64,000 nucleotides of DNA, from assembly GCF_011038655.2 (NCBI RefSeq), contig NZ_CP064954.1, forward strand, positions 682,001 through 746,000, given 5' to 3'. The first letter of the stretch is position 1. Every line of letters begins with the position of its first letter. The notes under the pieces were generated by a model that was not told the DNA's origin, searched no databases, and saw only the letters and a list, made by a program, of their open reading frames with translations. Shown piece by piece: positions 1 through 64,000 of this stretch. A program made the position numbers and the translations under genes. The DNA is from Corynebacterium lizhenjunii (GTDB lineage: Bacteria; Actinomycetota; Actinomycetes; Mycobacteriales; Mycobacteriaceae).

Positions 1-863
1 TGGAGTTGGGCACCGTTGGACTCAACAAAGAGGAAGTCGTACCTGACGTTGTGGCGGGCGGCTAAGCGGTCTAGCTTCCTACCGGCTAGGCTGAAGAGGA
101 GTTGTTTGAACTTGGAAAGGCCCATGCGCTTGGCAAAGGCACCATTTGGCAAAGCACGTAGAGACACCATGTGACCACCGGGCTTTAGGATGCCCATCTG
201 GCGCACTGTTTCCTCACCGCCCAGGCTGTCTAGGACATAGTCCACGCCGTGCAATAGCTCGGCGTAATCCTCGGTGCGGTAATCAAGGTAGCGATCAGCT
301 CCAAGGGCCAATACGCGCTCCCGGTTGCTGGCAGAGCCATTGGTGATGACATTAAGCCCCTGGGCTTTAGCTAGCGGGATCGCCATAGCTCCTAGACCGC
401 CACTGCCGCCGGAGATAAAAATCGTTTCCCCGGCAGCAGGTGCCATTAGCGCTAGGGACTGTACGGCAGTTAGTGCCGTAAGCGGTATGGCTGCGGCTTC
501 GATGTCGCTGTAGCGGGCCGGAACCTTGGCTAATGCGTCGAGGTCGACTGCGATGTACTCAGCGAAGGCACCAATGCTATCTAGTGGTAGGCGGGCAAAT
601 ACGCGCTCACCAACCTCGAATTGGGCAGACGGGGAATGTAGTTCCTCGATGGTGCCTACTACCTCATTACCGGCGATAAGGGGGAGTGAATATGGGGTGA
701 TGAGTTTGACTTCGCCGCGAGAAATCATGTTGTCCAGTGGATTGACTCCAGCGGCGTGCACGCGCACCAGAGCCTGGCCAGGACCTGCAACCGGCTGGGG
801 TGCCTCGCGCAGTGTCAGCTCGATGTTCTTCTTGTCGTATGCAAGTAATTGTGCAGATTTCAT
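1..863 (-). CDS. Zinc-type alcohol dehydrogenase/quinone oxidoreductase-like protein (3' end outside window)
   Basis: About 287 residues are visible, starting MKSAQLLAYDKK at 863; the C-terminus runs off the left edge. The protein has the medium-chain dehydrogenase/reductase layout: an N-terminal GroES-like domain (VRVHAAGVNPLDN) followed by a Rossmann domain with the nucleotide-binding glycine run ISGGSGGLGA near residue 150. I see no Cys/His zinc-site pattern, so a zinc-free NADPH quinone oxidoreductase is likely. It lies 61 bp downstream of an Rrf2 regulator on the same strand, and the two are probably co-transcribed and co-regulated. The substrate cannot be told from sequence. Confidence 0.8.
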   Translation of the reverse strand, partial: MKSAQLLAYDKKNIELTLREAPQPVAGPGQALVRVHAAGVNPLDNMISRGEVKLITPYSLPLIAGNEVVGTIEELHSPSAQFEVGERVFARLPLDSIGAFAEYIAVDLDALAKVPARYSDIEAAAIPLTALTAVQSLALMAPAAGETIFISGGSGGLGAMAIPLAKAQGLNVITNGSASNRERVLALGADRYLDYRTEDYAELLHGVDYVLDSLGGEETVRQMGILKPGGHMVSLRALPNGAFAKRMGLSKFKQLLFSLAGRKLDRLAARHNVRYDFLFVESNGAQL

Positions 864-924
864 GGATATGTCCTTTCGATGGAGGGGACGGTGAGTAGTG
901 GCCAGCGGGGCCTGGCCCTGGTGG

Positions 925-1341
925 TTAGCCGCGGGCGGCATCGTAAAGCTCAGCAATGAAGTCCCGGAGGGTTCGGCTTCCCAAAGCTTGCTCTAAGTCT
1001 TGTTCTATGCGGGTGAAGGTGGGGGCGAGGACCTGGCCGATGTGCTTTCCCACCGGACACTCGGGGTTTGGGTCGGTGTGTGCAGCAAAGAGCTGCTTGT
1101 CGGGGTAAACGGCTGAGTAGATGTCTGCCAAGGTGATGGCGGTGGTGGGTTTGAGCAGGATAAACCCTGCTTTTCCTTGTTGGCTGTCGATGAGTCTGGC
1201 TTGCTTGAGTAAGCCAGCCAGTTTGCGGGTGTGGCTGGCATTTGTCCCAATGCTGCTAGCTAGTGCCTGTGAACTGGCGACGCGGTCGGTCTCTGCGATA
1301 AAGACCAGCATGTGGATGGCTTGGGCGAACTTGGTGTCCAT
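925..1341 (-). CDS. Rrf2 family transcriptional regulator (YwnA-like)
   Basis: The 138-residue protein opens MDTKFAQAIHMLVFI and carries the Rrf2 winged helix-turn-helix (SSQALASSIGTNASHTRKL, about residues 23-41), then the wing and a dimerisation helix. IscR/NsrR-type members use three cysteines to hold an Fe-S cluster. Only one Cys is present here (ECPVGKH, about residue 94), so a cluster is unlikely, and a thiol-based or ligand sensor like YwnA is more plausible. The gene sits directly upstream of an oxidoreductase, and an inverted repeat lies just before its start, which suggests autoregulation of the pair. Confidence 0.85.
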   Translation of the reverse strand: MDTKFAQAIHMLVFIAETDRVASSQALASSIGTNASHTRKLAGLLKQARLIDSQQGKAGFILLKPTTAITLADIYSAVYPDKQLFAAHTDPNPECPVGKHIGQVLAPTFTRIEQDLEQALGSRTLRDFIAELYDAARG

Positions 1342-1351
1342 GCAACTCCCT

Positions 1352-1376
1352 ACTTGTATCTACTCAAGGTACAAGT
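1352..1376. promoter_or_regulatory. Inverted repeat, probable Rrf2 operator
   Basis: ACTTGTA (1352-1358) and TACAAGT (1370-1376) are exact reverse complements separated by 11 bp. The repeat begins 11 bp upstream of the Rrf2 start codon, where an autoregulatory operator would be expected. That the regulator binds it is inference. Confidence 0.55.
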
Positions 1377-1431
1377 GTAGCCGAAGGGCGCTCGAGAGAA
1401 AACTCAAGAGTAAAAAAGGAGTATGCCCGGT

Positions 1432-3036
1432 CTACCCCAGGAGGGTTATGGCATGCGTGATGAGGATTTTGGCAATCATGGCAGCGGGGTAGACCATGGC
1501 ATAGCCCAGGCTCACGCGCGGATCGGAATTGGTGCGGGTGTTGGCGAAGGCCAACACGGCCGGTTGGGTCTGGGCGCCGGCGAGCACCCCGGCGGTTTTG
1601 GTGGCACCCATGCGCAGCGCACGCCGCATGGTCACGGCAACCCCAACGGCCACGATGGTGGTCACAATTGCGCCCAGCAGCAGAATCTTCACCCAGGCCC
1701 CGCCGGTAAACGCCCCGGCGATCTGGCCACCGGCATTGGTCCCGGCCTGGGCGAGGAAAAGCAGCAGGCCGAACTCCGCCAGCACAGTATTAGCGGAATG
1801 CGGCAGGGCCGTTATCAACGAGCCCACGCGGCCCAGCCGGCCCATGACCAGTGCTACCAGCAGCACGCCTGCGGCGGCACCCAAAGTAAAGGAGCTGCCG
1901 CCGGGTAGGGGAACTGGCACATGGCCCAGGAAGTAGCCCAGAGCCAGGCCCAGGCCCAGACCGATGGGATTGATATCCGTTAGCCCCTTGGCGGAGTCCC
2001 CCAAGTAGGTCGAGATCTCCTCAAAGGCAGCCGCTGGGCCCACCACGCGGACCCTATCGCCAAGCTCGACCATCAAATCCGGCATGGCCACCTGGTCTTC
2101 GTCCGCGCGGCGAATACGCGAGATCCGCGCGCCCCAGCGCGTGGACAACTCATTATTCAGCTGCGCTACCGTCATGCCCGCCAACGCGTGCTCAGAGACC
2201 GTAATGCGCCGAAAGTCCAGTTCATGCCGGTCATCGCTCAAAATTTGTGGGGACTCCCGCCCGGCTGTGCGCGTAATGAGGTTAAGATATTCTGGCGAAC
2301 CCACCACGGTGATAACATCCCCAGGCTCCAGGTGGTCCAGATACTTCGGAATAACAATCTCGTTGTGCCCTACGCGCCGCAGCCGCGTGACTTGGACTTC
2401 ACTATCGCCCAGACTCAACAGTTGCGCAATGGAAATGCCTTCGGCACGGGTGACCTGGATATGCACCGTGGTCACCTCGGCCGTGGTGTCGTCATCCTCA
2501 CCGGCGCTGCGCAGCACCCAGGTGGTTGCCACTAGCATGCCGATGACCCCGAAAAGGTAGGCCACCGCATAGCCAACGGTGGCAGGGCCGGCCTGGCCGG
2601 TGGCATCGGCAGCCGCAGCCAAAGCGGGAGTATTGGTTACTGCACCCGCAAAGGTACCGGCAATAACGGCAATGTCTAGCCCGAAGGCCCAAGTCCCCAG
2701 CGCCCACGCGGCTGCGGCGGCCAGCGCAAACACCCCCAGCATGGAAAGCACTGGCCATGTGGCGGTGCGTAGTGACTGGAAAAAGGTCACGCCAGAGTTG
2801 TTGCCAATACCGAAGGCAAAAAGTACTAAGCCCAAAGTGCCCAGCAGGGGCGGCAAGGTGGCATCAACCCCCAGGGCGGCAGCCCAGGCGGAGACCGCTA
2901 TGCCCAGGAAGAGGACGGCGGCAGCCCCCATGCTGATGGAACGCACCCGGATACTTCCCAGCGCCATGCCGGCGCCGAAGATGAGACAGACCAGCAAGAT
3001 GGGTTGGGCGGATAGGTAAGCCGCTACGGTGCTCAT
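1432..3036 (-). CDS. AspT/YidE-type membrane exchanger with central TrkA-C domains
   Basis: This 534-residue protein has the layout of the aspartate:alanine exchanger family: five or six hydrophobic helices (about 1-175), a cytoplasmic middle with two TrkA-C/RCK-C-like segments (VQVTRLRRVGHNEIVIPKYLDHLEPGD and a second ending VELGDRVRVVG), and a second membrane half (about 350-534). The two halves are the family's internal duplication. The Corynebacterium glutamicum succinate exporter SucE belongs to this family and has similar length, so dicarboxylate or amino-acid exchange is a reasonable guess, but the substrate is not readable. The gene stands alone. The start ATG at 3036 is supported by the hydrophobic N-terminus beginning at once. 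Confidence 0.85.
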   Translation of the reverse strand: MSTVAAYLSAQPILLVCLIFGAGMALGSIRVRSISMGAAAVLFLGIAVSAWAAALGVDATLPPLLGTLGLVLFAFGIGNNSGVTFFQSLRTATWPVLSMLGVFALAAAAAWALGTWAFGLDIAVIAGTFAGAVTNTPALAAAADATGQAGPATVGYAVAYLFGVIGMLVATTWVLRSAGEDDDTTAEVTTVHIQVTRAEGISIAQLLSLGDSEVQVTRLRRVGHNEIVIPKYLDHLEPGDVITVVGSPEYLNLITRTAGRESPQILSDDRHELDFRRITVSEHALAGMTVAQLNNELSTRWGARISRIRRADEDQVAMPDLMVELGDRVRVVGPAAAFEEISTYLGDSAKGLTDINPIGLGLGLALGYFLGHVPVPLPGGSSFTLGAAAGVLLVALVMGRLGRVGSLITALPHSANTVLAEFGLLLFLAQAGTNAGGQIAGAFTGGAWVKILLLGAIVTTIVAVGVAVTMRRALRMGATKTAGVLAGAQTQPAVLAFANTRTNSDPRVSLGYAMVYPAAMIAKILITHAITLLG

Positions 3037-3262
3037 CGCGAAAGGGCCTCACAACCAAAAAGTAGGGATAACAGCGGCATAAGTCTAGCGCCCGCAGGCG
3101 CTAGAGGCCTGTTGCCAGCCAACGGGGGTACCCGGAGTCTGGACAAAAGATAACGGCTTGGACACGATTGCCAAAGTAATGCCTATAAACGGTGGCTAAC
3201 GTGCGATGATAGACGGGTTCCTATCCGGTTTTTCTATTAAGAAGTGTGAAAGAGGGCAACAT

Positions 3263-4465
3263 ATGCTTCGTATGTCGCGCCTAAAGAAGGTCTTAGTGGG
3301 TTCGGCCTTCGCAGGTGCGTTTCTTTTTGCGGCTCCGGCCGCAGGCGCTGATGAGCTCCCAGCGCCAGTCATTGATTCCGCGGGGTTTTTAAATGGGGTG
3401 CGGGCAGACTTGGCCAAGCTCGGCGTGGCCACTGCTCCGGTGGACCAGGCGGTCACCGAAGGTATCGACCAGGCTCTGGGCGCTGCCGCGCACCGCGTGG
3501 CTCAGGCCACCGGCATAATTGCTGAGCCGATAACTCCCGCACAGCCAGCGGCCCCCGCCAACTCCGTCACCCCGGCCAACTCCGCCACCCCGGCTGCTGC
3601 CCAGGCGGACTACCAGACCGCACCGGGCCAGCAGGGCCACCCCGGCCAACCGCTGACCAACCCGGAACCGTTGGGTCTGGCCCAGCTGGAGCGGGCCACG
3701 CAGCCGGACTTCAAGCCGCAGGTTGCAGACCCGAACTACGTGTTCAAAAATGATCTGTTCTCCAAGATTGCTGCGGGCAAGCCCATGGCAGATTTTGTGC
3801 TGCACCGGGTGCCGGGATCCTACTTTGATGCCCCGCGGATTCCGGAGGAATCCAATCAGGCATTGGGCCGCGGCAACTCCCTGTATGGTCCGGGTACCCC
3901 GATCTATGTGGGGCAAAACTCCATGTGCACGCTGACTGCGGCTGGCTATGATAATGCTGGCAATAAGGTCGGACTGACTGCTGGCCACTGCGCCGAGCCA
4001 GGCGAGCAGGTACTTTCTGCTGACTCTTGGCAGGTTGGCCCCACGGGCACCGTGGTGGATAAGAACGCCTACCTGGATTATGCCGTTATTCAGTTCAACG
4101 ACAAGGCAGAGATCAGCAACTCCTACAACGGGGTTACCGCGCACGCCGTGGGCGGTACCGCCCGCCCGGGTGATGTTGCCTGCAAGCACGGTGTGGCTAC
4201 TGGCACCACCTGCGGCATGGTTTACACCCAGGGTTCTGAAAAGCAGTTCAACCAGGTCTGCGCCATGATGGGTGACTCTGGTGCGCCGCTGATGAAGAAT
4301 GGTGCCGTCATTGGCGCTATTTCCGGCGGCGTGGGCCCGATTTCCTGCCGTACCCCCTGGCAGGGTGCCCTGCATGTGCCTTCGACGGCAACCACCATGG
4401 ATTCCATCGTGGCTGATTTGAACCGTCGTGGTGGGGTGGGGGCAGGTTTCCGCCTGCAGCCCTAA
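3263..4465 (+). CDS. Secreted trypsin-like (S1 family) serine protease
   Basis: The start is placed at ATG 3263 (MLRMSRLKKVLVGSAF), because AGAGGG lies 6 bp upstream and a typical Sec signal peptide follows, ending near APAAGADE. An upstream in-frame ATG at 3206 would add 19 residues before the signal. The mature 370-residue region has a Pro/Ala-rich segment (about 95-130) and then a chymotrypsin fold with the complete triad: His242 in TAGHC, Asp272 in LDYAV and Ser339 in GDSGAP. Paired cysteines suggest disulfides. It is an extracellular endopeptidase of unknown target, followed by a strong terminator. Confidence 0.88.
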   Translation: MLRMSRLKKVLVGSAFAGAFLFAAPAAGADELPAPVIDSAGFLNGVRADLAKLGVATAPVDQAVTEGIDQALGAAAHRVAQATGIIAEPITPAQPAAPANSVTPANSATPAAAQADYQTAPGQQGHPGQPLTNPEPLGLAQLERATQPDFKPQVADPNYVFKNDLFSKIAAGKPMADFVLHRVPGSYFDAPRIPEESNQALGRGNSLYGPGTPIYVGQNSMCTLTAAGYDNAGNKVGLTAGHCAEPGEQVLSADSWQVGPTGTVVDKNAYLDYAVIQFNDKAEISNSYNGVTAHAVGGTARPGDVACKHGVATGTTCGMVYTQGSEKQFNQVCAMMGDSGAPLMKNGAVIGAISGGVGPISCRTPWQGALHVPSTATTMDSIVADLNRRGGVGAGFRLQP

Positions 4466-4489
4466 CTGCTCCCTTCCTAGTCTGCCGAT

Positions 4490-4527
4490 GCCGCTGGTGC
4501 CCAGGTACCAGCGGCCGCAGCATTTTT
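4490..4527 (+). terminator. Intrinsic terminator after the protease gene
   Basis: A perfect 9-bp stem, GCCGCTGGT (4490-4498) with ACCAGCGGC (4507-4515), has an 8-nt loop and is followed by TTTTT at 4523-4527. The left arm is overlapped by a copy of the recurring TGCCGATGCC word (4483-4492). Confidence 0.85.
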
Positions 4528-4585
4528 CCCTCCCGCAGGTGGGGCACCCTAGCCCGAGCCTGCCGCGTTCGCCCTCTGGGGTGGT

Positions 4586-5374
4586 CTAGGAGGTGGACTT
4601 AAGGTGCTCGAGCACGCTCGCGTGCAACGCACCATTGGTGGCAATGGCGGAACCGCCGTGGGGGCCCGGCTCACCGGCCCGGTTAGTAAAGGTACCGCCG
4701 GCCTCTTGGACCAGCAGGCACGGAGCAGCGAGGTCCCACAGGGAGACCTCAGGTTCGACGGCGACGTCTACTGCGCCTTCAGCCAGCAAGCAGTAGTTCC
4801 AGAAGTCACCATAGCCGCGCAGGCGCCAGGCGGAGTCTGTAAGAGCAATGAGCTGCTCGCGCACACCGGCTTCCGCCCAGCCGGACAGGGAGCTGATGGC
4901 CACGGAGGCATCGGCAAGCTGGGAGACTGCAGAAACCCGCAGGCGGCGGCGTTCCCCACCAAAAACGCGGAAGGCACCGGAGCCCTCGCAGGCAAACCAG
5001 CGGCGGCGCAGCGCGGGGGCAGAAATCACGCACACGATGGGCTTGCCGTCCTCGAGGAGGGCAATGAGGGTGGCCCATACCGGCACGCCGCGGACGAAGT
5101 TCTTGGTGCCGTCAATGGGGTCGATGACCCACTGGCGGCCCTGCAGGGAAAGCTCACCGCCAAATTCCTCGCCCAGGATCTGATCCTGCGGGCGGGCCTT
5201 AGCTAGCTCGGCGCGCAGGAGCTTCTCGCAGGCTAAATCCGCATCTGAGACCGGGGTCATGTCCGGTTTTTCCTTGACGTTGAGGTCTGCAGCCTCAAAG
5301 CGGGACATGGTCAGCTGGTCTGCTAGACCGGCTAACTCCAGCGCTACTCCGAGGTCTTCTTTGTGCTTACCCAC
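4586..5374 (-). CDS. hisN: Histidinol-phosphatase, inositol-monophosphatase type
   Basis: This 262-residue protein is of the FIG/inositol-monophosphatase superfamily. Metal-binding motifs are GEEFGGE (about 69-75), [10 protein letters not shown] (about 85-94) and the C-terminal [15 protein letters not shown]. In actinobacteria this subgroup dephosphorylates L-histidinol phosphate in histidine synthesis, and the C. glutamicum hisN lies in the same place beside a second phosphatase and prfB. It overlaps the end of the upstream phosphatase gene by 8 bp, so the two are translationally coupled. The assignment rests on synteny as well as motifs, because family members are hard to tell apart. Confidence 0.82.
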
Positions 5375-6191
5375 GCAGGGCCTCCTCCATTTCTTCTACT
5401 ACAGCGGCGTTTCCAGCAAGGGACCATTCCACGCCGCCTGCCGTTACCCTACGCGCAACCCCGCCGTTTGCTTCAATTAGCGCCTTGCCAGGCAGCCAAT
5501 CCCACTCCGCAACGCTGTGTTGCATCCATGCACCCCAGGTGCCGTCGGCAACGCTGGCCAAGTCAATGGAGCCCGCCCCTAACATGCGCACGGTGGCAAA
5601 GCGGGAAGCTACCCGTTGCCAAGCACCCGCAATGTTGGCATCCGCAACACTGGTGGGGTGCAAGTATGTGGCCAAGGATAGCTGGGCGCTGGTCCCGGAT
5701 TGCATGCTCACCTCCTGGCCATCGCGGGTGGTGGGCAAGTCTTTCCCTCCGCACCAGGTATAGCCCATGGCGGGCCGGTGGACGGCACCGAGGAGGACCC
5801 CGGAGGTATCGGAAAGCGACAGGGCGCAGCACCAATAATCGCAACCCGAGGCAAAATTGTAGGTGCCATCAACGGGGTCAATGTGCCACACGCGACCCGA
5901 GCTGGACTTCCGGGCTGTGCCTTCTTCGCCCACGATCCCGTCTTCCGGGCGCACCGCCGCGAGCACATCGGCCACAAATTGCTCAGCTGCGCGGTCGGCA
6001 TCCGTGACCACATCGGAGACCGAAGACTTCTTCTCCACGCTTAGCCCCTGCTCCCGCAGGCGCCAGGCCCAGCGGCCGGCGTTATAGACCAGGGCTTGGG
6101 CCAGGTGCGCATCAGTATCATCGGCATGGGCGACGATGAAGGTCTTTGTTAAAGCGGCAGTCATCTCTGATAAAGAGGGCTGTGTAGTCAT
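5367..6191 (-). CDS. Inositol monophosphatase family protein
   Basis: This 274-residue member of the FIG superfamily carries GEEGTA (about 99-104), [12 protein letters not shown] (about 117-128) and [15 protein letters not shown] near the C-terminus, so the Mg-binding carboxylates are intact. It is the first gene of a two-gene unit with hisN and divergent from prfB. C. glutamicum has an equivalent gene annotated as inositol-1(or 4)-monophosphatase at this locus. The physiological substrate is unclear: inositol phosphate, histidinol phosphate or another sugar phosphate are possible. Confidence 0.8.
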
Positions 6192-6251
6192 GGCTCCAAT
6201 TGTGGCCCTTAAAGTAGGGAAGTGCGAATTAGGTGGCTAGACTGTCTCGCT

Positions 6252-7376
6252 ATGCGCCCTGAAACTTCTACTCTGCTCGACCAGCTCCATGCTACGTTGG
6301 ACTCCATAGAAAAGGTCATGGACCCGCAGGCTTTAGCGGCCACCGTGCGCGAGCTAGAAGCTACCGCAGGGGACCCCACCTTGTGGGATGATCCAGCCCA
6401 TGCGCAGGCTATTACTACCCAGTTGTCGGCAGCGCAGGCCAAACTACGCAAGCTGGAGAACTTGCGCGGGCGCTTAGAGGACATGCCCGTGATGTATGAG
6501 TTGGCGGAGGAAGAAGGCGACACGGCGCTGGCTGATGAGGAGCTGACAGACCTGCGCGGGGCCATTGAGTCCCTGGAGGTGACCACCATGCTCTCTGGGG
6601 AATATGACCAACGTGAGGCTGTGATTAACATTCGCTCCGGCGCAGGTGGGGTGGATGCAGCGGATTGGGCGGAGATGCTCATGCGCATGTACACCCGCTG
6701 GGCAGATAAGAACGACCACAAGGTAGATGTTTACGACATCTCCTATGCAGAAGAGGCCGGAATTAAGTCCGCGACATTTGTGGTGCACGGGGAGTATATG
6801 TACGGCCAGCTTTCTGTGGAACAGGGCGCGCACCGCCTGGTGCGTATTTCGCCCTTTGATAATCAGGCCCGGCGCCAAACCTCCTTCGCGGAAGTGGAGG
6901 TGTTGCCGGTGGTGGAGCAGACCGACTCCATTGAGGTTGCCGACTCGGATGTGCGCGTGGACGTCTACCGTTCTTCTGGGCCGGGCGGGCAGTCGGTCAA
7001 CACCACGGACTCGGCCGTGCGGCTGACTCACCTTCCCACCGGGATTGTGGTGACCTGCCAAAATGAGAAATCCCAGATTCAAAACAAGGCCTCTGCCATG
7101 CGGGTGCTCCAGGCTAAGCTATTGGAGCGCAAGCGCCAGGAGGAGCGTGCGGAAATGGATGCCCTGGGCGCTGGCGGCAACGCCTCCTGGGGAAACCAGA
7201 TGCGCAACTACGTGCTGCACCCTTATCAAATGGTCAAGGACCTGCGCACGAACCTCGAAGTAGGGGATCCGGCGAAGGTCCTTGATGGTGACATTGATGC
7301 CTTTTTGGAGGCTGGTATCCGCTGGCGCATGGCGCAGCAGTCTGCCGATGCCGCCCCGAGCGGCCAGTCTAGCTAG
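6252..7376 (+). CDS. prfB: Peptide chain release factor 2
   Basis: This is RF2, 374 residues, which releases nascent chains at UAA and UGA. The anticodon-mimic motif SPF (RISPFDNQ, about residue 200) identifies RF2 rather than RF1, and the catalytic GGQ is in GPGGQSVNT (about 247). The start at ATG 6252 ([12 protein letters not shown]) is preferred over 6222 by comparison with known RF2 N-termini. A TAGACT -10-like box at 6237-6242 lies only 9 bp before it, suggesting a leaderless mRNA. The programmed +1 frameshift of enterobacterial prfB is absent. A copy of the recurring TGCCGATGCC word encodes SADA near the C-terminus. Confidence 0.95.
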
Positions 7377-7437
7377 GCCAGGCTAGCTAGGCTCGGCCAA
7401 CCTGGGCGGGGCTCATTGTGCTGGCCGGGCAGAGGCG

Positions 7438-9156
7438 TTAGGCCGGGTAGGTCATCGGGGAACCCGGTCCCAGCGGAATACCGATGAGGTACCAGATGAC
7501 GAAGAAGATGAACCAGCCCACCAGCATGGCAATCGAGTAGGGCAGGGCCAGCGACATCAGTGTGCCCACGCCAGCGCGCTTGTAGTAGCGCTGCAGGAAG
7601 GTCAACGCCAGGGCGAAGTAGGGCGACATCGGGGTGATGATGTTGGTGGGGCTATCACCAATACGGAAGAGCATCTGGGCTACTTCCGGGGAGACGTTAA
7701 CGTACATCAACATCGGCACGACCACCGGCGCCATCAGCGCCCACTGCGCGGAACCGGAGGTGATAAACAGGTTCAGCAGTGCCACCATGAGCACCAAACC
7801 GGCGAACATGAGTACCGGCGGCAGGTCCCAGGCCTGGAGCAATTCTGAACCCTTGATGGCCGTCCACACGCCCAGGTTAGACCAGCTGAACCAGGCCAGG
7901 AATTGCGCCACCATAAAGAACAGCACAATCATCGGTACTAGCGTTTGCAGGCCCTTGGCCATAAATTCTGGGAAGTCGCCGGCTTCCTTGATGGTGCCCA
8001 CCACCAGGCCGTACACCGCGCCGACCAGGAAGAAAGCCAAGGAGATTGGGATTGCGATGGAGCGGATGAGGGGCGAGTTCATAAACTCCCCATCTGGGCT
8101 GGCAAACGGCGAACCCGGAATGAAGATCAGTGCAAAGAACGCTGCCAGGAAGACCAGCAGTGCCACTCCAGACCACATCAGCCCGCGGGCCTCAGCTGGT
8201 GCCAGGGAGAGGGCGTCTTGGCCTTCGGCGGCGGGGGCATCGGCAGACTGGCCATCAGCAGACTGGGCATCGGCAGACTGGGCAGGGGCGTGGGCGCTGA
8301 AATCCAGCTCGCTGGTGTCCAGGTCATCGTGGTCCACCAGCTCGCGGGCCTTGCGGACGATGAAGAACTCCGTGACCACCGTGATGATGAGGGAAAGCAC
8401 CACTGCCGACGGGATGACGAAGAAGATGTTGGCCAGAGGGGAGACCTCGTAGGCTTCATCGACAATCTGGGCAGCCGAGGTGGAAATCCCGCCCAGCAGC
8501 AGATCGGTGATGTTGAGGATCAGTGAGGCGTTAAAACCGGCCGACGATGCCGCAAAGGCCACCATGGCGCCTACAATCGGGGAGCGGCCCACCGCGTGGA
8601 AAGCCATGGCTCCCAGCGGAATCAAAATGACGTAGATGGCGTCGGAGGCCACGGAACCGGTCACGCCGGTCAGGGCTACGACGAAGGTGAGCATCTTGGG
8701 GCTGACCTTGGCCACCATCGCGCGCACCAGGGCTGAAAGCAACCCAGATTGCTCGGCCACGGCCACACCCAGCATGACGGCCAGGATGACGCCCAAGGGC
8801 GGGAAGGAGGTGAAGTTAGCGACGGCCTCCGTGACCATCTTGGACAGGCCCTCGGCGGTGAGGAGGTTTTCCACGGCGATGGTCTCCCCACTTTGGGGAT
8901 CTGTTGCCGTCATACCTATGTGCGCGCCAATCCAGGAGGTCACAGCCACCAGGCCGGCCAGGATCACAAACAGCCAGAAAGGGTTGGGGAGCTTGTTGCC
9001 AATCTTTTCGATGGTGCCCAAGAATCCACCCGGCGGGGTGTGTGGGGAGTCCTGGGTACTGGTACCTGCGGTTGATTCTGTGGTGAGGTTCTTTGGCGAG
9101 TTCTTGGCGGTTTTCTTTGCCGGGTTCTCCGTCGAGTTCTCCGTGGAGGTGGACAT
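7438..9156 (-). CDS. AbgT family transporter (p-aminobenzoyl-glutamate transporter-like)
   Basis: This 572-residue polytopic membrane protein has AbgT-family signatures, e.g. NPFWLFVILAGLV near the N-terminus, GSAQWALMAPVVVPM, and DSPTNIITPMSPYFALAL near the C-terminus. Members move p-aminobenzoyl-glutamate or export sulfonamides (MtrF, YdaH); which applies here cannot be read. The cytoplasmic N-terminus is Thr/Asn/Lys-rich. A hydrophilic loop (about residues 290-315) contains a tandem Ser-Ala-Asp-Ala-Gln repeat made of copies of the recurring GGCATCGGCA word. It is convergent with prfB and divergent from ftsE. Confidence 0.88.
   Translation of the reverse strand: MSTSTENSTENPAKKTAKNSPKNLTTESTAGTSTQDSPHTPPGGFLGTIEKIGNKLPNPFWLFVILAGLVAVTSWIGAHIGMTATDPQSGETIAVENLLTAEGLSKMVTEAVANFTSFPPLGVILAVMLGVAVAEQSGLLSALVRAMVAKVSPKMLTFVVALTGVTGSVASDAIYVILIPLGAMAFHAVGRSPIVGAMVAFAASSAGFNASLILNITDLLLGGISTSAAQIVDEAYEVSPLANIFFVIPSAVVLSLIITVVTEFFIVRKARELVDHDDLDTSELDFSAHAPAQSADAQSADGQSADAPAAEGQDALSLAPAEARGLMWSGVALLVFLAAFFALIFIPGSPFASPDGEFMNSPLIRSIAIPISLAFFLVGAVYGLVVGTIKEAGDFPEFMAKGLQTLVPMIVLFFMVAQFLAWFSWSNLGVWTAIKGSELLQAWDLPPVLMFAGLVLMVALLNLFITSGSAQWALMAPVVVPMLMYVNVSPEVAQMLFRIGDSPTNIITPMSPYFALALTFLQRYYKRAGVGTLMSLALPYSIAMLVGWFIFFVIWYLIGIPLGPGSPMTYPA
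8236..8280 (-). repeat. Three tandem 15-bp repeats inside the AbgT-type gene
   Basis: Units GGCATCGGCAGACTG (8236-8250), GCCATCAGCAGACTG (8251-8265) and GGCATCGGCAGACTG (8266-8280) follow without gaps and encode SADAQ/SADGQ in a cytoplasmic loop. The unit is the dispersed word described separately plus GACTG. Confidence 0.9.
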
Positions 9157-9344
9157 ATACGGGGGCTTTCCTCTTCTATTGCTCTTACTGTGCGGACAGT
9201 CTGATCAGGGACGGGGTGCTACCAGCGGCACGCCGCACGGCAACCCGGGCAACGTGTCTGGCATCACTTATGGACCATTAAGCCTAACAGGCCCACCGCC
9301 GTGCCTGCAGGATCCCGGGGTCTAGAGTTGCTAGAGTTTCGGAT

Positions 9345-10034
9345 GTGATCACGTTTGAGAATGTCAGCAAACTTTACCCCGGCAGCGCCCGCCCCGCACT
9401 GGACCAGGTGAGTTTCCACATTGATCCCGGAGAGTTTGCCTTCCTCATTGGCCCCAGCGGGTCTGGCAAGACGTCCATTCTCAAACTCTTGGTTTGCGAA
9501 ACCACCGTGGACAGTGGCGACATCTATCTCGAAGACCTACACGTCAACCGGCTGCGCGGCTCCCGGGTTAACCGGCTGCGCCGCCACATTGGCTACGTTT
9601 TCCAGGATTTTCGCCTGCTGCCGCGGCTAAGCGTGTATGACAACGTGGCCTTCGCTCTGGAAGTCATCGGGGCCCCGCGCTCCCGGGTCCGCCAAGCGGT
9701 CCCGGAAGCTCTCGAATTGGTGGGCCTGGAGACCAAAGCCCACCGCTTCCCGCAGGAGCTCTCCGGCGGGGAGCAGCAGCGGGTGGCCGTAGCCCGCGCC
9801 TTTGTCAACCGTCCCCCGGTGGTACTGGCGGACGAGCCCACCGGCAACCTGGACCCGGGCAGCGCCGCGGACGTAATCGCCGTTCTCGAACGCATCCAAC
9901 GCACCGGCACCACGGTGCTGATGTCCACCCATAACGCCCGGGCAGTCAACGACATGCGCCAGCGGGTGCTGGAATTGCGCGCCGGGGTGTTGGTGCGTGA
10001 TGAGGCCCGTGGCGTCTATGGGGAGGCGGTCTAA
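9345..10034 (+). CDS. ftsE: Cell division ATP-binding protein FtsE
   Basis: This 229-residue ABC ATPase has Walker A GPSGSGKT (about 35-42), signature LSGGEQQR (about 138-145) and Walker [13 protein letters not shown] (about 158-169). With the membrane protein FtsX it forms a complex that transmits divisome signals to peptidoglycan hydrolases. The GTG start at 9345 has no clear Shine-Dalgarno, but TAGAGT lies at 9332-9337, consistent with a leaderless transcript. The stop overlaps the ftsX start (TAATG), so the pair is coupled. Confidence 0.95.
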
Positions 10035-10936
10035 TGCGTGGTGTGTATATCGCGAAGGCGACGGCCTCCGGGCTGCGCCGCAATCTGACCATGACCTTGG
10101 CGTTGGTGATTACCTCTGCTATCGCCGCGGCATTTGTGCTGTTGGGGGCGTTGGTTACCCAGATGGCCACCGCCGCTAAGCAGGCGTACTTGGATGAGGC
10201 AGTAGTGCTGGTGCAGTTGGAGGAGCAGATTTCTGCAGAGGACGCCGACTGCAGCGGGCGGTTGTGCGCCCAGTTGCGCGCCCGCCTGGAGCAGGACCCG
10301 GCGGTGGTGGAGGTGACCTTCCGCAACCGTGCGCAGTCTTACGCCCGCTTTGTGGAGCTCTTCCAGGACCAGGATCCCGACCTAGTTGCTGATACTCCCG
10401 AGGACGCCCTGCCCGCCGCCTTCCAGGTGCGCCTGGCCGATCCTACCGATGCTTCCGCTGTTACCGCGCTTGCCGATGCCCCCGGTGTAGCCACCGTTAG
10501 CGACCAAGCCGCCGAGGCTCGCGCCGCCTCCCGCAACTTGGACGCAGCCCGCACTGTGGCCTTCGGCATCGCCGCTCTGCAGGCCGTGGCGGCACTGTTT
10601 CTGATTGCCAATCTGGTGCAGATTTCTGCATTCCACCGCGCGACCGATTTGTCCATCATGCGCATGGTGGGCGCGAGCCGATGGTTTAGCGCCGCGCCCT
10701 TTGTGGCGGAGGCAGCCCTGGCGGTTCTGGCGGGTGTAGCTGTGGCCGCCGGTGCCGTGGCGGCGGCCAAGCACTTCCTTATCGACCCGGCTCTGCAGGA
10801 TCTTTATGCTTCCGGTCTGTTGGTTCCGCTTGCCGATGCCACCGTGTGGCACGCCCTGCCCTGGGTGGCAGGTGGCTCCGTGGCAGGGGCAGTGGCGGCG
10901 GCCCTGGTGGGGGTGGCCGGATACGTCAAGGCCTAG
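10034..10936 (+). CDS. ftsX: Cell division protein FtsX
   Basis: This 300-residue permease-like protein has one N-terminal transmembrane helix (about 18-38), an extracellular domain of about 120 residues containing a Cys pair (DCSGRLC), then three helices in the C-terminal FtsX/MacB-type membrane domain. The extracellular domain in this family contacts wall hydrolases such as RipC. It starts on the last base of the ftsE stop. Two copies of the TGCCGATGCC word (10471, 10831) encode LADA segments in the extracellular part and before the last helix. Confidence 0.93.
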   Translation: MRGVYIAKATASGLRRNLTMTLALVITSAIAAAFVLLGALVTQMATAAKQAYLDEAVVLVQLEEQISAEDADCSGRLCAQLRARLEQDPAVVEVTFRNRAQSYARFVELFQDQDPDLVADTPEDALPAAFQVRLADPTDASAVTALADAPGVATVSDQAAEARAASRNLDAARTVAFGIAALQAVAALFLIANLVQISAFHRATDLSIMRMVGASRWFSAAPFVAEAALAVLAGVAVAAGAVAAAKHFLIDPALQDLYASGLLVPLADATVWHALPWVAGGSVAGAVAAALVGVAGYVKA

Positions 10937-10971
10937 CCGGGTCGGATAGGCGGGGTGTGTTGGGTCCGTTA

Positions 10972-10994
10972 GGCGGGGCCCGCCGAGCCCCGCC
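10972..10994 (+). terminator. GC-rich hairpin after ftsX
   Basis: GGCGGGGC (10972-10979) pairs with GCCCCGCC (10987-10994). There is no T-run, so it may be a weak or factor-assisted terminator between ftsX and smpB, or only an mRNA stabiliser. Confidence 0.45.
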
Positions 10995-11075
10995 GAGGTC
11001 CTGCTTGGCTGGGGTCGAGCCCTGCCCGGTTGGGGTTGTGAGCTAGGGCATTCGGGCACTATGCTGGGCAGAATT

Positions 11076-11573
11076 ATGGCGAAGAAGAAAAAGCAGGCGC
11101 AGGTCGATAACAACTCGACGCTGGCAACTAACCGGCGTGCCCGCCATGACTACAAAATCCTGGACACTCTCGAGTGCGGAATGGTCCTGGTGGGCACAGA
11201 GATTAAGTCTTTGCGTGAGGGCAAGATCTCCCTGGTGGACTCCTTCGCCACCATCGATGATGGGGAACTCTACATTCGTAACCTGCACATCCCGGAGTAC
11301 TCTAATGGCTCCTGGACTAATCATTCTCCTAAGCGCACGCGCAAACTGTTGGCGCACCGCCGGGAGATTGACAAGCTGATGGGTCAGGTGCGCGACGGCA
11401 ATAAGACGCTGATCCCGCTTCGGGTCTATCTCAAAGACGGCCGGGCCAAGTGTGAGGTCGGTCTGGCGCAGGGTAAGCAAGACTATGACAAGCGGGAGTC
11501 CATCAAGCGCCGGGACCAGGACCGGGAAATCACCCGCGAGCTAGGCCGGCGCATCAAGGGAATCAACGCATGA
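11076..11573 (+). CDS. smpB: SsrA-binding protein SmpB
   Basis: This 165-residue tmRNA-binding protein is required for trans-translation. Conserved blocks are NRRARHDYKI, LVGTEIKSLREGKISLVDSFA, and the basic C-terminal tail KRESIKRRDQDREITRELGRRIKGINA, which enters the ribosomal A site. Start ATG 11076 (MAKKKKQAQ) matches family N-termini. A TATGCT -10 box at 11060-11065 would put transcription initiation at or next to this ATG, so the message is probably leaderless. The tmRNA gene lies about 0.5 kb downstream. Confidence 0.95.
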   Translation: MAKKKKQAQVDNNSTLATNRRARHDYKILDTLECGMVLVGTEIKSLREGKISLVDSFATIDDGELYIRNLHIPEYSNGSWTNHSPKRTRKLLAHRREIDKLMGQVRDGNKTLIPLRVYLKDGRAKCEVGLAQGKQDYDKRESIKRRDQDREITRELGRRIKGINA

Positions 11574-11953
11574 TCGAAGCCCTTAAAGTCCACGACGTAG
11601 TCAAGGGAGAGGCCACCGCCCAGGGCCACACGGTTGTGGTGGACCGGCTGTGGCCGCGCGGAATTGCTAAGGAAGACTTAGACGCCCAGGACTGGCTCAA
11701 GGGCGTAGCCCCCAGCACCCAGCTGCGCAAGTGGTGGGACCATGACCCGCAGCGCTTTGAGGAGTTCGCTAGCCGCTACCGAGCGGAGCTGGCAGAAAAC
11801 TATGATGACCCCGACGTGGAGCGCTTGCGCACCCTGGCTGCCGATGGCCCCGTGACGCTGCTGTTTGCCGCAGCTGATCGGGAGATTAACCACGCGGTGG
11901 TGCTACGTGACTGGTTGGCGGAAAGAGTGGGACAGGAGGCGTCGGCAGGCTAG
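11570..11953 (+). CDS. DUF488 family protein
   Basis: This 127-residue protein has the DUF488/YeaO signature DRLWPRGIAKEDL (about 25-37) and KWWDHDP. The family is widespread and of unknown biochemical role, often in stress loci. The start overlaps the smpB stop by 4 bp (ATGA), so it is translated with smpB. Confidence 0.8.
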   Translation: MIEALKVHDVVKGEATAQGHTVVVDRLWPRGIAKEDLDAQDWLKGVAPSTQLRKWWDHDPQRFEEFASRYRAELAENYDDPDVERLRTLAADGPVTLLFAAADREINHAVVLRDWLAERVGQEASAG

Positions 11954-12047
11954 GTCACAGACAGTGAGGGGGTTGCGAGGGGCGGGGTGGGTGCGCTAGG
12001 GTTGGCCCTACTGTAGAGAGCGCACAACCCGCTCTACTGCAATGTGA

Positions 12048-12423
12048 GGGGTCGACATGGTTTCGACTTCGTACATTGAGCCAGGGGAAGCGTGCCGGTG
12101 CAGGCTAGAGACCACCGTAAGCGTCGTAGCAACCAATAAACGCAGAGAAGAACTCTCAGCGTGACTTTGCCCTCGCTGCCTAATTTCAGCGACGCGAGTC
12201 TGTCAGCCCGGGTTTAGTTCCTGGCCCGGTTCCTGGCATCGACTAAGGAACTTGCTTTGCTGGCGTGTTGTTCCGCCGGCAGGGGACTTCTAGAGCAACT
12301 GGGCCCATCATCCGGAACGTGTTTGCCCGCGCCGGAGGGCCGAGCAGAGATCTGGCGCAGACTGCGCACGGAGAAGCCCTGGCGAGGTGACGAAGGACCC
12401 GGGTTCAATTCCCGGCGGCTCCA
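12048..12423 (+). ncRNA. ssrA: Transfer-messenger RNA
   Basis: The 5' end GGGGUC (12048-12053) pairs with GGCUCC near the 3' end (12417-12422), forming the alanyl acceptor stem, and the T-arm GGTTCAATTCC lies just before it. The tag reading frame is 12142-12183 and encodes AEKNSQRDFALAA followed by TAA. The ALAA end is the protease signal. C. glutamicum uses a similar tag, so the internal codons are as expected for the genus. The molecule rescues stalled ribosomes with SmpB, encoded just upstream. CCA is not encoded. Confidence 0.93.
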
Positions 12424-12431
12424 CTGAATGG

Positions 12432-12470
12432 CCCCAGTTAGACTACGGTTTAGCTGGGGTTTTGTTGTTT
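12432..12470 (+). terminator. Intrinsic terminator of ssrA
   Basis: CCCCAGTTAGAC (12432-12443) pairs with GTTTAGCTGGGG (12448-12459), allowing G-U pairs, followed by TTTTGTTGTTTTT. It is placed directly after the tmRNA 3' end. Confidence 0.85.
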
Positions 12471-12507
12471 TTGAGGGTTGAGCTGTTCGTGGAGGTGACT
12501 TGGATCA

Positions 12508-12902
12508 ATGGCAGTAACCATGGCCGAGGCAGTGACGATTGCCCAAAGGTATGCGGCTACTAAGGGAGGCTTGGAAGATTACGTGTGGTGTGGTGATGAC
12601 GCATTTGGTTTTTCACGCGGGACAAGCCCTCCCTGATGACGCTCGGAGACAGTAGCGTCATCGTTGTCGAAGACGGTGGGAGCGTCATTGTAGGGAGTGT
12701 GGCTCCGGTATATCTTCCCGACGATTATGAAGTTCGGCGGCTTGATGGTTCTTTGGTGCAGACACGTGAAGAAGTACGTGTTGCGTTGGCAGAGGAGGAG
12801 GCGCGCGAGGAAGATCTGGCTGAGGATGAGGACTTGGATGATCCCATCTTGGGGCCAGTAAAAATTCACGGATTAAGTCCGGTTCCCTCGCAGCTGCGGT
12901 GA
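12508..12902 (+). pseudogene. Frameshifted YrhB/Imm35-like immunity gene (paralogue 1)
   Basis: A good ribosome site (GGAGGTGA, 12491-12498) precedes ATG 12508 (MAVTMAEAVTIAQRY). This frame stops at 12628, but the continuation WFFTRDKPSLMTLGDSSVIV lies in another frame and runs to 12902 (about 12602 onward). Joined, the product aligns end to end with the intact paralogue at 16200-16577, so one indel near 12600-12606 broke the gene. The pattern of a W/F-x-F-x-x block, a small glycine loop, then VIVVEDGGSVIVG resembles the YrhB/Imm35 immunity fold, which is an assignment from memory. A programmed frameshift is possible but unsupported. Confidence 0.6.
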
Positions 12903-12963
12903 GAGTGGATGACTGTGACCCAGTGGATGGAGTTCCTGATGTTGTTGGCGGTGAGCTGAAACA

Positions 12964-13261
12964 ATGGTTCTAACATTTGAGCAAGTGGTAAAGGTTGCGG
13001 AGAAATATCCCCCTGAGGGGACCGCGCTAGAACCGTTTGTAAAGTATGGTCCGCTCACGCCTGGGCATATGCGGATGTTTGAGTTTACCTGGCGGCTTCC
13101 TCCCGAAAGGTGCGGGACTGGTGCGATTAACGTTGCCCGAATTGTTGAAGAGACTGGTGAGGATGCAGTGACTCACAGCGGTTCGTGCCCGTATATCCCG
13201 GAAGATGACTATGTACTCCTGGACCTTGCTGGCAATGTTATTCGTGATAGAGACGCGGTGC
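12964..13261 (+). pseudogene. 5' part of an IS-disrupted immunity-like gene (paralogue 2)
   Basis: From ATG 12964 (MVLTFEQVVKVAEKYPPEG) the frame is intact for 99 codons to ...NVIRDRDAV, where an IS21-family element begins at 13262. The present frame runs 7 codons into the element and stops at 13284. Removing the element and one copy of the 6-bp duplication joins this in frame to 15881-15993, giving ...IRDRDAV|RADWEKEEARQAALEAE..., which aligns with the tail of the intact paralogue (VRAARLTHEAEQAALEAE). The original protein was 136 residues. Confidence 0.75.
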
Positions 13262-13336
13262 TGCCAAGTGCGCGTATTTGGTAGGGGTGTTCCGGGAAGG
13301 TGGTCGGGGTGGTATTCCGGGTTGTTGGTAGGGCTG

Positions 13337-13364
13337 CCAGCCCGGCGTTGCATAGCCGGGCTGG
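13337..13364 (-). terminator. Hairpin downstream of istB
   Basis: CCAGCCCGGC (13337-13346) and GCCGGGCTGG (13355-13364) are perfect 10-bp arms just inside the left end of the element, beyond the istB stop. There is no clear T-run. It probably stops or shields transcripts leaving the element. Confidence 0.5.
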
Positions 13365-13373
13365 CGTTTGGGG

Positions 13374-14135
13374 TTAGGTGTTCGTGTTGTCGCGGATGGT
13401 TGCAAGATGCTTGCGCATGTCAAAGTCGCCAATTTCTATATGGCGCCCGCTGCTGATCCTGCTGACGAGTGAGTCTGCTCCGACTCGGTTGGGCAGGGCT
13501 TTGAGCCAGTAGCCTGCACTCGATTGTGATGAAATGATGGTCGGGAGTCGGCCGTCTCTTTCAATTAGGATTTTGGTTAGGTCGTCTTGACCACGGGAGT
13601 CTATTCCAAGGGTGAGAAAGTCGTCGATAATCAGGACATCGACATTCACGAGTTTTCTCATCACCGTTTCGTATGATTCCTCGTTGGGCAAGAAGGCCGC
13701 CAACGTGGACACCAGCTGGTCAAGGCGGTAGTACAACACCGAGTACCCTGCTTGGCACGCTGCAACTCCTAGGGCGCAGGCAATGTAGGTTTTCCCAGTT
13801 CCTGCAGGTGCCAGCAGGTGCAAGTTGGTAGGGTCTTCTCGCCAATTGGTCCTCGCGATGCGTTCTAGCGCTCGGGTATTGATGCCTCGTTGTTCGGGGC
13901 TGATGATTTCAGCGAGGGTGGCATCTGGGTACCGAAACTTTGCCTGTGCGATGGCTTTGGCGATGTTACGCTCGGTTCGACGCTGGGCGAGGATATCGGT
14001 GGCTGCGATGAAGATATCTTCAGGTAGCGCATTGGCGTAGTCGTCGTTGGCGATGAGCTCGAAGTAAACCTCGGCGAAGGTCGATAGCCGTAGGGCGCGC
14101 AGTCGTGCCCAGGTGGTGTCATCCAGGTGATCCAT
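13374..14135 (-). CDS. istB: IS21-family helper ATPase IstB
   Basis: This 253-residue DnaA/DnaC-like AAA+ ATPase has Walker A APAGTGKT (about 110-117) and Walker B VLIIDDF (about 170-176), and ends SGRHIEIGDFDMRKHLA. IstB assembles on target DNA and activates the IstA transposase. It starts 4 bp after the istA stop, the usual istAB arrangement, and is of normal family length. Confidence 0.93.
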   Translation of the reverse strand: MDHLDDTTWARLRALRLSTFAEVYFELIANDDYANALPEDIFIAATDILAQRRTERNIAKAIAQAKFRYPDATLAEIISPEQRGINTRALERIARTNWREDPTNLHLLAPAGTGKTYIACALGVAACQAGYSVLYYRLDQLVSTLAAFLPNEESYETVMRKLVNVDVLIIDDFLTLGIDSRGQDDLTKILIERDGRLPTIISSQSSAGYWLKALPNRVGADSLVSRISSGRHIEIGDFDMRKHLATIRDNTNT

Positions 14136-14138
14136 GGT

Positions 14139-15731
14139 TTAGGCATCCTTTCTGTTAGTGAAGTGCTCTGCTGAGCGGATGAAGACCTCTGATTCCAATC
14201 CTGTGATGTCGATTGGCCCTGGACTGTGTTGCGTCTGCGGTGCTTTGGTGGCAGGACGATTGTGGTTGATGCTGGATTGCACGCGCTGTATTACTGATCG
14301 AGCTGGAGCTAGCTCGTGGTCCAGGATGTACTGGCATGCCGGTTCCAGGGTGGTGCCATTGTGGCGCTTACCCAGCGATGCCAGGATTAGGCTGGCTTGT
14401 TTCATCCCCTTCGGTACGGCTGTGGCGTAGCGGTCGAGGACCTTTTTGATTACCGCTATCGTCGCAGTTCCGTAGGATGAGGCCCAAGAGAGCAACTCGT
14501 CACGGGTGTAGGCTTTCGACGTTGAATGTCCATCGGGGCTGTGTGTCGGGTCGGAGGAGTACCGATAGCGAAATCCGTGCAACCGAGGATGCTCAGCCAC
14601 TAGCTGATCGAGGTAGAAGATACTAACCGTTGAGTGGGTCAGACGTGCTCGTACCGTTTTGCCCACCAGGGTAAATGGCACTGAGTAGTACTGATAGTCA
14701 CAGGTGACGTGCCAGGACCGGTCTACTTTTAGGCTGCGCCACAACACTTCAGTGAACCGATCCTGAGGCAGAGCGCGCATCAGTGGGCGTTCGTCAGCAT
14801 CAAAAAGCTCTCGCCGGGTTAGCCCATCGCTGCGCTGGCGGACCTCATTAATGTCGTCAATACGTTCAGCGATCGCTTCGTTGAGCTCTTCGAGACTGTA
14901 GAATCTTTGCTGATCGAAATAGCCCAGGACCAGCGAGTACACGGTTTGTACTGCGCGTTCAACGGCAGCCTTATCGCGTGGCTTTCCAGGCCTGGTCGGC
15001 ACAATGAGAATGTCGTAGTACGCAGCGAAGTCAGCATAGCGATCCGTGATCGCCCGATAGGAAGAGTTTTTCTTCGGCCGATAAGTTGCTGTCGACGCGT
15101 TGTCAGGAACAATAATTGCTGGTAGAGCACCAAGATAGTCCAATGTGGCGACATGGCAGTCGATCCAGTTGTCCATCTTTTCGTTCCTGGCTGCCTTCGC
15201 AAACAACATTCCTGAATACGGGCAGACAGCCACGAAAATTGATGCACGAAACGCCGTCTTGCCCGTCGCAGGATCTTCGATAGCGACTTTATCGCCAGCC
15301 CAATCCACATACAGCTCCTCACCGGGTTCATGGTCAATGACCTCGGTGAGTCCGTGGGTTTTGATGTAGGCTGCCAACCCATTACAAAACTGGGCGTACT
15401 GGTATTTCACCATCCCTGGCTCGGCTGGCAAGGAGTAATACTTCTCCCACAGCATGAACCTGGTCAGATGCTTGTTCTTCGCCAGCTTATCCGCAAGAGC
15501 CTTATAATCCGGCTGGACATACGCTGCTTTCCTCGCCCTGCGTCCATCCGGAAAATGCTCGTCAAAGAACTCCGGGGACAATCCCGCAAACGCCTCAGCA
15601 GTGATGTCATAGGCGTTGATGACATCGATCACGCGAGCAATATCGCGATTGGAGCACCCCAAGGCAGAAGCAATCGCATCGTAGCTTTTGCCTTCCAACC
15701 GCATCGCCATGATCTCTTTGAATTCAGCCAT
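14139..15731 (-). CDS. istA: IS21-family transposase IstA
   Basis: This 530-residue DDE transposase has an N-terminal helix-turn-helix (GKSYDAIASALGCSNRDIARV) and an RNase H-like core with likely catalytic carboxylates in YVDWAGD, VPDNAST and KAAVERAV. The start ATG 15731 (MAEFKEIMAM) is chosen because AAGGAGG lies 8 bp upstream; ATG 15737 and 15752 are also in frame. Full length, with no internal stop. Confidence 0.93.
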   Translation of the reverse strand: MAEFKEIMAMRLEGKSYDAIASALGCSNRDIARVIDVINAYDITAEAFAGLSPEFFDEHFPDGRRARKAAYVQPDYKALADKLAKNKHLTRFMLWEKYYSLPAEPGMVKYQYAQFCNGLAAYIKTHGLTEVIDHEPGEELYVDWAGDKVAIEDPATGKTAFRASIFVAVCPYSGMLFAKAARNEKMDNWIDCHVATLDYLGALPAIIVPDNASTATYRPKKNSSYRAITDRYADFAAYYDILIVPTRPGKPRDKAAVERAVQTVYSLVLGYFDQQRFYSLEELNEAIAERIDDINEVRQRSDGLTRRELFDADERPLMRALPQDRFTEVLWRSLKVDRSWHVTCDYQYYSVPFTLVGKTVRARLTHSTVSIFYLDQLVAEHPRLHGFRYRYSSDPTHSPDGHSTSKAYTRDELLSWASSYGTATIAVIKKVLDRYATAVPKGMKQASLILASLGKRHNGTTLEPACQYILDHELAPARSVIQRVQSSINHNRPATKAPQTQHSPGPIDITGLESEVFIRSAEHFTNRKDA

Positions 15732-15874
15732 GAACATGGCCTCCTTAGTCATGAAAACGTGTCACGGTGCCACAGAATTGACGACACCGCCACACAGATC
15801 ATGACCCGACCACCTAGCCAGAAACACCCCTACCACCTATGCAGACTACCCCGACCAAATACCCGCAATCGGCA

Positions 15875-15993
15875 CGGTGCGTGCCGATTGGGAAAAGGAA
15901 GAGGCTAGGCAGGCCGCTTTGGAAGCTGAGTATGAGGAATTAGGGGACCCGGTTCCGGTCCCGGTTACGGGGCCACGCCCAGATTGCCGTTAG
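15875..15993 (+). pseudogene. 3' part of the IS-disrupted immunity-like gene (paralogue 2)
   Basis: Begins with the second copy of the CGGTGC target duplication and reads VRADWEKEEARQAALEAE, then an acidic stretch, then DPVPVPVTGP and a stop at 15991. It is in frame with 12964-13260 once the element is removed. The tail is almost the same as that of the intact paralogue at 16200-16577 (EQAALEAES..DPVPVPATGP). The 206 bp that follow (15994-16199) show nothing I can identify. Confidence 0.75.
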
Positions 15994-16199
15994 CGTGGCG
16001 TGTGTGTAGGTGGGGTTTCCAGGGTCTCCACCACGGCATTAGCGATTTGCTGGTTGCTCCAGATTTCGGGAATTTTTTGGGGGGGATCCTGCGTGCTTGC
16101 TATCCCATGTATGCCCTATGCGGGAATCCTCGGAGTGTTTATCGGGGACGGGCGCGAACCCCTTGCGGGGCGGATCCCGCCACCCCTCCAGCACGTACG

Positions 16200-16577
16200 C
16201 TATGGCCCCGTCGCCGGAACCGGAACCGGGTCCTCTAATTCCTCGCCATCACTCTCAGCTTCCAAAGCGGCCTGCTCGGCTTCATGAGTCAAACGCGCAG
16301 CCCTAACCTGCTCGAAAGTCCGTAACACCCTGCCATCAATAGCCAGAACTTCACACTCGCGGGGAGTGTACGTAGGAGCGCTACTGCCACCGATCACAGA
16401 ACCATCACTCTCAAAGACGATCAGCATGCTGCCGGGCCCGATAATCATCGGGTCCAAATGCCTATCCGTTTCGAAGCAGTACGCCCCTTCGCCATGCTGA
16501 ATGAAGTCAGGAATCAGGTGATGTGGCGCAGCGGCCGCACGCGCAATCTCTACAGCCTCATCGAATGTTATCGCCAT
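16200..16577 (-). CDS. YrhB/Imm35-like immunity protein, intact paralogue 3
   Basis: This 125-residue protein begins MAITFDEAVEIARAAA at 16577; an upstream in-frame start at 16616 is less likely because the paralogues begin here. It has an N-terminal helix, a beta core (CFETDRHLDPMIIGPGSMLIVFESDGSVIGGSSAPTY split over two strands and a glycine turn), a DGRVLRTFEQVRAARLTHEAEQ helix and an acidic Pro-rich tail. The order resembles YrhB/Imm35 immunity proteins of polymorphic toxin systems. No toxin gene is adjacent, so it may be an orphan immunity gene. It is inverted relative to its two broken relatives. Confidence 0.6.
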   Translation of the reverse strand: MAITFDEAVEIARAAAAPHHLIPDFIQHGEGAYCFETDRHLDPMIIGPGSMLIVFESDGSVIGGSSAPTYTPRECEVLAIDGRVLRTFEQVRAARLTHEAEQAALEAESDGEELEDPVPVPATGP

Positions 16578-16628
16578 TGCTTTAGGGTACTTCCCAATAC
16601 GTCTGATACACCACAACCACCTTCCCAG

Positions 16629-16886
16629 CTAAACGGTACTTTGCGCTAGTTCAATGGTGTCTCTCATGTAGGAAAACACCTCCGCCATCCAACCATCCGG
16701 GTACTCCTTCAAAAGAGTCTCAAGCATTGGCAACGTCAAAGCGTCAGCAGCAAAAGCCTCATCAGCCAGGCAGTACACAGCGCGATCCACCTCGCCAGCA
16801 GCCAAATCACTCTCGGCAGACTCCCTACTTACCGAAGAATCAACCCTTGAATCCAGCCACTCATACACGTCCATATCATTCAACAC
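16629..16886 (-). CDS. Small hypothetical protein in the immunity island
   Basis: An 85-residue acidic, helical protein (MLNDMDVYEWLDSRVDSS...YMRDTIELAQSTV) without signal peptide or membrane segment; ATG 16874 (MDVYEW) is an alternative start. It lies 51 bp upstream of the intact immunity-like gene on the same strand, so the two may form an operon. I do not recognise the family. Size, acidity and context would suit another immunity or antitoxin protein, but that is a guess. Confidence 0.5.
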   Translation of the reverse strand: MLNDMDVYEWLDSRVDSSVSRESAESDLAAGEVDRAVYCLADEAFAADALTLPMLETLLKEYPDGWMAEVFSYMRDTIELAQSTV

Positions 16887-16984
16887 GCCTCAAGCCTCTC
16901 GCATCCATCTTGACTACTGGGTTAGCAGTCATAGACCCTTCGACAATTCTGCCATTGACTCAAGCAGACTCCACTTTCCTTGCC

Positions 16985-17542
16985 TTAGCTTTGGCGCCAA
17001 CCGGTGCTCAGTAGGTCGATGAGGGTTTCGATGGGGGAGTCGGCGTCGGCAGCCCAAGCCAGCCCCAGGGTGGCGGCGTAAAGGTCGCGGGCGCTGACCT
17101 CAGGGCGGGCAACGCCGGCTTGCTGGGCGTTGTGGAGCAGGACCTCCAGGGTGGTGAGGAGATCCGAGCACGTTGCGGCTAGGGGGCCGGTGTTGGTGGT
17201 AATGGCCTCAAGCATGGGGGTAGTGGCGCCTTCGAAGCTGGTGGACCATTGGGCGATGATGAGCAGCCATTGGGTGAGGGCTGCGGCGGCATCGGCAGAC
17301 TGGGCTAGAGCGTTGCCTTCGGTGGCTACGTTGGGGGCGCACCCCTCGAGGATGGCACCGAAGAGGGCCTCGCGGTTGGGGAAGTGGCGGTAGAGGGTGC
17401 CGGGGCCCACGCCGGCCTCCTTGGCGATCTTGTCCATGGAGGCCGCTAGGCCATGGGCCTCGAATTGGGAGCGGGCGACGTCAAGGATGCGCTCGCGGTT
17501 GGCTTGGGCGTCGCGCCGGGGGTGTTTTACCTGGTTGTCCAT
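16985..17542 (-). CDS. TetR family repressor
   Basis: This 185-residue protein has an N-terminal TetR helix-turn-helix (RERILDVARSQFEAHGLAASMDKIAKEAGVGPGTLYRHFPNREALF split over residues 16-61). The C-terminal ligand domain is alanine-rich, and a GGCATCGGCA word encodes SADA in it. It is divergent from a flavin reductase and monooxygenase pair with a 107-bp gap containing two near-identical palindromes, so it is probably their repressor, relieved by the monooxygenase substrate or a related compound. Confidence 0.9.
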   Translation of the reverse strand: MDNQVKHPRRDAQANRERILDVARSQFEAHGLAASMDKIAKEAGVGPGTLYRHFPNREALFGAILEGCAPNVATEGNALAQSADAAAALTQWLLIIAQWSTSFEGATTPMLEAITTNTGPLAATCSDLLTTLEVLLHNAQQAGVARPEVSARDLYAATLGLAWAADADSPIETLIDLLSTGWRQS

Positions 17543-17557
17543 GCGGGTCCTTAAAAT

Positions 17558-17586
17558 TTGCTAACCGGAGAGCTTCTCCGTATAGT
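17558..17586 (+). promoter_or_regulatory. Promoter of the flavin reductase/monooxygenase unit
   Basis: TTGCTA (17558-17563) and TATAGT (17581-17586) have a 17-bp spacer. The first operator palindrome fills 15 bp of that spacer, so repressor binding would exclude RNA polymerase. Confidence 0.65.
17566..17580. promoter_or_regulatory. TetR operator 1
   Basis: CGGAGAGCTTCTCCG has 6-bp perfect arms, CGGAGA and TCTCCG, around 3 bp. It lies between the -35 and -10 boxes. Confidence 0.65.
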
Positions 17587-17600
17587 GGCTTGATGTTAAG

Positions 17601-17614
17601 CGGAGAACGTCTCC
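17601..17614. promoter_or_regulatory. TetR operator 2
   Basis: CGGAGAACGTCTCC has arms GGAGA and TCTCC around 3 bp. It begins exactly 35 bp after operator 1, within the leader before the flavin reductase start. Confidence 0.6.
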
Positions 17615-17649
17615 ACATTTGAGAAAAATCATAGCTGAAAGGCGCAACC

Positions 17650-18165
17650 ATGACAACTAGCTACAAGGAGAAGACGATGGATCCGATCGAGCTGCGGCGC
17701 AGCCTGGGGGCCTTCCCAACTGGGGTAGTGCTCATAGCGGCAGAGCTTGGGGGCAAGGCTGGCGGGACACCCGCGCCGAAGACGGTGGGAATGCTGGCCA
17801 ACTCATTTGGATCGGTGTCGCTAGATCCGCCGCTGGTGCAGGTTAGTTTCGCGCACACCTCCACCACCTGGCCGGTGCTGCGGGAGGCGCAGGAGCTGGC
17901 CATTAGCGTGCTTAGCGCGGATAACCTGGCGGACGCTGAAGCGTTGCGCAGGCCTGCGGGGCAGCGTTTTGAGGGCATCGGCATGCAAGGCTGGGACGGC
18001 CAGGCGCAGGTGCTTCCAGGGGCGGCAGCGCAGTTCAGGGTGCGCCTCTATGAGGAAATTGCCGCTGGAGACCACACCATTGCACTCTTTGAGGTTCTCG
18101 ACCACCGCCGCGATGAGCTCGCGGCGCCACTGCACTTTGTGGCCGGGCACATGTTCGCCCGCTAA
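17650..18165 (+). CDS. Flavin reductase-like FMN-binding protein
   Basis: This 171-residue protein has the flavin reductase split-barrel fold: RRSLGAFPTGVVLIAAE near the N-terminus, TVGMLANSFGSVSLDPPLVQVSFA (about 46-69) and a C-terminal AGDHTIALFEVLDH. It would supply reduced FMN to the adjacent two-component monooxygenase. GAAAGG precedes ATG 17650. ATG 17677 (MDPIELRRSLG) is an alternative, closer to typical family N-termini. It lies 42 bp before the monooxygenase. Confidence 0.85.
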   Translation: MTTSYKEKTMDPIELRRSLGAFPTGVVLIAAELGGKAGGTPAPKTVGMLANSFGSVSLDPPLVQVSFAHTSTTWPVLREAQELAISVLSADNLADAEALRRPAGQRFEGIGMQGWDGQAQVLPGAAAQFRVRLYEEIAAGDHTIALFEVLDHRRDELAAPLHFVAGHMFAR

Positions 18166-18207
18166 TTAGCCGCTCCTGACCAATCACACGTTACTGAAAG
18201 GATAATC

Positions 18208-19530
18208 ATGACCACCACTGATAACCGCAAGATGCTCATCGGCATGCAGCTGGGCAACGGCTATGGCGCGCAGGTGACAGCATGGCGCCACCCTAGCGTT
18301 GACGTAGAAAACTACGCCAAGCTGGACGCGCACGTGCGCTATGCGCAGAAGGCTGAGCGCGGAAAATTCCAGTTCCTGTTCTTCCCGGACTCACCCAATC
18401 AGACCCAGAAACACCCTGCCGATGCCCCGCAAATGACCCTCGATCCACTCATCACCATGGCGGCGATTGCCCGGGAGACTACCCACATTGGCATGGCGAC
18501 TACGGCGTCGACGTCCTGGAATGAGCCCTATAACCTGGCGCGCCAGCTCAAGACCCTGGACATGATGTCTGGGGGACGCATTGGGTGGAACGCGGTGACG
18601 GGTTCTGATCCGATGGGAGCGGCGAACTTTGGCCAGGAAGTGGCGGATTCTGCGCAGCGTTACCAGCGGCTGCATGAGTTTGTGCAGATTACCCAGGCCT
18701 TGTGGGGTTCCTGGGAGGAAGATGCTTGGCCGCCGCAGCGAGAAACTGGGGTGTTTGCAGACTTGAACAAAGTGCGGCCCATCAACTTGCGCGGTCAGCA
18801 TGTTGCTTCGCGGGGCCCGCTGCCCATTCCACCTTCGAAGCAGGGGCAACCGGTGATTTTTCAAGCCGGTGGATCTCCTAATGGAGTAGAGGTCGCGGCA
18901 CGTCATGCGAATGTGGTTATTGGTGCTGCCTTCACAAAGGAGGATGCAAAGGCCCAGCGGGATCGCCTGCGCAACGCTGCCGCAGAGGCGGGGCGCGACC
19001 CAGATGAAATCAAGTTCATCGCCGGGCTTATGCCGACGGTTGCGCCCACGGTGCGCCAAGCGCTGGACCGTCGGGGCTTCTTCGTGGAGCCGCACATTCG
19101 TCAACGGGTTAGCTACCTGGGCATGATGTTGGGTACAACGCTGAGCGAGCAGGACCTGGATAGCACCTTGGAGGGGCGGAACCTGCGGGCCAATCCCTCT
19201 GATCCGCGTTCGCAGCGAGCACTCGAACTGGCACAGGAGGGCTGGACGGTGCGCGACATTCTCTACCATGGCATTATTGACTTCCATCCCTCGCCCATCG
19301 GCCCGGCGGAAGTAGTGGCGGACCATATGCAGGAGTGGTTCGAGTTTGGTGCCTGCGACGGCTTTTGGGTCAGCCCAAGTTTGTACGAAGAAGATATAGA
19401 CATCTTTGTGGACCAGGTGGTGCCTTTGCTGCAGGAGCGGGGCCAGTTCCATGCGGACTATGAGGCGGACACTTCGCGGGGCCACCTGGGCATCGGCAAG
19501 CAATATGGCCTAGATCCGCGCCTGCAGTAG
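18208..19530 (+). CDS. FMN-dependent monooxygenase of the NtaA/SnaA/DszA family
   Basis: This 440-residue bacterial-luciferase-like TIM barrel shows typical blocks: RGKFQFLFFPDSP, DPLITMAAIARETTHIGMATTAS split over two elements, SGGRIGWNAVTG, and GQPVIFQAGGSPNGVEVAARHA. Family members use FMNH2 and O2 to oxidise nitrilotriacetate, dibenzothiophene sulfone, pristinamycin or sulfur compounds; the substrate here is unknown. It is the second gene of a TetR-controlled pair with its flavin reductase. GAAAGGA precedes ATG 18208. Confidence 0.88.
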   Translation: MTTTDNRKMLIGMQLGNGYGAQVTAWRHPSVDVENYAKLDAHVRYAQKAERGKFQFLFFPDSPNQTQKHPADAPQMTLDPLITMAAIARETTHIGMATTASTSWNEPYNLARQLKTLDMMSGGRIGWNAVTGSDPMGAANFGQEVADSAQRYQRLHEFVQITQALWGSWEEDAWPPQRETGVFADLNKVRPINLRGQHVASRGPLPIPPSKQGQPVIFQAGGSPNGVEVAARHANVVIGAAFTKEDAKAQRDRLRNAAAEAGRDPDEIKFIAGLMPTVAPTVRQALDRRGFFVEPHIRQRVSYLGMMLGTTLSEQDLDSTLEGRNLRANPSDPRSQRALELAQEGWTVRDILYHGIIDFHPSPIGPAEVVADHMQEWFEFGACDGFWVSPSLYEEDIDIFVDQVVPLLQERGQFHADYEADTSRGHLGIGKQYGLDPRLQ

Positions 19531-19591
19531 GGCACTGGAGGGCTCTGGAAGGTGGCTTAGGGTGTATTTACTAGCGGGTTTGTGTGGATGG

Positions 19592-19607
19592 CCTAACCTA
19601 GGTTAGG
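19592..19607. promoter_or_regulatory. DtxR-like iron box
   Basis: CCTAACCTAGGTTAGG is a perfect 16-bp palindrome close to the DtxR consensus (TTAGGTTAGSCTAACCTAA). It lies 50 bp before the siderophore-binding lipoprotein gene. Iron-loaded DtxR would repress the operon here. Confidence 0.8.
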
Positions 19608-19656
19608 GTGGGCTAGGTAAGTCGAAGCTCTCCTAACCTCTAAGGACACTGAGAAT

Positions 19657-20697
19657 ATGATTTTGCGCCGTACCGCTGGCCGTAAGGTAGCTGGCTCCGT
19701 GGCCGCCTTGGCTGCTGCCTCCCTCGTGCTGACCTCTTGCTCCCAGGCTGAGGATGCCGCTACGTCGGCTACCGATGCCGCTTCCTCCGCTGTAGCAACC
19801 ACTACCGCAGAGGTTGTTGCCCTCACCGTCGAGGACAACTACGGCACCCACACCCTCAATGCACCGTTTGAGCGCGTGGCAGTCACCGACAACCGTTCCT
19901 TCGAAATTCTCTCCCAGTGGGGCGTGAACATCGTTGCCGCTCCCGTTCCGCTGGTGCCGAAGACGCTGCGGGACAAGATCAATGAGGACACCGTAGAGGC
20001 CAACCTGGGCACCCACAAGGAGCCGGACCTGGAGGCCCTGGTGGCAGCGGACCCGGACATCGTCATCAATGGTCAGCGTTTCGAGCGCTACCAGGAGGAC
20101 ATGCAGACTCTGGTGGGTAAGGACATCCCCGTGCTTGATTTCGAGCCGCGCGATGGTGAGGACCTGCCCTCTGAGCTGATTCGCCAGACCCTGGCACTGG
20201 GCACCATCTTCAACCATGAGGATGACGCCCAGGCGCTGGTGGATGACTTCAACAAGGCTCTGGAGCGCGCGAAGGCCGCCTATGATCCGTCCAAGACCAT
20301 CATGGCCGTCAACACCTCTGGTGGCGAGATTGGCTACATCGCACCGGGTAAGGGCCGCTTCTTTGGTCCCTTCTTCGACATGCTGGGCTGGAAGCCTTCC
20401 CTGGAGGTCGCTGGTGGCACCAACAACCACGAGGGTGACGACATCTCTGTGGAGGCCATCGCCCAGTCCAACCCGGATTGGATCTTCATCATGGATCGCG
20501 ATGGGGCCATCGGTGCCAAGGACGGCGTCCTGCACGGTGAAGCCCTGATCAAGGACAATGCCGCGCTGCAAAACGTCACCGCCGTTAAACAAGGCAACGT
20601 TGTCGCTGCGCCGGAAGACACCTACACCAATGAGAACATCATCACCTACACCGAGGTTCTCAACGCTATTGCGGATGCTTTTGAATCTGCGAAGTAA
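19657..20697 (+). CDS. Iron-siderophore ABC transporter substrate-binding lipoprotein
   Basis: This 346-residue protein has a lipoprotein signal with lipobox LTSC at about residue 28 and a short Ala/Thr/Ser linker, then the class III periplasmic-binding fold of the FatB/CeuE type (FERVAVTDNRSFEILSQWGV, LEALVAADPDIVINGQRF, SNPDWIFIMDRDGAI). It captures ferric siderophores outside the membrane and hands them to the permeases encoded downstream. A DtxR-like box precedes it and a stem-loop follows, which would allow more binding protein than permease to be made. C. glutamicum has an equivalent DtxR-controlled cluster. Confidence 0.9.
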   Translation: MILRRTAGRKVAGSVAALAAASLVLTSCSQAEDAATSATDAASSAVATTTAEVVALTVEDNYGTHTLNAPFERVAVTDNRSFEILSQWGVNIVAAPVPLVPKTLRDKINEDTVEANLGTHKEPDLEALVAADPDIVINGQRFERYQEDMQTLVGKDIPVLDFEPRDGEDLPSELIRQTLALGTIFNHEDDAQALVDDFNKALERAKAAYDPSKTIMAVNTSGGEIGYIAPGKGRFFGPFFDMLGWKPSLEVAGGTNNHEGDDISVEAIAQSNPDWIFIMDRDGAIGAKDGVLHGEALIKDNAALQNVTAVKQGNVVAAPEDTYTNENIITYTEVLNAIADAFESAK

Positions 20698-20714
20698 TCC
20701 GCGCTAGTCTCCAC

Positions 20715-20768
20715 AACCGGAAGGGTTGCGAAAGCTAGCCTGATTTGGCTGGTCGCGCCTTTCCGGTT
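20715..20768 (+). terminator. Stem-loop between binding-protein and permease genes
   Basis: AACCGGAAGGG (20715-20725) pairs with CCTTTCCGGTT (20758-20768), with one G-U pair and no long T-run. It is a likely attenuating terminator or mRNA-stabilising hairpin within the iron operon. Confidence 0.6.
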
Positions 20769-20793
20769 TCTGTCGTGATAAGGCTACATTCTT

Positions 20794-21759
20794 ATGCAAA
20801 CCTCCACTCGCCCCAAACTTTGGGACGCTAAGCTGGCCATTGGAATTGCCGTTGTCGCTGCGCTACTGCTGGCGTCTTTGGCCACTGGACAGTATGACAT
20901 CTTGGGCAGCGAAGACGGCCGGGAGATGTTTATGACCACCCGCGTGCCGCGCACCATCGCCTTGGTGCTTGCCGGTGCGGCAATGGCCATGAGTGGCCTG
21001 GTCATGCAGTTGTTGACGCAAAATCGCTTCGTTGAACCCTCAACCACCGGCACCACCGAGTGGGCAGGGCTGGGCCTGTTGACCACCATGGTCCTCTTTC
21101 CTGCCTCCACCATTTTGGAACGCATGATTGGTGCGGTGCTCTTTTCCTTCGTGGGCACAATGGTGTTTTTCCTCTTCTTGCGCCGGGTGACACTGCGGTC
21201 TTCACTAATCGTGCCGATTATTGGCATCATGCTCGGTGCCGTAGTCTCTGCAGTCTCCAGCTTCTTTGCCCTGACCACCAATATGCTCCAGCAATTGGGC
21301 ATTTGGTTCATGGGTTCTTTTACCAGTGTCTACACGGGGCAGTATGAAGTGCTGTGGCTGGTATTGGTGGTTTTGATTGTGGTGTTCCTCTTTGCAGACC
21401 GCCTCACTGTGGTGGGGCTAGGGGAGGAGGCTGCTACCAACTTGGGCCTAAACTACAACCGGCTGCTGCTGATCGGAACCGGGCTCATTGCCATCGCAAC
21501 GGGTGTGGTCACCGTAGTGGTGGGGTCCCTGCCCTTTTTGGGGCTCATTGTCCCCAACGTGGTCTCGATGGTCCGCGGGGATGACCTTCGCTCTAACCTA
21601 CCCTGGGTGTGTTTGCTCGGCGTGGGCATTGTGGCAGCGTGTGACCTGGTGGGGCGCATTATTATTGCACCCTTTGAAATGCCTGTTTCGCTGATCCTCG
21701 GCGTCATCGGCGCAGTGGTCTTTGTGGTGATGATCGTGAGGTCTACCCGTGGTCGATAA
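20794..21759 (+). CDS. Iron-siderophore ABC transporter permease (first)
   Basis: This 321-residue FecCD-family permease has about nine membrane helices. Signatures include RVPRTIALVLAGAAMAMSGLVMQLLTQN (split by the first periplasmic loop), MLGAVVSAVSSFF and LPFLGLIVPNVV, which contacts the ATPase. It forms the channel with the next gene product. The end overlaps the start of the next gene by 11 bp. Confidence 0.9.
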   Translation: MQTSTRPKLWDAKLAIGIAVVAALLLASLATGQYDILGSEDGREMFMTTRVPRTIALVLAGAAMAMSGLVMQLLTQNRFVEPSTTGTTEWAGLGLLTTMVLFPASTILERMIGAVLFSFVGTMVFFLFLRRVTLRSSLIVPIIGIMLGAVVSAVSSFFALTTNMLQQLGIWFMGSFTSVYTGQYEVLWLVLVVLIVVFLFADRLTVVGLGEEAATNLGLNYNRLLLIGTGLIAIATGVVTVVVGSLPFLGLIVPNVVSMVRGDDLRSNLPWVCLLGVGIVAACDLVGRIIIAPFEMPVSLILGVIGAVVFVVMIVRSTRGR

Positions 21760-22720
21760 GAAATACTGGATCATTTTGACATCCGTGTGGGTGTTGGGCG
21801 TGCTGTCTGCTTTTGGCCTGCTAGCATACGGCAACCCTATGCCTTTTGGTACGGAGAAGTTTTGGCTCATTGCCCAGCGCCGCGCGGACGCGGTCGTAGC
21901 CATGGTCATCGTGGCGGTGTGCCAGGCCATGGCAACGGTGTCCTTCCATACGGTGACCAATAATCGCATCCTTACCCCGTCGATTATGGGTTTCGAGTCC
22001 CTTTACGTCACTATCAACACGGCGACCGTGTTCTTCTTTGGGGCAAGTACGCTGACGCAGACCCGCAACGTGGGGACCTTCCTCATGCAAATGGGCGTGA
22101 TGATTGCGCTGTCGCTGCTGCTCTACAGCTGGCTGCTGACTAATAATCGCAACAATATGCATGCCATGCTGTTGGTGGGCGTGGTCATTGGCGGGGGACT
22201 GGGTTCGTTGTCGGCGTTTATGCGTCGCGTTCTTACTCCGTCGGAATTTGATGTGCTCACGGCGCGTCTTTTTGGCTCGGTTAATAACGCAGAGACTGAG
22301 TACTATCCCATAGCCATCCCCCTGGTGCTGATAGTCACGGCGTTGCTTTTTGCCAACTCGCGCCGCCTTAACGTGTTGTCCTTGGGTGCGGACGTCTCGA
22401 AGAATTTGGGCGTTAACCACAAGTTCCACGCTATCTACACCCTGATCTTGGTCTCACTGCTGATGGCTACTACCACCTCGCTGGTGGGGCCGATGACCTT
22501 CCTGGGCTTCCTGGTGGCCACCCTGGCTTATCAGTTCACCGATACCTACGACCATCGGTATATCTTCCCCATGGCGATCGGCGTCGCGTTCTTCGTGTTG
22601 ACGTCCGCGTACTTCATTATGCAGCACGTGTTCTACGCCCAGGGTGTGGTCTCCATCATTATCGAGCTGGTTGGCGGCTCGGTGTTCCTGTTCGTCATTC
22701 TGCGAAAGGGGCGGCTGTGA
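21749..22720 (+). CDS. Iron-siderophore ABC transporter permease (second)
   Basis: This 323-residue FecCD-type permease starts at GTG 21749 inside the previous gene. It has hydrophobic helices throughout; ATTTSLVGPMTFLGFLVATLAYQ is the ATPase-contact region. The N-terminal half has the family pattern RRADAVVAMVIVAVCQAMATVSFHTVTNN across two helices. It pairs with the first permease and overlaps the ATPase gene start by 4 bp (GTGA). Confidence 0.9.
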   Translation: MVDKKYWIILTSVWVLGVLSAFGLLAYGNPMPFGTEKFWLIAQRRADAVVAMVIVAVCQAMATVSFHTVTNNRILTPSIMGFESLYVTINTATVFFFGASTLTQTRNVGTFLMQMGVMIALSLLLYSWLLTNNRNNMHAMLLVGVVIGGGLGSLSAFMRRVLTPSEFDVLTARLFGSVNNAETEYYPIAIPLVLIVTALLFANSRRLNVLSLGADVSKNLGVNHKFHAIYTLILVSLLMATTTSLVGPMTFLGFLVATLAYQFTDTYDHRYIFPMAIGVAFFVLTSAYFIMQHVFYAQGVVSIIIELVGGSVFLFVILRKGRL

Positions 22721-23472
22721 TTCAGCTCCGCAACGTTGTCAAGAACTACTCTGAGGAGACCCACATCGGTCCCCTTAATCTGGAGATTCCCGCAGGGGGC
22801 ATTACGGCCCTGATTGGCCCTAATGGTGCGGGCAAGTCCACTATGCTCACCATGATTGGCCGCCTGCTCGATATGGACGAAGGTGCCATCGAGGTGGCCG
22901 GGTTTGATGTGCATGCCACGAAGTCGAAGGACTTGGCTAAGGTCTTGTCTATCCTGCGCCAGGAAAACCACTTCGTGACCAAGCTGACGGTGCGCCAGCT
23001 GGTGGGGTTCGGGCGCTTCCCCTACAGCCAGGGGCGGCTGACCAGAGAAGACGAAGCCATCATCACCAAGTACATTGAGTTTTTCCACCTGGATGCTTTG
23101 CAGCATCGCTACCTAGACGAACTCTCTGGAGGCCAGCGTCAACGCGCCTACGTGGCGATGGTCCTGTGCCAGGAGACGGACTATGTGCTGCTTGACGAGC
23201 CCCTCAACAACCTTGACATCGCTCATTCGGTGGACATGATGAAGCACTTGCAGGCCGCAGCGCGAGACCTTGGCCGCACCATCATCATCGTTTTGCATGA
23301 CATCAACTTCGCAGCGCGCTATGCGGACTACATCTGCGCTTGCAAGGACGGCCAGATTGTCCAGTTCGGACCCGCCCTTGAGGTCATGCGTGATGAGGTC
23401 CTCTCTCCAATCTTTAACACCCCCATCACCGTCATTGAGGGGCCCCAAGGCCCCCTGGCTTGCTACCACTAG
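22717..23472 (+). CDS. Iron-siderophore ABC transporter ATP-binding protein
   Basis: This 251-residue FepC-type ATPase has Walker A IGPNGAGKST (about 33-42), signature LSGGQRQRAYVAM (about 135-147), Walker B YVLLDEPLNNLD (about 155-166) and a switch His in VLHDINFAARY. It powers siderophore import through the two permeases. Start GTG 22717 overlaps the upstream stop. It is the last gene of the DtxR-type operon. Confidence 0.93.
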   Translation: MIQLRNVVKNYSEETHIGPLNLEIPAGGITALIGPNGAGKSTMLTMIGRLLDMDEGAIEVAGFDVHATKSKDLAKVLSILRQENHFVTKLTVRQLVGFGRFPYSQGRLTREDEAIITKYIEFFHLDALQHRYLDELSGGQRQRAYVAMVLCQETDYVLLDEPLNNLDIAHSVDMMKHLQAAARDLGRTIIIVLHDINFAARYADYICACKDGQIVQFGPALEVMRDEVLSPIFNTPITVIEGPQGPLACYH

Positions 23473-24219
23473 CCATTCCACACCTCTGACCCCCCAATTT
23501 TGCAGTTGCTTGCCGATGCCGCTGTGGGTTGGGGGTTTGTTGGTGGTTGGGGTTGTTTGGGTGGTGGTTGGTGTGGGGTGGATATGGGGTGTGGGCTGGG
23601 GATTTGTGTTGGTGGTGGGGTGTGTGTAGATTAGTTCAAGTCAGCGCGACCGACAGCGCCCCGCTTACAGCCCCTTTGGTTGGGTCTGGTTGATTGCGGT
23701 GTGGCGGTAAGAAAACAGTTGCTGATGTTCCTCCTTTGAAGCTTGCTAGAGTGTTTCTGGTGTGTGGATGTGGGTGGGGATGTTGTTTGAGAACTCAATA
23801 GTGTGCCAATGTACTTTTATTTTTGTTTGTCTGCTGTGGCGGTCATTGTGGTGGAAGTGTGTTGTGCTGGCTGCGCCTGTTTGGTGGGTGTGGTTGGTTG
23901 GTGTGTGCCGGGTGGTGCCCTGTTCCGAATGTGGGGTGTCACTGTAATAGAACTGATAATTTTTGGTTTGGTGCATACTGTTAAAGAGTCGCATTTTTGC
24001 TGTGGTGGCGTTTGTTGTCATGGTGGTAACCGGACCGTCTGGGCTTCCTCGTCGGTTGTTGGGTGGTTCGGGTGATTTTTTCTTTATGTAGTAATTTTTT
24101 GGATTTGCCAGTCCGCTGCTGCTGTTTGTGGTGGTGGTTTGGTTTGTCTTTTTTGTCTAGGTTTTGGGCTTTTCACGCCCTGGTCCGGCACTCTTTTTTG
24201 TTTGGGTGCTGGTGCCTTT
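23473..24219 (+). promoter_or_regulatory. rrn upstream and leader region
   Basis: This 747-bp stretch has no credible gene. One strand is very rich in G and T (23522-23630 and 23820-23930). A copy of TGCCGATGCC is at 23511. TAGAGT at 23747-23752 is a candidate rRNA -10 box without a well-spaced -35. At 23781-23805, TGTTGTTTGAGAACTCAATA followed by GTGTG matches the boxA-like antitermination sequence of actinobacterial rRNA leaders. A related sequence recurs in the 16S-23S spacer. Confidence 0.6.
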
Positions 24220-29275
<5,056 letters not shown>

Positions 29276-29401
29276 CAACACCACAAAAGTGTTGGATGGT
29301 CCTACCAAGCACAAACAAACAAACACACACCTGTGTGCGCGTCCACTATGCAGTATCTGACACAACACCGCAACACACCCACTGTGGGTGTGCCCCGCAG
29401 A

Positions 29402-29524
29402 TGTGTCGGTGGTTGATAGCGGCAGGGAAACGCCCGGACCCATTCCGAACCCGGAAGCTAAGCCTGCCCGCGCTGATGGTACTGCACCCGGGAGGGTGTG
29501 GGAGAGTAAGTTACCGCCGACACT
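29402..29524 (+). rRNA. 5S ribosomal RNA
   Basis: About 122 nt. GTGTCGG (29403-29409) pairs with CCGACAC (29517-29523) as helix I. The conserved core CCATTCCGAACCCGGAAGCT and GATGGTACTGCAC are present. It lies about 125 bp after 23S, preceded by a CACACCC/GGGTGTG hairpin. Confidence 0.95.
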
Positions 29525-29556
29525 ACAAACACACAAACAACAAAATAAAACCCAAC

Positions 29557-29615
29557 CGGCCCGGCCCACACCCCCAACACAGGGGGACCACGTGGACCGG
29601 GCCGCACAGCGTTTT
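29557..29615 (+). terminator. rrn operon terminator
   Basis: CGGCCCGGCCCAC (29557-29569) pairs with GTGGACCGGGCCG (29592-29604) with one mismatch, and the loop contains an inner CCCCC/GGGGG pairing. A short TTTT follows at 29612-29615. This very strong hairpin lies 33 bp after 5S. Confidence 0.8.
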
Positions 29616-29791
29616 CCCACAACACAACACCACCGACACCCCAACACCGACACCACACCACAACGACGCGGCCTGAACCGCACACAGGTGCTTGCGCAGG
29701 TAACCACGCAGCATCACACACCAAGAGATCCCAATACTGGCAACACACCCACCCCGGGTGTTGTACTTCAATTGCGGTAATGTGCCCTAGC

Positions 29792-29863
29792 GTGCTGCAC
29801 TTTCTGCGCAAACACGCCCCCCGCCCATGCCGCGAAGTCGTGTTTGCGGAGAAAATGGGTCAC
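29792..29863 (+). repeat. Palindromic about 73-bp element, copy A
   Basis: Imperfect terminal arms GTGCTGCACTTTCTGCGC (29792-29809) and AGAAAATGGGTCAC (29850-29863) enclose an inner CAAACACG/CGTGTTTG stem. It matches copy B (55789-55861, inverted) along most of its length, including the adjoining TATGTTTGG. The surrounding 29616-30095 holds no gene I can support. Confidence 0.6.
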
Positions 29864-30095
29864 TATGTTTGGTTCCCGCAACACTTCCACCGTGTAGGCC
29901 ACCAACCCACCAACGCAGAACACCCTAGGCGATGCTTTCGCAGTCGCCGGTCGCGCGAGGATTATGAACCAAGACGGCGGTGCAGAGGGGAGAAATGCGT
30001 GGCGCAGGGTGGGTCCGCGCTCAGTGATGCTGTACCAGTATGGTTGAAGTCCCTGTGGTCGATGGCGAAGTCGGCCCCGCGGTCGGGCAAGCGGG

Positions 30096-31220
30096 CTAAT
30101 TGAGCAAACGTTCGACGGCAGCGTGGATGACTTCGGGGCGCTTGCAGAAGGCGAAGCGGACCTTGTACTTCCACGGCTCGGGCTGATCACAGAAGGCTGC
30201 TAGGGGAATTGCGGCTACTCCACGGGTGGCGGGCAGTTGAGTGCAAAACTCGATGCCATCCATGCCGGTGTGCTCGACATCGGCAACGACGTAATAGGTT
30301 CCCTTGGTTTCGTGGACGGGGAACCCAGCGTAGCGGAGGCCGCTGACAAGAATGTCGTGGCATTCCTTCAAACCGGCCACCATGTCTTGTACCCAGGCGT
30401 CCTCGTGAAGAAGGGCGTGCGCTACGGCAGGCTGTACGGGGCTAAAGCCCACAAAGGTCATGAACTGCTTGGCTTTGATAATGCCGTCGAGGAGTTCGGG
30501 GGCGGCAATTGCCCAGCCGGTCTTCCAGCCGGTGCAATTGTAGGACTTTGCCGCGGAATTGACCCACACTGTGCGCTTGGACATGCCCGGAAGGCTGTAG
30601 AAACGCGTGTGTTCGGCGCCGTTGAAGACGAGGTTTTCGTAGACTTCATCGGCCAGCACCAGCAGGTTGTGCTTCTCGCACAACCGGGCAAGCTCCTCCA
30701 AAGCTGGACGGGAGAATACCGCCCCGGTGGGGTTGTGTGGGGAGTTGATAATGATCATCGCGGTGCGCTCAGTAATAGCCGCTGCGATTGCTTCCACGTC
30801 AAGATCCCAGCTGGCACCGCAAGGCTGCAGGGGGACGGGGACCCGGGTGGCATCGGCAAGCGCGATGGCAGCTGCGTAGGCATCATAGTAGGGCTCGAGG
30901 ACAATGACTTCCTTGCCGGGTTCCACTAACCCCAAAACGGTGGCGGTGATTGCCTCCGTGGCGCCGACGGTGACCAAGACATGGGATTCGGGGACACCGA
31001 AGGTGGAAGTAATGGCATCGAGAAGGACCTGCTGGCCGCGCAGAGGAGCGTATTGATTATTGCCGGCAGCGATTTCGGCGCGAGCAATCTCCAACATCCG
31101 GGCTGGGCCGTCGGTGTCCGGGAAACCCTGGCCCAAATTGATGGCCTCATGCTTCGCGGCCAGTGCAGACATAGTGGTGAAGATGGTCTCCCCAAAGGGA
31201 CGAAGGCGGTTAACAGTCAT
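30096..31220 (-). CDS. PLP-dependent aminotransferase, class I/II (DapC-like)
   Basis: This 374-residue fold-type I aminotransferase has NLGQGFPDTDGP (about 28-39), NSPHNPTGAVFSRP (about 157-170), the substrate/PLP region LADEVYENLVF (about 192-202), and the PLP lysine in SAAKSYNCTGWKTGW (about 230). The gene next to the XPB helicase in mycobacteria encodes N-succinyldiaminopimelate aminotransferase (Rv0858c). The same neighbourhood here suggests a similar role in lysine/diaminopimelate synthesis, but the subfamily also includes methionine and kynurenine aminotransferases. Its start abuts the stop of the membrane-protein gene upstream. Confidence 0.85.
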   Translation of the reverse strand: MTVNRLRPFGETIFTTMSALAAKHEAINLGQGFPDTDGPARMLEIARAEIAAGNNQYAPLRGQQVLLDAITSTFGVPESHVLVTVGATEAITATVLGLVEPGKEVIVLEPYYDAYAAAIALADATRVPVPLQPCGASWDLDVEAIAAAITERTAMIIINSPHNPTGAVFSRPALEELARLCEKHNLLVLADEVYENLVFNGAEHTRFYSLPGMSKRTVWVNSAAKSYNCTGWKTGWAIAAPELLDGIIKAKQFMTFVGFSPVQPAVAHALLHEDAWVQDMVAGLKECHDILVSGLRYAGFPVHETKGTYYVVADVEHTGMDGIEFCTQLPATRGVAAIPLAAFCDQPEPWKYKVRFAFCKRPEVIHAAVERLLN

Positions 31221-31862
31221 TTAGAGCACCAACAAATCGTACTTAGTGTTCTTGACGTCGCTTAGCCGTTTCCGGGCACGGTCCAAGCGATGCCATTGCT
31301 CTTCCGGAATGGAGGTGCGTGCAATCTTGACTACCTCCTGGTCAGGAGTGCCCCAGGCAATTGGCATGGGGCTAATTTGTTGCCAGTGGGCTTGATCCCC
31401 GGTGGAGCGGTGGCCAGAGACAGCTGCCACTGGGATCTTGGTCCCCACAGCCCGCTTAGGCAAGCCCGGGATGTTTGAGACCGTGCGCAAAGCGGCACCC
31501 CAGCGCGGCGGGAGGGAGGGATCAACATTGGTATTGACCAAAGCCATGAGCACCATGTCGCGCTCATTGACCTCGGCTATCACCGCCGGGGCTAGAGGGT
31601 AGGTGTCATAGAGGTGCTGCGCTGTGCCCACCTTGCGGGCGGACAACACTCCCACGACGGCCACCACCACACCGAACAACCCCAGGCCCAAGGCTAGGGT
31701 GAGGCCCCAGGCGGCATCGACAAGAAAGTAGACCGCCACGCCGGAAGCCACCAGCACGGCACCTAGGAGCAGGCCCGAATACAGCAGGCGCCTTGCGTCG
31801 CGCAACAACTCGTTATTGGCCTTGGCAAAGGACTCATCAACGTCGAACTTGAAAATCTTCAT
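31221..31862 (-). CDS. Membrane protein, probable DUF3239 family
   Basis: A 213-residue protein with a soluble N-terminus (MKIFKFDVDESFAKANNELLRDARRLL), two adjacent transmembrane helices (about 30-74) and a beta-rich C-terminal domain of about 140 residues. I recall this as the DUF3239 family of corynebacteria; the function is unknown. It sits between the XPB helicase gene (5 bp upstream) and the aminotransferase (0 bp), so all are probably one transcript. Confidence 0.65.
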   Translation of the reverse strand: MKIFKFDVDESFAKANNELLRDARRLLYSGLLLGAVLVASGVAVYFLVDAAWGLTLALGLGLFGVVVAVVGVLSARKVGTAQHLYDTYPLAPAVIAEVNERDMVLMALVNTNVDPSLPPRWGAALRTVSNIPGLPKRAVGTKIPVAAVSGHRSTGDQAHWQQISPMPIAWGTPDQEVVKIARTSIPEEQWHRLDRARKRLSDVKNTKYDLLVL

Positions 31863-31867
31863 AATTG

Positions 31868-33505
31868 CTATAAGTCTACTGCGTCTAGCAGGCGATAGGC
31901 GTAGCCTTGCTCCGCGAGGAAGCGCTGGCGGTGGACGGCGTATTCGGCATCGACGCTATCGCGCGTGACTACCGAATAGAAGTGGGCGGCACGACCGTCA
32001 GTTTTAGGGCGCAGCAGCCGGCCCAAACGCTGGGCCTCTTCCTGGCGGGAACCAAAAGTACCGGAAATCTGGATGGCCAGTGCGGCCTGGGGAAGATCAA
32101 TGGAAAAATTGGCCACCTTAGAGACCACCAGGTAGCGCAGCTCGCCTTCGCGGAAAGCCTGGAAGAGCTTCTCCCTTCGGCCCGTAGGCGTGGTGCCATC
32201 AATGACTGGGGCGTCTAGCAGACGCCCAATGTCATGCAGCTGCTCCAAATACCCGCCAATAATTAGCGCCTGCTGGCCATCATGGCGCTCCAATAGCTTG
32301 CGCACCACATCCAGCTTGGCCGCCGCCGTCGAGGCAATACGGAAGCGATCCCGGGCTGTTGCCGTGGCGTAGAGCAGTCGCTCCTCCGCAGCAAAGTCCA
32401 CGCGCACCTCAACGCAATCTGCGGTGGCAATATATCCGGCGGCCTCCAGCTCCTTCCAAGGCGCGTCATAGCGCTTGGGGCCAATCAGCGAGAATACGTC
32501 TCCCTCCAACCCATCTTCGCGCACCAATGTTGCCGTGAGCCCTAAGCGGCGCCGAGACTGTAAGTCTGAGGTCATGCGAAACACGGGGGCTGGCAACAGG
32601 TGGACCTCGTCGTAAATAATCAGGCCCCAGTCGCGGGAATCAAACAGCTCTAGCGCCCGGTATTCGCCCTTAGTTTTGCGGGTAACCACCTGGTAGGTAG
32701 CTATGGTGACGGGCTTGATTTCTTTCTTCTCGCCTGAGTACTCCCCAATTTCGGAGGGGGTTAGCGTGGTCCGCCGCAGCAGCTCGTCGCGCCACTGGCG
32801 CCCGGCCACGGTGTTGGTGACCAAGATGAGCGTCGTGGATTGCGCCTTAGCCATGGCCGCAGCCCCCACAATGGTCTTGCCAGCACCACACGGCAAAACC
32901 ACCACGCCGGAGCCCCCGGCCCAGAAGGACTCCGCCGCGTAGGCCTGATAGTCGCGCAGCTGCCACGGGCCCGCGGCCTCGCTCAGCGCAATGGGGTGCG
33001 ACTCGCCATCGACGTAGCCAGCCAAGTCCTCCGCCGGCCAGCCGACCTTAAGCAGCTGTTGCTTGAGCCGGCCGCGCTCCGACGGGGGAATCGCCACGCT
33101 GTGCTCGTCTATGCGCGCCCCCAGCATCTCCCGCACCTGCTTATGGCGGGTGAGTTCTTCAATGATGGGAATTTCCGCCGACTCCAGAATCAACCCGTGG
33201 GCCGGATGGGCATGGATGCGCACCCGCCCGTATCGCGACATGGTCTCCGCAACGTCAATGAGCAGCGCTTGCGGCACCGGAAACCGCGAATACCTCTCCA
33301 AAACGTCTACTACCTGCTCCGCATCAAAACCGGCGGCGCGGGCATTCCACAGCGCCAAAGGGGTAATGCGGTAGGTATGGATGTGCTCCGGGGCCCGCTC
33401 CAGCTCTGCAAAAGGAGCCAGCGCCGCGCGGGCTGCCCCAGCTTGTGGGTGGTCAACCTCTAATAAAACTGTCTTATCTGATTGGACGATGAGTGGACCG
33501 TTCAA
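31868..33505 (-). CDS. DNA repair helicase XPB (ERCC3 homologue)
   Basis: This 545-residue superfamily 2 helicase has an N-terminal XPB damage-recognition-like domain, Walker A VVLPCGAGKTIVG (about 207-219), DEVH box IIYDEVHLLP, motif III GLTATLVREDG, and C-terminal motifs QISGTFGSRQEEAQRLGRLLRP. Bacterial XPB unwinds DNA 3' to 5'; mycobacteria encode it in the same context (Rv0861c). The partner gene lies 57 bp upstream, and the two are likely co-transcribed. Confidence 0.92.
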   Translation of the reverse strand: MNGPLIVQSDKTVLLEVDHPQAGAARAALAPFAELERAPEHIHTYRITPLALWNARAAGFDAEQVVDVLERYSRFPVPQALLIDVAETMSRYGRVRIHAHPAHGLILESAEIPIIEELTRHKQVREMLGARIDEHSVAIPPSERGRLKQQLLKVGWPAEDLAGYVDGESHPIALSEAAGPWQLRDYQAYAAESFWAGGSGVVVLPCGAGKTIVGAAAMAKAQSTTLILVTNTVAGRQWRDELLRRTTLTPSEIGEYSGEKKEIKPVTIATYQVVTRKTKGEYRALELFDSRDWGLIIYDEVHLLPAPVFRMTSDLQSRRRLGLTATLVREDGLEGDVFSLIGPKRYDAPWKELEAAGYIATADCVEVRVDFAAEERLLYATATARDRFRIASTAAAKLDVVRKLLERHDGQQALIIGGYLEQLHDIGRLLDAPVIDGTTPTGRREKLFQAFREGELRYLVVSKVANFSIDLPQAALAIQISGTFGSRQEEAQRLGRLLRPKTDGRAAHFYSVVTRDSVDAEYAVHRQRFLAEQGYAYRLLDAVDL

Positions 33506-33562
33506 AACCTTGCTTCCTTATTCCAGTAGCTGCCCATGTGGCCGCGCATGTAGCTGTTCTTT

Positions 33563-35689
33563 TTAGGCCAGATGCACGGAGGTGATGCGATGGACCGGAA
33601 AACGTACCGGTTGCTGCGCGCCATCAATGGCATCCACTTGCCCGCCAGCCATGCTCAATGGCGTGACCTGTAGCTGCCGGTCCCGGCCGTTCTTATCTGC
33701 ATAGCCGATAATGATGGGCCGTTTGCTGCGCACTGCTGCTGCGATGAGGTCAACGTCCGGGCCTGCTGGGGTATTTCCTTCGCTTGTGCTTGCCGATGCC
33801 CCGGAACCCCGCAAGGTGGCCACGGCGCGGCGGATGGCGGTGGCATCGGCAAGCTGCGGACGTGCCGGAGCCGGGCGGGGTGTGGGCAGCACCGCCGGGG
33901 CCGGGCGGACGTCAATGGATGCCCCCGTGGCATCCTCGGCGGCAGGGGCAAAGCCTGCGGCGCGAAGTCTCTCCAGGATTCCTCCCAGAGGGGACTCGGC
34001 AATTGCCACGGTGGGCGCCAGCAGACGCAGCTCCTCGACGGCGGCAACAGCGTGAGCCAACAGCGCGGTATCCTCGCAGCGCACGTAGCACAGGGCAGTG
34101 CCGGCGCGCAGCATGCCGTGGCTGCGCGCGACATCTTCAATGAGGAAAGACACCGCCTGCGGCACCTCCCCGTAGGCGTGCCGGGCAAAGAAGCTAGCGA
34201 TGGCCTCCGGGGTCAGCCCCGTGTCCATGCCGCGGCGCAGGGAAGCAGCGCTGACTCGGTAGACGCTGGCCAGGCCCGGAGATTCCAGATCCGCCAGCTG
34301 CTCCAGGGTGTGCAACACTGGGGTCTCAAGCGGGCCCGGGGTTATCACCGTCATATCGGCTTGCATGATAAACGTGTCCACCGCGTTGGGCACCGGACGC
34401 TGCCAAACCCAGCGACCGGCGGCAATGACCCCCAGCCATTCGGCTTCCTCTCGCAGTGCCGCGATGGTTTCTGGCTGGGTATGCGTGGCAAAAAGCGGAA
34501 AGAGGTAGCGTAGGTCCGCAGCGAACTCCTTGTCGCTCAGGGGCTGCCGGGCGTGTTGGTAGACGCGCAAAATGTGCTCCCGGTGCCGCGGCACATACTC
34601 GTGCCTGGTCTCTGGATCCAGCCCCCGGGACGACTCCCACGCGGCCCACGGTGAGCTCAGCCAGGCCTGCACCAGGTGCTCAAGGCGGTGGGCTAAGGGG
34701 GCATCGGCAAACTCGCTAGCAGCCTCCGTGGGCGCCAGGAAGTTTCCCTCCGGACCGCCAGCGGGCTCGCCCCGGGCCACCAAGCGCGCGTGGTGAGCCA
34801 ACGTGATCAGCCTAGCGGCGTGCTGGGTATCCAACTCTTTATTGAGCTGGGCTAGGTGGCGCACGCCCACCGTTTTATCCTTGAGCAAGGGCACGGGCCG
34901 GCGGCCCAGGAGATCTAACAGGCGGCCCATCAGGCGCACCACGTCCAAGCCTGCGGCAGCGGCCTGCTCGTTGGCGGCTTGGTCAGCTGTGGCGGTGGGA
35001 GGCCCTGCGGGAAGGTCCCCAGTGCTGCTTAACACAATGCGTCCCGATGCCTCCGTGGGCACCGGCTCCACAGGGGTACCGCGCAGTGCCAGGCGGGTGG
35101 CACGCGGCAATCGCACGGTAGAAGAGTCCACACGCTGGATCAGACCGGCAGCGAGGAGCTGGGGGATAGGCCGGGTGGGATCAGCATCTGGTGCGGCGTC
35201 GCGGGTAGTACCCAGGCCGGTTTGGGCCAAAGTGTTGAGCACACGGCGCTGATCTGCGGGAAGGTCCTCTATCGTGGCGGCAGGAACGGGCGTTTGCTCC
35301 ATCAGCGACCAGTCTGCGGGCAAGGCGGCCATCACTCCGGTGGGGATAGCCAAGTGCGCAGTGCCATAGACTAAGGCGCGCGCCTGCAAGCCTGGCAGAT
35401 GCGCCCGGAGTTCGTGGGGCACAACGTCGGGCTTAACGGGCGAAAGCTCAGCACCAGCCTGAGCCAGGTGTTCCAACACCAGCAGCTGGCCCGCCGTGCA
35501 GGTGGCAAGTGCTGCCGTGACGGATGCGCGTAGGGTCAGCCGCGTGGCTAATGGGGCAAAGCTCGGGGGTAGCGGCATCACCACATCAGGGCGATGCTGC
35601 AAAATAGTGCAAAGCTCCGCATCGCTGCGTTTTTCCAGCCAGTCCCGGAAATCGGCGGCCGCGGGAGTGCTCTTTGATGCTGTGCTCAT
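33563..35689 (-). CDS. Helicase-associated large protein (Rv0862c-like)
   Basis: A 708-residue protein starting at ATG 35689 (MSTASKSTPAAADFRDWLEKRSDAEL); an upstream in-frame ORF start at 35746 is unlikely. It has repeated winged-helix-like segments (TAGQLLVLEHLAQAG, DQRRVLNTLAQTGL) and a C-terminal domain with RPIIIGYADKNGRDRQLQVTP and HRITSVHLA. It is annotated in relatives as helicase C-terminal or helicase-associated, and always neighbours XPB. It is probably a DNA-binding partner of the helicase. Three GGCATCGGCA words lie in it, two of them in a Pro/Ala-rich linker. Confidence 0.75.
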   Translation of the reverse strand: MSTASKSTPAAADFRDWLEKRSDAELCTILQHRPDVVMPLPPSFAPLATRLTLRASVTAALATCTAGQLLVLEHLAQAGAELSPVKPDVVPHELRAHLPGLQARALVYGTAHLAIPTGVMAALPADWSLMEQTPVPAATIEDLPADQRRVLNTLAQTGLGTTRDAAPDADPTRPIPQLLAAGLIQRVDSSTVRLPRATRLALRGTPVEPVPTEASGRIVLSSTGDLPAGPPTATADQAANEQAAAAGLDVVRLMGRLLDLLGRRPVPLLKDKTVGVRHLAQLNKELDTQHAARLITLAHHARLVARGEPAGGPEGNFLAPTEAASEFADAPLAHRLEHLVQAWLSSPWAAWESSRGLDPETRHEYVPRHREHILRVYQHARQPLSDKEFAADLRYLFPLFATHTQPETIAALREEAEWLGVIAAGRWVWQRPVPNAVDTFIMQADMTVITPGPLETPVLHTLEQLADLESPGLASVYRVSAASLRRGMDTGLTPEAIASFFARHAYGEVPQAVSFLIEDVARSHGMLRAGTALCYVRCEDTALLAHAVAAVEELRLLAPTVAIAESPLGGILERLRAAGFAPAAEDATGASIDVRPAPAVLPTPRPAPARPQLADATAIRRAVATLRGSGASASTSEGNTPAGPDVDLIAAAVRSKRPIIIGYADKNGRDRQLQVTPLSMAGGQVDAIDGAQQPVRFPVHRITSVHLA

Positions 35690-35754
35690 GATGACAAACC
35701 AGTTTAAACCGAAGTGAGTTACATTTTTCCGCCGGGTTTGGCACAATAAGAGTC

Positions 35755-35943
35755 ATGTCGAAAGTAGAGAAGAAGGGCCACGTGTCCCCGGCTTGGCCGA
35801 AGAACGACGCCCGCGAGCACGCAATTACCGAAATCACCGCGCCGTTCGCCGGCGCGTCTAGCCCATACGGGGATGACCTGGTTCTCCCGCTTCCCGCAGA
35901 GAAGCTGAACTACGTTCACCCCTACACGCGCGTTAACCGCTAA
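35755..35943 (+). CDS. Small conserved corynebacterial protein
   Basis: A 62-residue soluble protein (MSKVEKKGHVSPAWPKND...LNYVHPYTRVNR), with no membrane segment or Cys. It is divergent from the helicase-associated gene and followed by a strong terminator, so it is a monocistronic unit. TAAGAG 4 bp before the ATG, or the T-rich stretch upstream, may serve as the -10 of a leaderless message. The family is unknown to me; the ending YVHPYTRVNR looks conserved. Confidence 0.7.
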   Translation: MSKVEKKGHVSPAWPKNDAREHAITEITAPFAGASSPYGDDLVLPLPAEKLNYVHPYTRVNR

Positions 35944-35978
35944 GGAACGCCCGCACTGCAGGCACCCCTTGGAGCGTA

Positions 35979-36010
35979 CAAGCACCCTTCGGGGTGCTTG
36001 TTGCGTTTTT
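35979..36010 (+). terminator. Intrinsic terminator
   Basis: CAAGCACCC (35979-35987), TTCG tetraloop and GGGTGCTTG (35992-36000) form a perfect stem, followed by TTGCGTTTTT. Confidence 0.9.
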
Positions 36011-36059
36011 CGGGGTGCTCATTGCGTTGTGCAAGCAGGGGAGGCCCTGGCTATGCATA

Positions 36060-36132
36060 AGTGCCCCGTTCCCGGCAACGTTGCGCCGATTTCTTGTAGG
36101 ATCGGGCCACGTTTTGCCGGGAACGGGGCACT
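36060..36132. repeat. Palindromic 73-bp element, copy C
   Basis: Perfect 19-bp terminal arms, AGTGCCCCGTTCCCGGCAA (36060-36078) and TTGCCGGGAACGGGGCACT (36114-36132), enclose 35 bp. The length and right-arm pattern (TTTGC-G-GAA-GGG-CACT) resemble copies A and B. It sits between a terminator and the rpf gene end and could also act as a bidirectional terminator. Confidence 0.65.
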
Positions 36133-36209
36133 CGTAGCACCCGTGGCGCCACTGAGTTGCTCAGGCCGAACGGCTTCCGACACGTGGGCGGAAGCCGTTC
36201 GTGAGGGTA

Positions 36210-37045
<836 letters not shown>

Positions 37046-37268
37046 AAATAGTCACGCCTTGGGCTCTAGTTGGCTACTTTGGGCTGTGGTGCCGCAGGAA
37101 TGCGAGGGCAAAACCCCTGTTAGAGGCGCTATCGTGACGGGGTTTGGCGTTACTGTTATGTATGTCACATGCGTGCGGGTTGGGTGTGTGCGCTATGGTA
37201 GGGAATTTCGCGCTAGCGACGGGGTTAAGATGTGTATTCCCCTATGAGTAAAGAAAGTGGTGAGCTCC

Positions 37269-37649
37269 GTGCCAATTGGCAAGGTGAAGTGGTATGACGC
37301 GGACAAGGGCTACGGCTTTGTCTCGAACCCGGGCGACGAGGACGTCTACGTCGGCCGTTCCGTACTTCCCGAGGGCGTGGAGGAACTGGTCCAAGGCCAG
37401 CGTATCGAATTTGACTTCGCTGCCGGACGCCGTGGCCCGCAGGCACTGCGGGTTAAGGTGTTGGACACTCCGCGCCGCCGCACGCCTTCACGCAAGCCGG
37501 AAGAACTCGGCAGCATGATTGCAGATGTAATGACCGTCCTCGAATCCCATATCCAGCCCCAGCTGGCCAATGGGCACTACCCAGAGCGCAAGACCGGACG
37601 CAAAGTGGCCGAAATTCTGCGCGCCATCGCCCGGGACCTCGATTCATAA
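37269..37649 (+). CDS. Cold shock domain protein (CspA-like with C-terminal extension)
   Basis: A 126-residue protein from GTG 37269 (MPIGKVKWYDADKGYGFVS). The cold-shock domain is residues 1-68, with RNP1-like KGYGFVS and RNP2-like VYVGRSVL. A helical extension to residue 126 (LGSMIADVMTVLESHIQPQL) is typical of the longer corynebacterial/mycobacterial form. It is an RNA/ssDNA chaperone. GTG starts 12 bp and more upstream are in frame, but family alignment favours 37269. Confidence 0.88.
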   Translation: MPIGKVKWYDADKGYGFVSNPGDEDVYVGRSVLPEGVEELVQGQRIEFDFAAGRRGPQALRVKVLDTPRRRTPSRKPEELGSMIADVMTVLESHIQPQLANGHYPERKTGRKVAEILRAIARDLDS

Positions 37650-37709
37650 AAGCACACTGTGTCCTCCAGGGGGTCCTCTAGGGGGACAGCAGCCCTGGGA
37701 GGCTGTGCT

Positions 37710-38258
37710 TTAGGGGGCATCGGCAAACTCGGCCAAAGTGGACAGCGACCACACGGTGGCCTTGGGGGTTTCCTCGCCGTCGGCATCGGTGCCAATGAGC
37801 ACCGTGGACACCTCCACCACCGCAAGACGGGCAGGCTTGCCGCTGGAGGCCTCAATCGCCGCCACGGAACCGGGAATTTCTACCCGGGTGGTCTCACCCG
37901 CACCGTGGAGCTGCTCATCATTGGCAGCCGGGTCATCATAAATAGTCAACAGTTTCCACTGATGGCGGGCAATGTCTTCCGGCAACTCCAGCACCAACGT
38001 CTGATCGGCGCCCACCTCCAAGTGGGGCACGGTCCCCTCCGGGCACTGCGTTCCCGGTTCGCAACTTAAATAAGGAAAGACCTCTAGGGACTCATCGCCC
38101 ACCTGCGCGGTGATAGAGACCTCCGCAGGGTCCTTGCCCGGGCGGGAGTTTAACCAATTCTGGACCAGTACTGCGCCGACGATGATGACCACGACGGCGA
38201 TGACCAGTGCCAGCAGCTGGAGCAGGGACTTGCGTTGTGCCTCTTTGCGCGTTGCCAT
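37710..38258 (-). CDS. Membrane-anchored exported protein, probable DUF2771
   Basis: A 182-residue protein with one N-terminal transmembrane helix (LLQLLALVIAVVVIIVGAVLV, about 12-32) and an extracellular beta-rich domain with a Cys pair (LSCEPGTQC). Actinobacterial DUF2771 proteins have this layout; the function is unknown. A GGCATCGGCA word encodes the last residues (FADAP). It lies 11 bp after the cyclotransferase-like gene, so it is probably co-transcribed. Confidence 0.65.
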   Translation of the reverse strand: MATRKEAQRKSLLQLLALVIAVVVIIVGAVLVQNWLNSRPGKDPAEVSITAQVGDESLEVFPYLSCEPGTQCPEGTVPHLEVGADQTLVLELPEDIARHQWKLLTIYDDPAANDEQLHGAGETTRVEIPGSVAAIEASSGKPARLAVVEVSTVLIGTDADGEETPKATVWSLSTLAEFADAP

Positions 38259-38269
38259 GGGGATGTATC

Positions 38270-39109
38270 CTACTCCGCCTCCGGCTCAAAGCTCACCCGG
38301 TAGAGATCCGGCCAGCGCTTGCCGGTGAGATAGAAGTGATCGGTGCCGGGGATATGGGCAATGCCGTTGAGCACGTTATTCGGATCCTTAGCGGCATTAT
38401 TGGGCACCGCGCTGGCGTCGATGACGGCCGTGACCCGGCCCGTGGTGGGATCAATGCGCAGGATGTCCGTGCTAAACCACACATTGGCGTAGACCTGCCC
38501 ATCCACGCACTCCAGCTCATTGAGTTGGTCTACCTCGCGGCCTTCAAGAGTAACGCTTACGCGTTGCTCTTCGGCGAAAGTATCCGGGTTGAGGCGGCGG
38601 AGCTGGGAGGTGCCATCGGACATGTAAAGGCTTGTATCGGTGGCGCATAATCCCCAGCCCTCGCCAGGGTAGGAAGCCTGCCCGGTAAGTTCCAGGCTGT
38701 CGCGGTCATAGCGCAACGCTGTGCCCGCCTGCCAGGTCAGCTGCCAGATAGAGTCCTCGTATTGGGTAATGCCTTCTCCAAAGTAGCGTTGGTCCAGGTC
38801 CACCGACGCTAGCTCCGCCCCGGTGGCCGGGTCCATGCGGTACAGGCGCGACTGGCCGCGCTGGCCGGTACCCACCCACAGCTGGCCGTCGGTGGTGGCC
38901 TCTAGACCTTGGGTAAAAGAAGCGGGATCAAAGTCCAGGCGCTGGTGCACCCGCACCGTCAAGCGCTCCACAGATGGCGAGGCAGACTGTGCAGCGTCTG
39001 GTGCGTCAGCGCTGCAGGCGGCGAGGATCAACGCAGGGGCCACAGCCGCAGCTACAGCGGGCAAGAAATGTGGCAGCAGGGGACGGTGGAAGGACGAAAG
39101 CATACCCAT
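38270..39109 (-). CDS. Glutaminyl-peptide cyclotransferase family lipoprotein
   Basis: A 279-residue protein with a signal peptide and lipobox LILAAC at about residue 32, then the five-blade beta-propeller of the plant/bacterial glutamine cyclotransferase family (FTQGLEATTDGQLWVGTGQRG at two strands, YFGEGITQYEDSIWQLTW, ELECVDGQVYANVW, NVLNGIAH). It would convert N-terminal Gln to pyroglutamate on exported proteins, on the outer face of the membrane. Upstream gene of a pair with the DUF2771-like gene. Confidence 0.85.
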   Translation of the reverse strand: MGMLSSFHRPLLPHFLPAVAAAVAPALILAACSADAPDAAQSASPSVERLTVRVHQRLDFDPASFTQGLEATTDGQLWVGTGQRGQSRLYRMDPATGAELASVDLDQRYFGEGITQYEDSIWQLTWQAGTALRYDRDSLELTGQASYPGEGWGLCATDTSLYMSDGTSQLRRLNPDTFAEEQRVSVTLEGREVDQLNELECVDGQVYANVWFSTDILRIDPTTGRVTAVIDASAVPNNAAKDPNNVLNGIAHIPGTDHFYLTGKRWPDLYRVSFEPEAE

Positions 39110-39148
39110 GTGGTCTATTGTGCCCGAGTTGGTACATAGTATGTAGTT

Positions 39149-39841
39149 GTGTCGAAACAGAGGAACTCACGTCGCAAGCAAACCGTCAACGCCTCCCGTA
39201 TCAGCGCCCCAAAGGTCCTCCTTGGTGCCCAAGCGGTAGCAACGGCCCGGGAGGCCCTCGAAGAGCTGGGGGAGGGCGGCATCGGCGCGCATGTGGGGGT
39301 AGCGGGAATATCTAAGAATGTGGTCACGCACAGGTTCGAAGCCTACGTGCCGGGCTATTCGGGCTGGGAATGGCAAGCAGTATTAGCGTGCGCTGCAGGT
39401 AGCAGCGATGTCACTGTCAATGAGGTCGCGCTAGTGCCCGGGGGAAACGCGCTGCAAGCTCCGGAATGGGTTCCCTATGCAGAGCGCGTCCAACCGGGAG
39501 ATTTAGGTCCCGGCGACCTCATGCCCCTTGAGCCGGATGATGAGCGTGTGGATGACTCCGGCAACCTGACCGAGGCCGCCATGCGGTCCGCCCGGCAACG
39601 CTGGATGAATGGGGACTATGGGCCGCGGGCAGAGATGGCCACGGCCTCGCCGCTGCAGTGCCGCACGTGCGCTTTCTTGCTCCCGATGATGACCAACTTT
39701 GGGGTATGTGCCAATGAATACTCCGCAGACGGACGCGTGGTGCACGCCACGTATGGCTGCGGTGCACACTCCGGAATCACCGCCAGACGCAGCGAAGAGG
39801 CGGCCAAACCCGTCTTCGATGACGAAAAACTGGTCTTCTAG
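39149..39841 (+). CDS. DUF3027 family protein
   Basis: A 230-residue protein from GTG 39149 with the DUF3027 blocks HRFEAYVPGYSGWEWQAVLA (about 71-90), NALQAPEWVPYAERVQPGDL and a C-terminal Cys cluster (CRTCAF, FGVCANEY, YGCGAHS) that may bind a metal. Conserved in actinobacteria with no known role. TACATAGTATG overlaps its start region. Divergent from the cyclotransferase-like gene. Confidence 0.8.
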   Translation: MSKQRNSRRKQTVNASRISAPKVLLGAQAVATAREALEELGEGGIGAHVGVAGISKNVVTHRFEAYVPGYSGWEWQAVLACAAGSSDVTVNEVALVPGGNALQAPEWVPYAERVQPGDLGPGDLMPLEPDDERVDDSGNLTEAAMRSARQRWMNGDYGPRAEMATASPLQCRTCAFLLPMMTNFGVCANEYSADGRVVHATYGCGAHSGITARRSEEAAKPVFDDEKLVF

Positions 39842-39942
39842 CCACCCACCCCAGCGGATGGTTTTGCGTTTTCGCCCACTTTGCGGGAATCTATGCCGGT
39901 AAAACTCAATTTCTCAAACCTGGCAAGGGGTTTAAGCGTCGT

Positions 39943-41349
39943 ATGAAAACTACTCTCGACCGCTATTTCCATATCTCCGAGCGCGGCTCAAGCATCGGCA
40001 CGGAAGTCCGCGCCGGCGTGGTGTCCTTCTTCGCGATGGCCTACATCATCCTGCTCAACCCGCTCATCCTGGGTACCTCTCCGGACGCTGAAGGCCGCGT
40101 CCTTGGCATCCCCCAAGTCGCGGCCGCCACCGCCCTCATCGCGGGCATCATGACCATAGCCTTTGGTGCTATCGCCCGCTACCCATTCGCTATGGCCGCC
40201 GGTCTGGGCATGAACACGTTTGTGGCCGTAACCATGGTTGCCACCAATGGGCTGACCTGGCCGGAGGCCATGGGCCTGGTGGTCATCGAGGGTCTCATCA
40301 TCGTGGCGCTGGCCATCACGGGCTTTCGCACTGCAGTATTCCACGCCATTCCGCGCTCAATGAAGGCCGCCATGGGCGTGGGCATTGGCATGTTCCTGGC
40401 AATCATTGGTTTCGTCGATGGTGGCTTTGTCACCCGCGTTCCGGACGCCGCCATGACCACGGTCCCGGTGGGGTTGGGCATCAACGGCTCCATTGCGACC
40501 TGGCCGGCACTTATCTTCGTGCTGGGGCTGCTTATCTGTGCCTTCTGCGTGATCCGCAATATCCCCGGCGGAATGTTCCTGGGTATTGTGGTGACCACCA
40601 TCATCGCGATCATCGTCCAGGCTTTCACGGGTTCTGAGGATTGGGGTATGGCCACGCCGGGCTCCCCAGACTCGCTGGGCGGAATCCCGGATCTTTCCAT
40701 CGTCGGTGACGTGAGCCTGCTTGGTGCCTTTACCAAGCTGGGGGTAGTGGCCACCGTGCTGCTGATCTTCACTTTGCTGCTGACCAACTTCTTCGACGCC
40801 ATGGGCACCATGACCGGCCTGGGTAAGCAGGCGAACCTGGTCGACGAGGACGGTGTATTACCGGACATGAAGAAGGCCCTCGTGGTGGAGGGCTTCGGTG
40901 CTGTGGCCGGCGGCTTGGGCTCGGTGTCTTCCAATACGGTCTTTGCTGACTCTTCCGCAGGCGTGGGCGATGGCGCCCGCACCGGCCTGGCCAACATCAC
41001 CACCGGCGTGCTGTTCCTGCTGGCCATGTTCCTCACCCCGCTCTATGAAATCGTGCCGATTGAGGCCGCCGCTCCCGTGCTGGTCATCGTGGGCGTGATG
41101 ATGGCCTCCCAAATCACAGAAATCGACTGGACCAAGCTCGAGGTAGCCATCCCGGCATTTCTGACCATTGTGGTTATGCCGTTTACCTATTCCATCGCCA
41201 ACGGTATCGGCGTTGGCTTCATCGCCTTTGCCCTGTGCGCAGCGTTTTCCGGCAAGGGCAAGGAAGTGCATTGGCTGATGTGGGTCATTGCCGGTCTGTT
41301 TGTGGTCTACTTTGGCATGGACCCCATCACCGCAGCCCTGGGCGGCTAG
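39943..41349 (+). CDS. NCS2/AzgA-type purine permease
   Basis: A 468-residue polytopic transporter of the AzgA/PbuG branch. It has RAGVVSFFAMAYIILLNPLIL near the N-terminus, GLGMNTFVAVTMV, TLLLTNFFDAMGTMTGLG and GLGSVSSNTVFADSSAGVGDGARTGL (two helices, substrate region). Relatives import hypoxanthine, guanine or adenine with protons. I see no purine riboswitch in the 101-bp leader. It stands as a single gene, 15 bp before the rRNA methyltransferase. Confidence 0.88.
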   Translation: MKTTLDRYFHISERGSSIGTEVRAGVVSFFAMAYIILLNPLILGTSPDAEGRVLGIPQVAAATALIAGIMTIAFGAIARYPFAMAAGLGMNTFVAVTMVATNGLTWPEAMGLVVIEGLIIVALAITGFRTAVFHAIPRSMKAAMGVGIGMFLAIIGFVDGGFVTRVPDAAMTTVPVGLGINGSIATWPALIFVLGLLICAFCVIRNIPGGMFLGIVVTTIIAIIVQAFTGSEDWGMATPGSPDSLGGIPDLSIVGDVSLLGAFTKLGVVATVLLIFTLLLTNFFDAMGTMTGLGKQANLVDEDGVLPDMKKALVVEGFGAVAGGLGSVSSNTVFADSSAGVGDGARTGLANITTGVLFLLAMFLTPLYEIVPIEAAAPVLVIVGVMMASQITEIDWTKLEVAIPAFLTIVVMPFTYSIANGIGVGFIAFALCAAFSGKGKEVHWLMWVIAGLFVVYFGMDPITAALGG

Positions 41350-41364
41350 CTAAGCTAGGACACC

Positions 41365-42195
41365 ATGTCCTTCCAAACGCCCGCACCCGCTGCCGTTAGC
41401 ATCACCGACCCCGCCGATCCCCGCTTGGATGACATCCGTGATTTAAAGTCTGCGGATAAGGCAGGCCGCGGGCTGGTGTTTGCCGAGGGCCCCCTGTGCG
41501 TTGAACGCCTGCTGGACTCGCCCTACCCAGTGCGCTGTCTGGTGGGCTTTGCGCATAAACTAGCACCCTTCGCTCAGCGTGCCGCGCAAGAGGGCATTGC
41601 CGTCTATGAGGTCTCCCGCGAGACCCTGGCGCAGGTGGCGGGCTTTGATATGCACCGCGGCCTTGTGGCCACTGCTGACCGGGTTGAGCCGTGGAGCGTG
41701 GAGGGTGTCATCTCCCAGGCGCGCACCTTGGTGGTCATGGAAGGGGTGGGGGACCATGAAAATATCGGGGCGATTTTTCGCAACGCCGCGGGCATGGATG
41801 TCGACGGAGTGCTCTTGGGTTCCGGGGTGGCGGATCCCCTTTATCGGCGCAGCGTGCGGGTGTCCATGGGCCATGTGTTGCGGTTGCCATGGGCTCGGCT
41901 TGCCGGTGGGTTTACCACCTGGCAGCGCAGTTTGGCACAGCTTGCCGATGCCGACTTCAAGCTCGTCTCCCTTACCCCTCACCCTGAGGCTGTGCACATT
42001 GCCCAGGCCCTGGCAGGTGCGCCTAAGGTGGCCCTCCTGGTGGGAGCAGAGGGGCCGGGGCTTACAGAACACGCCATGCGGGCAACGCATGAGCGCGCCC
42101 GAATCCCGATGGCCCCGGGGACGGATTCGTTAAATGTTGCTACCTCAGCGGCGATTGCGTTTTATGAGCGACAGCGCAGCCTGCTTGACCTGTAG
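41365..42195 (+). CDS. TrmH/SpoU family RNA 2'-O-methyltransferase
   Basis: A 276-residue SPOUT enzyme with an N-terminal substrate-binding domain and the three knot motifs: VVMEGVGDHENIGAIFRNAAG (about 127-147, split by motif 1), ALLVGAEGPGL (about 222-232) and IPMAPGTDSLNVATSAAIAFYE (about 246-267). It methylates a ribose in rRNA or tRNA with SAM; the target site is unknown. It closely follows the permease gene, and its last 51 bp are overlapped by the convergent DUF6928-like gene. Confidence 0.9.
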   Translation: MSFQTPAPAAVSITDPADPRLDDIRDLKSADKAGRGLVFAEGPLCVERLLDSPYPVRCLVGFAHKLAPFAQRAAQEGIAVYEVSRETLAQVAGFDMHRGLVATADRVEPWSVEGVISQARTLVVMEGVGDHENIGAIFRNAAGMDVDGVLLGSGVADPLYRRSVRVSMGHVLRLPWARLAGGFTTWQRSLAQLADADFKLVSLTPHPEAVHIAQALAGAPKVALLVGAEGPGLTEHAMRATHERARIPMAPGTDSLNVATSAAIAFYERQRSLLDL

Positions 42196-43119
42196 GGCTA
42201 CGCGCTTGCCCACTCGCGCGCCGAGGTGCCCAGCGCGCTGGGCGACGTCGATTGCGGCCTCGCCCAAGGAGGGCTCGGCGTCTTCGCCACGCAGGCGTTG
42301 TGCCGGGGCGGTGGCCACCGGGCTGAGCTCGGCCGCGTAATCGTCGTAGCCAGCTGCGTCCTCATCCTCTGGGGTGGAGTTTTCCATGTCGCCTTCCACC
42401 TTCGCCGCAGTGGACGCAAATCCCGCAGCGGCTGCAGATCCCGCAGTGGCTGCAGCCCCTGCAGCGGCCTTAGACACTGGGGAGGAAGGGGTGGGGTCAA
42501 CCTTGGGCTCTGGACGGCCGTCTACGGCATATCCCACCACGTCCAGATCAGGGCCATTGGGGCCAATTTCTACTCCCAACCAGGAGTTCTGGGCGTGTTC
42601 CATGAGCTGTTGCGGAACAAAGGGCAAAGTGATTCCCCCGGAGTTTTCCGGGGAGTGCTCACCGGCCCAATATTCACCCTCGAAGGGCTCCGGGAGCCCA
42701 ATGTCTTCCAAAAACGCAGTCGCAGTGCAGCACAACGAGCGTTTGAGTTCGTAGCTATGCCAGTGGGCAAAACCGGCGTAGCCTTCGTCCTCATTAGTGG
42801 CAAAGGCATAGATATCCGTGGCGTCTATCGCGCGCAGCAACAGCGGGGAGAGTTGGGAGAGCGTGAGCGCTTCTTCCATGATGATGGTTTGCACCACCGT
42901 CACGTCACGGTAGCCGCCAATGTAGAATTCCGCGACATCCACCGACACCGAGCGATTCAGTGGAAATTGCCCAATGGGGGTTACCGGCAAAGCGGGGTTG
43001 AGCTGGCTTAAGTACTTGCGCCCGAAACCGCGGTCCGCCTTGGGCTCCGTGCGCAGAACTGCGGCAGGATCAGAGCAGTTGACGTACCAGAGCGTGAGCA
43101 CGGCGCGTGAGATGGACAT
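42145..43119 (-). CDS. Hypothetical protein, probable DUF6928 family
   Basis: A 324-residue soluble protein beginning MSISRAVLTLWYVNCSDPAAVL, with an N-terminal domain of about 200 residues (FPLNRSVSVDVAEFYIGGYRDV, FAHWHSYELKRSLCCTATAFLEDIGLP) and a low-complexity Ala-rich and acidic C-terminal tail ending in a basic helix. I associate it with DUF6928 of corynebacteria; the function is unknown. The gene end overlaps the methyltransferase gene on the opposite strand by 51 bp. Confidence 0.65.
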   Translation of the reverse strand: MSISRAVLTLWYVNCSDPAAVLRTEPKADRGFGRKYLSQLNPALPVTPIGQFPLNRSVSVDVAEFYIGGYRDVTVVQTIIMEEALTLSQLSPLLLRAIDATDIYAFATNEDEGYAGFAHWHSYELKRSLCCTATAFLEDIGLPEPFEGEYWAGEHSPENSGGITLPFVPQQLMEHAQNSWLGVEIGPNGPDLDVVGYAVDGRPEPKVDPTPSSPVSKAAAGAAATAGSAAAAGFASTAAKVEGDMENSTPEDEDAAGYDDYAAELSPVATAPAQRLRGEDAEPSLGEAAIDVAQRAGHLGARVGKRVALQVKQAALSLIKRNRR

Positions 43120-43172
43120 AGGCGTTTTCTACTCCTGGGATTGGTTGCTGCTGACGATGATAGTCACAAACA

Positions 43173-44384
43173 CTAATTGCGGGGGCGTTTGGTATTACCA
43201 CGCACGCCTAGCAATACGTCCTCCCAGTTCGGGGTGGTGGCCCGGCGCCGCCGCTTCGACGGCTGCGGCTGCGGATCGGGGTTTTGGAAAAACTCTTCTG
43301 CATCCCCCGACTCCGTGTCTTCAGCTCCCTTGCCAGCAGTGCTGCTGCTTGCGGCACTGCTGCTTGCAGCGCTGTTGCTTGCGTCGCTGCTGCTTGCAGG
43401 CTCAACAACCTCGCTCGCAGTGGAGTCTTTCGCAGACGCCGGCGGGGTAGTGGGGGCAGTCAAATCCGTTAAGGCATCCCTGCCTTTGGCCTTATTCCGG
43501 TCGCGCCGACGGGAATCAAGATCATGGAAGGCCGGGGCATCCGTAGCCGCCTCGTCCACAGTCTCTGCAGCGGTGGAGTCTGCCGCGTAGAAGTCATCAC
43601 GGGAATCAATGGCCTCCACGCGGCGCGCGCCACGCCCCACGGAGGTCAAAGAGCGCACGGGTTGGACAAAGTCCGGATCGGTCAGGTCTGCGGCAACGGA
43701 GTTGCGGGCCTCGAGGGTATCAGCGGAACCGCGAGATTGCTTCAGCGTCCATTCGGCCTCGTTCTCGCTCAAACCTGCCTTCCAGGTCACGCGCACAGTC
43801 CATGGTTCCCCCTTCGCCCGGTAGGCGTCCCAGGTGGCTTCTGAAAGTGAATGCCCGCGGGCGGCAAAAGCGGTAGCCAGCACCTCAAAAATGGTGAGCT
43901 TGGCTGGGCCATCCTCGCGGACGGGGTGGGCCTGCTTGGCTAATTCGGCAATCCGGGCTCGTTCCATCAGCACGGGGTGTGCAAACGGTTCCACGCGCGA
44001 GTGCGCAACGTTCATTTCTTCTGCTAACTCAGCTATGGAAGCACCCGCACGGATGCGTTGCTGGATTTCTGCCGGGCGCATGCTCAGGGCGTCGGATACC
44101 GGGCGACGCGCAGGGGCGGAACCCGCCACGCGCAGGGGGCGGGAGGGGGAATCGGCAGGTTCGGTGGGGGCATCGGCAGACCCTGTTGTGCCTGCAGGGG
44201 CGGCAGGAGCAGCAGGTCCTGCGGAGTCTGCAGGACCTGTAGGCGCGGCAGCGGAGGGAAGCAGCAACGAGCGAACGGGACCCTCTAGGGCCTCAAGGTC
44301 CACAAAGAATTCCTCCCCCTCATCGGTGCGCAGCACCAGGGAGGTGGGAGTGGACTCGTGGGCAACCACGAAAAGTTCGCGCAT
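43173..44384 (-). CDS. sepH: Septation protein SepH (DUF3071)
   Basis: A 403-residue protein with the conserved N-terminal DUF3071 region: MRELFVVAHESTPTSLVLRTDEGEEFF in two strands, then a helix-turn-helix (RPAEIQQRIRAGASIAELAEEMNV, about 100-123), RVEPFAHPVLMERARIAELA, and EPWTVRVTWKAGLSENEAEW. A Ser/Ala-rich linker and a basic end (QPSKRRRRATTP) follow. SepH stimulates FtsZ assembly in actinobacteria. A GGCATCGGCA word lies in a Pro/Ala linker. Confidence 0.9.
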   Translation of the reverse strand: MRELFVVAHESTPTSLVLRTDEGEEFFVDLEALEGPVRSLLLPSAAAPTGPADSAGPAAPAAPAGTTGSADAPTEPADSPSRPLRVAGSAPARRPVSDALSMRPAEIQQRIRAGASIAELAEEMNVAHSRVEPFAHPVLMERARIAELAKQAHPVREDGPAKLTIFEVLATAFAARGHSLSEATWDAYRAKGEPWTVRVTWKAGLSENEAEWTLKQSRGSADTLEARNSVAADLTDPDFVQPVRSLTSVGRGARRVEAIDSRDDFYAADSTAAETVDEAATDAPAFHDLDSRRRDRNKAKGRDALTDLTAPTTPPASAKDSTASEVVEPASSSDASNSAASSSAASSSTAGKGAEDTESGDAEEFFQNPDPQPQPSKRRRRATTPNWEDVLLGVRGNTKRPRN

Positions 44385-44498
44385 GGGCGGGAAGCCTCCT
44401 TCTTCTGAAGCGGTGCCTAGCCGGAAAGAATAGGTCTGGCCTCCAACCTTAACGCACCCTGTGGGACAAATGGGCGGCTGCCGCGCCCAGCGGACTAG

Positions 44499-45635
44499 CT
44501 AATTGCCAAGAAAATCGATCGCGTAATCAATGGCGCGGGTAAGCGTGGTGATGTCCGCGGTATCAATGGCCGGGAACATGCCAATGCGCAATTGGTTGCG
44601 GCCCAGCTTGCGATAAGGCTCAATGTCCACAATGCCCTGGGAGCGCAGGAGCTTGGCGATGCCACTTGCGTCCACCCCATCTGCAAAGTCAATGGTGCCA
44701 ACCACCAGGGAACGGGCGGCCGGATCGCTGACAAAAGCGGTAGCGTGTTCGTGGGAATCTGCCCAAGAATACAGGGCCTGCGCGTTGGCGCTGGTGCGCT
44801 CCACCATGCCGGTGAGTCCACCGTTGTGGTTCATCCATTCCACCTGGTCCGCCAGCATGAGCAAGGTGGCTACCGCCGGGGTGTTGTAGGTCTGGTTCTT
44901 GCGGGAGTTATCCACTGCGGTCTGCAGATCCAGGAACGCGGGGATGAAGCGGTCTGAGGCGGAAATCTTCTCAATACGCTCCAGTGCCGCCGGGGACATT
45001 GCGGCAAGCCATAGGCCACCGTCGGAGGCAAAGCACTTCTGCGGGGAGAAATAGTAGACGTCGGTTTCGGTGATGTCCACCGGAAGCCCGCCGGCCCCGG
45101 AGGTCGCGTCGATGACCACCAGGGCATCGCTATCTCCAGCTGTCGGGCGAGAGATCTGGGTCATCGCGCCAGTCGACGTCTCATTATGTGCCCAGGCCAC
45201 AACGTCCGCGCCCTCGAGGTTGAGCTGCGAGCTGGACGGGGCGGTGCCCACGGGGGCTTCGGTGATGTGGGGGGCTTCCAGCCACGGGGCCTGCGCCGAG
45301 GCCTTAGCGAACTTGGAGGAGAACTCGCCAAAGCTCAGGTGTGAAGAACGCTGCTGAATAAGCCCGAAAGTGGCTGCGTCCCAAAAGGCGGTGGCGCCGC
45401 CTAGGGAAAGGACAATCTCGTAGCCTTCCGGGAGGGAGAACAGGGAGGACAGGCCCTCGCGAACGCGTCCCACCACATCCTTGACGGCGGGCTGGCGGTG
45501 GGAGGTGCCGATGATGTCTGCGGCGTGGGCGCTGATGGCCTCAATCTGGGAGGGGCGAACCTTGGAAGGGCCGCAGCCAAAGCGGCCATCGGCAGGCAAA
45601 AGCTCGGAGGGAAGGGTAAAGTCAGCAGTAGTCAT
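44499..45635 (-). CDS. serC: Phosphoserine aminotransferase
   Basis: A 378-residue class V aminotransferase from ATG 45635 (MTTADFTLPSELLPADGRFGCGPSKVR across the conserved GPSK); an ATG at 45653 is an alternative. VIDATSGAGGLPVD and the PLP lysine in YYFSPQKCFASDGGLW (about 212-227) are clear. It is of the actinobacterial/plant-like SerC type, which transfers amino from glutamate to 3-phosphohydroxypyruvate in serine synthesis. Divergent from gltA with a 186-bp gap. Confidence 0.93.
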   Translation of the reverse strand: MTTADFTLPSELLPADGRFGCGPSKVRPSQIEAISAHAADIIGTSHRQPAVKDVVGRVREGLSSLFSLPEGYEIVLSLGGATAFWDAATFGLIQQRSSHLSFGEFSSKFAKASAQAPWLEAPHITEAPVGTAPSSSQLNLEGADVVAWAHNETSTGAMTQISRPTAGDSDALVVIDATSGAGGLPVDITETDVYYFSPQKCFASDGGLWLAAMSPAALERIEKISASDRFIPAFLDLQTAVDNSRKNQTYNTPAVATLLMLADQVEWMNHNGGLTGMVERTSANAQALYSWADSHEHATAFVSDPAARSLVVGTIDFADGVDASGIAKLLRSQGIVDIEPYRKLGRNQLRIGMFPAIDTADITTLTRAIDYAIDFLGN

Positions 45636-45821
45636 GGGCACATCATAGAGCATGCTCCTCCTAATTTCGGTCAGTTAGTAGAAAAAGGGGAGAAGTTCAC
45701 CGGTCCAGGCGGATGTATTAGGTATCACATTCTTTGGTATTGTGGATTAGTGGAATACCTGATGCGCGTACTGTTAAGAGGATACGCGCTGGTAACACGT
45801 AGTTTAAGAAAGGACCCTCAC

Positions 45822-47114
45822 GTGGCTTCTGAAGCAAACAAGGTCGTACTGCACTACCCGGGTGGCGAGTACGAAATGGATATCAAGCAGTCCACTGAAG
45901 GTGACTCTGGTTTCGACATCGGCAAGCTGCGCAACGACACTGGACTGGTCACCTTCGACCCGGGTTACGCCGCTACCGGCTCCACCGAGTCCAAGATCAC
46001 TTTCATCAACGGTGAGGAAGGCATCCTGCGTCACCGCGGCTACGACATCGCGGACCTGGCGGAAAACGCCACCTTCAATGAGGTTTCCTACCTACTTATC
46101 AAGGGCAAGCTCCCCACTCAAGAAGAGCTGATCGCCTTCAACGATGAGATCCGCCACCACACCCTGCTGGACGAGGACTTCAAGGCACAGTTCTCCATCT
46201 TCCCGCGCGACGCGCACCCGATGGCCGTGCTAGCTTCCTCCGTTAACATTTTGTCCACCTACTACCAGGACCAACTGGATCCGCTGGACGAAAAGCAGCT
46301 GGACAAGGCCACCGTGCGCCTGCTGGCTAAGGTGCCCATGTTGGCTGCCTACGCCTACCGCGCATCCCAGGGCAAGCCCTACATGTACCCGGACAACAAG
46401 CTGAATGCTCGCGAGAACTTCCTGCGCATGATGTTCGGCTACCCGACTGAAGAGTACAACGTGGACCCGGTGGTGGCTAAGGCTCTGGACAAGCTGCTGA
46501 TTCTGCACGCTGACCACGAGCAGAACTGCTCCACCTCCACCGTGCGCATGATCGGCTCTGCACAGGCCAACATGTTTGTTGCCGTTGCCGGTGGTATTAA
46601 CGCGCTATCCGGCCCGCTGCACGGCGGCGCAAACCAGGCCGTGTTGGAGATGCTGGAAGACATTCAGGCCAACAATGGCGGCGACGCTACCGACTTCATG
46701 AACCGCGTGAAGAACAAGGAAAAGGGCGTCCGCCTGATGGGCTTTGGCCACCGCGTGTACAAGAACTACGACCCGCGTGCCGCCATTGTCAAGGAAACTG
46801 CCCACGAGATTCTGGAGCACCTGGGTGGTGACCCGATGCTGGATCTGGCCATGGAGCTAGAGCAGATCGCGCTCAACGACGACTACTTCGTCTCCCGCAA
46901 GCTCTACCCGAACGTGGACTTCTACACCGGCCTGATCTACCGTGCCATGGGCTTCCCCACGGACTTCTTCACCGTACTCTTCGCCATCGGCCGCCTGCCG
47001 GGTTGGATTGCTCAGTACCGCGAGCAGCTGGAGCTCAACACCAAGATCAACCGCCCGCGCCAGATCTACACTGGTGAGACCCTGCGCAAGGTCACCCCGC
47101 GCTCTGAGCGCTAG
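45822..47114 (+). CDS. gltA: Citrate synthase
   Basis: A 430-residue hexameric-type citrate synthase from GTG 45822, preceded by AAGAAAGGA. The N-terminal beta region KVVLHYPGGEYEMDI is that of the Gram-negative/actinobacterial type. Catalytic residues lie in HADHEQNCSTSTVRM (His, about 336), PLHGGANQAV and FGHRVYKNYDPRA (His), and an Asp in YPNVDFYTGL. It condenses oxaloacetate and acetyl-CoA in the TCA cycle. The open frame extends upstream to 45498, but no family residues match there. Confidence 0.95.
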   Translation: MASEANKVVLHYPGGEYEMDIKQSTEGDSGFDIGKLRNDTGLVTFDPGYAATGSTESKITFINGEEGILRHRGYDIADLAENATFNEVSYLLIKGKLPTQEELIAFNDEIRHHTLLDEDFKAQFSIFPRDAHPMAVLASSVNILSTYYQDQLDPLDEKQLDKATVRLLAKVPMLAAYAYRASQGKPYMYPDNKLNARENFLRMMFGYPTEEYNVDPVVAKALDKLLILHADHEQNCSTSTVRMIGSAQANMFVAVAGGINALSGPLHGGANQAVLEMLEDIQANNGGDATDFMNRVKNKEKGVRLMGFGHRVYKNYDPRAAIVKETAHEILEHLGGDPMLDLAMELEQIALNDDYFVSRKLYPNVDFYTGLIYRAMGFPTDFFTVLFAIGRLPGWIAQYREQLELNTKINRPRQIYTGETLRKVTPRSER

Positions 47115-47333
47115 TCACCCGGGAGTGTAAAGCCTCCAGCGCGCGACTCTGCGCACTAGCGCTGGATTCTGCGCAATACCTGCAACCGCACTGTGATCCC
47201 CTATACTGGGCAAGCAGTGCGGTTGTTTGTTGCGCGCTGCGGGCGTTTGTTTCGCGCTGCGTGGTGCAGCCGATGTGTACGACCGCTGTGTACTTGCTCA
47301 GCTACTTCGCTATAGCTCAAGGAGAATTACCCC

Positions 47334-47693
47334 ATGGAAAAGCCGCTTATTGAAGCACAGACTGGCCCGGCCCCAACCGACGTTGTCATCGAAGATATTG
47401 TGGTTGGTGATGGTGCTGAGGCACAACCGGGGGGCGTCGTTGAGGTGCACTACGTTGGCGCCGACTATGAAACGAACCAGGAGTTTGACTCCTCCTGGGA
47501 CCGTGGTCAGTCCATCGAGTTTCCGCTCACTGGCCTGATTGCCGGCTGGCAGGAGGGCATCCCGGGAATGAAGGAAGGTGGGCGCCGCCAGCTCACTATT
47601 CCGCCGGAGAAAGCTTATGGTCCTGTGGGCGGCGGACATCCGCTGTCTGGGCGCACCCTGGTCTTTATTATTGACCTGATCCGCGCGGCCTAA
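47334..47693 (+). CDS. FKBP-type peptidyl-prolyl isomerase
   Basis: A 119-residue single-domain FKBP: VEVHYVGADYETNQEFDSSWDRG in two strands, FPLTGLIAGWQEGIPGMKEGGRRQL split by the flap, IPPEKAYGP, and TLVFIIDLI at the end. It catalyses cis-trans proline isomerisation in the cytoplasm. AAGGAG precedes the ATG. Same position as the FKBP gene after gltA in C. glutamicum. Terminated by a hairpin. Confidence 0.92.
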   Translation: MEKPLIEAQTGPAPTDVVIEDIVVGDGAEAQPGGVVEVHYVGADYETNQEFDSSWDRGQSIEFPLTGLIAGWQEGIPGMKEGGRRQLTIPPEKAYGPVGGGHPLSGRTLVFIIDLIRAA

Positions 47694-47706
47694 TCCCGTA
47701 TACCCA

Positions 47707-47745
47707 CAGCCCGCTGGCACACCTTGTGCTATTGCGGGCTGTTTT
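47707..47745 (+). terminator. Intrinsic terminator after the FKBP gene
   Basis: CAGCCCGC (47707-47714) pairs with GCGGGCTG (47734-47741), followed by TTTT. Confidence 0.8.
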
Positions 47746-47789
47746 CGTATGTCCTGGGATCGTATGCCCTGGTTTCGTATGCCCTGGTC
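47745..47789 (+). repeat. Three tandem 15-bp repeats
   Basis: TCGTATGTCCTGGGA, TCGTATGCCCTGGTT and TCGTATGCCCTGGTC follow directly (47745-47789) in the gap after the FKBP terminator. They are noncoding; the function is unknown. Confidence 0.85.
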
Positions 47790-47867
47790 GGTTTTCGCGT
47801 GTGGAACCGGGGTACCGCAGAGGTGCTGTGGCCCCGCCGGAGGCTGGTTTAGGGCACAATAGAGACC

Positions 47868-48734
47868 ATGAGTGTTCCAACCGTCTTGTTTAATGATGAC
47901 CGCGAAATGCCGCTGCTGGGTTTGGGGACCTACAAGCTGCGGGGGCAAGAGTGCGAGCGAGTGATCCGTGAAGCCATAGAGATTGGCTACCGCAAATTTG
48001 ATACAGCCACCCTTTATAAGAATGAAGAGGCTGTGGGCAAGGCACTGCGCGACGCGATTGCAGCAGGCGATGTGACGCGCGATGAGCTCTTTGTTACCTC
48101 CAAGGTGTGGCATGATCATCACGGTGCGGAACTCGCGCCGCAGGCCTTCCAGGAGTCCATGGACAAGCTGGGTTTGGACTATCTGGACCTTTACCTGATT
48201 CACTGGCCATGGCCCCAGGGGGGCAAGTTTGTAGAGACCTTTGACGCGATTGCCCGCTTGCAGGGCATGGGCCAAATTGCCTCCATTGGCGTGGCCAATT
48301 TCTATGAAGAAGTTCTCGATACTCTGATTGCGGAGTCGGGGATAATCCCCGTGCTGAACCAAGTGGAGCTTCATGTCGGTTTTAGTCAGCCACAGTTGCG
48401 GGAGTATCACCGCACGCACGGCATTGTCACTGAAGCCTGGTCGCCTTTGGCGCGTGGGGCTTTATTGGAGCATCCAGTGGTGCAAGAGATTGCCGCCGCG
48501 CACGGGGCAAGTACGGGGCAGGTGACGCTGGCTTACCTGATTGGGCAGGGCATCTCAGTTATCCCGAAGTCCGCGCAACGCGAGCGGCTGGAAGAAAATT
48601 TCCGTGCCGCGCAGGTGGAGCTGTCCGCGGAGCAGATTGCTGCCCTGGATGCAATTGAGCGCGTTGGGGGCCAGCAGGAGGGGGTTGGGCGCATGTTTGC
48701 GGATCCGCGGGAGTTCCCGGGCGCGGACGCATAG
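47868..48734 (+). CDS. Aldo/keto reductase
   Basis: A 288-residue (beta/alpha)8 NADPH-dependent reductase. The catalytic tetrad is visible: Asp and Tyr in KFDTATLYKNE (about 45-55), Lys in FVTSKVW (about 81) and His in LIHWPWP (about 110). GQGISVIPKSAQRERLEEN is the cofactor-binding end. It reduces aldehydes and ketones, with 2,5-diketo-gluconate-reductase-like members; the true substrate is unknown. The gene stands alone. Confidence 0.9.
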   Translation: MSVPTVLFNDDREMPLLGLGTYKLRGQECERVIREAIEIGYRKFDTATLYKNEEAVGKALRDAIAAGDVTRDELFVTSKVWHDHHGAELAPQAFQESMDKLGLDYLDLYLIHWPWPQGGKFVETFDAIARLQGMGQIASIGVANFYEEVLDTLIAESGIIPVLNQVELHVGFSQPQLREYHRTHGIVTEAWSPLARGALLEHPVVQEIAAAHGASTGQVTLAYLIGQGISVIPKSAQRERLEENFRAAQVELSAEQIAALDAIERVGGQQEGVGRMFADPREFPGADA

Positions 48735-49173
48735 CTTCTGGCCGTGAATTCACCGGGTGCTTTGTGCCTGGACAAGAAAGTGGGGTACCCGGCAGTCTGA
48801 GTTGGGCTGCTGGGTTTTCGGGTGCGGTGGTCAGAATTGGGCTGTGGGGGTTCTTGTTGTGCGGCCGGGGGAGTGGCGGCGGGCTAAGTCTGCGAAGCCG
48901 AGGGGTTGGAAAAACCTGGGAATTTCCCGTGAGAGTCGTGCCACAGCAGTGTTAACAAACTTAGCAAACAATGCTTAGATGCAAGACGGGGGTAGTGTGG
49001 CAAGTTGTGAAAGTCAATGTTAAAAGCGGCAATGGGGGTAGTGAAGTCTTGTTAAGGCACATTTCCCTGCGCTAGCTACAGCCTTGCATAGATGGGCATG
49101 TAACTTACACAACAAGCAAAAATTGTGACCCCTACCTCAAGGTGGAGGCCTGCTTGACTTAAAAGGAGTATCG
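48735..49173 (+). promoter_or_regulatory. Upstream region of the monocarboxylate uptake operon with RamA-like boxes
   Basis: No gene is evident in this 439-bp gap. GGGGGTAGTG occurs twice (48988-48997 and 49034-49043, 46 bp apart). These match the short G-run boxes bound by RamA, the acetate-responsive regulator known to activate mctC in C. glutamicum. AAAAGGAG precedes the DUF485 gene start. Binding is inference. Confidence 0.5.
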
Positions 49174-49527
49174 ATGTCTGCAACACCAGTAGGTGCCGGC
49201 CAGGCAAACCCTCGCCGTGAGCCCACGGCGGAAGAGTTTATTGCCATGCGGGACAGCGCGCAGTTCGGAGAACTGCGCGGTGCCTACCGTAACTTCACCT
49301 TCCCCATGACCGTGGCCTTCTTTACGTGGTACGTGATCTACGTCCTCGCCGCTGTTTTTGCTCCTGACTTTATGGCCAAGGAGCTCTTCGGTGGCTGGAA
49401 TGTGGGCTTCCTCTTCGGTATCGCCCAGTTCGCTACCACCTTCATCATCACGTGGATCTACGTGAAGTACGCCAACAAGAACATCGAGCCGCGTGCGGCC
49501 GCTATCCGTGCAGAGCTGGAGGGATAA
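49174..49527 (+). CDS. DUF485 membrane protein
   Basis: A 117-residue protein with two transmembrane helices (about 46-68 and 79-101) and the family pattern FIAMRDSAQFGELRGAYRNFTFP before the first. DUF485 genes nearly always precede an acetate/solute:sodium symporter, as here (3 bp gap), and the small protein probably supports the transporter. Confidence 0.9.
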   Translation: MSATPVGAGQANPRREPTAEEFIAMRDSAQFGELRGAYRNFTFPMTVAFFTWYVIYVLAAVFAPDFMAKELFGGWNVGFLFGIAQFATTFIITWIYVKYANKNIEPRAAAIRAELEG

Positions 49528-49530
49528 GCC

Positions 49531-51192
49531 ATGAATAACACTGCACCTCTCTATTTGGCTCAAGAGGCCCCGGAAGCCACCGCTGGCAACCCGATCCTCA
49601 ACATTGCCGTCTTCATCGTCTTCCTTGTCGTCACCATGGCGGTCGTGCTGCGCGCCGGCAAGTCCACCAAGGAAGCATCTGATTTCTACACCGGCGGCGG
49701 AAGCTTCTCTGGCCGTCAAAATGGCTTGGCTATCTCCGGTGACTACCTCTCGGCTGCGTCCTTCCTGGGCATCGTTGGCGCCGTGGCTTTGACCGGCTAT
49801 GACGGCTTCCTGTACTCCGTGGGCTTCTTCGTCGCCTGGCTGGTAGCCCTGATGCTCGTTGCTGAGCCACTGCGTAACGTAGGCCGCTTCACCATGGCTG
49901 ACGTGTTGTCTTTCCGCTTGCGGCAAAAGCCGGTGCGCGTGGCTGCAGCCATCGCCACCCTGTTTGTCTCCCTGTTCTACCTGGTTGCTCAGATGGCTGG
50001 CGCTGGCTCCCTAGTGTCCGTTCTGTTGGACATCCACGACTTCTTCTGGCAGGCCGTGGTGGTCGGCGTTGTGGGCGTGTTGATGATCGTCTACGTGCTG
50101 GTCGGCGGCATGAAGGGCACCACCTACGTCCAGATGATCAAGGCCGTGCTCCTGGTCACCGGTGTGGTAATTATGTGCCTGCTGGTCTTCGTCCACCTCA
50201 AGGGCGGCTTCAATGCGCTGTTTGACACCGCAGTGGACATGCACGCTACCTCGGACTACATCCAGACTAAGGGCTACGAGGCAACCCAGATCATGGAGCC
50301 GGGCCTGAAGTACGGCAAGAACCTCACCACCAAGATTGACTTCATCTCCCTGGGTATTGCCCTGGTGCTGGGCGTCGGTGGTCTGCCGCACGTGCTCATG
50401 CGCTTCTACACCGTGCCTACCGCAACTGAGGCTCGCCGCTCCGTGACCTGGGCCATCGTTATCATTGGTTCCTTCTACCTGATGACCCTCATCCTGGGCT
50501 TCGGTGCTGCTGCCCTGGTGGGCCCGGACCGCATCCTTGCTGCCCCGGGTGGTGCAAACGCTGCCGCACCGCTGCTGGCACTGGAGCTGGGTGGTTCCGT
50601 CTTCATGGCAGTTATCTCCGCTGTGGCTTTCGCTACCGTGCTGGCCGTGGTCGCTGGCCTGGCCATTACCGCCTCCGCCTCCATTGCCCACGACGTCTAC
50701 CACTCCGTTATCCGCAACGGTGAGTCCACCGAGGCCGAGCAGGTCCGCGTCTCCCAGATCACCGTGGTGATCCTCGGTATCGTCGCCATCATCCTGGGCA
50801 TCCTCGCCATGACCCAAAACGTGGCCTTCCTGGTTTCCCTGGCCTTCGCTATCGCGGCATCGGCAAACCTGCCCACCATCTTGTACTCCCTGTACTGGCG
50901 CCGCTTCAACACCGCAGGTGCCGTGGCCTCCATGTACACCGGCGTCATCTCCTGCCTGGTGCTCATCTTCTTCTCCCCGGCTGTCTCTGGCACGGAAACC
51001 TCGATGTTCCCCAACGCAGACTGGGCTCTGTTCCCGCTGTCCTCCCCGGGTATCGTCTCCATTCCGCTGGCCTTCCTGGTTGGTTGGATTGTTCCCCTGG
51101 TTACCAAGCCGGACAACCTGGAAGAACTCTCCGCTGAGATGGAAGTGCGCTCGCTCACCGGTGTTGGCGTTGAAGCTCCGGTTGACCACTAA
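49531..51192 (+). CDS. mctC: Monocarboxylate/acetate symporter of the SSS family
   Basis: A 553-residue solute:sodium symporter with about 13 membrane helices. It has DFYTGGGSFSGRQNGLAISGDYLSAASFLG (two elements around the sodium-site helix), GVGGLPHVLMRFYTVPT and FATVLAVVAGLAITASASIAHD. It is the ActP-like branch; the C. glutamicum orthologue at this locus imports acetate, propionate and pyruvate. Co-transcribed with the DUF485 gene and probably activated by RamA. A GGCATCGGCA word encodes ASA in a helix. Confidence 0.88.
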   Translation: MNNTAPLYLAQEAPEATAGNPILNIAVFIVFLVVTMAVVLRAGKSTKEASDFYTGGGSFSGRQNGLAISGDYLSAASFLGIVGAVALTGYDGFLYSVGFFVAWLVALMLVAEPLRNVGRFTMADVLSFRLRQKPVRVAAAIATLFVSLFYLVAQMAGAGSLVSVLLDIHDFFWQAVVVGVVGVLMIVYVLVGGMKGTTYVQMIKAVLLVTGVVIMCLLVFVHLKGGFNALFDTAVDMHATSDYIQTKGYEATQIMEPGLKYGKNLTTKIDFISLGIALVLGVGGLPHVLMRFYTVPTATEARRSVTWAIVIIGSFYLMTLILGFGAAALVGPDRILAAPGGANAAAPLLALELGGSVFMAVISAVAFATVLAVVAGLAITASASIAHDVYHSVIRNGESTEAEQVRVSQITVVILGIVAIILGILAMTQNVAFLVSLAFAIAASANLPTILYSLYWRRFNTAGAVASMYTGVISCLVLIFFSPAVSGTETSMFPNADWALFPLSSPGIVSIPLAFLVGWIVPLVTKPDNLEELSAEMEVRSLTGVGVEAPVDH

Positions 51193-51358
51193 TCCCCTCT
51201 AGGTACTCAGCGCTCTTTGACCAGCCAGTACCTTTGAAACAGCTAGTACCCCGTGTTCCTGAACCAAGGCGCACCGGGGTACTTCTGGTTTTCTGCCCCA
51301 GTTTCTCCCCCTGTGGGGCGGCTGGTGCTGTGCGGTGGGTAACATGTTTCCGGTGAGA

Positions 51359-52321
51359 ATGACATCTATGTCCGCGCCTTGGTCTAGGTCTTGGTCTAGG
51401 CCGCTGGGGTGCGCGGTGGTGGGGTGCTTGCTGGCGGTGACGGCGGTATCGGCAAGCTCGTGCACCCAGGCGCCCGCCCCGGACTTGCCGGTGGGGGCGG
51501 CACCGACGGAGGCATCGGCAGCAGTAGAAGCCTTGCGTGCCGATACCGCCGCGGCCGCAGCCTCCGCCGCACGCACAGCCGCGCAGGCCTCCACCACCCT
51601 GACCGTCCAAGCACCGCCCACGCAGGCCGACGTCGCTGCAGGCCTGTCAGGGGCAGTCACTTTTCTTCCCGATGCCTCTGCGCGCCAGATGTCCTATATC
51701 CGGCTGTCTGATGGCATGCGGATGTGTAGCCCCGGAGACAAGTATGCGCGCCCAGCGCTGAGCCTGATCAAGCTCTACCTGGCTGCCTATGTGGTAGAGC
51801 ACGGGAGCATTAGCGACAAATATGAGGCGCTGTCTATGGTGGCGGATTCTTCGGATGTCAGTGCCAGTGACTTGTTTGAGCGCTACCCGGAGTCGATTGA
51901 TGCTATTGCCGCGCAGTACCGGCTGGCCTCGACCCGCGCGGGGGAGCAGTGGGGGCACTCGGTGACCTCTACCTATGACGTGGTCAGCTTTATTGTGGCG
52001 CTATTGGAGGACGACCCCGCCCATCCGGTGCTGGTAGCCATGTCCCAAGCTCACGAGCTAGCTGCCGACGGCTACCAGCAGGACTTTGGCACTTCACGGT
52101 TGCACAATGTTCTGGGAACCAAGTTCGGGTGGTCCGATGATAGGACCCTACATTCCTCGGTGTCCTTTGGCCCGAACTTTGTGGCGGCGGCCGCGGTTAC
52201 GGGCTCGGCGGAGGACTTGACGTCTTTTGTTCGCAAGGAGATTAACGGTAAAACGTTGAAGGCCGCCACGGAGAAGTTCCTGGCGGCGCGAAATACGGCT
52301 AGCGAACTGCCTTGCCAATAG
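51359..52321 (+). CDS. Lipoprotein with degenerate beta-lactamase-like serine hydrolase domain
   Basis: A 320-residue protein from ATG 51359; 51335 and 51368 are other in-frame starts. A signal with lipobox SASSC is followed by an Ala/Thr-rich helical linker, then a domain resembling class A beta-lactamases. SxxK is kept as SLIK (Ser135, Lys138), followed by LYLAAYVVEHG. The second motif (SDVSASDLF) and the third (GTKFGW for KTG) are altered. It may be a non-hydrolytic or unusual transpeptidase-like protein. Its end overlaps the convergent gene by 23 bp. Confidence 0.7.
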   Translation: MTSMSAPWSRSWSRPLGCAVVGCLLAVTAVSASSCTQAPAPDLPVGAAPTEASAAVEALRADTAAAAASAARTAAQASTTLTVQAPPTQADVAAGLSGAVTFLPDASARQMSYIRLSDGMRMCSPGDKYARPALSLIKLYLAAYVVEHGSISDKYEALSMVADSSDVSASDLFERYPESIDAIAAQYRLASTRAGEQWGHSVTSTYDVVSFIVALLEDDPAHPVLVAMSQAHELAADGYQQDFGTSRLHNVLGTKFGWSDDRTLHSSVSFGPNFVAAAAVTGSAEDLTSFVRKEINGKTLKAATEKFLAARNTASELPCQ

Positions 52322-53219
52322 TGGTGAGCAGGTCGATCCCGCCTTGTAGCTGTTGCGGGGTCAGGCTTGAACCTCCCATGCGTGACGATAGCTGCGACAG
52401 AACGTCCTGGGGTGCAATCGCTGCGCCAGGGTCTACAGGGGTAGGCGCGGGTGCAGGTCGCTGCCCGGGTGTCCACTGGCCCCAGTCGCGCGCATAAACA
52501 TTATTGATGTCCACAACGACTCCATCGATGGTGGCTTGCCGGTTTTGCGGCAGCTGGTGGATGGTGGTGCGCGGGTGGATTTTGCCATTGGAGCCCCAGT
52601 CGTGCATCCAGTAGAAACTGCCGATGCCCTCGCGGCTGGCCCACTCGATGACGTTGTAGTTGCCATAGATACCGGTGCTGTAGCCTGCGGCGCGCAGGGC
52701 CGCACTAAAGGCTAGTAGATAGGGGCGAATGAGGCTGTCGTACTGTGCGCGGGTGGGGTTGTCATCAATAGCGATGTAGATGGGCCTTCCGGTGGGCCCG
52801 CCGGCGGCCTTGTGCAAGGCGATGGCCTGTGGGGCGTGCGTGGCGGCGCCTGCTGCTCCTTGGAGCCAGTCTGCAGTAGACGCGCGGCCAAATTGGTAGA
52901 CCGATGCCGTGGCCAGTCCCGCCGCTGCCTGGGCGCGGGTTTCTGCCAGCGTGACTGGTTTGCCTTTCATCCACTGCGCGTCCGGCCGACGTTGGGACAC
53001 GTAGCGAACTGCGCCCAGGTGGCCGGCTGCCTTGATTGCCGCAGCGCTGGGCACTCCTGCCGAGTAGTCGATGACGGTGCCTAGCACGGGGCCAGGAGCA
53101 CCGGTGTATGCGTGTGCCTTCGGCGCCAAGGTTGCGCTTGTGGCCAGCGTGGCAGCACCCAGCGCGGTGGCGGTGAGGAAGCTTCGGCGGCTGAGCCCGC
53201 CTGCGGGTGGGGTAGACAT
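52299..53219 (-). CDS. Tat-exported glycoside hydrolase-like protein (DUF1906/Rv2525c-like)
   Basis: A 306-residue protein with a twin-arginine signal (LSRRSFLTATALG, cleavage near KAHAY). The DUF1906 TIM-barrel-like domain has GTVIDYSAGVPSAAAIKAAG, YVSQRRPDAQWMKGKP, YIAIDDNPTRAQYDSL and TGIYGNYNVIEWASREGIGSFYW at successive strands. A Pro-rich linker and a short helix follow. The Mycobacterium Rv2525c domain is structurally a glycoside hydrolase-like fold linked to the cell wall; activity here is unproven. Confidence 0.85.
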   Translation of the reverse strand: MSTPPAGGLSRRSFLTATALGAATLATSATLAPKAHAYTGAPGPVLGTVIDYSAGVPSAAAIKAAGHLGAVRYVSQRRPDAQWMKGKPVTLAETRAQAAAGLATASVYQFGRASTADWLQGAAGAATHAPQAIALHKAAGGPTGRPIYIAIDDNPTRAQYDSLIRPYLLAFSAALRAAGYSTGIYGNYNVIEWASREGIGSFYWMHDWGSNGKIHPRTTIHQLPQNRQATIDGVVVDINNVYARDWGQWTPGQRPAPAPTPVDPGAAIAPQDVLSQLSSRMGGSSLTPQQLQGGIDLLTTIGKAVR

Positions 53220-53421
53220 GCAAGAACTCCTTTAAGTTAACCGGTACTGCAACACTAGCCCCAATTGTCACATTAGTAACGGAGTTGATGGCGTGTGTTG
53301 TGCAATGATCCTGCCGGGGTGGAGGCCGCAGGCCGTGGACGGGAATTTTTTTAACCGACGCCGGAACCTTTTCGCCTCTACGGCAGTCCAATAGAGAAAG
53401 ACACACTGAAAGGAGCCAATT

Positions 53422-54036
53422 ATGCGGGCGCAGTCCCTCATCACTGCTTTTGCTTTGGTCGCTACAGGCTGTTTCGCGCTGGCGGGGTGCGCACGTCCAT
53501 CCCCGCCAGGCCCGGAGTCTGTTCCTGTTGTGGAGCAGGCCAGCGAAGCCAAATCTGCCGATGCCACCGCGGCCGGGTTTGCAATGCCCGCACCGGGTCC
53601 CTTCGACCCCAATGCGCCGGACTATACGCCGTTTCAGCCTTGTCAGGACATTTCGCAGGAGCAATTCGCTGAACTTGGACTCAAGGTTGTCCCTGAAGAG
53701 CAGGAGCACTATCTTCCTTATGCTTGTCCCGTTGAATTACCAGAGCTCGAGGGGCGCGGGGCTTTAGCGCTTGTCGCATACCCGGATAGCCTGTCGCAGC
53801 TTTTGGATGGCCGCGGCTTGGTGATCGCTGAGGAACCAAGCGCCGACTTGCCAGGTGGCGCCGTTTTGGTCTCACAAGACCCGCTCTTACGAGGGGTGTG
53901 TATGTCGGGCGTTGAAACTCCGCGTGGATTCTTCGCAGTTGAGTATGTCAGCGGTATGTCAGTCCCAAGCGGCGTCACGCTGTGCGAGGTACCGACCAAA
54001 ATACTACGAGAAATTTATGGAGCTACAAATGATTAA
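53422..54036 (+). CDS. DUF3558 family lipoprotein
   Basis: A 204-residue protein with a lipoprotein signal (lipobox ALAGC, Cys23), a Ser/Ala/Pro linker that includes a TGCCGATGCC word (SADA), then a DUF3558-type domain: FQPCQDISQEQFAELGL, and Cys residues (YACPVEL, GVCMSGVE, LCEVP) likely disulfide bonded. Mycobacterial LppB-like proteins belong here; the role is unknown. GAAAGGAG precedes the ATG. It overlaps the next gene by 8 bp (ATGATTAA), so the two are coupled. Confidence 0.8.
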   Translation: MRAQSLITAFALVATGCFALAGCARPSPPGPESVPVVEQASEAKSADATAAGFAMPAPGPFDPNAPDYTPFQPCQDISQEQFAELGLKVVPEEQEHYLPYACPVELPELEGRGALALVAYPDSLSQLLDGRGLVIAEEPSADLPGGAVLVSQDPLLRGVCMSGVETPRGFFAVEYVSGMSVPSGVTLCEVPTKILREIYGATND

Positions 54037-55756
54037 CATCAATCTGAATACGCACGCCACGGTATCCAAGGCCCTTCAGGATTTGCGAATGATACTTTTC
54101 CGCGTCTCCTCAAGAAGTGCGAATGGCATGTCCTCCGCTTTGTCGTCTATCCCGGGTGTCAGTGAAGCGGGGGCGATTCATGGTCGGTTTTTGCAGGGGG
54201 ATCCGGCGTCTGCGCAGGAGACGTTGCGGAAGTTCATGGGACAGCTGGACTGGATCGGCGGCCAACTAAAGAATCAAGCTACTGCGTTTGCGTGGCAGGA
54301 CTCGCTGGCGGCGAAGACTCTGGACATGTTGCATGTGGGGATTAACCCGGATTTCCTGGAGGTTCGCTTTGTCGACCAACCCCCGGCAGACTACCAAACC
54401 CTTCACTTTGTCCCGCCGGTGGTCATGCTGCCCGGGCTAGACATTAGCCAGGTGGCCGCCGAAATCAACGCCATCGACTTAGCCTCAGTCGTAGCGTCCA
54501 GCAGCCGGTGGAATGATCTGCATATCGCAGCTACAGAGGCAGTGGATCAATTACAGTCGATTGCTGGGGCGCTGGCGAGTAATAACTCCGGGGAAGCTGT
54601 AGACCGTGCGGTAGAAACCTTAGGCACAGTCGCTGCCACAGGTACGGATTTTGCTGCCAACGCATTGTTGATGCAGGCGCACACATCCTTGTTGAACTCA
54701 CTGGGGATTATGGCCAAACTCCACGCAGCTACCGCAGAGGCCGTGATCCGGGCAATCCCAGACCTTGCAGCCCAAAAAGTCGCAGAACGCGCCGCAATTG
54801 CTTCCCTGCAGGGCCAGTTGCAGTTCATGGTGGATGCCTCACTGCCACAGATCGGTAATCTGGCTAGCCCTGAGATGGCTGCCGGTGGTGGCCTGGCTAA
54901 GGCTGGTATGAACGCGATTGCTGGTAGTGATGGGCGCTACGGCACTGATTCACTATCTATCCCGAAGGCCATGGTAGATGCTGCTATGGCAGGCCAACTA
55001 GGCCCAGGATCTTTCGAGGTGGCAGACGGGTTGTTGCGCCCGGTGGCTGGCATGGGGGCTCATGATACTGGGGTAGAAGAGTTTGTTCGTGGCCTTGGCC
55101 GCGATGTTGCGGGCATGTTTGGTAATTCCGTGTTGCCCGCTACTGTGGGGGAGTCGTTGACTGGTCCCACAGCAGCGACACTATCCGGTCCAGGCCATGG
55201 CGCAGGCGCTGGTGCTGGTGTACCGGGTGGTGCGCCCATTGGGGCAGCGGTACCCGGTGGTGGCTTGGTGAAAATGGGTGCAGCGGGCACAACCCCGTCA
55301 GGTGCTGGTGCTGGGGTTCTTGGTGGTGGTTGGGGTGGTGCTATGCCAGGCCTGGTTGCTGGAAACACTGGCCGCCACGCCGCCGGTCGGACCGGTGGTG
55401 TGCCAGTCGCAGGTGGTGGTGCTGGTGGCATTGGAGCCGCTGGTGGTCTCGGCGGGGCCGGTGGCGGTGGTGGTATTGGCGGTGGGGGTGTGCCAGGCGT
55501 TGGCGGTGGTATCCCAGGTGCCGGGTCAGGTGGTGCCGCAATGGCCCGCGGGGGTGTCACACCAGCCGGGGCTGCTGCGCAAGGTGGTAGGTCGGTGATG
55601 CCGGTGATGGGCGCAGGCGCCGGCGGTGGGGCGAATAATCGGGGTCGGGTCAAAGCGGTGACAACCAAGATTGAACAAGACGCCAACAAACGAGCCCTAA
55701 TCGGTGACTTGCCACCAGCAATCCCAGGCGTTATCGGCGCATGGGTACGGGAATAG
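54029..55756 (+). CDS. WXG-like protein with long glycine-rich region
   Basis: A 575-residue protein from ATG 54029, with GGAG 7 bp upstream inside the preceding gene. The N-terminal 100 residues are helical, with WIG at 75-77 between two helices, like ESX/WXG100 hairpins. A helical and Ala-rich middle follows to about 330. Residues 380-537 are glycine/alanine-rich low complexity. The last 40 residues (VKAVTTKIEQDANKRALIGDLPP...GVIGAWVRE) look conserved. There is no signal peptide. EspB-like or PPE-like secreted proteins come to mind, but no ESX genes are in the window. Confidence 0.7.
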   Translation: MININLNTHATVSKALQDLRMILFRVSSRSANGMSSALSSIPGVSEAGAIHGRFLQGDPASAQETLRKFMGQLDWIGGQLKNQATAFAWQDSLAAKTLDMLHVGINPDFLEVRFVDQPPADYQTLHFVPPVVMLPGLDISQVAAEINAIDLASVVASSSRWNDLHIAATEAVDQLQSIAGALASNNSGEAVDRAVETLGTVAATGTDFAANALLMQAHTSLLNSLGIMAKLHAATAEAVIRAIPDLAAQKVAERAAIASLQGQLQFMVDASLPQIGNLASPEMAAGGGLAKAGMNAIAGSDGRYGTDSLSIPKAMVDAAMAGQLGPGSFEVADGLLRPVAGMGAHDTGVEEFVRGLGRDVAGMFGNSVLPATVGESLTGPTAATLSGPGHGAGAGAGVPGGAPIGAAVPGGGLVKMGAAGTTPSGAGAGVLGGGWGGAMPGLVAGNTGRHAAGRTGGVPVAGGGAGGIGAAGGLGGAGGGGGIGGGGVPGVGGGIPGAGSGGAAMARGGVTPAGAAAQGGRSVMPVMGAGAGGGANNRGRVKAVTTKIEQDANKRALIGDLPPAIPGVIGAWVRE

Positions 55757-55788
55757 GGACTACGCTTTGCACCCCCAAGTGCTGAAAG

Positions 55789-55861
55789 GTGACGCGTTTT
55801 CTCCACAAACACGACATTGCGGTATGGGCGGGCAGTGTCTAAAGCGCAGAAAATGCGTCAC
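55789..55861 (-). repeat. Palindromic 73-bp element, copy B
   Basis: Terminal arms GTGACGCGTTTTCT (55789-55802) and AGAAAATGCGTCAC (55848-55861) are reverse complements with one mismatch. It matches copy A (29792-29863) in inverted orientation, including the CACTATGTTTGG next to its end. The rest of 55757-56092 shows nothing recognisable. Confidence 0.7.
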
Positions 55862-56092
55862 TATGTTTGGAGACCGTAACGCTTTAGCTTGGTGGCCGTA
55901 ATGTTTTAGTTTGGTGGCTGCAACGCTAGGACAGGGCTGCTAGGAATCGGCAGCGCGGGAGTTAGCTGGTGTTCGGAGGAATTCAAGGCGGGCAACCCCA
56001 CTCGCGAGAATGGGCTATCTGCAATTAGGATGCCCATGAGTGCACGAGGGCAAGAGATTTCTTACGAGGACTGATTCACAAAGCCGCCGAGC

Positions 56093-56563
56093 CTACTTCG
56101 AGTTTGGAAATACAGGCGTATCTGGGTACACGATCCCACGCGCTAGTGCGTAGCGAAGAAGGATTGCCCGTCGGTTTCTTTCTTCAGCTTTCTTGAGGCC
56201 TCGGAAATCGACATAGCAATGACCTGGCGCCTTCGGCGTATCAGTAATCACGGTGCTGTCGTCGATAGCCCTTAAGTTCGCTTGTCGTATTTCATCGACA
56301 GTGCAGGCCCAGGTACCCACAGATGGGCTATGCGCGTGAGAGTTATGCCAGTCAAACGCCTCCTGTGCAGTGACTTTAGCTCCTCGGGAATAGGAGGCTT
56401 TGCCGTTGTCAAAACTATTCGGGCCGAACGCCTTGGACGATGGCAAGCCGTCGGAATTAACCCACCAGTGGGGCGTGACCTGTCTAAGTAAGAGCTCGTA
56501 CATAGAATCGCCAGGTTCGCCCCCAACGACGACCTCACCGACGCTTAAGCTGATGTCAGCCAT
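56093..56563 (-). CDS. Hypothetical protein, downstream of an overlapping pair
   Basis: A 156-residue soluble protein (MADISLSVGEVVVGGEPGD). The core reads HWWVNSDGLPSSKAFGPNSFDNGKASYSRGAKVTAQEAFDW in successive elements, then SPSVGTWACTVDEI and CYVDFRGLKKAEERNRRAILLRYALARG. Similar small proteins with W-N-x-DG-x-PSS-x-AF followed by a K-x-x-E-x-K helix occur scattered in bacteria, without a known role that I can name. It overlaps the upstream gene by 8 bp, so the two are coupled. Confidence 0.65.
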   Translation of the reverse strand: MADISLSVGEVVVGGEPGDSMYELLLRQVTPHWWVNSDGLPSSKAFGPNSFDNGKASYSRGAKVTAQEAFDWHNSHAHSPSVGTWACTVDEIRQANLRAIDDSTVITDTPKAPGHCYVDFRGLKKAEERNRRAILLRYALARGIVYPDTPVFPNSK

Positions 56564-57026
56564 TGATTACCGGCACCCAGTTTTTAATGATTGGGGTGAG
56601 GTGATCTGGTGAATCAACCTCGTCGGAATCGCCGTTGGTCTGTTCGGGGTACAGACTGTAGGCAACGATGCTGGAATCAGCTTCCACCTCGATGGAGAAC
56701 ACGTAGGTTCCGGACGCCCATTCGAACAGCACGCCACCTTCTTCTGTGGGGAATACTCCGGGTGGAGGTGTCAAACCGGCTTGGCTGATGGTGGTGAGTA
56801 CCAGACCGGCCTGTACAAGGGCTTTTGGCTGCGGGCGGCGACTACCTTTCCCCATCCAGTCATCGCTCAGCTTGTTTAGGGATGAGAGTTTGCGAGCAGC
56901 AGGAACGAACGGGTCGTGGAGGTTTGTCTGGAAAGCGGCATCGTGAAATTTTGCGCCATCAAAACGGGTGCCTTCGAGCGTGATAAGCGCTAAGGCACTG
57001 TTGGATGAAGGTCGCTGCGTGGTCAT
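56556..57026 (-). CDS. Hypothetical protein, upstream of an overlapping pair
   Basis: A 156-residue soluble protein (MTTQRPSSNSALALITLEG). A helical N-terminal half (FVPAARKLSSLNKLSDDWMGKGSRRPQPKAL in two parts) is followed by a beta-rich half (GGVLFEWASGTYVFSIEVEADSSIVAYSLYP). The pattern of a helical region plus a sheet that starts V-x-F-E-W recalls small proteins found with phage-defence or toxin genes, but I cannot name a family. Coupled to the gene downstream. Confidence 0.65.
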   Translation of the reverse strand: MTTQRPSSNSALALITLEGTRFDGAKFHDAAFQTNLHDPFVPAARKLSSLNKLSDDWMGKGSRRPQPKALVQAGLVLTTISQAGLTPPPGVFPTEEGGVLFEWASGTYVFSIEVEADSSIVAYSLYPEQTNGDSDEVDSPDHLTPIIKNWVPVING

Positions 57027-57158
57027 GCCTGGATCCTACGCGATCTGAGACTTGAGTGTGAAAGAGGATTCGGTCTCGGTGGATAGCGGGATTGTTTCGG
57101 CTATAAGGTAAACAGCCCGTGACTGGCAAAAGCTCCCGTCAGTGAGCTGCAGGAAAAG

Positions 57159-57231
57159 TGCCCCAGAGAGGATTCGAACCTCCGACACCGGCTTTAGGAG
57201 AGCCGTGCTCTATCCCCTGAGCTACTGGGGC
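57159..57231 (-). tRNA. tRNA-Arg (anticodon CCT)
   Basis: A 73-nt cloverleaf on the minus strand: acceptor GCCCCAG/CTGGGGC, D-arm AGCTCAGGGGATAGAGC, anticodon loop CTCCTAA closed by CGGCT/AGCCG, and T-loop GGTTCGAATCC. The anticodon CCU reads AGG. No encoded CCA. Confidence 0.95.
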
Positions 57232-57295
57232 GTGGGCGGCGTGGCCGCCGGGGTACAAGGTTACCAGGCCGGTGGACCAAGTGGTAACGGGTGGG

Positions 57296-57583
57296 CTAGG
57301 CGGACTCGCCAGTGAGTTCACGCAGCTTGGCGCGTACGGCGGAGGCTTCCGGGTTGGTGGCGTGGGTGCCGTCGGAATATAGAACCGTGGGCACGATCCG
57401 GTTGCCGTCGTTGACAGATTCAATCCACTCGTTGATGTCCTCGGTGCCTTCGGCCTCCACGTCTACCAGGTCATAGGGCGTTTCGGTGCGGTCGAGGCGC
57501 TTGCGCAGGTTGTTGCAAAACGGGCACCAGTCCGCAGCAAAGATGGTGACGTGGGCGGAAGTCTGGGGAGTTTCAACGCTCAT
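57296..57583 (-). CDS. mrx1: Mycoredoxin (glutaredoxin-like)
   Basis: A 95-residue thioredoxin-fold protein from ATG 57583 (MSVETPQTSAHVTIFAADWCPFC); an ORF start at 57607 is also in frame. The active site is WCPFC (Cys about 19 and 22), and the cis-Pro is in RIVPTVLY. In actinobacteria it reduces mycothiol-mixed disulfides. It lies 1 bp after folA and is likely co-transcribed with thyA and folA. Confidence 0.88.
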   Translation of the reverse strand: MSVETPQTSAHVTIFAADWCPFCNNLRKRLDRTETPYDLVDVEAEGTEDINEWIESVNDGNRIVPTVLYSDGTHATNPEASAVRAKLRELTGESA

Positions 57584-57584
57584 T

Positions 57585-58118
57585 TTAGGCGGCTTCCTTT
57601 CTTTCATAACTGAGGAACTTGTACTTCAACGGCAAGTCGCTGGGAGGTATTCCGGGTAAAGTGAGGTGGCCCTCGGAGCTGGTGAGCCAGTCCGACTCCT
57701 GGATCAGAGAAAACTCGGCGGGAATAGCGGGGGCGTAGACAGCGGCGCTTCCTAGGGCGCCGCCAATGTCAGCGCCCATGAGGGTGACTTCGATCCGGTC
57801 AACGTATGGCAGTGCCGCGGCGTAGACCTGGCCGCCGCCGATGACCCAGCTGGTTGAGGGGGCATCGGAAAGCTCACGCACCACGGTGGCACCAGCAGAC
57901 CAGGGGCCCGCGGCCTGGCGGGAGAGCACAAGGTTGTCGCGACCGGGCAGGGGACGGAAGCGCGGGTTGAGCGACTCCCAAGTGCGCCGGCCCATGAGGA
58001 CGGGCGCGCCCATGGTCATCTTCTTGAAGTACTGGAGATCTTCTGGAACGTGCCAGGGCATGGAGGTGCCATCGCCGATGATGCCGTCGCGGGACTGCGC
58101 CCAGATTGCCCCCAACAT
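57585..58118 (-). CDS. folA: Dihydrofolate reductase
   Basis: A 177-residue DHFR: GAIWAQSRDGIIGDGTSMPWHVPEDLQYFK in two elements (Met20-loop equivalent and catalytic Glu/Asp region), PVLMGRRTWESL, and VIGGGQVYAAALPYVDRIEVT. It reduces dihydrofolate made by ThyA. Its start overlaps the thyA stop by one base (TAATG). Confidence 0.95.
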   Translation of the reverse strand: MLGAIWAQSRDGIIGDGTSMPWHVPEDLQYFKKMTMGAPVLMGRRTWESLNPRFRPLPGRDNLVLSRQAAGPWSAGATVVRELSDAPSTSWVIGGGQVYAAALPYVDRIEVTLMGADIGGALGSAAVYAPAIPAEFSLIQESDWLTSSEGHLTLPGIPPSDLPLKYKFLSYERKEAA

Positions 58119-58915
58119 TAGACGGAGACCTGCGCGGAGATAGTCGGGTGGGGGTCGTACCCGATAAGTTCAAAGTTATCGAAGTCGTAGTCAAAGAGCG
58201 AGGAAGCGGGATGCAGTTTGAGCTGGGGGTATTCCCGCGGGGTGCGGGCTAGCTGCTGCTCTACCTGGGCAAAGTGATTGTTGTAGATGTGGCAGTCGCC
58301 GCCAGTCCAAATCAGCTCGCCCACCTCGAGGCCTGCTTGCTGGGCAAACATGTGGGCCAGGGCAGCATAAGAGGCGATGTTGAAAGGCACGCCCAGGAAC
58401 ATGTCTGCAGAGCGCTGGTAGACCTGCAACGACAGCTTTCCGTCGGCGACATAGAGCTGGAAGAGCAAGTGGCAGGGCATCAACGCCATCTGGTCGAGTT
58501 CTGCCACATTCCACGCAGAGACCAGGTTGCGACGGGAATCAGGATTATCGCGCAGGGTATCGAGGGCGCGCTGGATCTGATCAATGTGCTGGCCATCCGG
58601 GGTGGGCCAAGAACGCCATTGCACGCCGTAGACGGGGCCTAGTTCCCCGGACTCATCTGCCCACTCGTTCCAAATCCGGACGTTGTTTTCTTGCAGCCAA
58701 GCCACGTTGGACTCGCCACGCAGGAACCACAGTAGCTCCCCAATGACACCGTGGAAGTAGACCTTCTTAGTGGTGAGTAGGGGAAAAGACTTCGAGAGAT
58801 CGTAGCGCAATTGCGCGCCGAAGAGGGAGCGGGTGCCGGTGCCAGTACGGTCGGTTTTCTCTGCACCTTCCTCAAAGACGCGGCGCAACAGGTCCTCATA
58901 CGGAGTCGGAATCAT
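58118..58915 (-). CDS. thyA: Thymidylate synthase
   Basis: A 265-residue classical ThyA. The catalytic Cys lies in [12 protein letters not shown] (about 146), with [18 protein letters not shown] (about 165-182) and the folate-binding [13 protein letters not shown]. It methylates dUMP with methylene-tetrahydrofolate. First gene of a thyA-folA-mrx1 unit. Confidence 0.96.
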
Positions 58916-58942
58916 AAGTGACCAGTCTAGGCTAAACCGGCT

Positions 58943-59701
58943 CTAGTAGCCGCCATGGGCGGCGGCGTACGCGGCGGCATGCTCTAGGACCTCGTCTTTA
59001 ATCTCCGGACGGCAGATGACCAGATCCGGGACAAAGGTGTCCTCATTATTGAAGGTAATGGGGCTGCCATCCAGGCGGGAGCAGTGCAAACCAGCAGCAC
59101 GCGCCACGCCCACAGGGGCGGCCTGATCCCACTCGTACTGGCCCCCGGAGTGAATGTAACCATCAAAGTCACCCAGCAACACGTGCATGGCCTTTGCACC
59201 TGCGGAGCCGATGCCCTTGGTCTCAAAGCCCATCTCTTGGGCAATGTACTGCGCCACCGCAGGCGGGCGATTGCGGGACACCACAAAGCGCTTAGACAAG
59301 GGGCCGGTGACCGCGCGGACATCGGAAGACTTAAACGTCACGCCAAGGTCCGGCATGCCTACCGCAGCGTGTTCCGGGATGCCGTTGATAACCAAGGCGA
59401 TGTGAATGGCCCAGTCTTGACGGCCGGTGGAGAACTCCTTGGTGCCATCGAGGGGATCGACGATCCACACCCGGTCCTTCTTTAGCCGCGCGGGGTTATC
59501 CGTGGCTTCCTCAGACAAAAAGCCATCTTCAGGACGGTGCTGGGCCAGCACGCGGGCGATCCACTCCTGGGCCAGGACATCCCCGGCGTCGCCCAATGCC
59601 CGCCCACGCAACAATCCGCTGGTGCGCACCCCCTTGAGGATTTCGCCGCAGCCTTCGGCGATGTGGTTTGTCAGGCGGGAGTCAGAAAGTTCGCGGGTCA
59701 T
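58943..59701 (-). CDS. cysQ: 3'(2'),5'-bisphosphate nucleotidase CysQ
   Basis: A 252-residue phosphatase of the FIG superfamily from ATG 59701 (MTRELSDSRLTNHIAEG); GTG 59707 is in frame. Metal sites are SEEATDNP (about 70), IVDPLDGTKEFSTGR (about 86-100) and EWDQAAPVGVARAAGL. It removes phosphate from PAP in sulfate assimilation. Synteny with the C. glutamicum cysQ next to thyA supports the name. Divergent from lhr. Confidence 0.88.
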   Translation of the reverse strand: MTRELSDSRLTNHIAEGCGEILKGVRTSGLLRGRALGDAGDVLAQEWIARVLAQHRPEDGFLSEEATDNPARLKKDRVWIVDPLDGTKEFSTGRQDWAIHIALVINGIPEHAAVGMPDLGVTFKSSDVRAVTGPLSKRFVVSRNRPPAVAQYIAQEMGFETKGIGSAGAKAMHVLLGDFDGYIHSGGQYEWDQAAPVGVARAAGLHCSRLDGSPITFNNEDTFVPDLVICRPEIKDEVLEHAAAYAAAHGGY

Positions 59702-59751
59702 GTCCACTAGCGTACATTCCCATGTCCACCCTGCGCGCTACAGTCTAAGGC

Positions 59752-62700
59752 ATGCCTGAAAACATCTTGAGCAAATTCCGCCCCCAAGTCGCGGGGTGGT
59801 TTGCAGATGTCTTCGCCGCCCCCACCCCGGTGCAGCAACAAGCCTGGGAGGCCATTTCCGCAGGCAAACACGCCCTGGTGGTAGCCCCCACCGGCTCTGG
59901 CAAGACCCTGGCGGCCTTCCTGTGGGCACTCAATGCCCTGGTGGAGCGGGAGGGGCAAATGGCATTGCCCGTTGGCGCACAGGGGCACACACAGGGCCAG
60001 TCGCAGGGGCAGGGGGCATCGGCAGGCGTGAAGGTGCTCTACATCTCCCCACTAAAAGCCCTGGGAGTAGACGTAGAGAATAATCTGCGCGCACCGCTGG
60101 CGGGCATTGCCCGGGTGGCGCAGCGCCTGGGGTTGGAGGAGCCCAACATTAGCGTGGGCGTGCGCTCTGGGGATACCCCGCAGGCGGAGCGCAACCGTCA
60201 GCTGCGCCGCCCGCCGAATGTGCTCATCACCACCCCGGAATCTGCCTACCTTATGCTCACCTCGAAAGCGTCTGGCATATTGCAGACGGTCGATACGGTG
60301 ATTATTGATGAGATTCATGCGGTAGCCGGCACCAAGCGGGGAGTGCACCTGGCGTTGACCCTGGAGCGCCTGACGCAGGTGGCCGGGGAGTTCCAGCGCA
60401 TCGGGCTTTCCGCCACGGTGCGCCCAGTAGAAACAGTGGCGCATTTTCTGGGCGGCACCCGCTCCGTTGAGATCATCGCACCCCCGGGAGACAAACACTG
60501 GGACCTAGGAGTGCACGTGCCGGTCGAGGACATGTCTGACCTGCCCGTGCCGGAGCCAGGTTCGACCATTGGGGAGCTCACCATCGATGATCAGGCGGGC
60601 ATCACCGCCAGCGACTCCGCCTTGCCCACCGCCAAATCTATTTGGCCCCACATCGAGCAGGAACTCTATGCGGAAGTCATGGCGCACACCTCTACGCTGG
60701 TCTTTGTCAACTCCCGGCGCACGGCAGAGCGTGTGACCAGCAGGCTCAATGAGCTCTATGCTCAAGAGCATGATCCGGACGCTCTTTCTCCCACCACTCG
60801 CCGGGACCCGGCGCAGCTGATGAAGCAAGTTGATGTGGCCGGAACCGCCCCGGCGCTTATCGCCCGCGCCCACCACGGCTCGGTGTCTAAGGATGAGCGC
60901 GCCTTGACGGAGAGGATGCTCAAGGAAGGCTCCTTGCGTGCGGTGGTGGCCACCAGCTCCTTGGAGTTGGGCATTGACATGGGGGCGGTGGACTTGGTAG
61001 TGCAGGTAGAGTCCCCGCCCGCGGTGGCCTCCGGGTTGCAGCGCGTGGGCCGCGCCGGGCACTCCGTGGGGGCGGTCTCCCAGGGGTCTTTCTACCCGAA
61101 GCACCGCGCCGACCTGCTGCAGACCGCTGTGACGGTGGAGCGCATGCGCGCCGGGCAGATTGAGCAACTGCGGGTACCGTCCAACCCCCTGGATGTGTTG
61201 GCGCAGCACACCGTTGCTGCGGTGGCCGTAGCGCAGACTTTGGACGTGGAGCAGTGGTATGCCACCGTCACCCGGGCGTGGCCCTACCGCGACTTGGCGC
61301 GGGAGGTCTTTGATGCCGTCATTGACTTAGTCTCTGGGGTGTACCCCAGCACAGATTTTGCGGAATTGCGCCCACGGGTGGTCTTTGACCGGTTGTCTGG
61401 CCAGTTGACCGCCCGCCCGGGGGCGCAGCGCGTCGCAGTGACTAACGGCGGAACTATCCCAGATCGCGGCATGTTCGGGGTCTTCCTGGTTGGCGGCTCC
61501 GACTCCCCACGGCGGGTAGGTGAGCTAGACGAGGAAATGGTCTATGAATCCCGGGTGGGGGACGTGTTTACCCTGGGGGCCTCTTCGTGGCGAATTGAAG
61601 ACATCACGCGGGACCAGGTGCTGGTCAGCCCCGCGCCCGGGCACACGGGGCGGCTGCCGTTTTGGAATGGGGATCAGCCCGGGCGGCCCTATGAACTGGG
61701 AAAGGCGCTGGGGACATTTCGCCGAGAAGCCCACGCCCAGCCGCAGCGCGTGCCGCAGGGGCTCGACGCCCGCGCCCGCCGTAATCTGCTGGCGTACTTA
61801 GAGGAGCAGCAGGAGGCCACGGGCCTGGTCCCGGATGAAAAGACGCTGCTCCTAGAGCGATTTACCGATGAGCTAGGGGATTGGCGGGTAGTGCTGCACA
61901 CCCCCTTTGGCCGGCCGGTCAATGCCGCGTGGGCGTTGGCAGTGGGGCACAGGGTGGCCACGCTCACCGGCATGGACCCGCAGGCGGTGGCCGGTGATGA
62001 TGGCATTGTGCTGCGCATTCCGGAGGGCGAGTCCGTCCCGGACGCCGGCCTCTTTCTGTTTGACGCAGACGAGATTGCGCAGATTGTCACAGAACAGGTG
62101 GGTAACTCTGCGCTCTTTGCTTCTCGTTTCCGGGAGTGCGCGGCGCGGGCCTTGTTGCTGCCCCAGCACAATCCAGGCAAGCGGGCGCCGTTGTGGCAGC
62201 AGCGCCAGCGCGCGGAGCAGTTGCTAGACGTGGCGCGCAAGTATCCGTCTTTCCCCATCATTTTGGAAACAGTGCGGGAGTGTGTGCAAGATGTCTACGA
62301 TCTCCCCGCGCTGCAGGAGACCATGCGCGATCTGGCGCAGCGCCGCATTCGCATTGCAGAGGTAACCACGCAGCAGCCCTCACCCTTTGCGTCTTCGCTG
62401 CTGTTCAATTACACCGGCGCGTTTATGTATGAAGGCGATAGTCCGCTGGCGGAAAAGCGGGCTGCTGCCTTGGCTTTGGATCCGGCGTTGCTGGCGAAGC
62501 TGTTGGGCACGGTTGAGCTGCGGGAGCTGTTGGATCCGGACATCATCGCAGATGTCCACGCCCAGTTGCAGTGGCTGACTCCCCAGCGGCGGGCCCGCAG
62601 CGCCGAGCAGGTGGCTGACTTGTTAAGGGTGGTGGGCCCGGTGCCGGTGGCGCAGCTGGGCGAGCATGCAGAGGTTCCGCTCAGCGCTGTGGAGAGCCTG

Positions 62701-64000
62701 GGCAAGCGGATTATGCGGGTGCGCATTGGTGGGGTGGAGCACCTGGCGCAGGCTCTAGACGCGCCGTTGTTGCGCGATGGCTTGGGCGTGCCGGTGCCGC
62801 CAGGCATTGCAGCGCAGCAGGCCACCATTACTGACGCTTTGGCGCAGCTGGTGTCGCGGTGGGCCCGAACTCGCGGTCCGTTTACGGTGCCAGAGCTTGC
62901 CGATGCCCTCGGCCTGTCCCCCTCGGCTGCACACACCGTCCTGGCCAGCCTAGACGGGCTGGTCCAGGGCCACTACCGTCAAGGTGTGGCGGAGGAGGAG
63001 TACGTGGCTGCGGAGGTGCTGCGCACTATTCGCTCCCGTTCTTTGGCGGCGGCGAGGGCGGCCACAGAACCGGTGTCGGCCGCGACGTTCGGGCGCTTTT
63101 TGCCGCAGTGGCAGCAGGTGGGCGGGCAGCTTGCCGGGGTTGATGGCGTATTTGCGGTGATAGAGCAGCTCGCTGGGGTGCGCCTGCCGGCGTCGGCGTG
63201 GGAGTCGCTAGTGCTCCCAGCACGCGTGGCTAATTACCATCCGACGATGTTGGATGAGCTCACCGCTAATGGCGAGGTGCTCATTGTGGGCGCGGGAAAG
63301 GCGGCGGCTAATGATCCCTGGATCATGTTGCTGCCCACCGAGGATGCCCCGGACCTGGCTCCCCAGGCGAATACCGAGGGCCTAACCGTGGTGCAAACTC
63401 AGCTGCTGGAGGCCTTCCGCGGTGGGGGTAGCTTCTTAGTTGCTGAGGTGGCCGGCCGGGTGGCTGCTACCAGTGTGGAACTGCGCGAGGCCCTGTGGGG
63501 CCTGGTGGAAGCGGGACTGGTCAGTCCAGATTCTTTCGCCCCCATTCGCGCCCACTTGGCCACCACTGGCCGGCCGACGCGCTCGCGGCGTGGGCGCAGT
63601 GGGCGCCTGGCCCCGGACCTGGCCGGGCGCTGGGGGCTTACAGTCGCGCCTGGCGATGTCACCTCGCGGTCAGTCACTCTGGGGCAGAGATGGCTGGAGC
63701 GCTACGGGGTCCTTACCCGCGGCAGCGTGGTCGCAGAAGACACGGTGGGCGGCTTCGCCTTAGCGTATAAAGTCTTATCGGGGTTTGAAGAGTCCGGGAA
63801 GGCCATACGCGGCTATGTCATCGAGGGGCTAGGCGCAGCCCAGTTTTCTACCCCGGCGGTTATCGACCGCCTGCGGGGGCTGGCAGATAGCCCCGATGTG
63901 CACGGGTGGCCCTCGGGTGCTACCACCGTCGAGACTCATGTGTTGGCAGCGGCTGATCCCGCTAACCCTTATGGTGCGGCGTTGCCGTGGCCCGAAGGCG
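59752..64000 (+). CDS. lhr: Lhr-family ATP-dependent helicase (3' end outside window)
   Basis: 1416 codons are visible, out of about 1500 usual for actinobacterial Lhr. Walker A is VVAPTGSGKT (about 42-51) and the DEIH box is VIIDEIHAV (about 183-191). Then follow IGLSATVRPVE, LVFVNSRRTAERV, TSSLELGIDMGAVDLVVQVESP and QRVGRAGHSVG. The long C-terminal region has winged-helix and Lhr-core domains (NGGTIPDRGMFGVFL). It is a 3'-5' DNA helicase acting in DNA repair. TACAGT 8 bp before the ATG suggests a leaderless transcript. The GGCATCGGCA word occurs twice (60015, 62899). Confidence 0.95.
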   Translation, partial: MPENILSKFRPQVAGWFADVFAAPTPVQQQAWEAISAGKHALVVAPTGSGKTLAAFLWALNALVEREGQMALPVGAQGHTQGQSQGQGASAGVKVLYISPLKALGVDVENNLRAPLAGIARVAQRLGLEEPNISVGVRSGDTPQAERNRQLRRPPNVLITTPESAYLMLTSKASGILQTVDTVIIDEIHAVAGTKRGVHLALTLERLTQVAGEFQRIGLSATVRPVETVAHFLGGTRSVEIIAPPGDKHWDLGVHVPVEDMSDLPVPEPGSTIGELTIDDQAGITASDSALPTAKSIWPHIEQELYAEVMAHTSTLVFVNSRRTAERVTSRLNELYAQEHDPDALSPTTRRDPAQLMKQVDVAGTAPALIARAHHGSVSKDERALTERMLKEGSLRAVVATSSLELGIDMGAVDLVVQVESPPAVASGLQRVGRAGHSVGAVSQGSFYPKHRADLLQTAVTVERMRAGQIEQLRVPSNPLDVLAQHTVAAVAVAQTLDVEQWYATVTRAWPYRDLAREVFDAVIDLVSGVYPSTDFAELRPRVVFDRLSGQLTARPGAQRVAVTNGGTIPDRGMFGVFLVGGSDSPRRVGELDEEMVYESRVGDVFTLGASSWRIEDITRDQVLVSPAPGHTGRLPFWNGDQPGRPYELGKALGTFRREAHAQPQRVPQGLDARARRNLLAYLEEQQEATGLVPDEKTLLLERFTDELGDWRVVLHTPFGRPVNAAWALAVGHRVATLTGMDPQAVAGDDGIVLRIPEGESVPDAGLFLFDADEIAQIVTEQVGNSALFASRFRECAARALLLPQHNPGKRAPLWQQRQRAEQLLDVARKYPSFPIILETVRECVQDVYDLPALQETMRDLAQRRIRIAEVTTQQPSPFASSLLFNYTGAFMYEGDSPLAEKRAAALALDPALLAKLLGTVELRELLDPDIIADVHAQLQWLTPQRRARSAEQVADLLRVVGPVPVAQLGEHAEVPLSAVESLGKRIMRVRIGGVEHLAQALDAPLLRDGLGVPVPPGIAAQQATITDALAQLVSRWARTRGPFTVPELADALGLSPSAAHTVLASLDGLVQGHYRQGVAEEEYVAAEVLRTIRSRSLAAARAATEPVSAATFGRFLPQWQQVGGQLAGVDGVFAVIEQLAGVRLPASAWESLVLPARVANYHPTMLDELTANGEVLIVGAGKAAANDPWIMLLPTEDAPDLAPQANTEGLTVVQTQLLEAFRGGGSFLVAEVAGRVAATSVELREALWGLVEAGLVSPDSFAPIRAHLATTGRPTRSRRGRSGRLAPDLAGRWGLTVAPGDVTSRSVTLGQRWLERYGVLTRGSVVAEDTVGGFALAYKVLSGFEESGKAIRGYVIEGLGAAQFSTPAVIDRLRGLADSPDVHGWPSGATTVETHVLAAADPANPYGAALPWPEG

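Follow-up and report, generated by a model that had tools for sequence, protein, structure and literature searches.

A short chromosome-wide word in Corynebacterium, a likely DNA-uptake sequence with lineage dialects

The DNA-uptake sequences (DUS) of the Neisseriaceae form dialects that keep a fixed core and follow phylogeny, and CTG is the core common to all neisserial dialects, as described in the available part of PMC3630211. The accessible text of PMC7371117 gives one DUS site every 400-1100 bp, with a drop in foreign islands. Pairs of the H. influenzae USS often form terminators according to the available portion of PMC5217627, which also reports CRISPR-related motif pairs from Corynebacterium; our literature searches found no description of an uptake word in this genus among the matches listed. 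For Micrococcus luteus, a transformable actinobacterium, the accessible part of PMC6667448 describes tadA1, tadA2 and comEA as competence-related. Literature searches for natural transformation in Corynebacterium gave no report among the matches listed.

Copies of the word in the window

The window, the whole 64-kb stretch of Corynebacterium DNA analysed here, contains 26 exact copies of GGCATCGGCA, 15 on the forward and 11 on the reverse strand, spanning 2602-62907, whereas dinucleotide shuffling gave 0.39 copies on average and never more than 2 in any of 100 shuffles. An earlier note on this DNA had given the same count by orientation and had claimed that conservation runs past the core into the 3' flank; both were borne out, the latter by RRC directly 3' of the word in 20 of the 26 copies. 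With gene calls from a crude in-house gene caller, we read 16 copies as Ala-Asp-Ala, four as Ala-Ser-Ala and three as Gly-Ile-Gly, with three outside called genes. The earlier note had tallied 17, 4 and 3, with two intergenic copies.

The Ala-Asp-Ala copies on the forward strand (three-base 3' flank in parentheses) lie at 2602..2611 (GCC), 4907..4916 (AGC), 8236..8245 (GAC), 8266..8275 (GAC), 17288..17297 (GAC), 30849..30858 (AGC), 33842..33851 (AGC), 34700..34709 (AAC), 37716..37725 (AAC) and 44169..44178 (GAC), and those on the reverse strand at 7343..7352 (GAC), 10471..10480 (AGC), 10831..10840 (AGC), 18417..18426 (GGG), 41943..41952 (AGC) and 62898..62907 (AGC). Ala-Ser-Ala is read at 33791..33800 (AGC) on the reverse strand and at 50856..50865 (AAC), 51511..51520 (GCA) and 60015..60024 (GGC) on the forward strand; the first of these forms an inverted pair with the copy at 33842, and the same gene holds both. 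The Gly-Ile-Gly copies are at 17974..17983 (TGC) and 19489..19498 (AGC), forward, and 52619..52628 (GTT), reverse, and the copies outside called genes, all reverse, are at 4483..4492 (GAC), 23511..23520 (AGC) and 53556..53565 (GAT). Alignment with C. flavescens showed another last base of the 10-mer at 50856..50865; this comparison is too small to use because only two word sites of the window lie inside alignments, one of them poorly aligned.

Abundance, dialects and a concerted one-letter switch

Across the 2.6-Mb chromosome, the pattern GGCATCGGCARRC occurs 643 times (318 forward, 325 reverse), compared to 0 forward and 0 reverse for its reversed control. A 464-kb sample held 175 word copies where a fourth-order Markov model predicts 7.6, and 75 copies of GGCATCGGCAAGC where the same model predicts 0.17. 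The earlier note had named two outcomes that would refute its reading, genome-wide numbers close to the Markov expectation and enrichment in a single codon frame; we found neither, the word being present in other frames and in intergenic gaps as well. Copies are spaced at about 2 kb, about randomly rather than evenly (CV 0.95). One replichore has 51 sampled copies on each strand and the other 37 forward and 36 reverse (88/87 overall), so the check for replication-strand bias suggested earlier revealed none, and a segregation or other polar signal was rejected on these equal strands.

Placement was followed, with the same crude gene caller, in 495 kb made up of the window and 431 kb of sampled stretches; this DNA has 189 copies, 156 of them inside called genes. 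The latter are distributed flatly along the gene (16, 16, 15, 14, 17, 20, 17, 10, 16 and 15 copies per successive tenth), and the preference for gene ends proposed in the earlier note was not borne out. Short intergenic gaps (16 kb) carried 6 copies, or 0.37 per kb, about the density within genes. Neighbouring copies less than 150 bp apart form 19 pairs, 7 inverted and 12 direct, and the spacing is a multiple of 3 in 17 of the 19, as expected inside genes. Terminator hairpins were rejected on these figures. The window's one inverted pair lies within a gene. The constrained stretch is about 13-16 bp, and conservation fades beyond about positions -3 to +13. We also observed a weak G excess at every third base upstream of the word (0.27-0.33 bits at -9, -12 and -15).

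Our test of foreign DNA comprised one prophage and four viral contigs. The prophage region, 54 kb in length (1,414,678 to 1,468,770) and carrying genes for capsid, portal, terminase, amidase, viral recombinase and antirepressor, is free of the word, compared to about 20 copies expected at the sample density. The four related viral contigs, 21 kb in length and of unestablished host, carry 0-1 copies each; a portal search of named phages returned no Corynebacterium phages proper among the matches listed.

A genus-wide core, CRTCGNNAAGC, outnumbers its reversed control by four to one or more in 184 of 242 Corynebacterium genomes; none of 246 non-Corynebacterium genomes of the order showed such an excess (highest ratio 2.08). 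The word-rich genomes have a median of 1130 copies, with a standard deviation of 0.80 for the forward-reverse z-scores, and most species examined carry hundreds to two thousand word copies per chromosome (CRTCGNNAAGC occurs 629 times in C. flavescens and 1333 times in C. lubricantis). Eight further genomes have a related word, TGGCGTCGRA. The form found in the window, GGCATCGGCA[AG][AG]C, is one lineage dialect of this genus-wide word. The dialects are congruent with a TadA tree of 20 hand-chosen genomes, requiring 3 changes compared to 6.4 in shuffles on this single gene. A TadA tree of 53 genomes, whose choice depended in part on word status (at least 250 copies of CRTCGNNAAGC counting as word-rich), has one clade that is word-poor throughout (21 of 21) and another with 26 word-rich and 6 word-poor genomes. 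We searched 31-51 kb from each of the six word-poor lineages in this second, word-rich clade for replacement words and found nothing convincing.

Two related species groups, G004 and G006, differ in the second letter of the word. Among orthologous words in which the other nine fixed letters are conserved, 15 of 16 have this letter changed, compared to 19 of 110 control sites (p = 2.4e-9). The A:G ratio at the word letter is 101:5 in one group and 7:105 in the other; outside words it is 1230:647 and 1092:745, a slight yet significant group difference (p = 1.5e-4). Orthologous copies change in place by point mutation. When the word is read in its most frequent frame, the new letter (GAT to GAC) leaves the amino acid as it was, which makes the switch easy. 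Such a concerted switch requires a sequence-specific reader, and does not indicate where in the cell the reader is located. A reader protein with changed specificity, followed by genome-wide drive, explains the switch best.

Uptake machinery and the readings of the word

ComEC is present in 241 of the 242 Corynebacterium genomes and T2SSE/TadA in 239. The genome of the window encodes TadA, two T2SSF proteins, a DUF4244/Flp pilin and a Tad-domain protein, as well as ComEA, ComEC and HolA. TadA, TadB, TadC and Flp were found in all tad loci from word-rich genomes (18/18), from word-poor genomes inside the word-rich clade (6/6) and from the deep word-poor clade (6/6). A tblastn search missed at least one of three proteins, TadZ and two small Tad proteins, in 2 of the 6 inside-clade and all 6 deep word-poor loci, compared to 0 of 18 word-rich loci, perhaps due to divergence. 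ComEA was present in all 8 word-poor genomes whose com locus was examined. As a consequence of an uptake role rather than part of its definition, word-poor relatives were expected to be without the core machinery, but the deep clade and the six inside-clade lineages keep it. We sought a genus-wide link between the word and ComEC or TadA, and their presence does not discriminate; the word and the core com/tad machinery do not co-vary by presence because word-poor species carry both gene sets. A weaker TadA Pfam match in many word-poor genomes was rejected as a word-linked signal, as the TadA tree traces it to clade divergence. Between G004 and G006, the most diverged proteins are ComEA (68-72% identity), TadC (67-74%) and a small protein encoded downstream of the TadE-like gene (72-74%), followed by TadZ, TadB and ComEC (74-78%), the TadE-like protein (85-87%), TadA (86-87%), HolA (88-89%) and Flp (92%).

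We propose, with a probability of roughly three in four, that the dialect GGCATCGGCA[AG][AG]C of the genus word is a DNA-uptake sequence read by a putative surface protein. The uptake-like reading in the earlier note gains support from the dialects, the concerted switch, the word-free prophage region and the even use of strands in both replichores. Points against it are the presence of the core com and tad genes in word-poor species, the nearly random spacing, the small set of foreign DNA, the single-gene dialect tree, the ease of a synonymous letter change and the slight group difference in A:G outside words. The word likely lets Corynebacterium recognise and take up DNA of its own kind, a strategy otherwise known from two unrelated Gram-negative families. 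It would be an analogue of DNA-uptake sequences with Tad pili, ComEA and ComEC as its likely machinery, and we infer that its reader serves as an uptake receptor and that these bacteria undergo natural transformation. The putative reader would give word-bearing DNA an advantage in uptake: either a Tad-pilus component or ComEA would bind the word on free DNA, the pilus would pull the DNA through the mycolate outer layer, and ComEC would move one strand inside, where recombination would install it. Because tagged fragments would enter more often, biased transformation would spread and maintain copies born by mutation, within genes as well as in intergenic DNA and on either strand, but newly arrived phage DNA would stay without copies. 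A shift in reader specificity would let all copies drift to a new spelling, giving rise to dialects.

The strongest alternative, to which we give a small but appreciable chance, is that a DNA protein inside the cell (an orphan methylase, or a factor of the nucleoid, of segregation or of repair) binds the word, and that selection for this binding rather than uptake keeps the copies. The concerted switch would suit such a reader too, being silent on location, and absence from the prophage region would also suit a self mark. However, the word is spread chromosome-wide, has no replichore polarity and is dense in genes at a peptide cost, a combination unlike parS, matS or KOPS sites, and it is hard to picture selection acting on some thousand single sites together without a transfer-based drive. 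We consider a Chi-like recombination signal, which would protect self DNA or stimulate its repair, rather improbable; the spacing of the word and its absence from phage DNA resemble Chi, but the known Chi sites are short words of 5-8 bp that favour the leading strand, compared to a longer constrained stretch and equal strands here. A remnant or core of a dispersed mobile repeat is very improbable: some copies do cluster inside genes at multiples-of-3 spacing, but there is little conservation past about 16 bp, save for the weak upstream G excess, and orthologous copies alter by point mutation in place. Inflation by codon or amino-acid bias (Leu/Ser-Ala-Asp-Ala segments) has next to no probability left, for although x-Ala-Asp-Ala is the reading of 106 of the 189 sampled copies and Ala-Asp-Ala itself occurs 202 times in the sample compared to 123 expected, it is refuted by the spelling GCCGATGCC in 120 of those 202 cases compared to 16.9 expected from codon use, a sevenfold excess in line with the earlier claim that amino-acid preference alone fails, together with the intergenic density and the reading of the word in other frames.

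Returning to the DNA-uptake reading, we give it somewhat better than an even chance that most Corynebacterium species are naturally transforming and police uptake by a genus self word. This would be the first uptake-sequence system outside Gram-negatives, independently evolved with a mycolate outer membrane and Tad pili, its dialects switching via one receptor change and concerted rewriting of the chromosome. If this holds, DNA uptake guided by sequence evolved a further time, independently, outside the Gram-negatives, and what such systems have in common may be the possession of an outer membrane and not Gram-negative descent. Hidden natural transformation would then be predicted in a genus that includes industrial, dairy, skin and clinical species, missing words would mark foreign islands, and natural barriers to gene exchange would stand between dialects. 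The one-letter dialect difference between G004 and G006 makes the co-evolution of a receptor with a thousand sites directly testable.

Comparison with described systems

HIP1 of cyanobacteria is a palindromic and very abundant short word found across its lineage; the Corynebacterium word is likewise short, very abundant and lineage-wide, but is non-palindromic and has dialects and free spacer letters. Chi and KOPS sites are also over-represented short chromosomal words, but they are strand-polarised, unlike the Corynebacterium word. As with the Pasteurellaceae USS of competent bacteria, described in the available parts of PMC7811141 and PMC12616744, the word is a short, genome-wide self word, although its sequence is unrelated; unlike the H. 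influenzae USS pairs of the partly available source cited above, its close pairs are inverted in 7 of 19 cases and the window pair lies within a gene. The word also differs from the Neisseriaceae DUS in its unrelated sequence, in belonging to another phylum and in its lower density (a median of 1130 per genome compared to the site spacing given in the available DUS text); CTG is absent on both strands from GGCATCGGCAAGC and the other dialect words, and only the variant GGCATCGGCAGAC has it, on the reverse strand. The pili are Tad rather than type IVa, with the uptake role in Corynebacterium being predicted; the receptor of the neisserial DUS is the minor pilin ComP. Like the DUS, as far as the accessible texts describe them, the Corynebacterium word is a short non-palindromic word present in hundreds to thousands of copies, has fixed-core dialects that track phylogeny, and is scarce in foreign DNA, here the prophage region and viral contigs examined, as the DUS is in foreign islands (PMC7371117).

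Abundance and placement of the word in the C. lizhenjunii genome

We confirmed the 26 copies of the 10-mer GGCATCGGCA that the earlier note had counted in the window (15 forward, 11 reverse), compared to a shuffle mean of 0.39. The conserved 3' flank that it described was also recovered, RRC following 20 of the 26 copies. The genome holding the window is one contig of 2,607,882 bases, of which the window spans 682,001-746,000 and in which GGCATCGGCARRC occurs 318 times forward and 325 times in reverse; the same pattern read backwards, our background control, occurs 0 times. The proposed enrichment held against a fourth-order Markov model, with 175 copies versus 7.6 expected in 464 kb of sampled sequence, and 75 versus 0.17 for GGCATCGGCAAGC. 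In this sample, information exceeded background between positions of about -3, where the sequence is G-rich, and +13, with an approximate consensus of GGGGGCATCGGCA[AG][AG]CT; further upstream there was a weak excess of G at each third base. One-base variants at 10-mer positions 0, 5 and 6 were about as rare as the Markov expectation or rarer; those at positions 7 and 8, where other dialects (lineage-specific spellings) leave the letter free, exceeded it in five of six cases.

Reading frames were assigned with a crude gene caller, whose genes cover 80% of the bases of a 495-kb sample that includes the window. The 189 copies in this sample are read as x-Ala-Asp-Ala (106), Gly-Ile-Gly (25), Ala-Ser-Ala (21) or otherwise (4), or lie outside called genes (33). 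Of 202 Ala-Asp-Ala occurrences, 120 had the spelling GCCGATGCC, with 16.9 expected from codon use, supporting the earlier claim that amino-acid preference alone is insufficient. Six copies fell in 16 kb of short intergenic gaps (0.37 per kb). The DNA word shapes proteins, not proteins the word. Nineteen neighbouring copies in the 495-kb sample were less than 150 bp apart, and 17 of the 19 spacings were multiples of three, which suggests duplication of word-bearing peptide repeats within genes.

GC skew changes sign near 1.3-1.43 Mb, and the word showed no strand bias relative to replication, with 51 forward and 51 reverse copies before the flip and 37 and 36 after it. Nineteen of 20 sampled 20-kb stretches contained 4-12 copies; the remaining one contained 0 and is a prophage (capsid, portal, terminase). 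Extending this region to 1,414,678-1,468,770 yielded zero copies where about 20 were expected at sample density. Genes for an amidase, a viral recombinase and an antirepressor lie in the adjoining parts; the glycosyltransferase found close to one edge may be of non-phage origin. In four viral contigs that encode a related portal protein, we counted 0-1 copies per 21 kb, and neither the IS21-family gene nor the rRNA operon of the window contained a copy. The IS21-family transposase (14139-15752, within 13374-15752) lies near the tmRNA (12048-12426), inside a word-free stretch of the window (10841-17287). Elsewhere in the window, a gene for an XPB-like DNA repair helicase (31868-33505) adjoins a gene with three copies (33563-35746).

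Dialects across the genus

The exact 13-mer, the extended form of the word, was abundant (20 or more copies per genome) in 18 of 242 Corynebacterium genomes, including the window's own. Samples of other species had related words in its place (GGCATCGATAAGC, CATCGACAAGCT, CGTCGTCAAGCG, GTCGTCGATAAGC, CGTCGAGAAGC and CGTCGGCAAGC), and the core common to the dialects is CRTCGNNAAGC. Counting related species, as the earlier note had proposed, we found that in 184 of the 242 genomes this core exceeded its reversed control by a factor of four or more, with 153 to 2032 copies and a median of 1130; the ratio was under 2.5 in 50 genomes and intermediate in 8. The highest ratio found outside the genus, in 246 genomes of the same order, was 2.08, the 21 highest-looking being computed and the remainder judged by eye. 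Counts for six of the seven named Corynebacterium entries were 629 in C. flavescens, 1333 in C. lubricantis, 1504 in C. senegalense and 1004 in C. pseudodiphtheriticum, with background levels in C. mendelii (92) and C. jeikeium (101). C. flavescens is the nearest named relative of the window's genome, their citrate synthases being 94% identical; the MctC protein family likewise places the window in Corynebacterium.

The TadA tree, built from 53 selected genomes, had one clade in which 21 of 21 were word-poor and another with 26 word-rich (here, 250 or more copies of CRTCGNNAAGC) and 6 word-poor genomes. When dialects were mapped for 20 word-rich genomes, each with at least four sampled sites, one clade had CATCG-type spellings in 8 of its 10 genomes and the other had CGTCG-type spellings in all 10; three changes sufficed on the tree, compared to 6.4 in shuffles.

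A second word, TGGCGTCGRA, occurred 101-338 times in eight of the 242 genomes (G093, G240, G010, G015, G180, G066, G033 and G265), each with CRTCGNNAAGC at background, and 6-88 times in the other 234, judged by eye. G265 is the lowest of the eight at 101 copies and is marginal; it is absent from the tree, and the other seven belong to the word-poor clade. The second word, often followed by A, has GGCRTCG in common with the window's dialect.

We also observed a 12-bp palindrome, GGAGCTAGCTCC, in short arrays at 15076-20097 of a locus (L066) from Corynebacterium sp. HMSC074A01. Its copies are spaced by exactly 69 bp and the intervening sequence differs; 92 copies were counted in G191, 33 in G119 and 0-1 in the other genomes of the 242. 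These arrays look like a separate repeat-spacer family.

Concerted change of one letter between related groups

Four genomes (G006, G187, G205 and G181) use the CATCG spelling and their near relatives (G004, G247, G005 and G211) the CGTCG spelling. At the variable letter of the word, A:G was 101:5 in the first group versus 7:105 in the second; for identical 5-mers outside words it was 1230:647 versus 1092:745, so that the groups differed there slightly, though significantly (p = 1.5e-4). In G006, 22 of 54 CATCG words lay in sequence that aligned with loci retrieved from the other group. Sixteen of these retained the other nine fixed letters, and A was replaced by G in 15 of the 16; both free letters matched in 13. 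Control CATCG sites outside words with the other four letters kept (n = 116) were unchanged in 91 cases, with 19 changed to G and 6 to C (word versus control sites, A and G alone, p = 2.4e-9). The reverse comparisons, which are mutually non-independent, gave changes in 14/14 words versus 19/45 controls for G211, 12/12 versus 16/37 for G004 and 9/9 versus 18/38 for G247. Within one dialect group, 0 of 15 and 1 of 14 words had changed. The word sites thus stay in place and a single letter changes in concert; this points to a shift in the specificity of a reader.

Candidate uptake machinery and comparison with known systems

ComEC was present in 241 of the 242 Corynebacterium genomes, and the window's genome carries ComEA-ComEC-HolA together with a tad cluster (TadA, two T2SSF proteins, a DUF4244/Flp pilin and a Tad-domain protein). 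In another actinobacterium, Micrococcus luteus, competence-related genes described in PMC6667448 include tadA1, tadA2 and comEA. In Neisseriaceae, such words and dialects are most plausibly attributed to biased transformation (PMC3630211), and uptake words are described in PMC7371117 as scarce within foreign islands. From the pattern of the word, the com and tad genes and these parallels, we infer that the Corynebacterium word is a putative uptake sequence. The likeness to DNA-uptake sequences drawn in the earlier note is retained to this extent; against it, word-poor species keep the core com and tad genes. Of TadZ and two small Tad proteins, at least one was undetected in 2 of 6 and 6 of 6 word-poor loci and in 0 of 18 word-rich loci, which may reflect divergence or a real difference.

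ComEC gave two matches in each of three word-rich genomes (G001, G072 and G255); in G166, which is word-poor, one match contains an in-frame TGA. Recent loss of competence or an assembly error is possible in these four genomes. Among the genomes listed, comEC open frames were about 650-810 aa in several word-poor genomes versus about 440-640 aa in most word-rich ones, a few of the latter reaching 680-740 aa.

Searches of mainly open-access literature listed no paper on an uptake word in Corynebacterium or in other actinobacteria. In the proposed reading the Corynebacterium word would work like the neisserial DNA uptake sequence (DUS), but its sequence is unrelated. We class it as DUS-like in functional kind, outside the neisserial DUS family.
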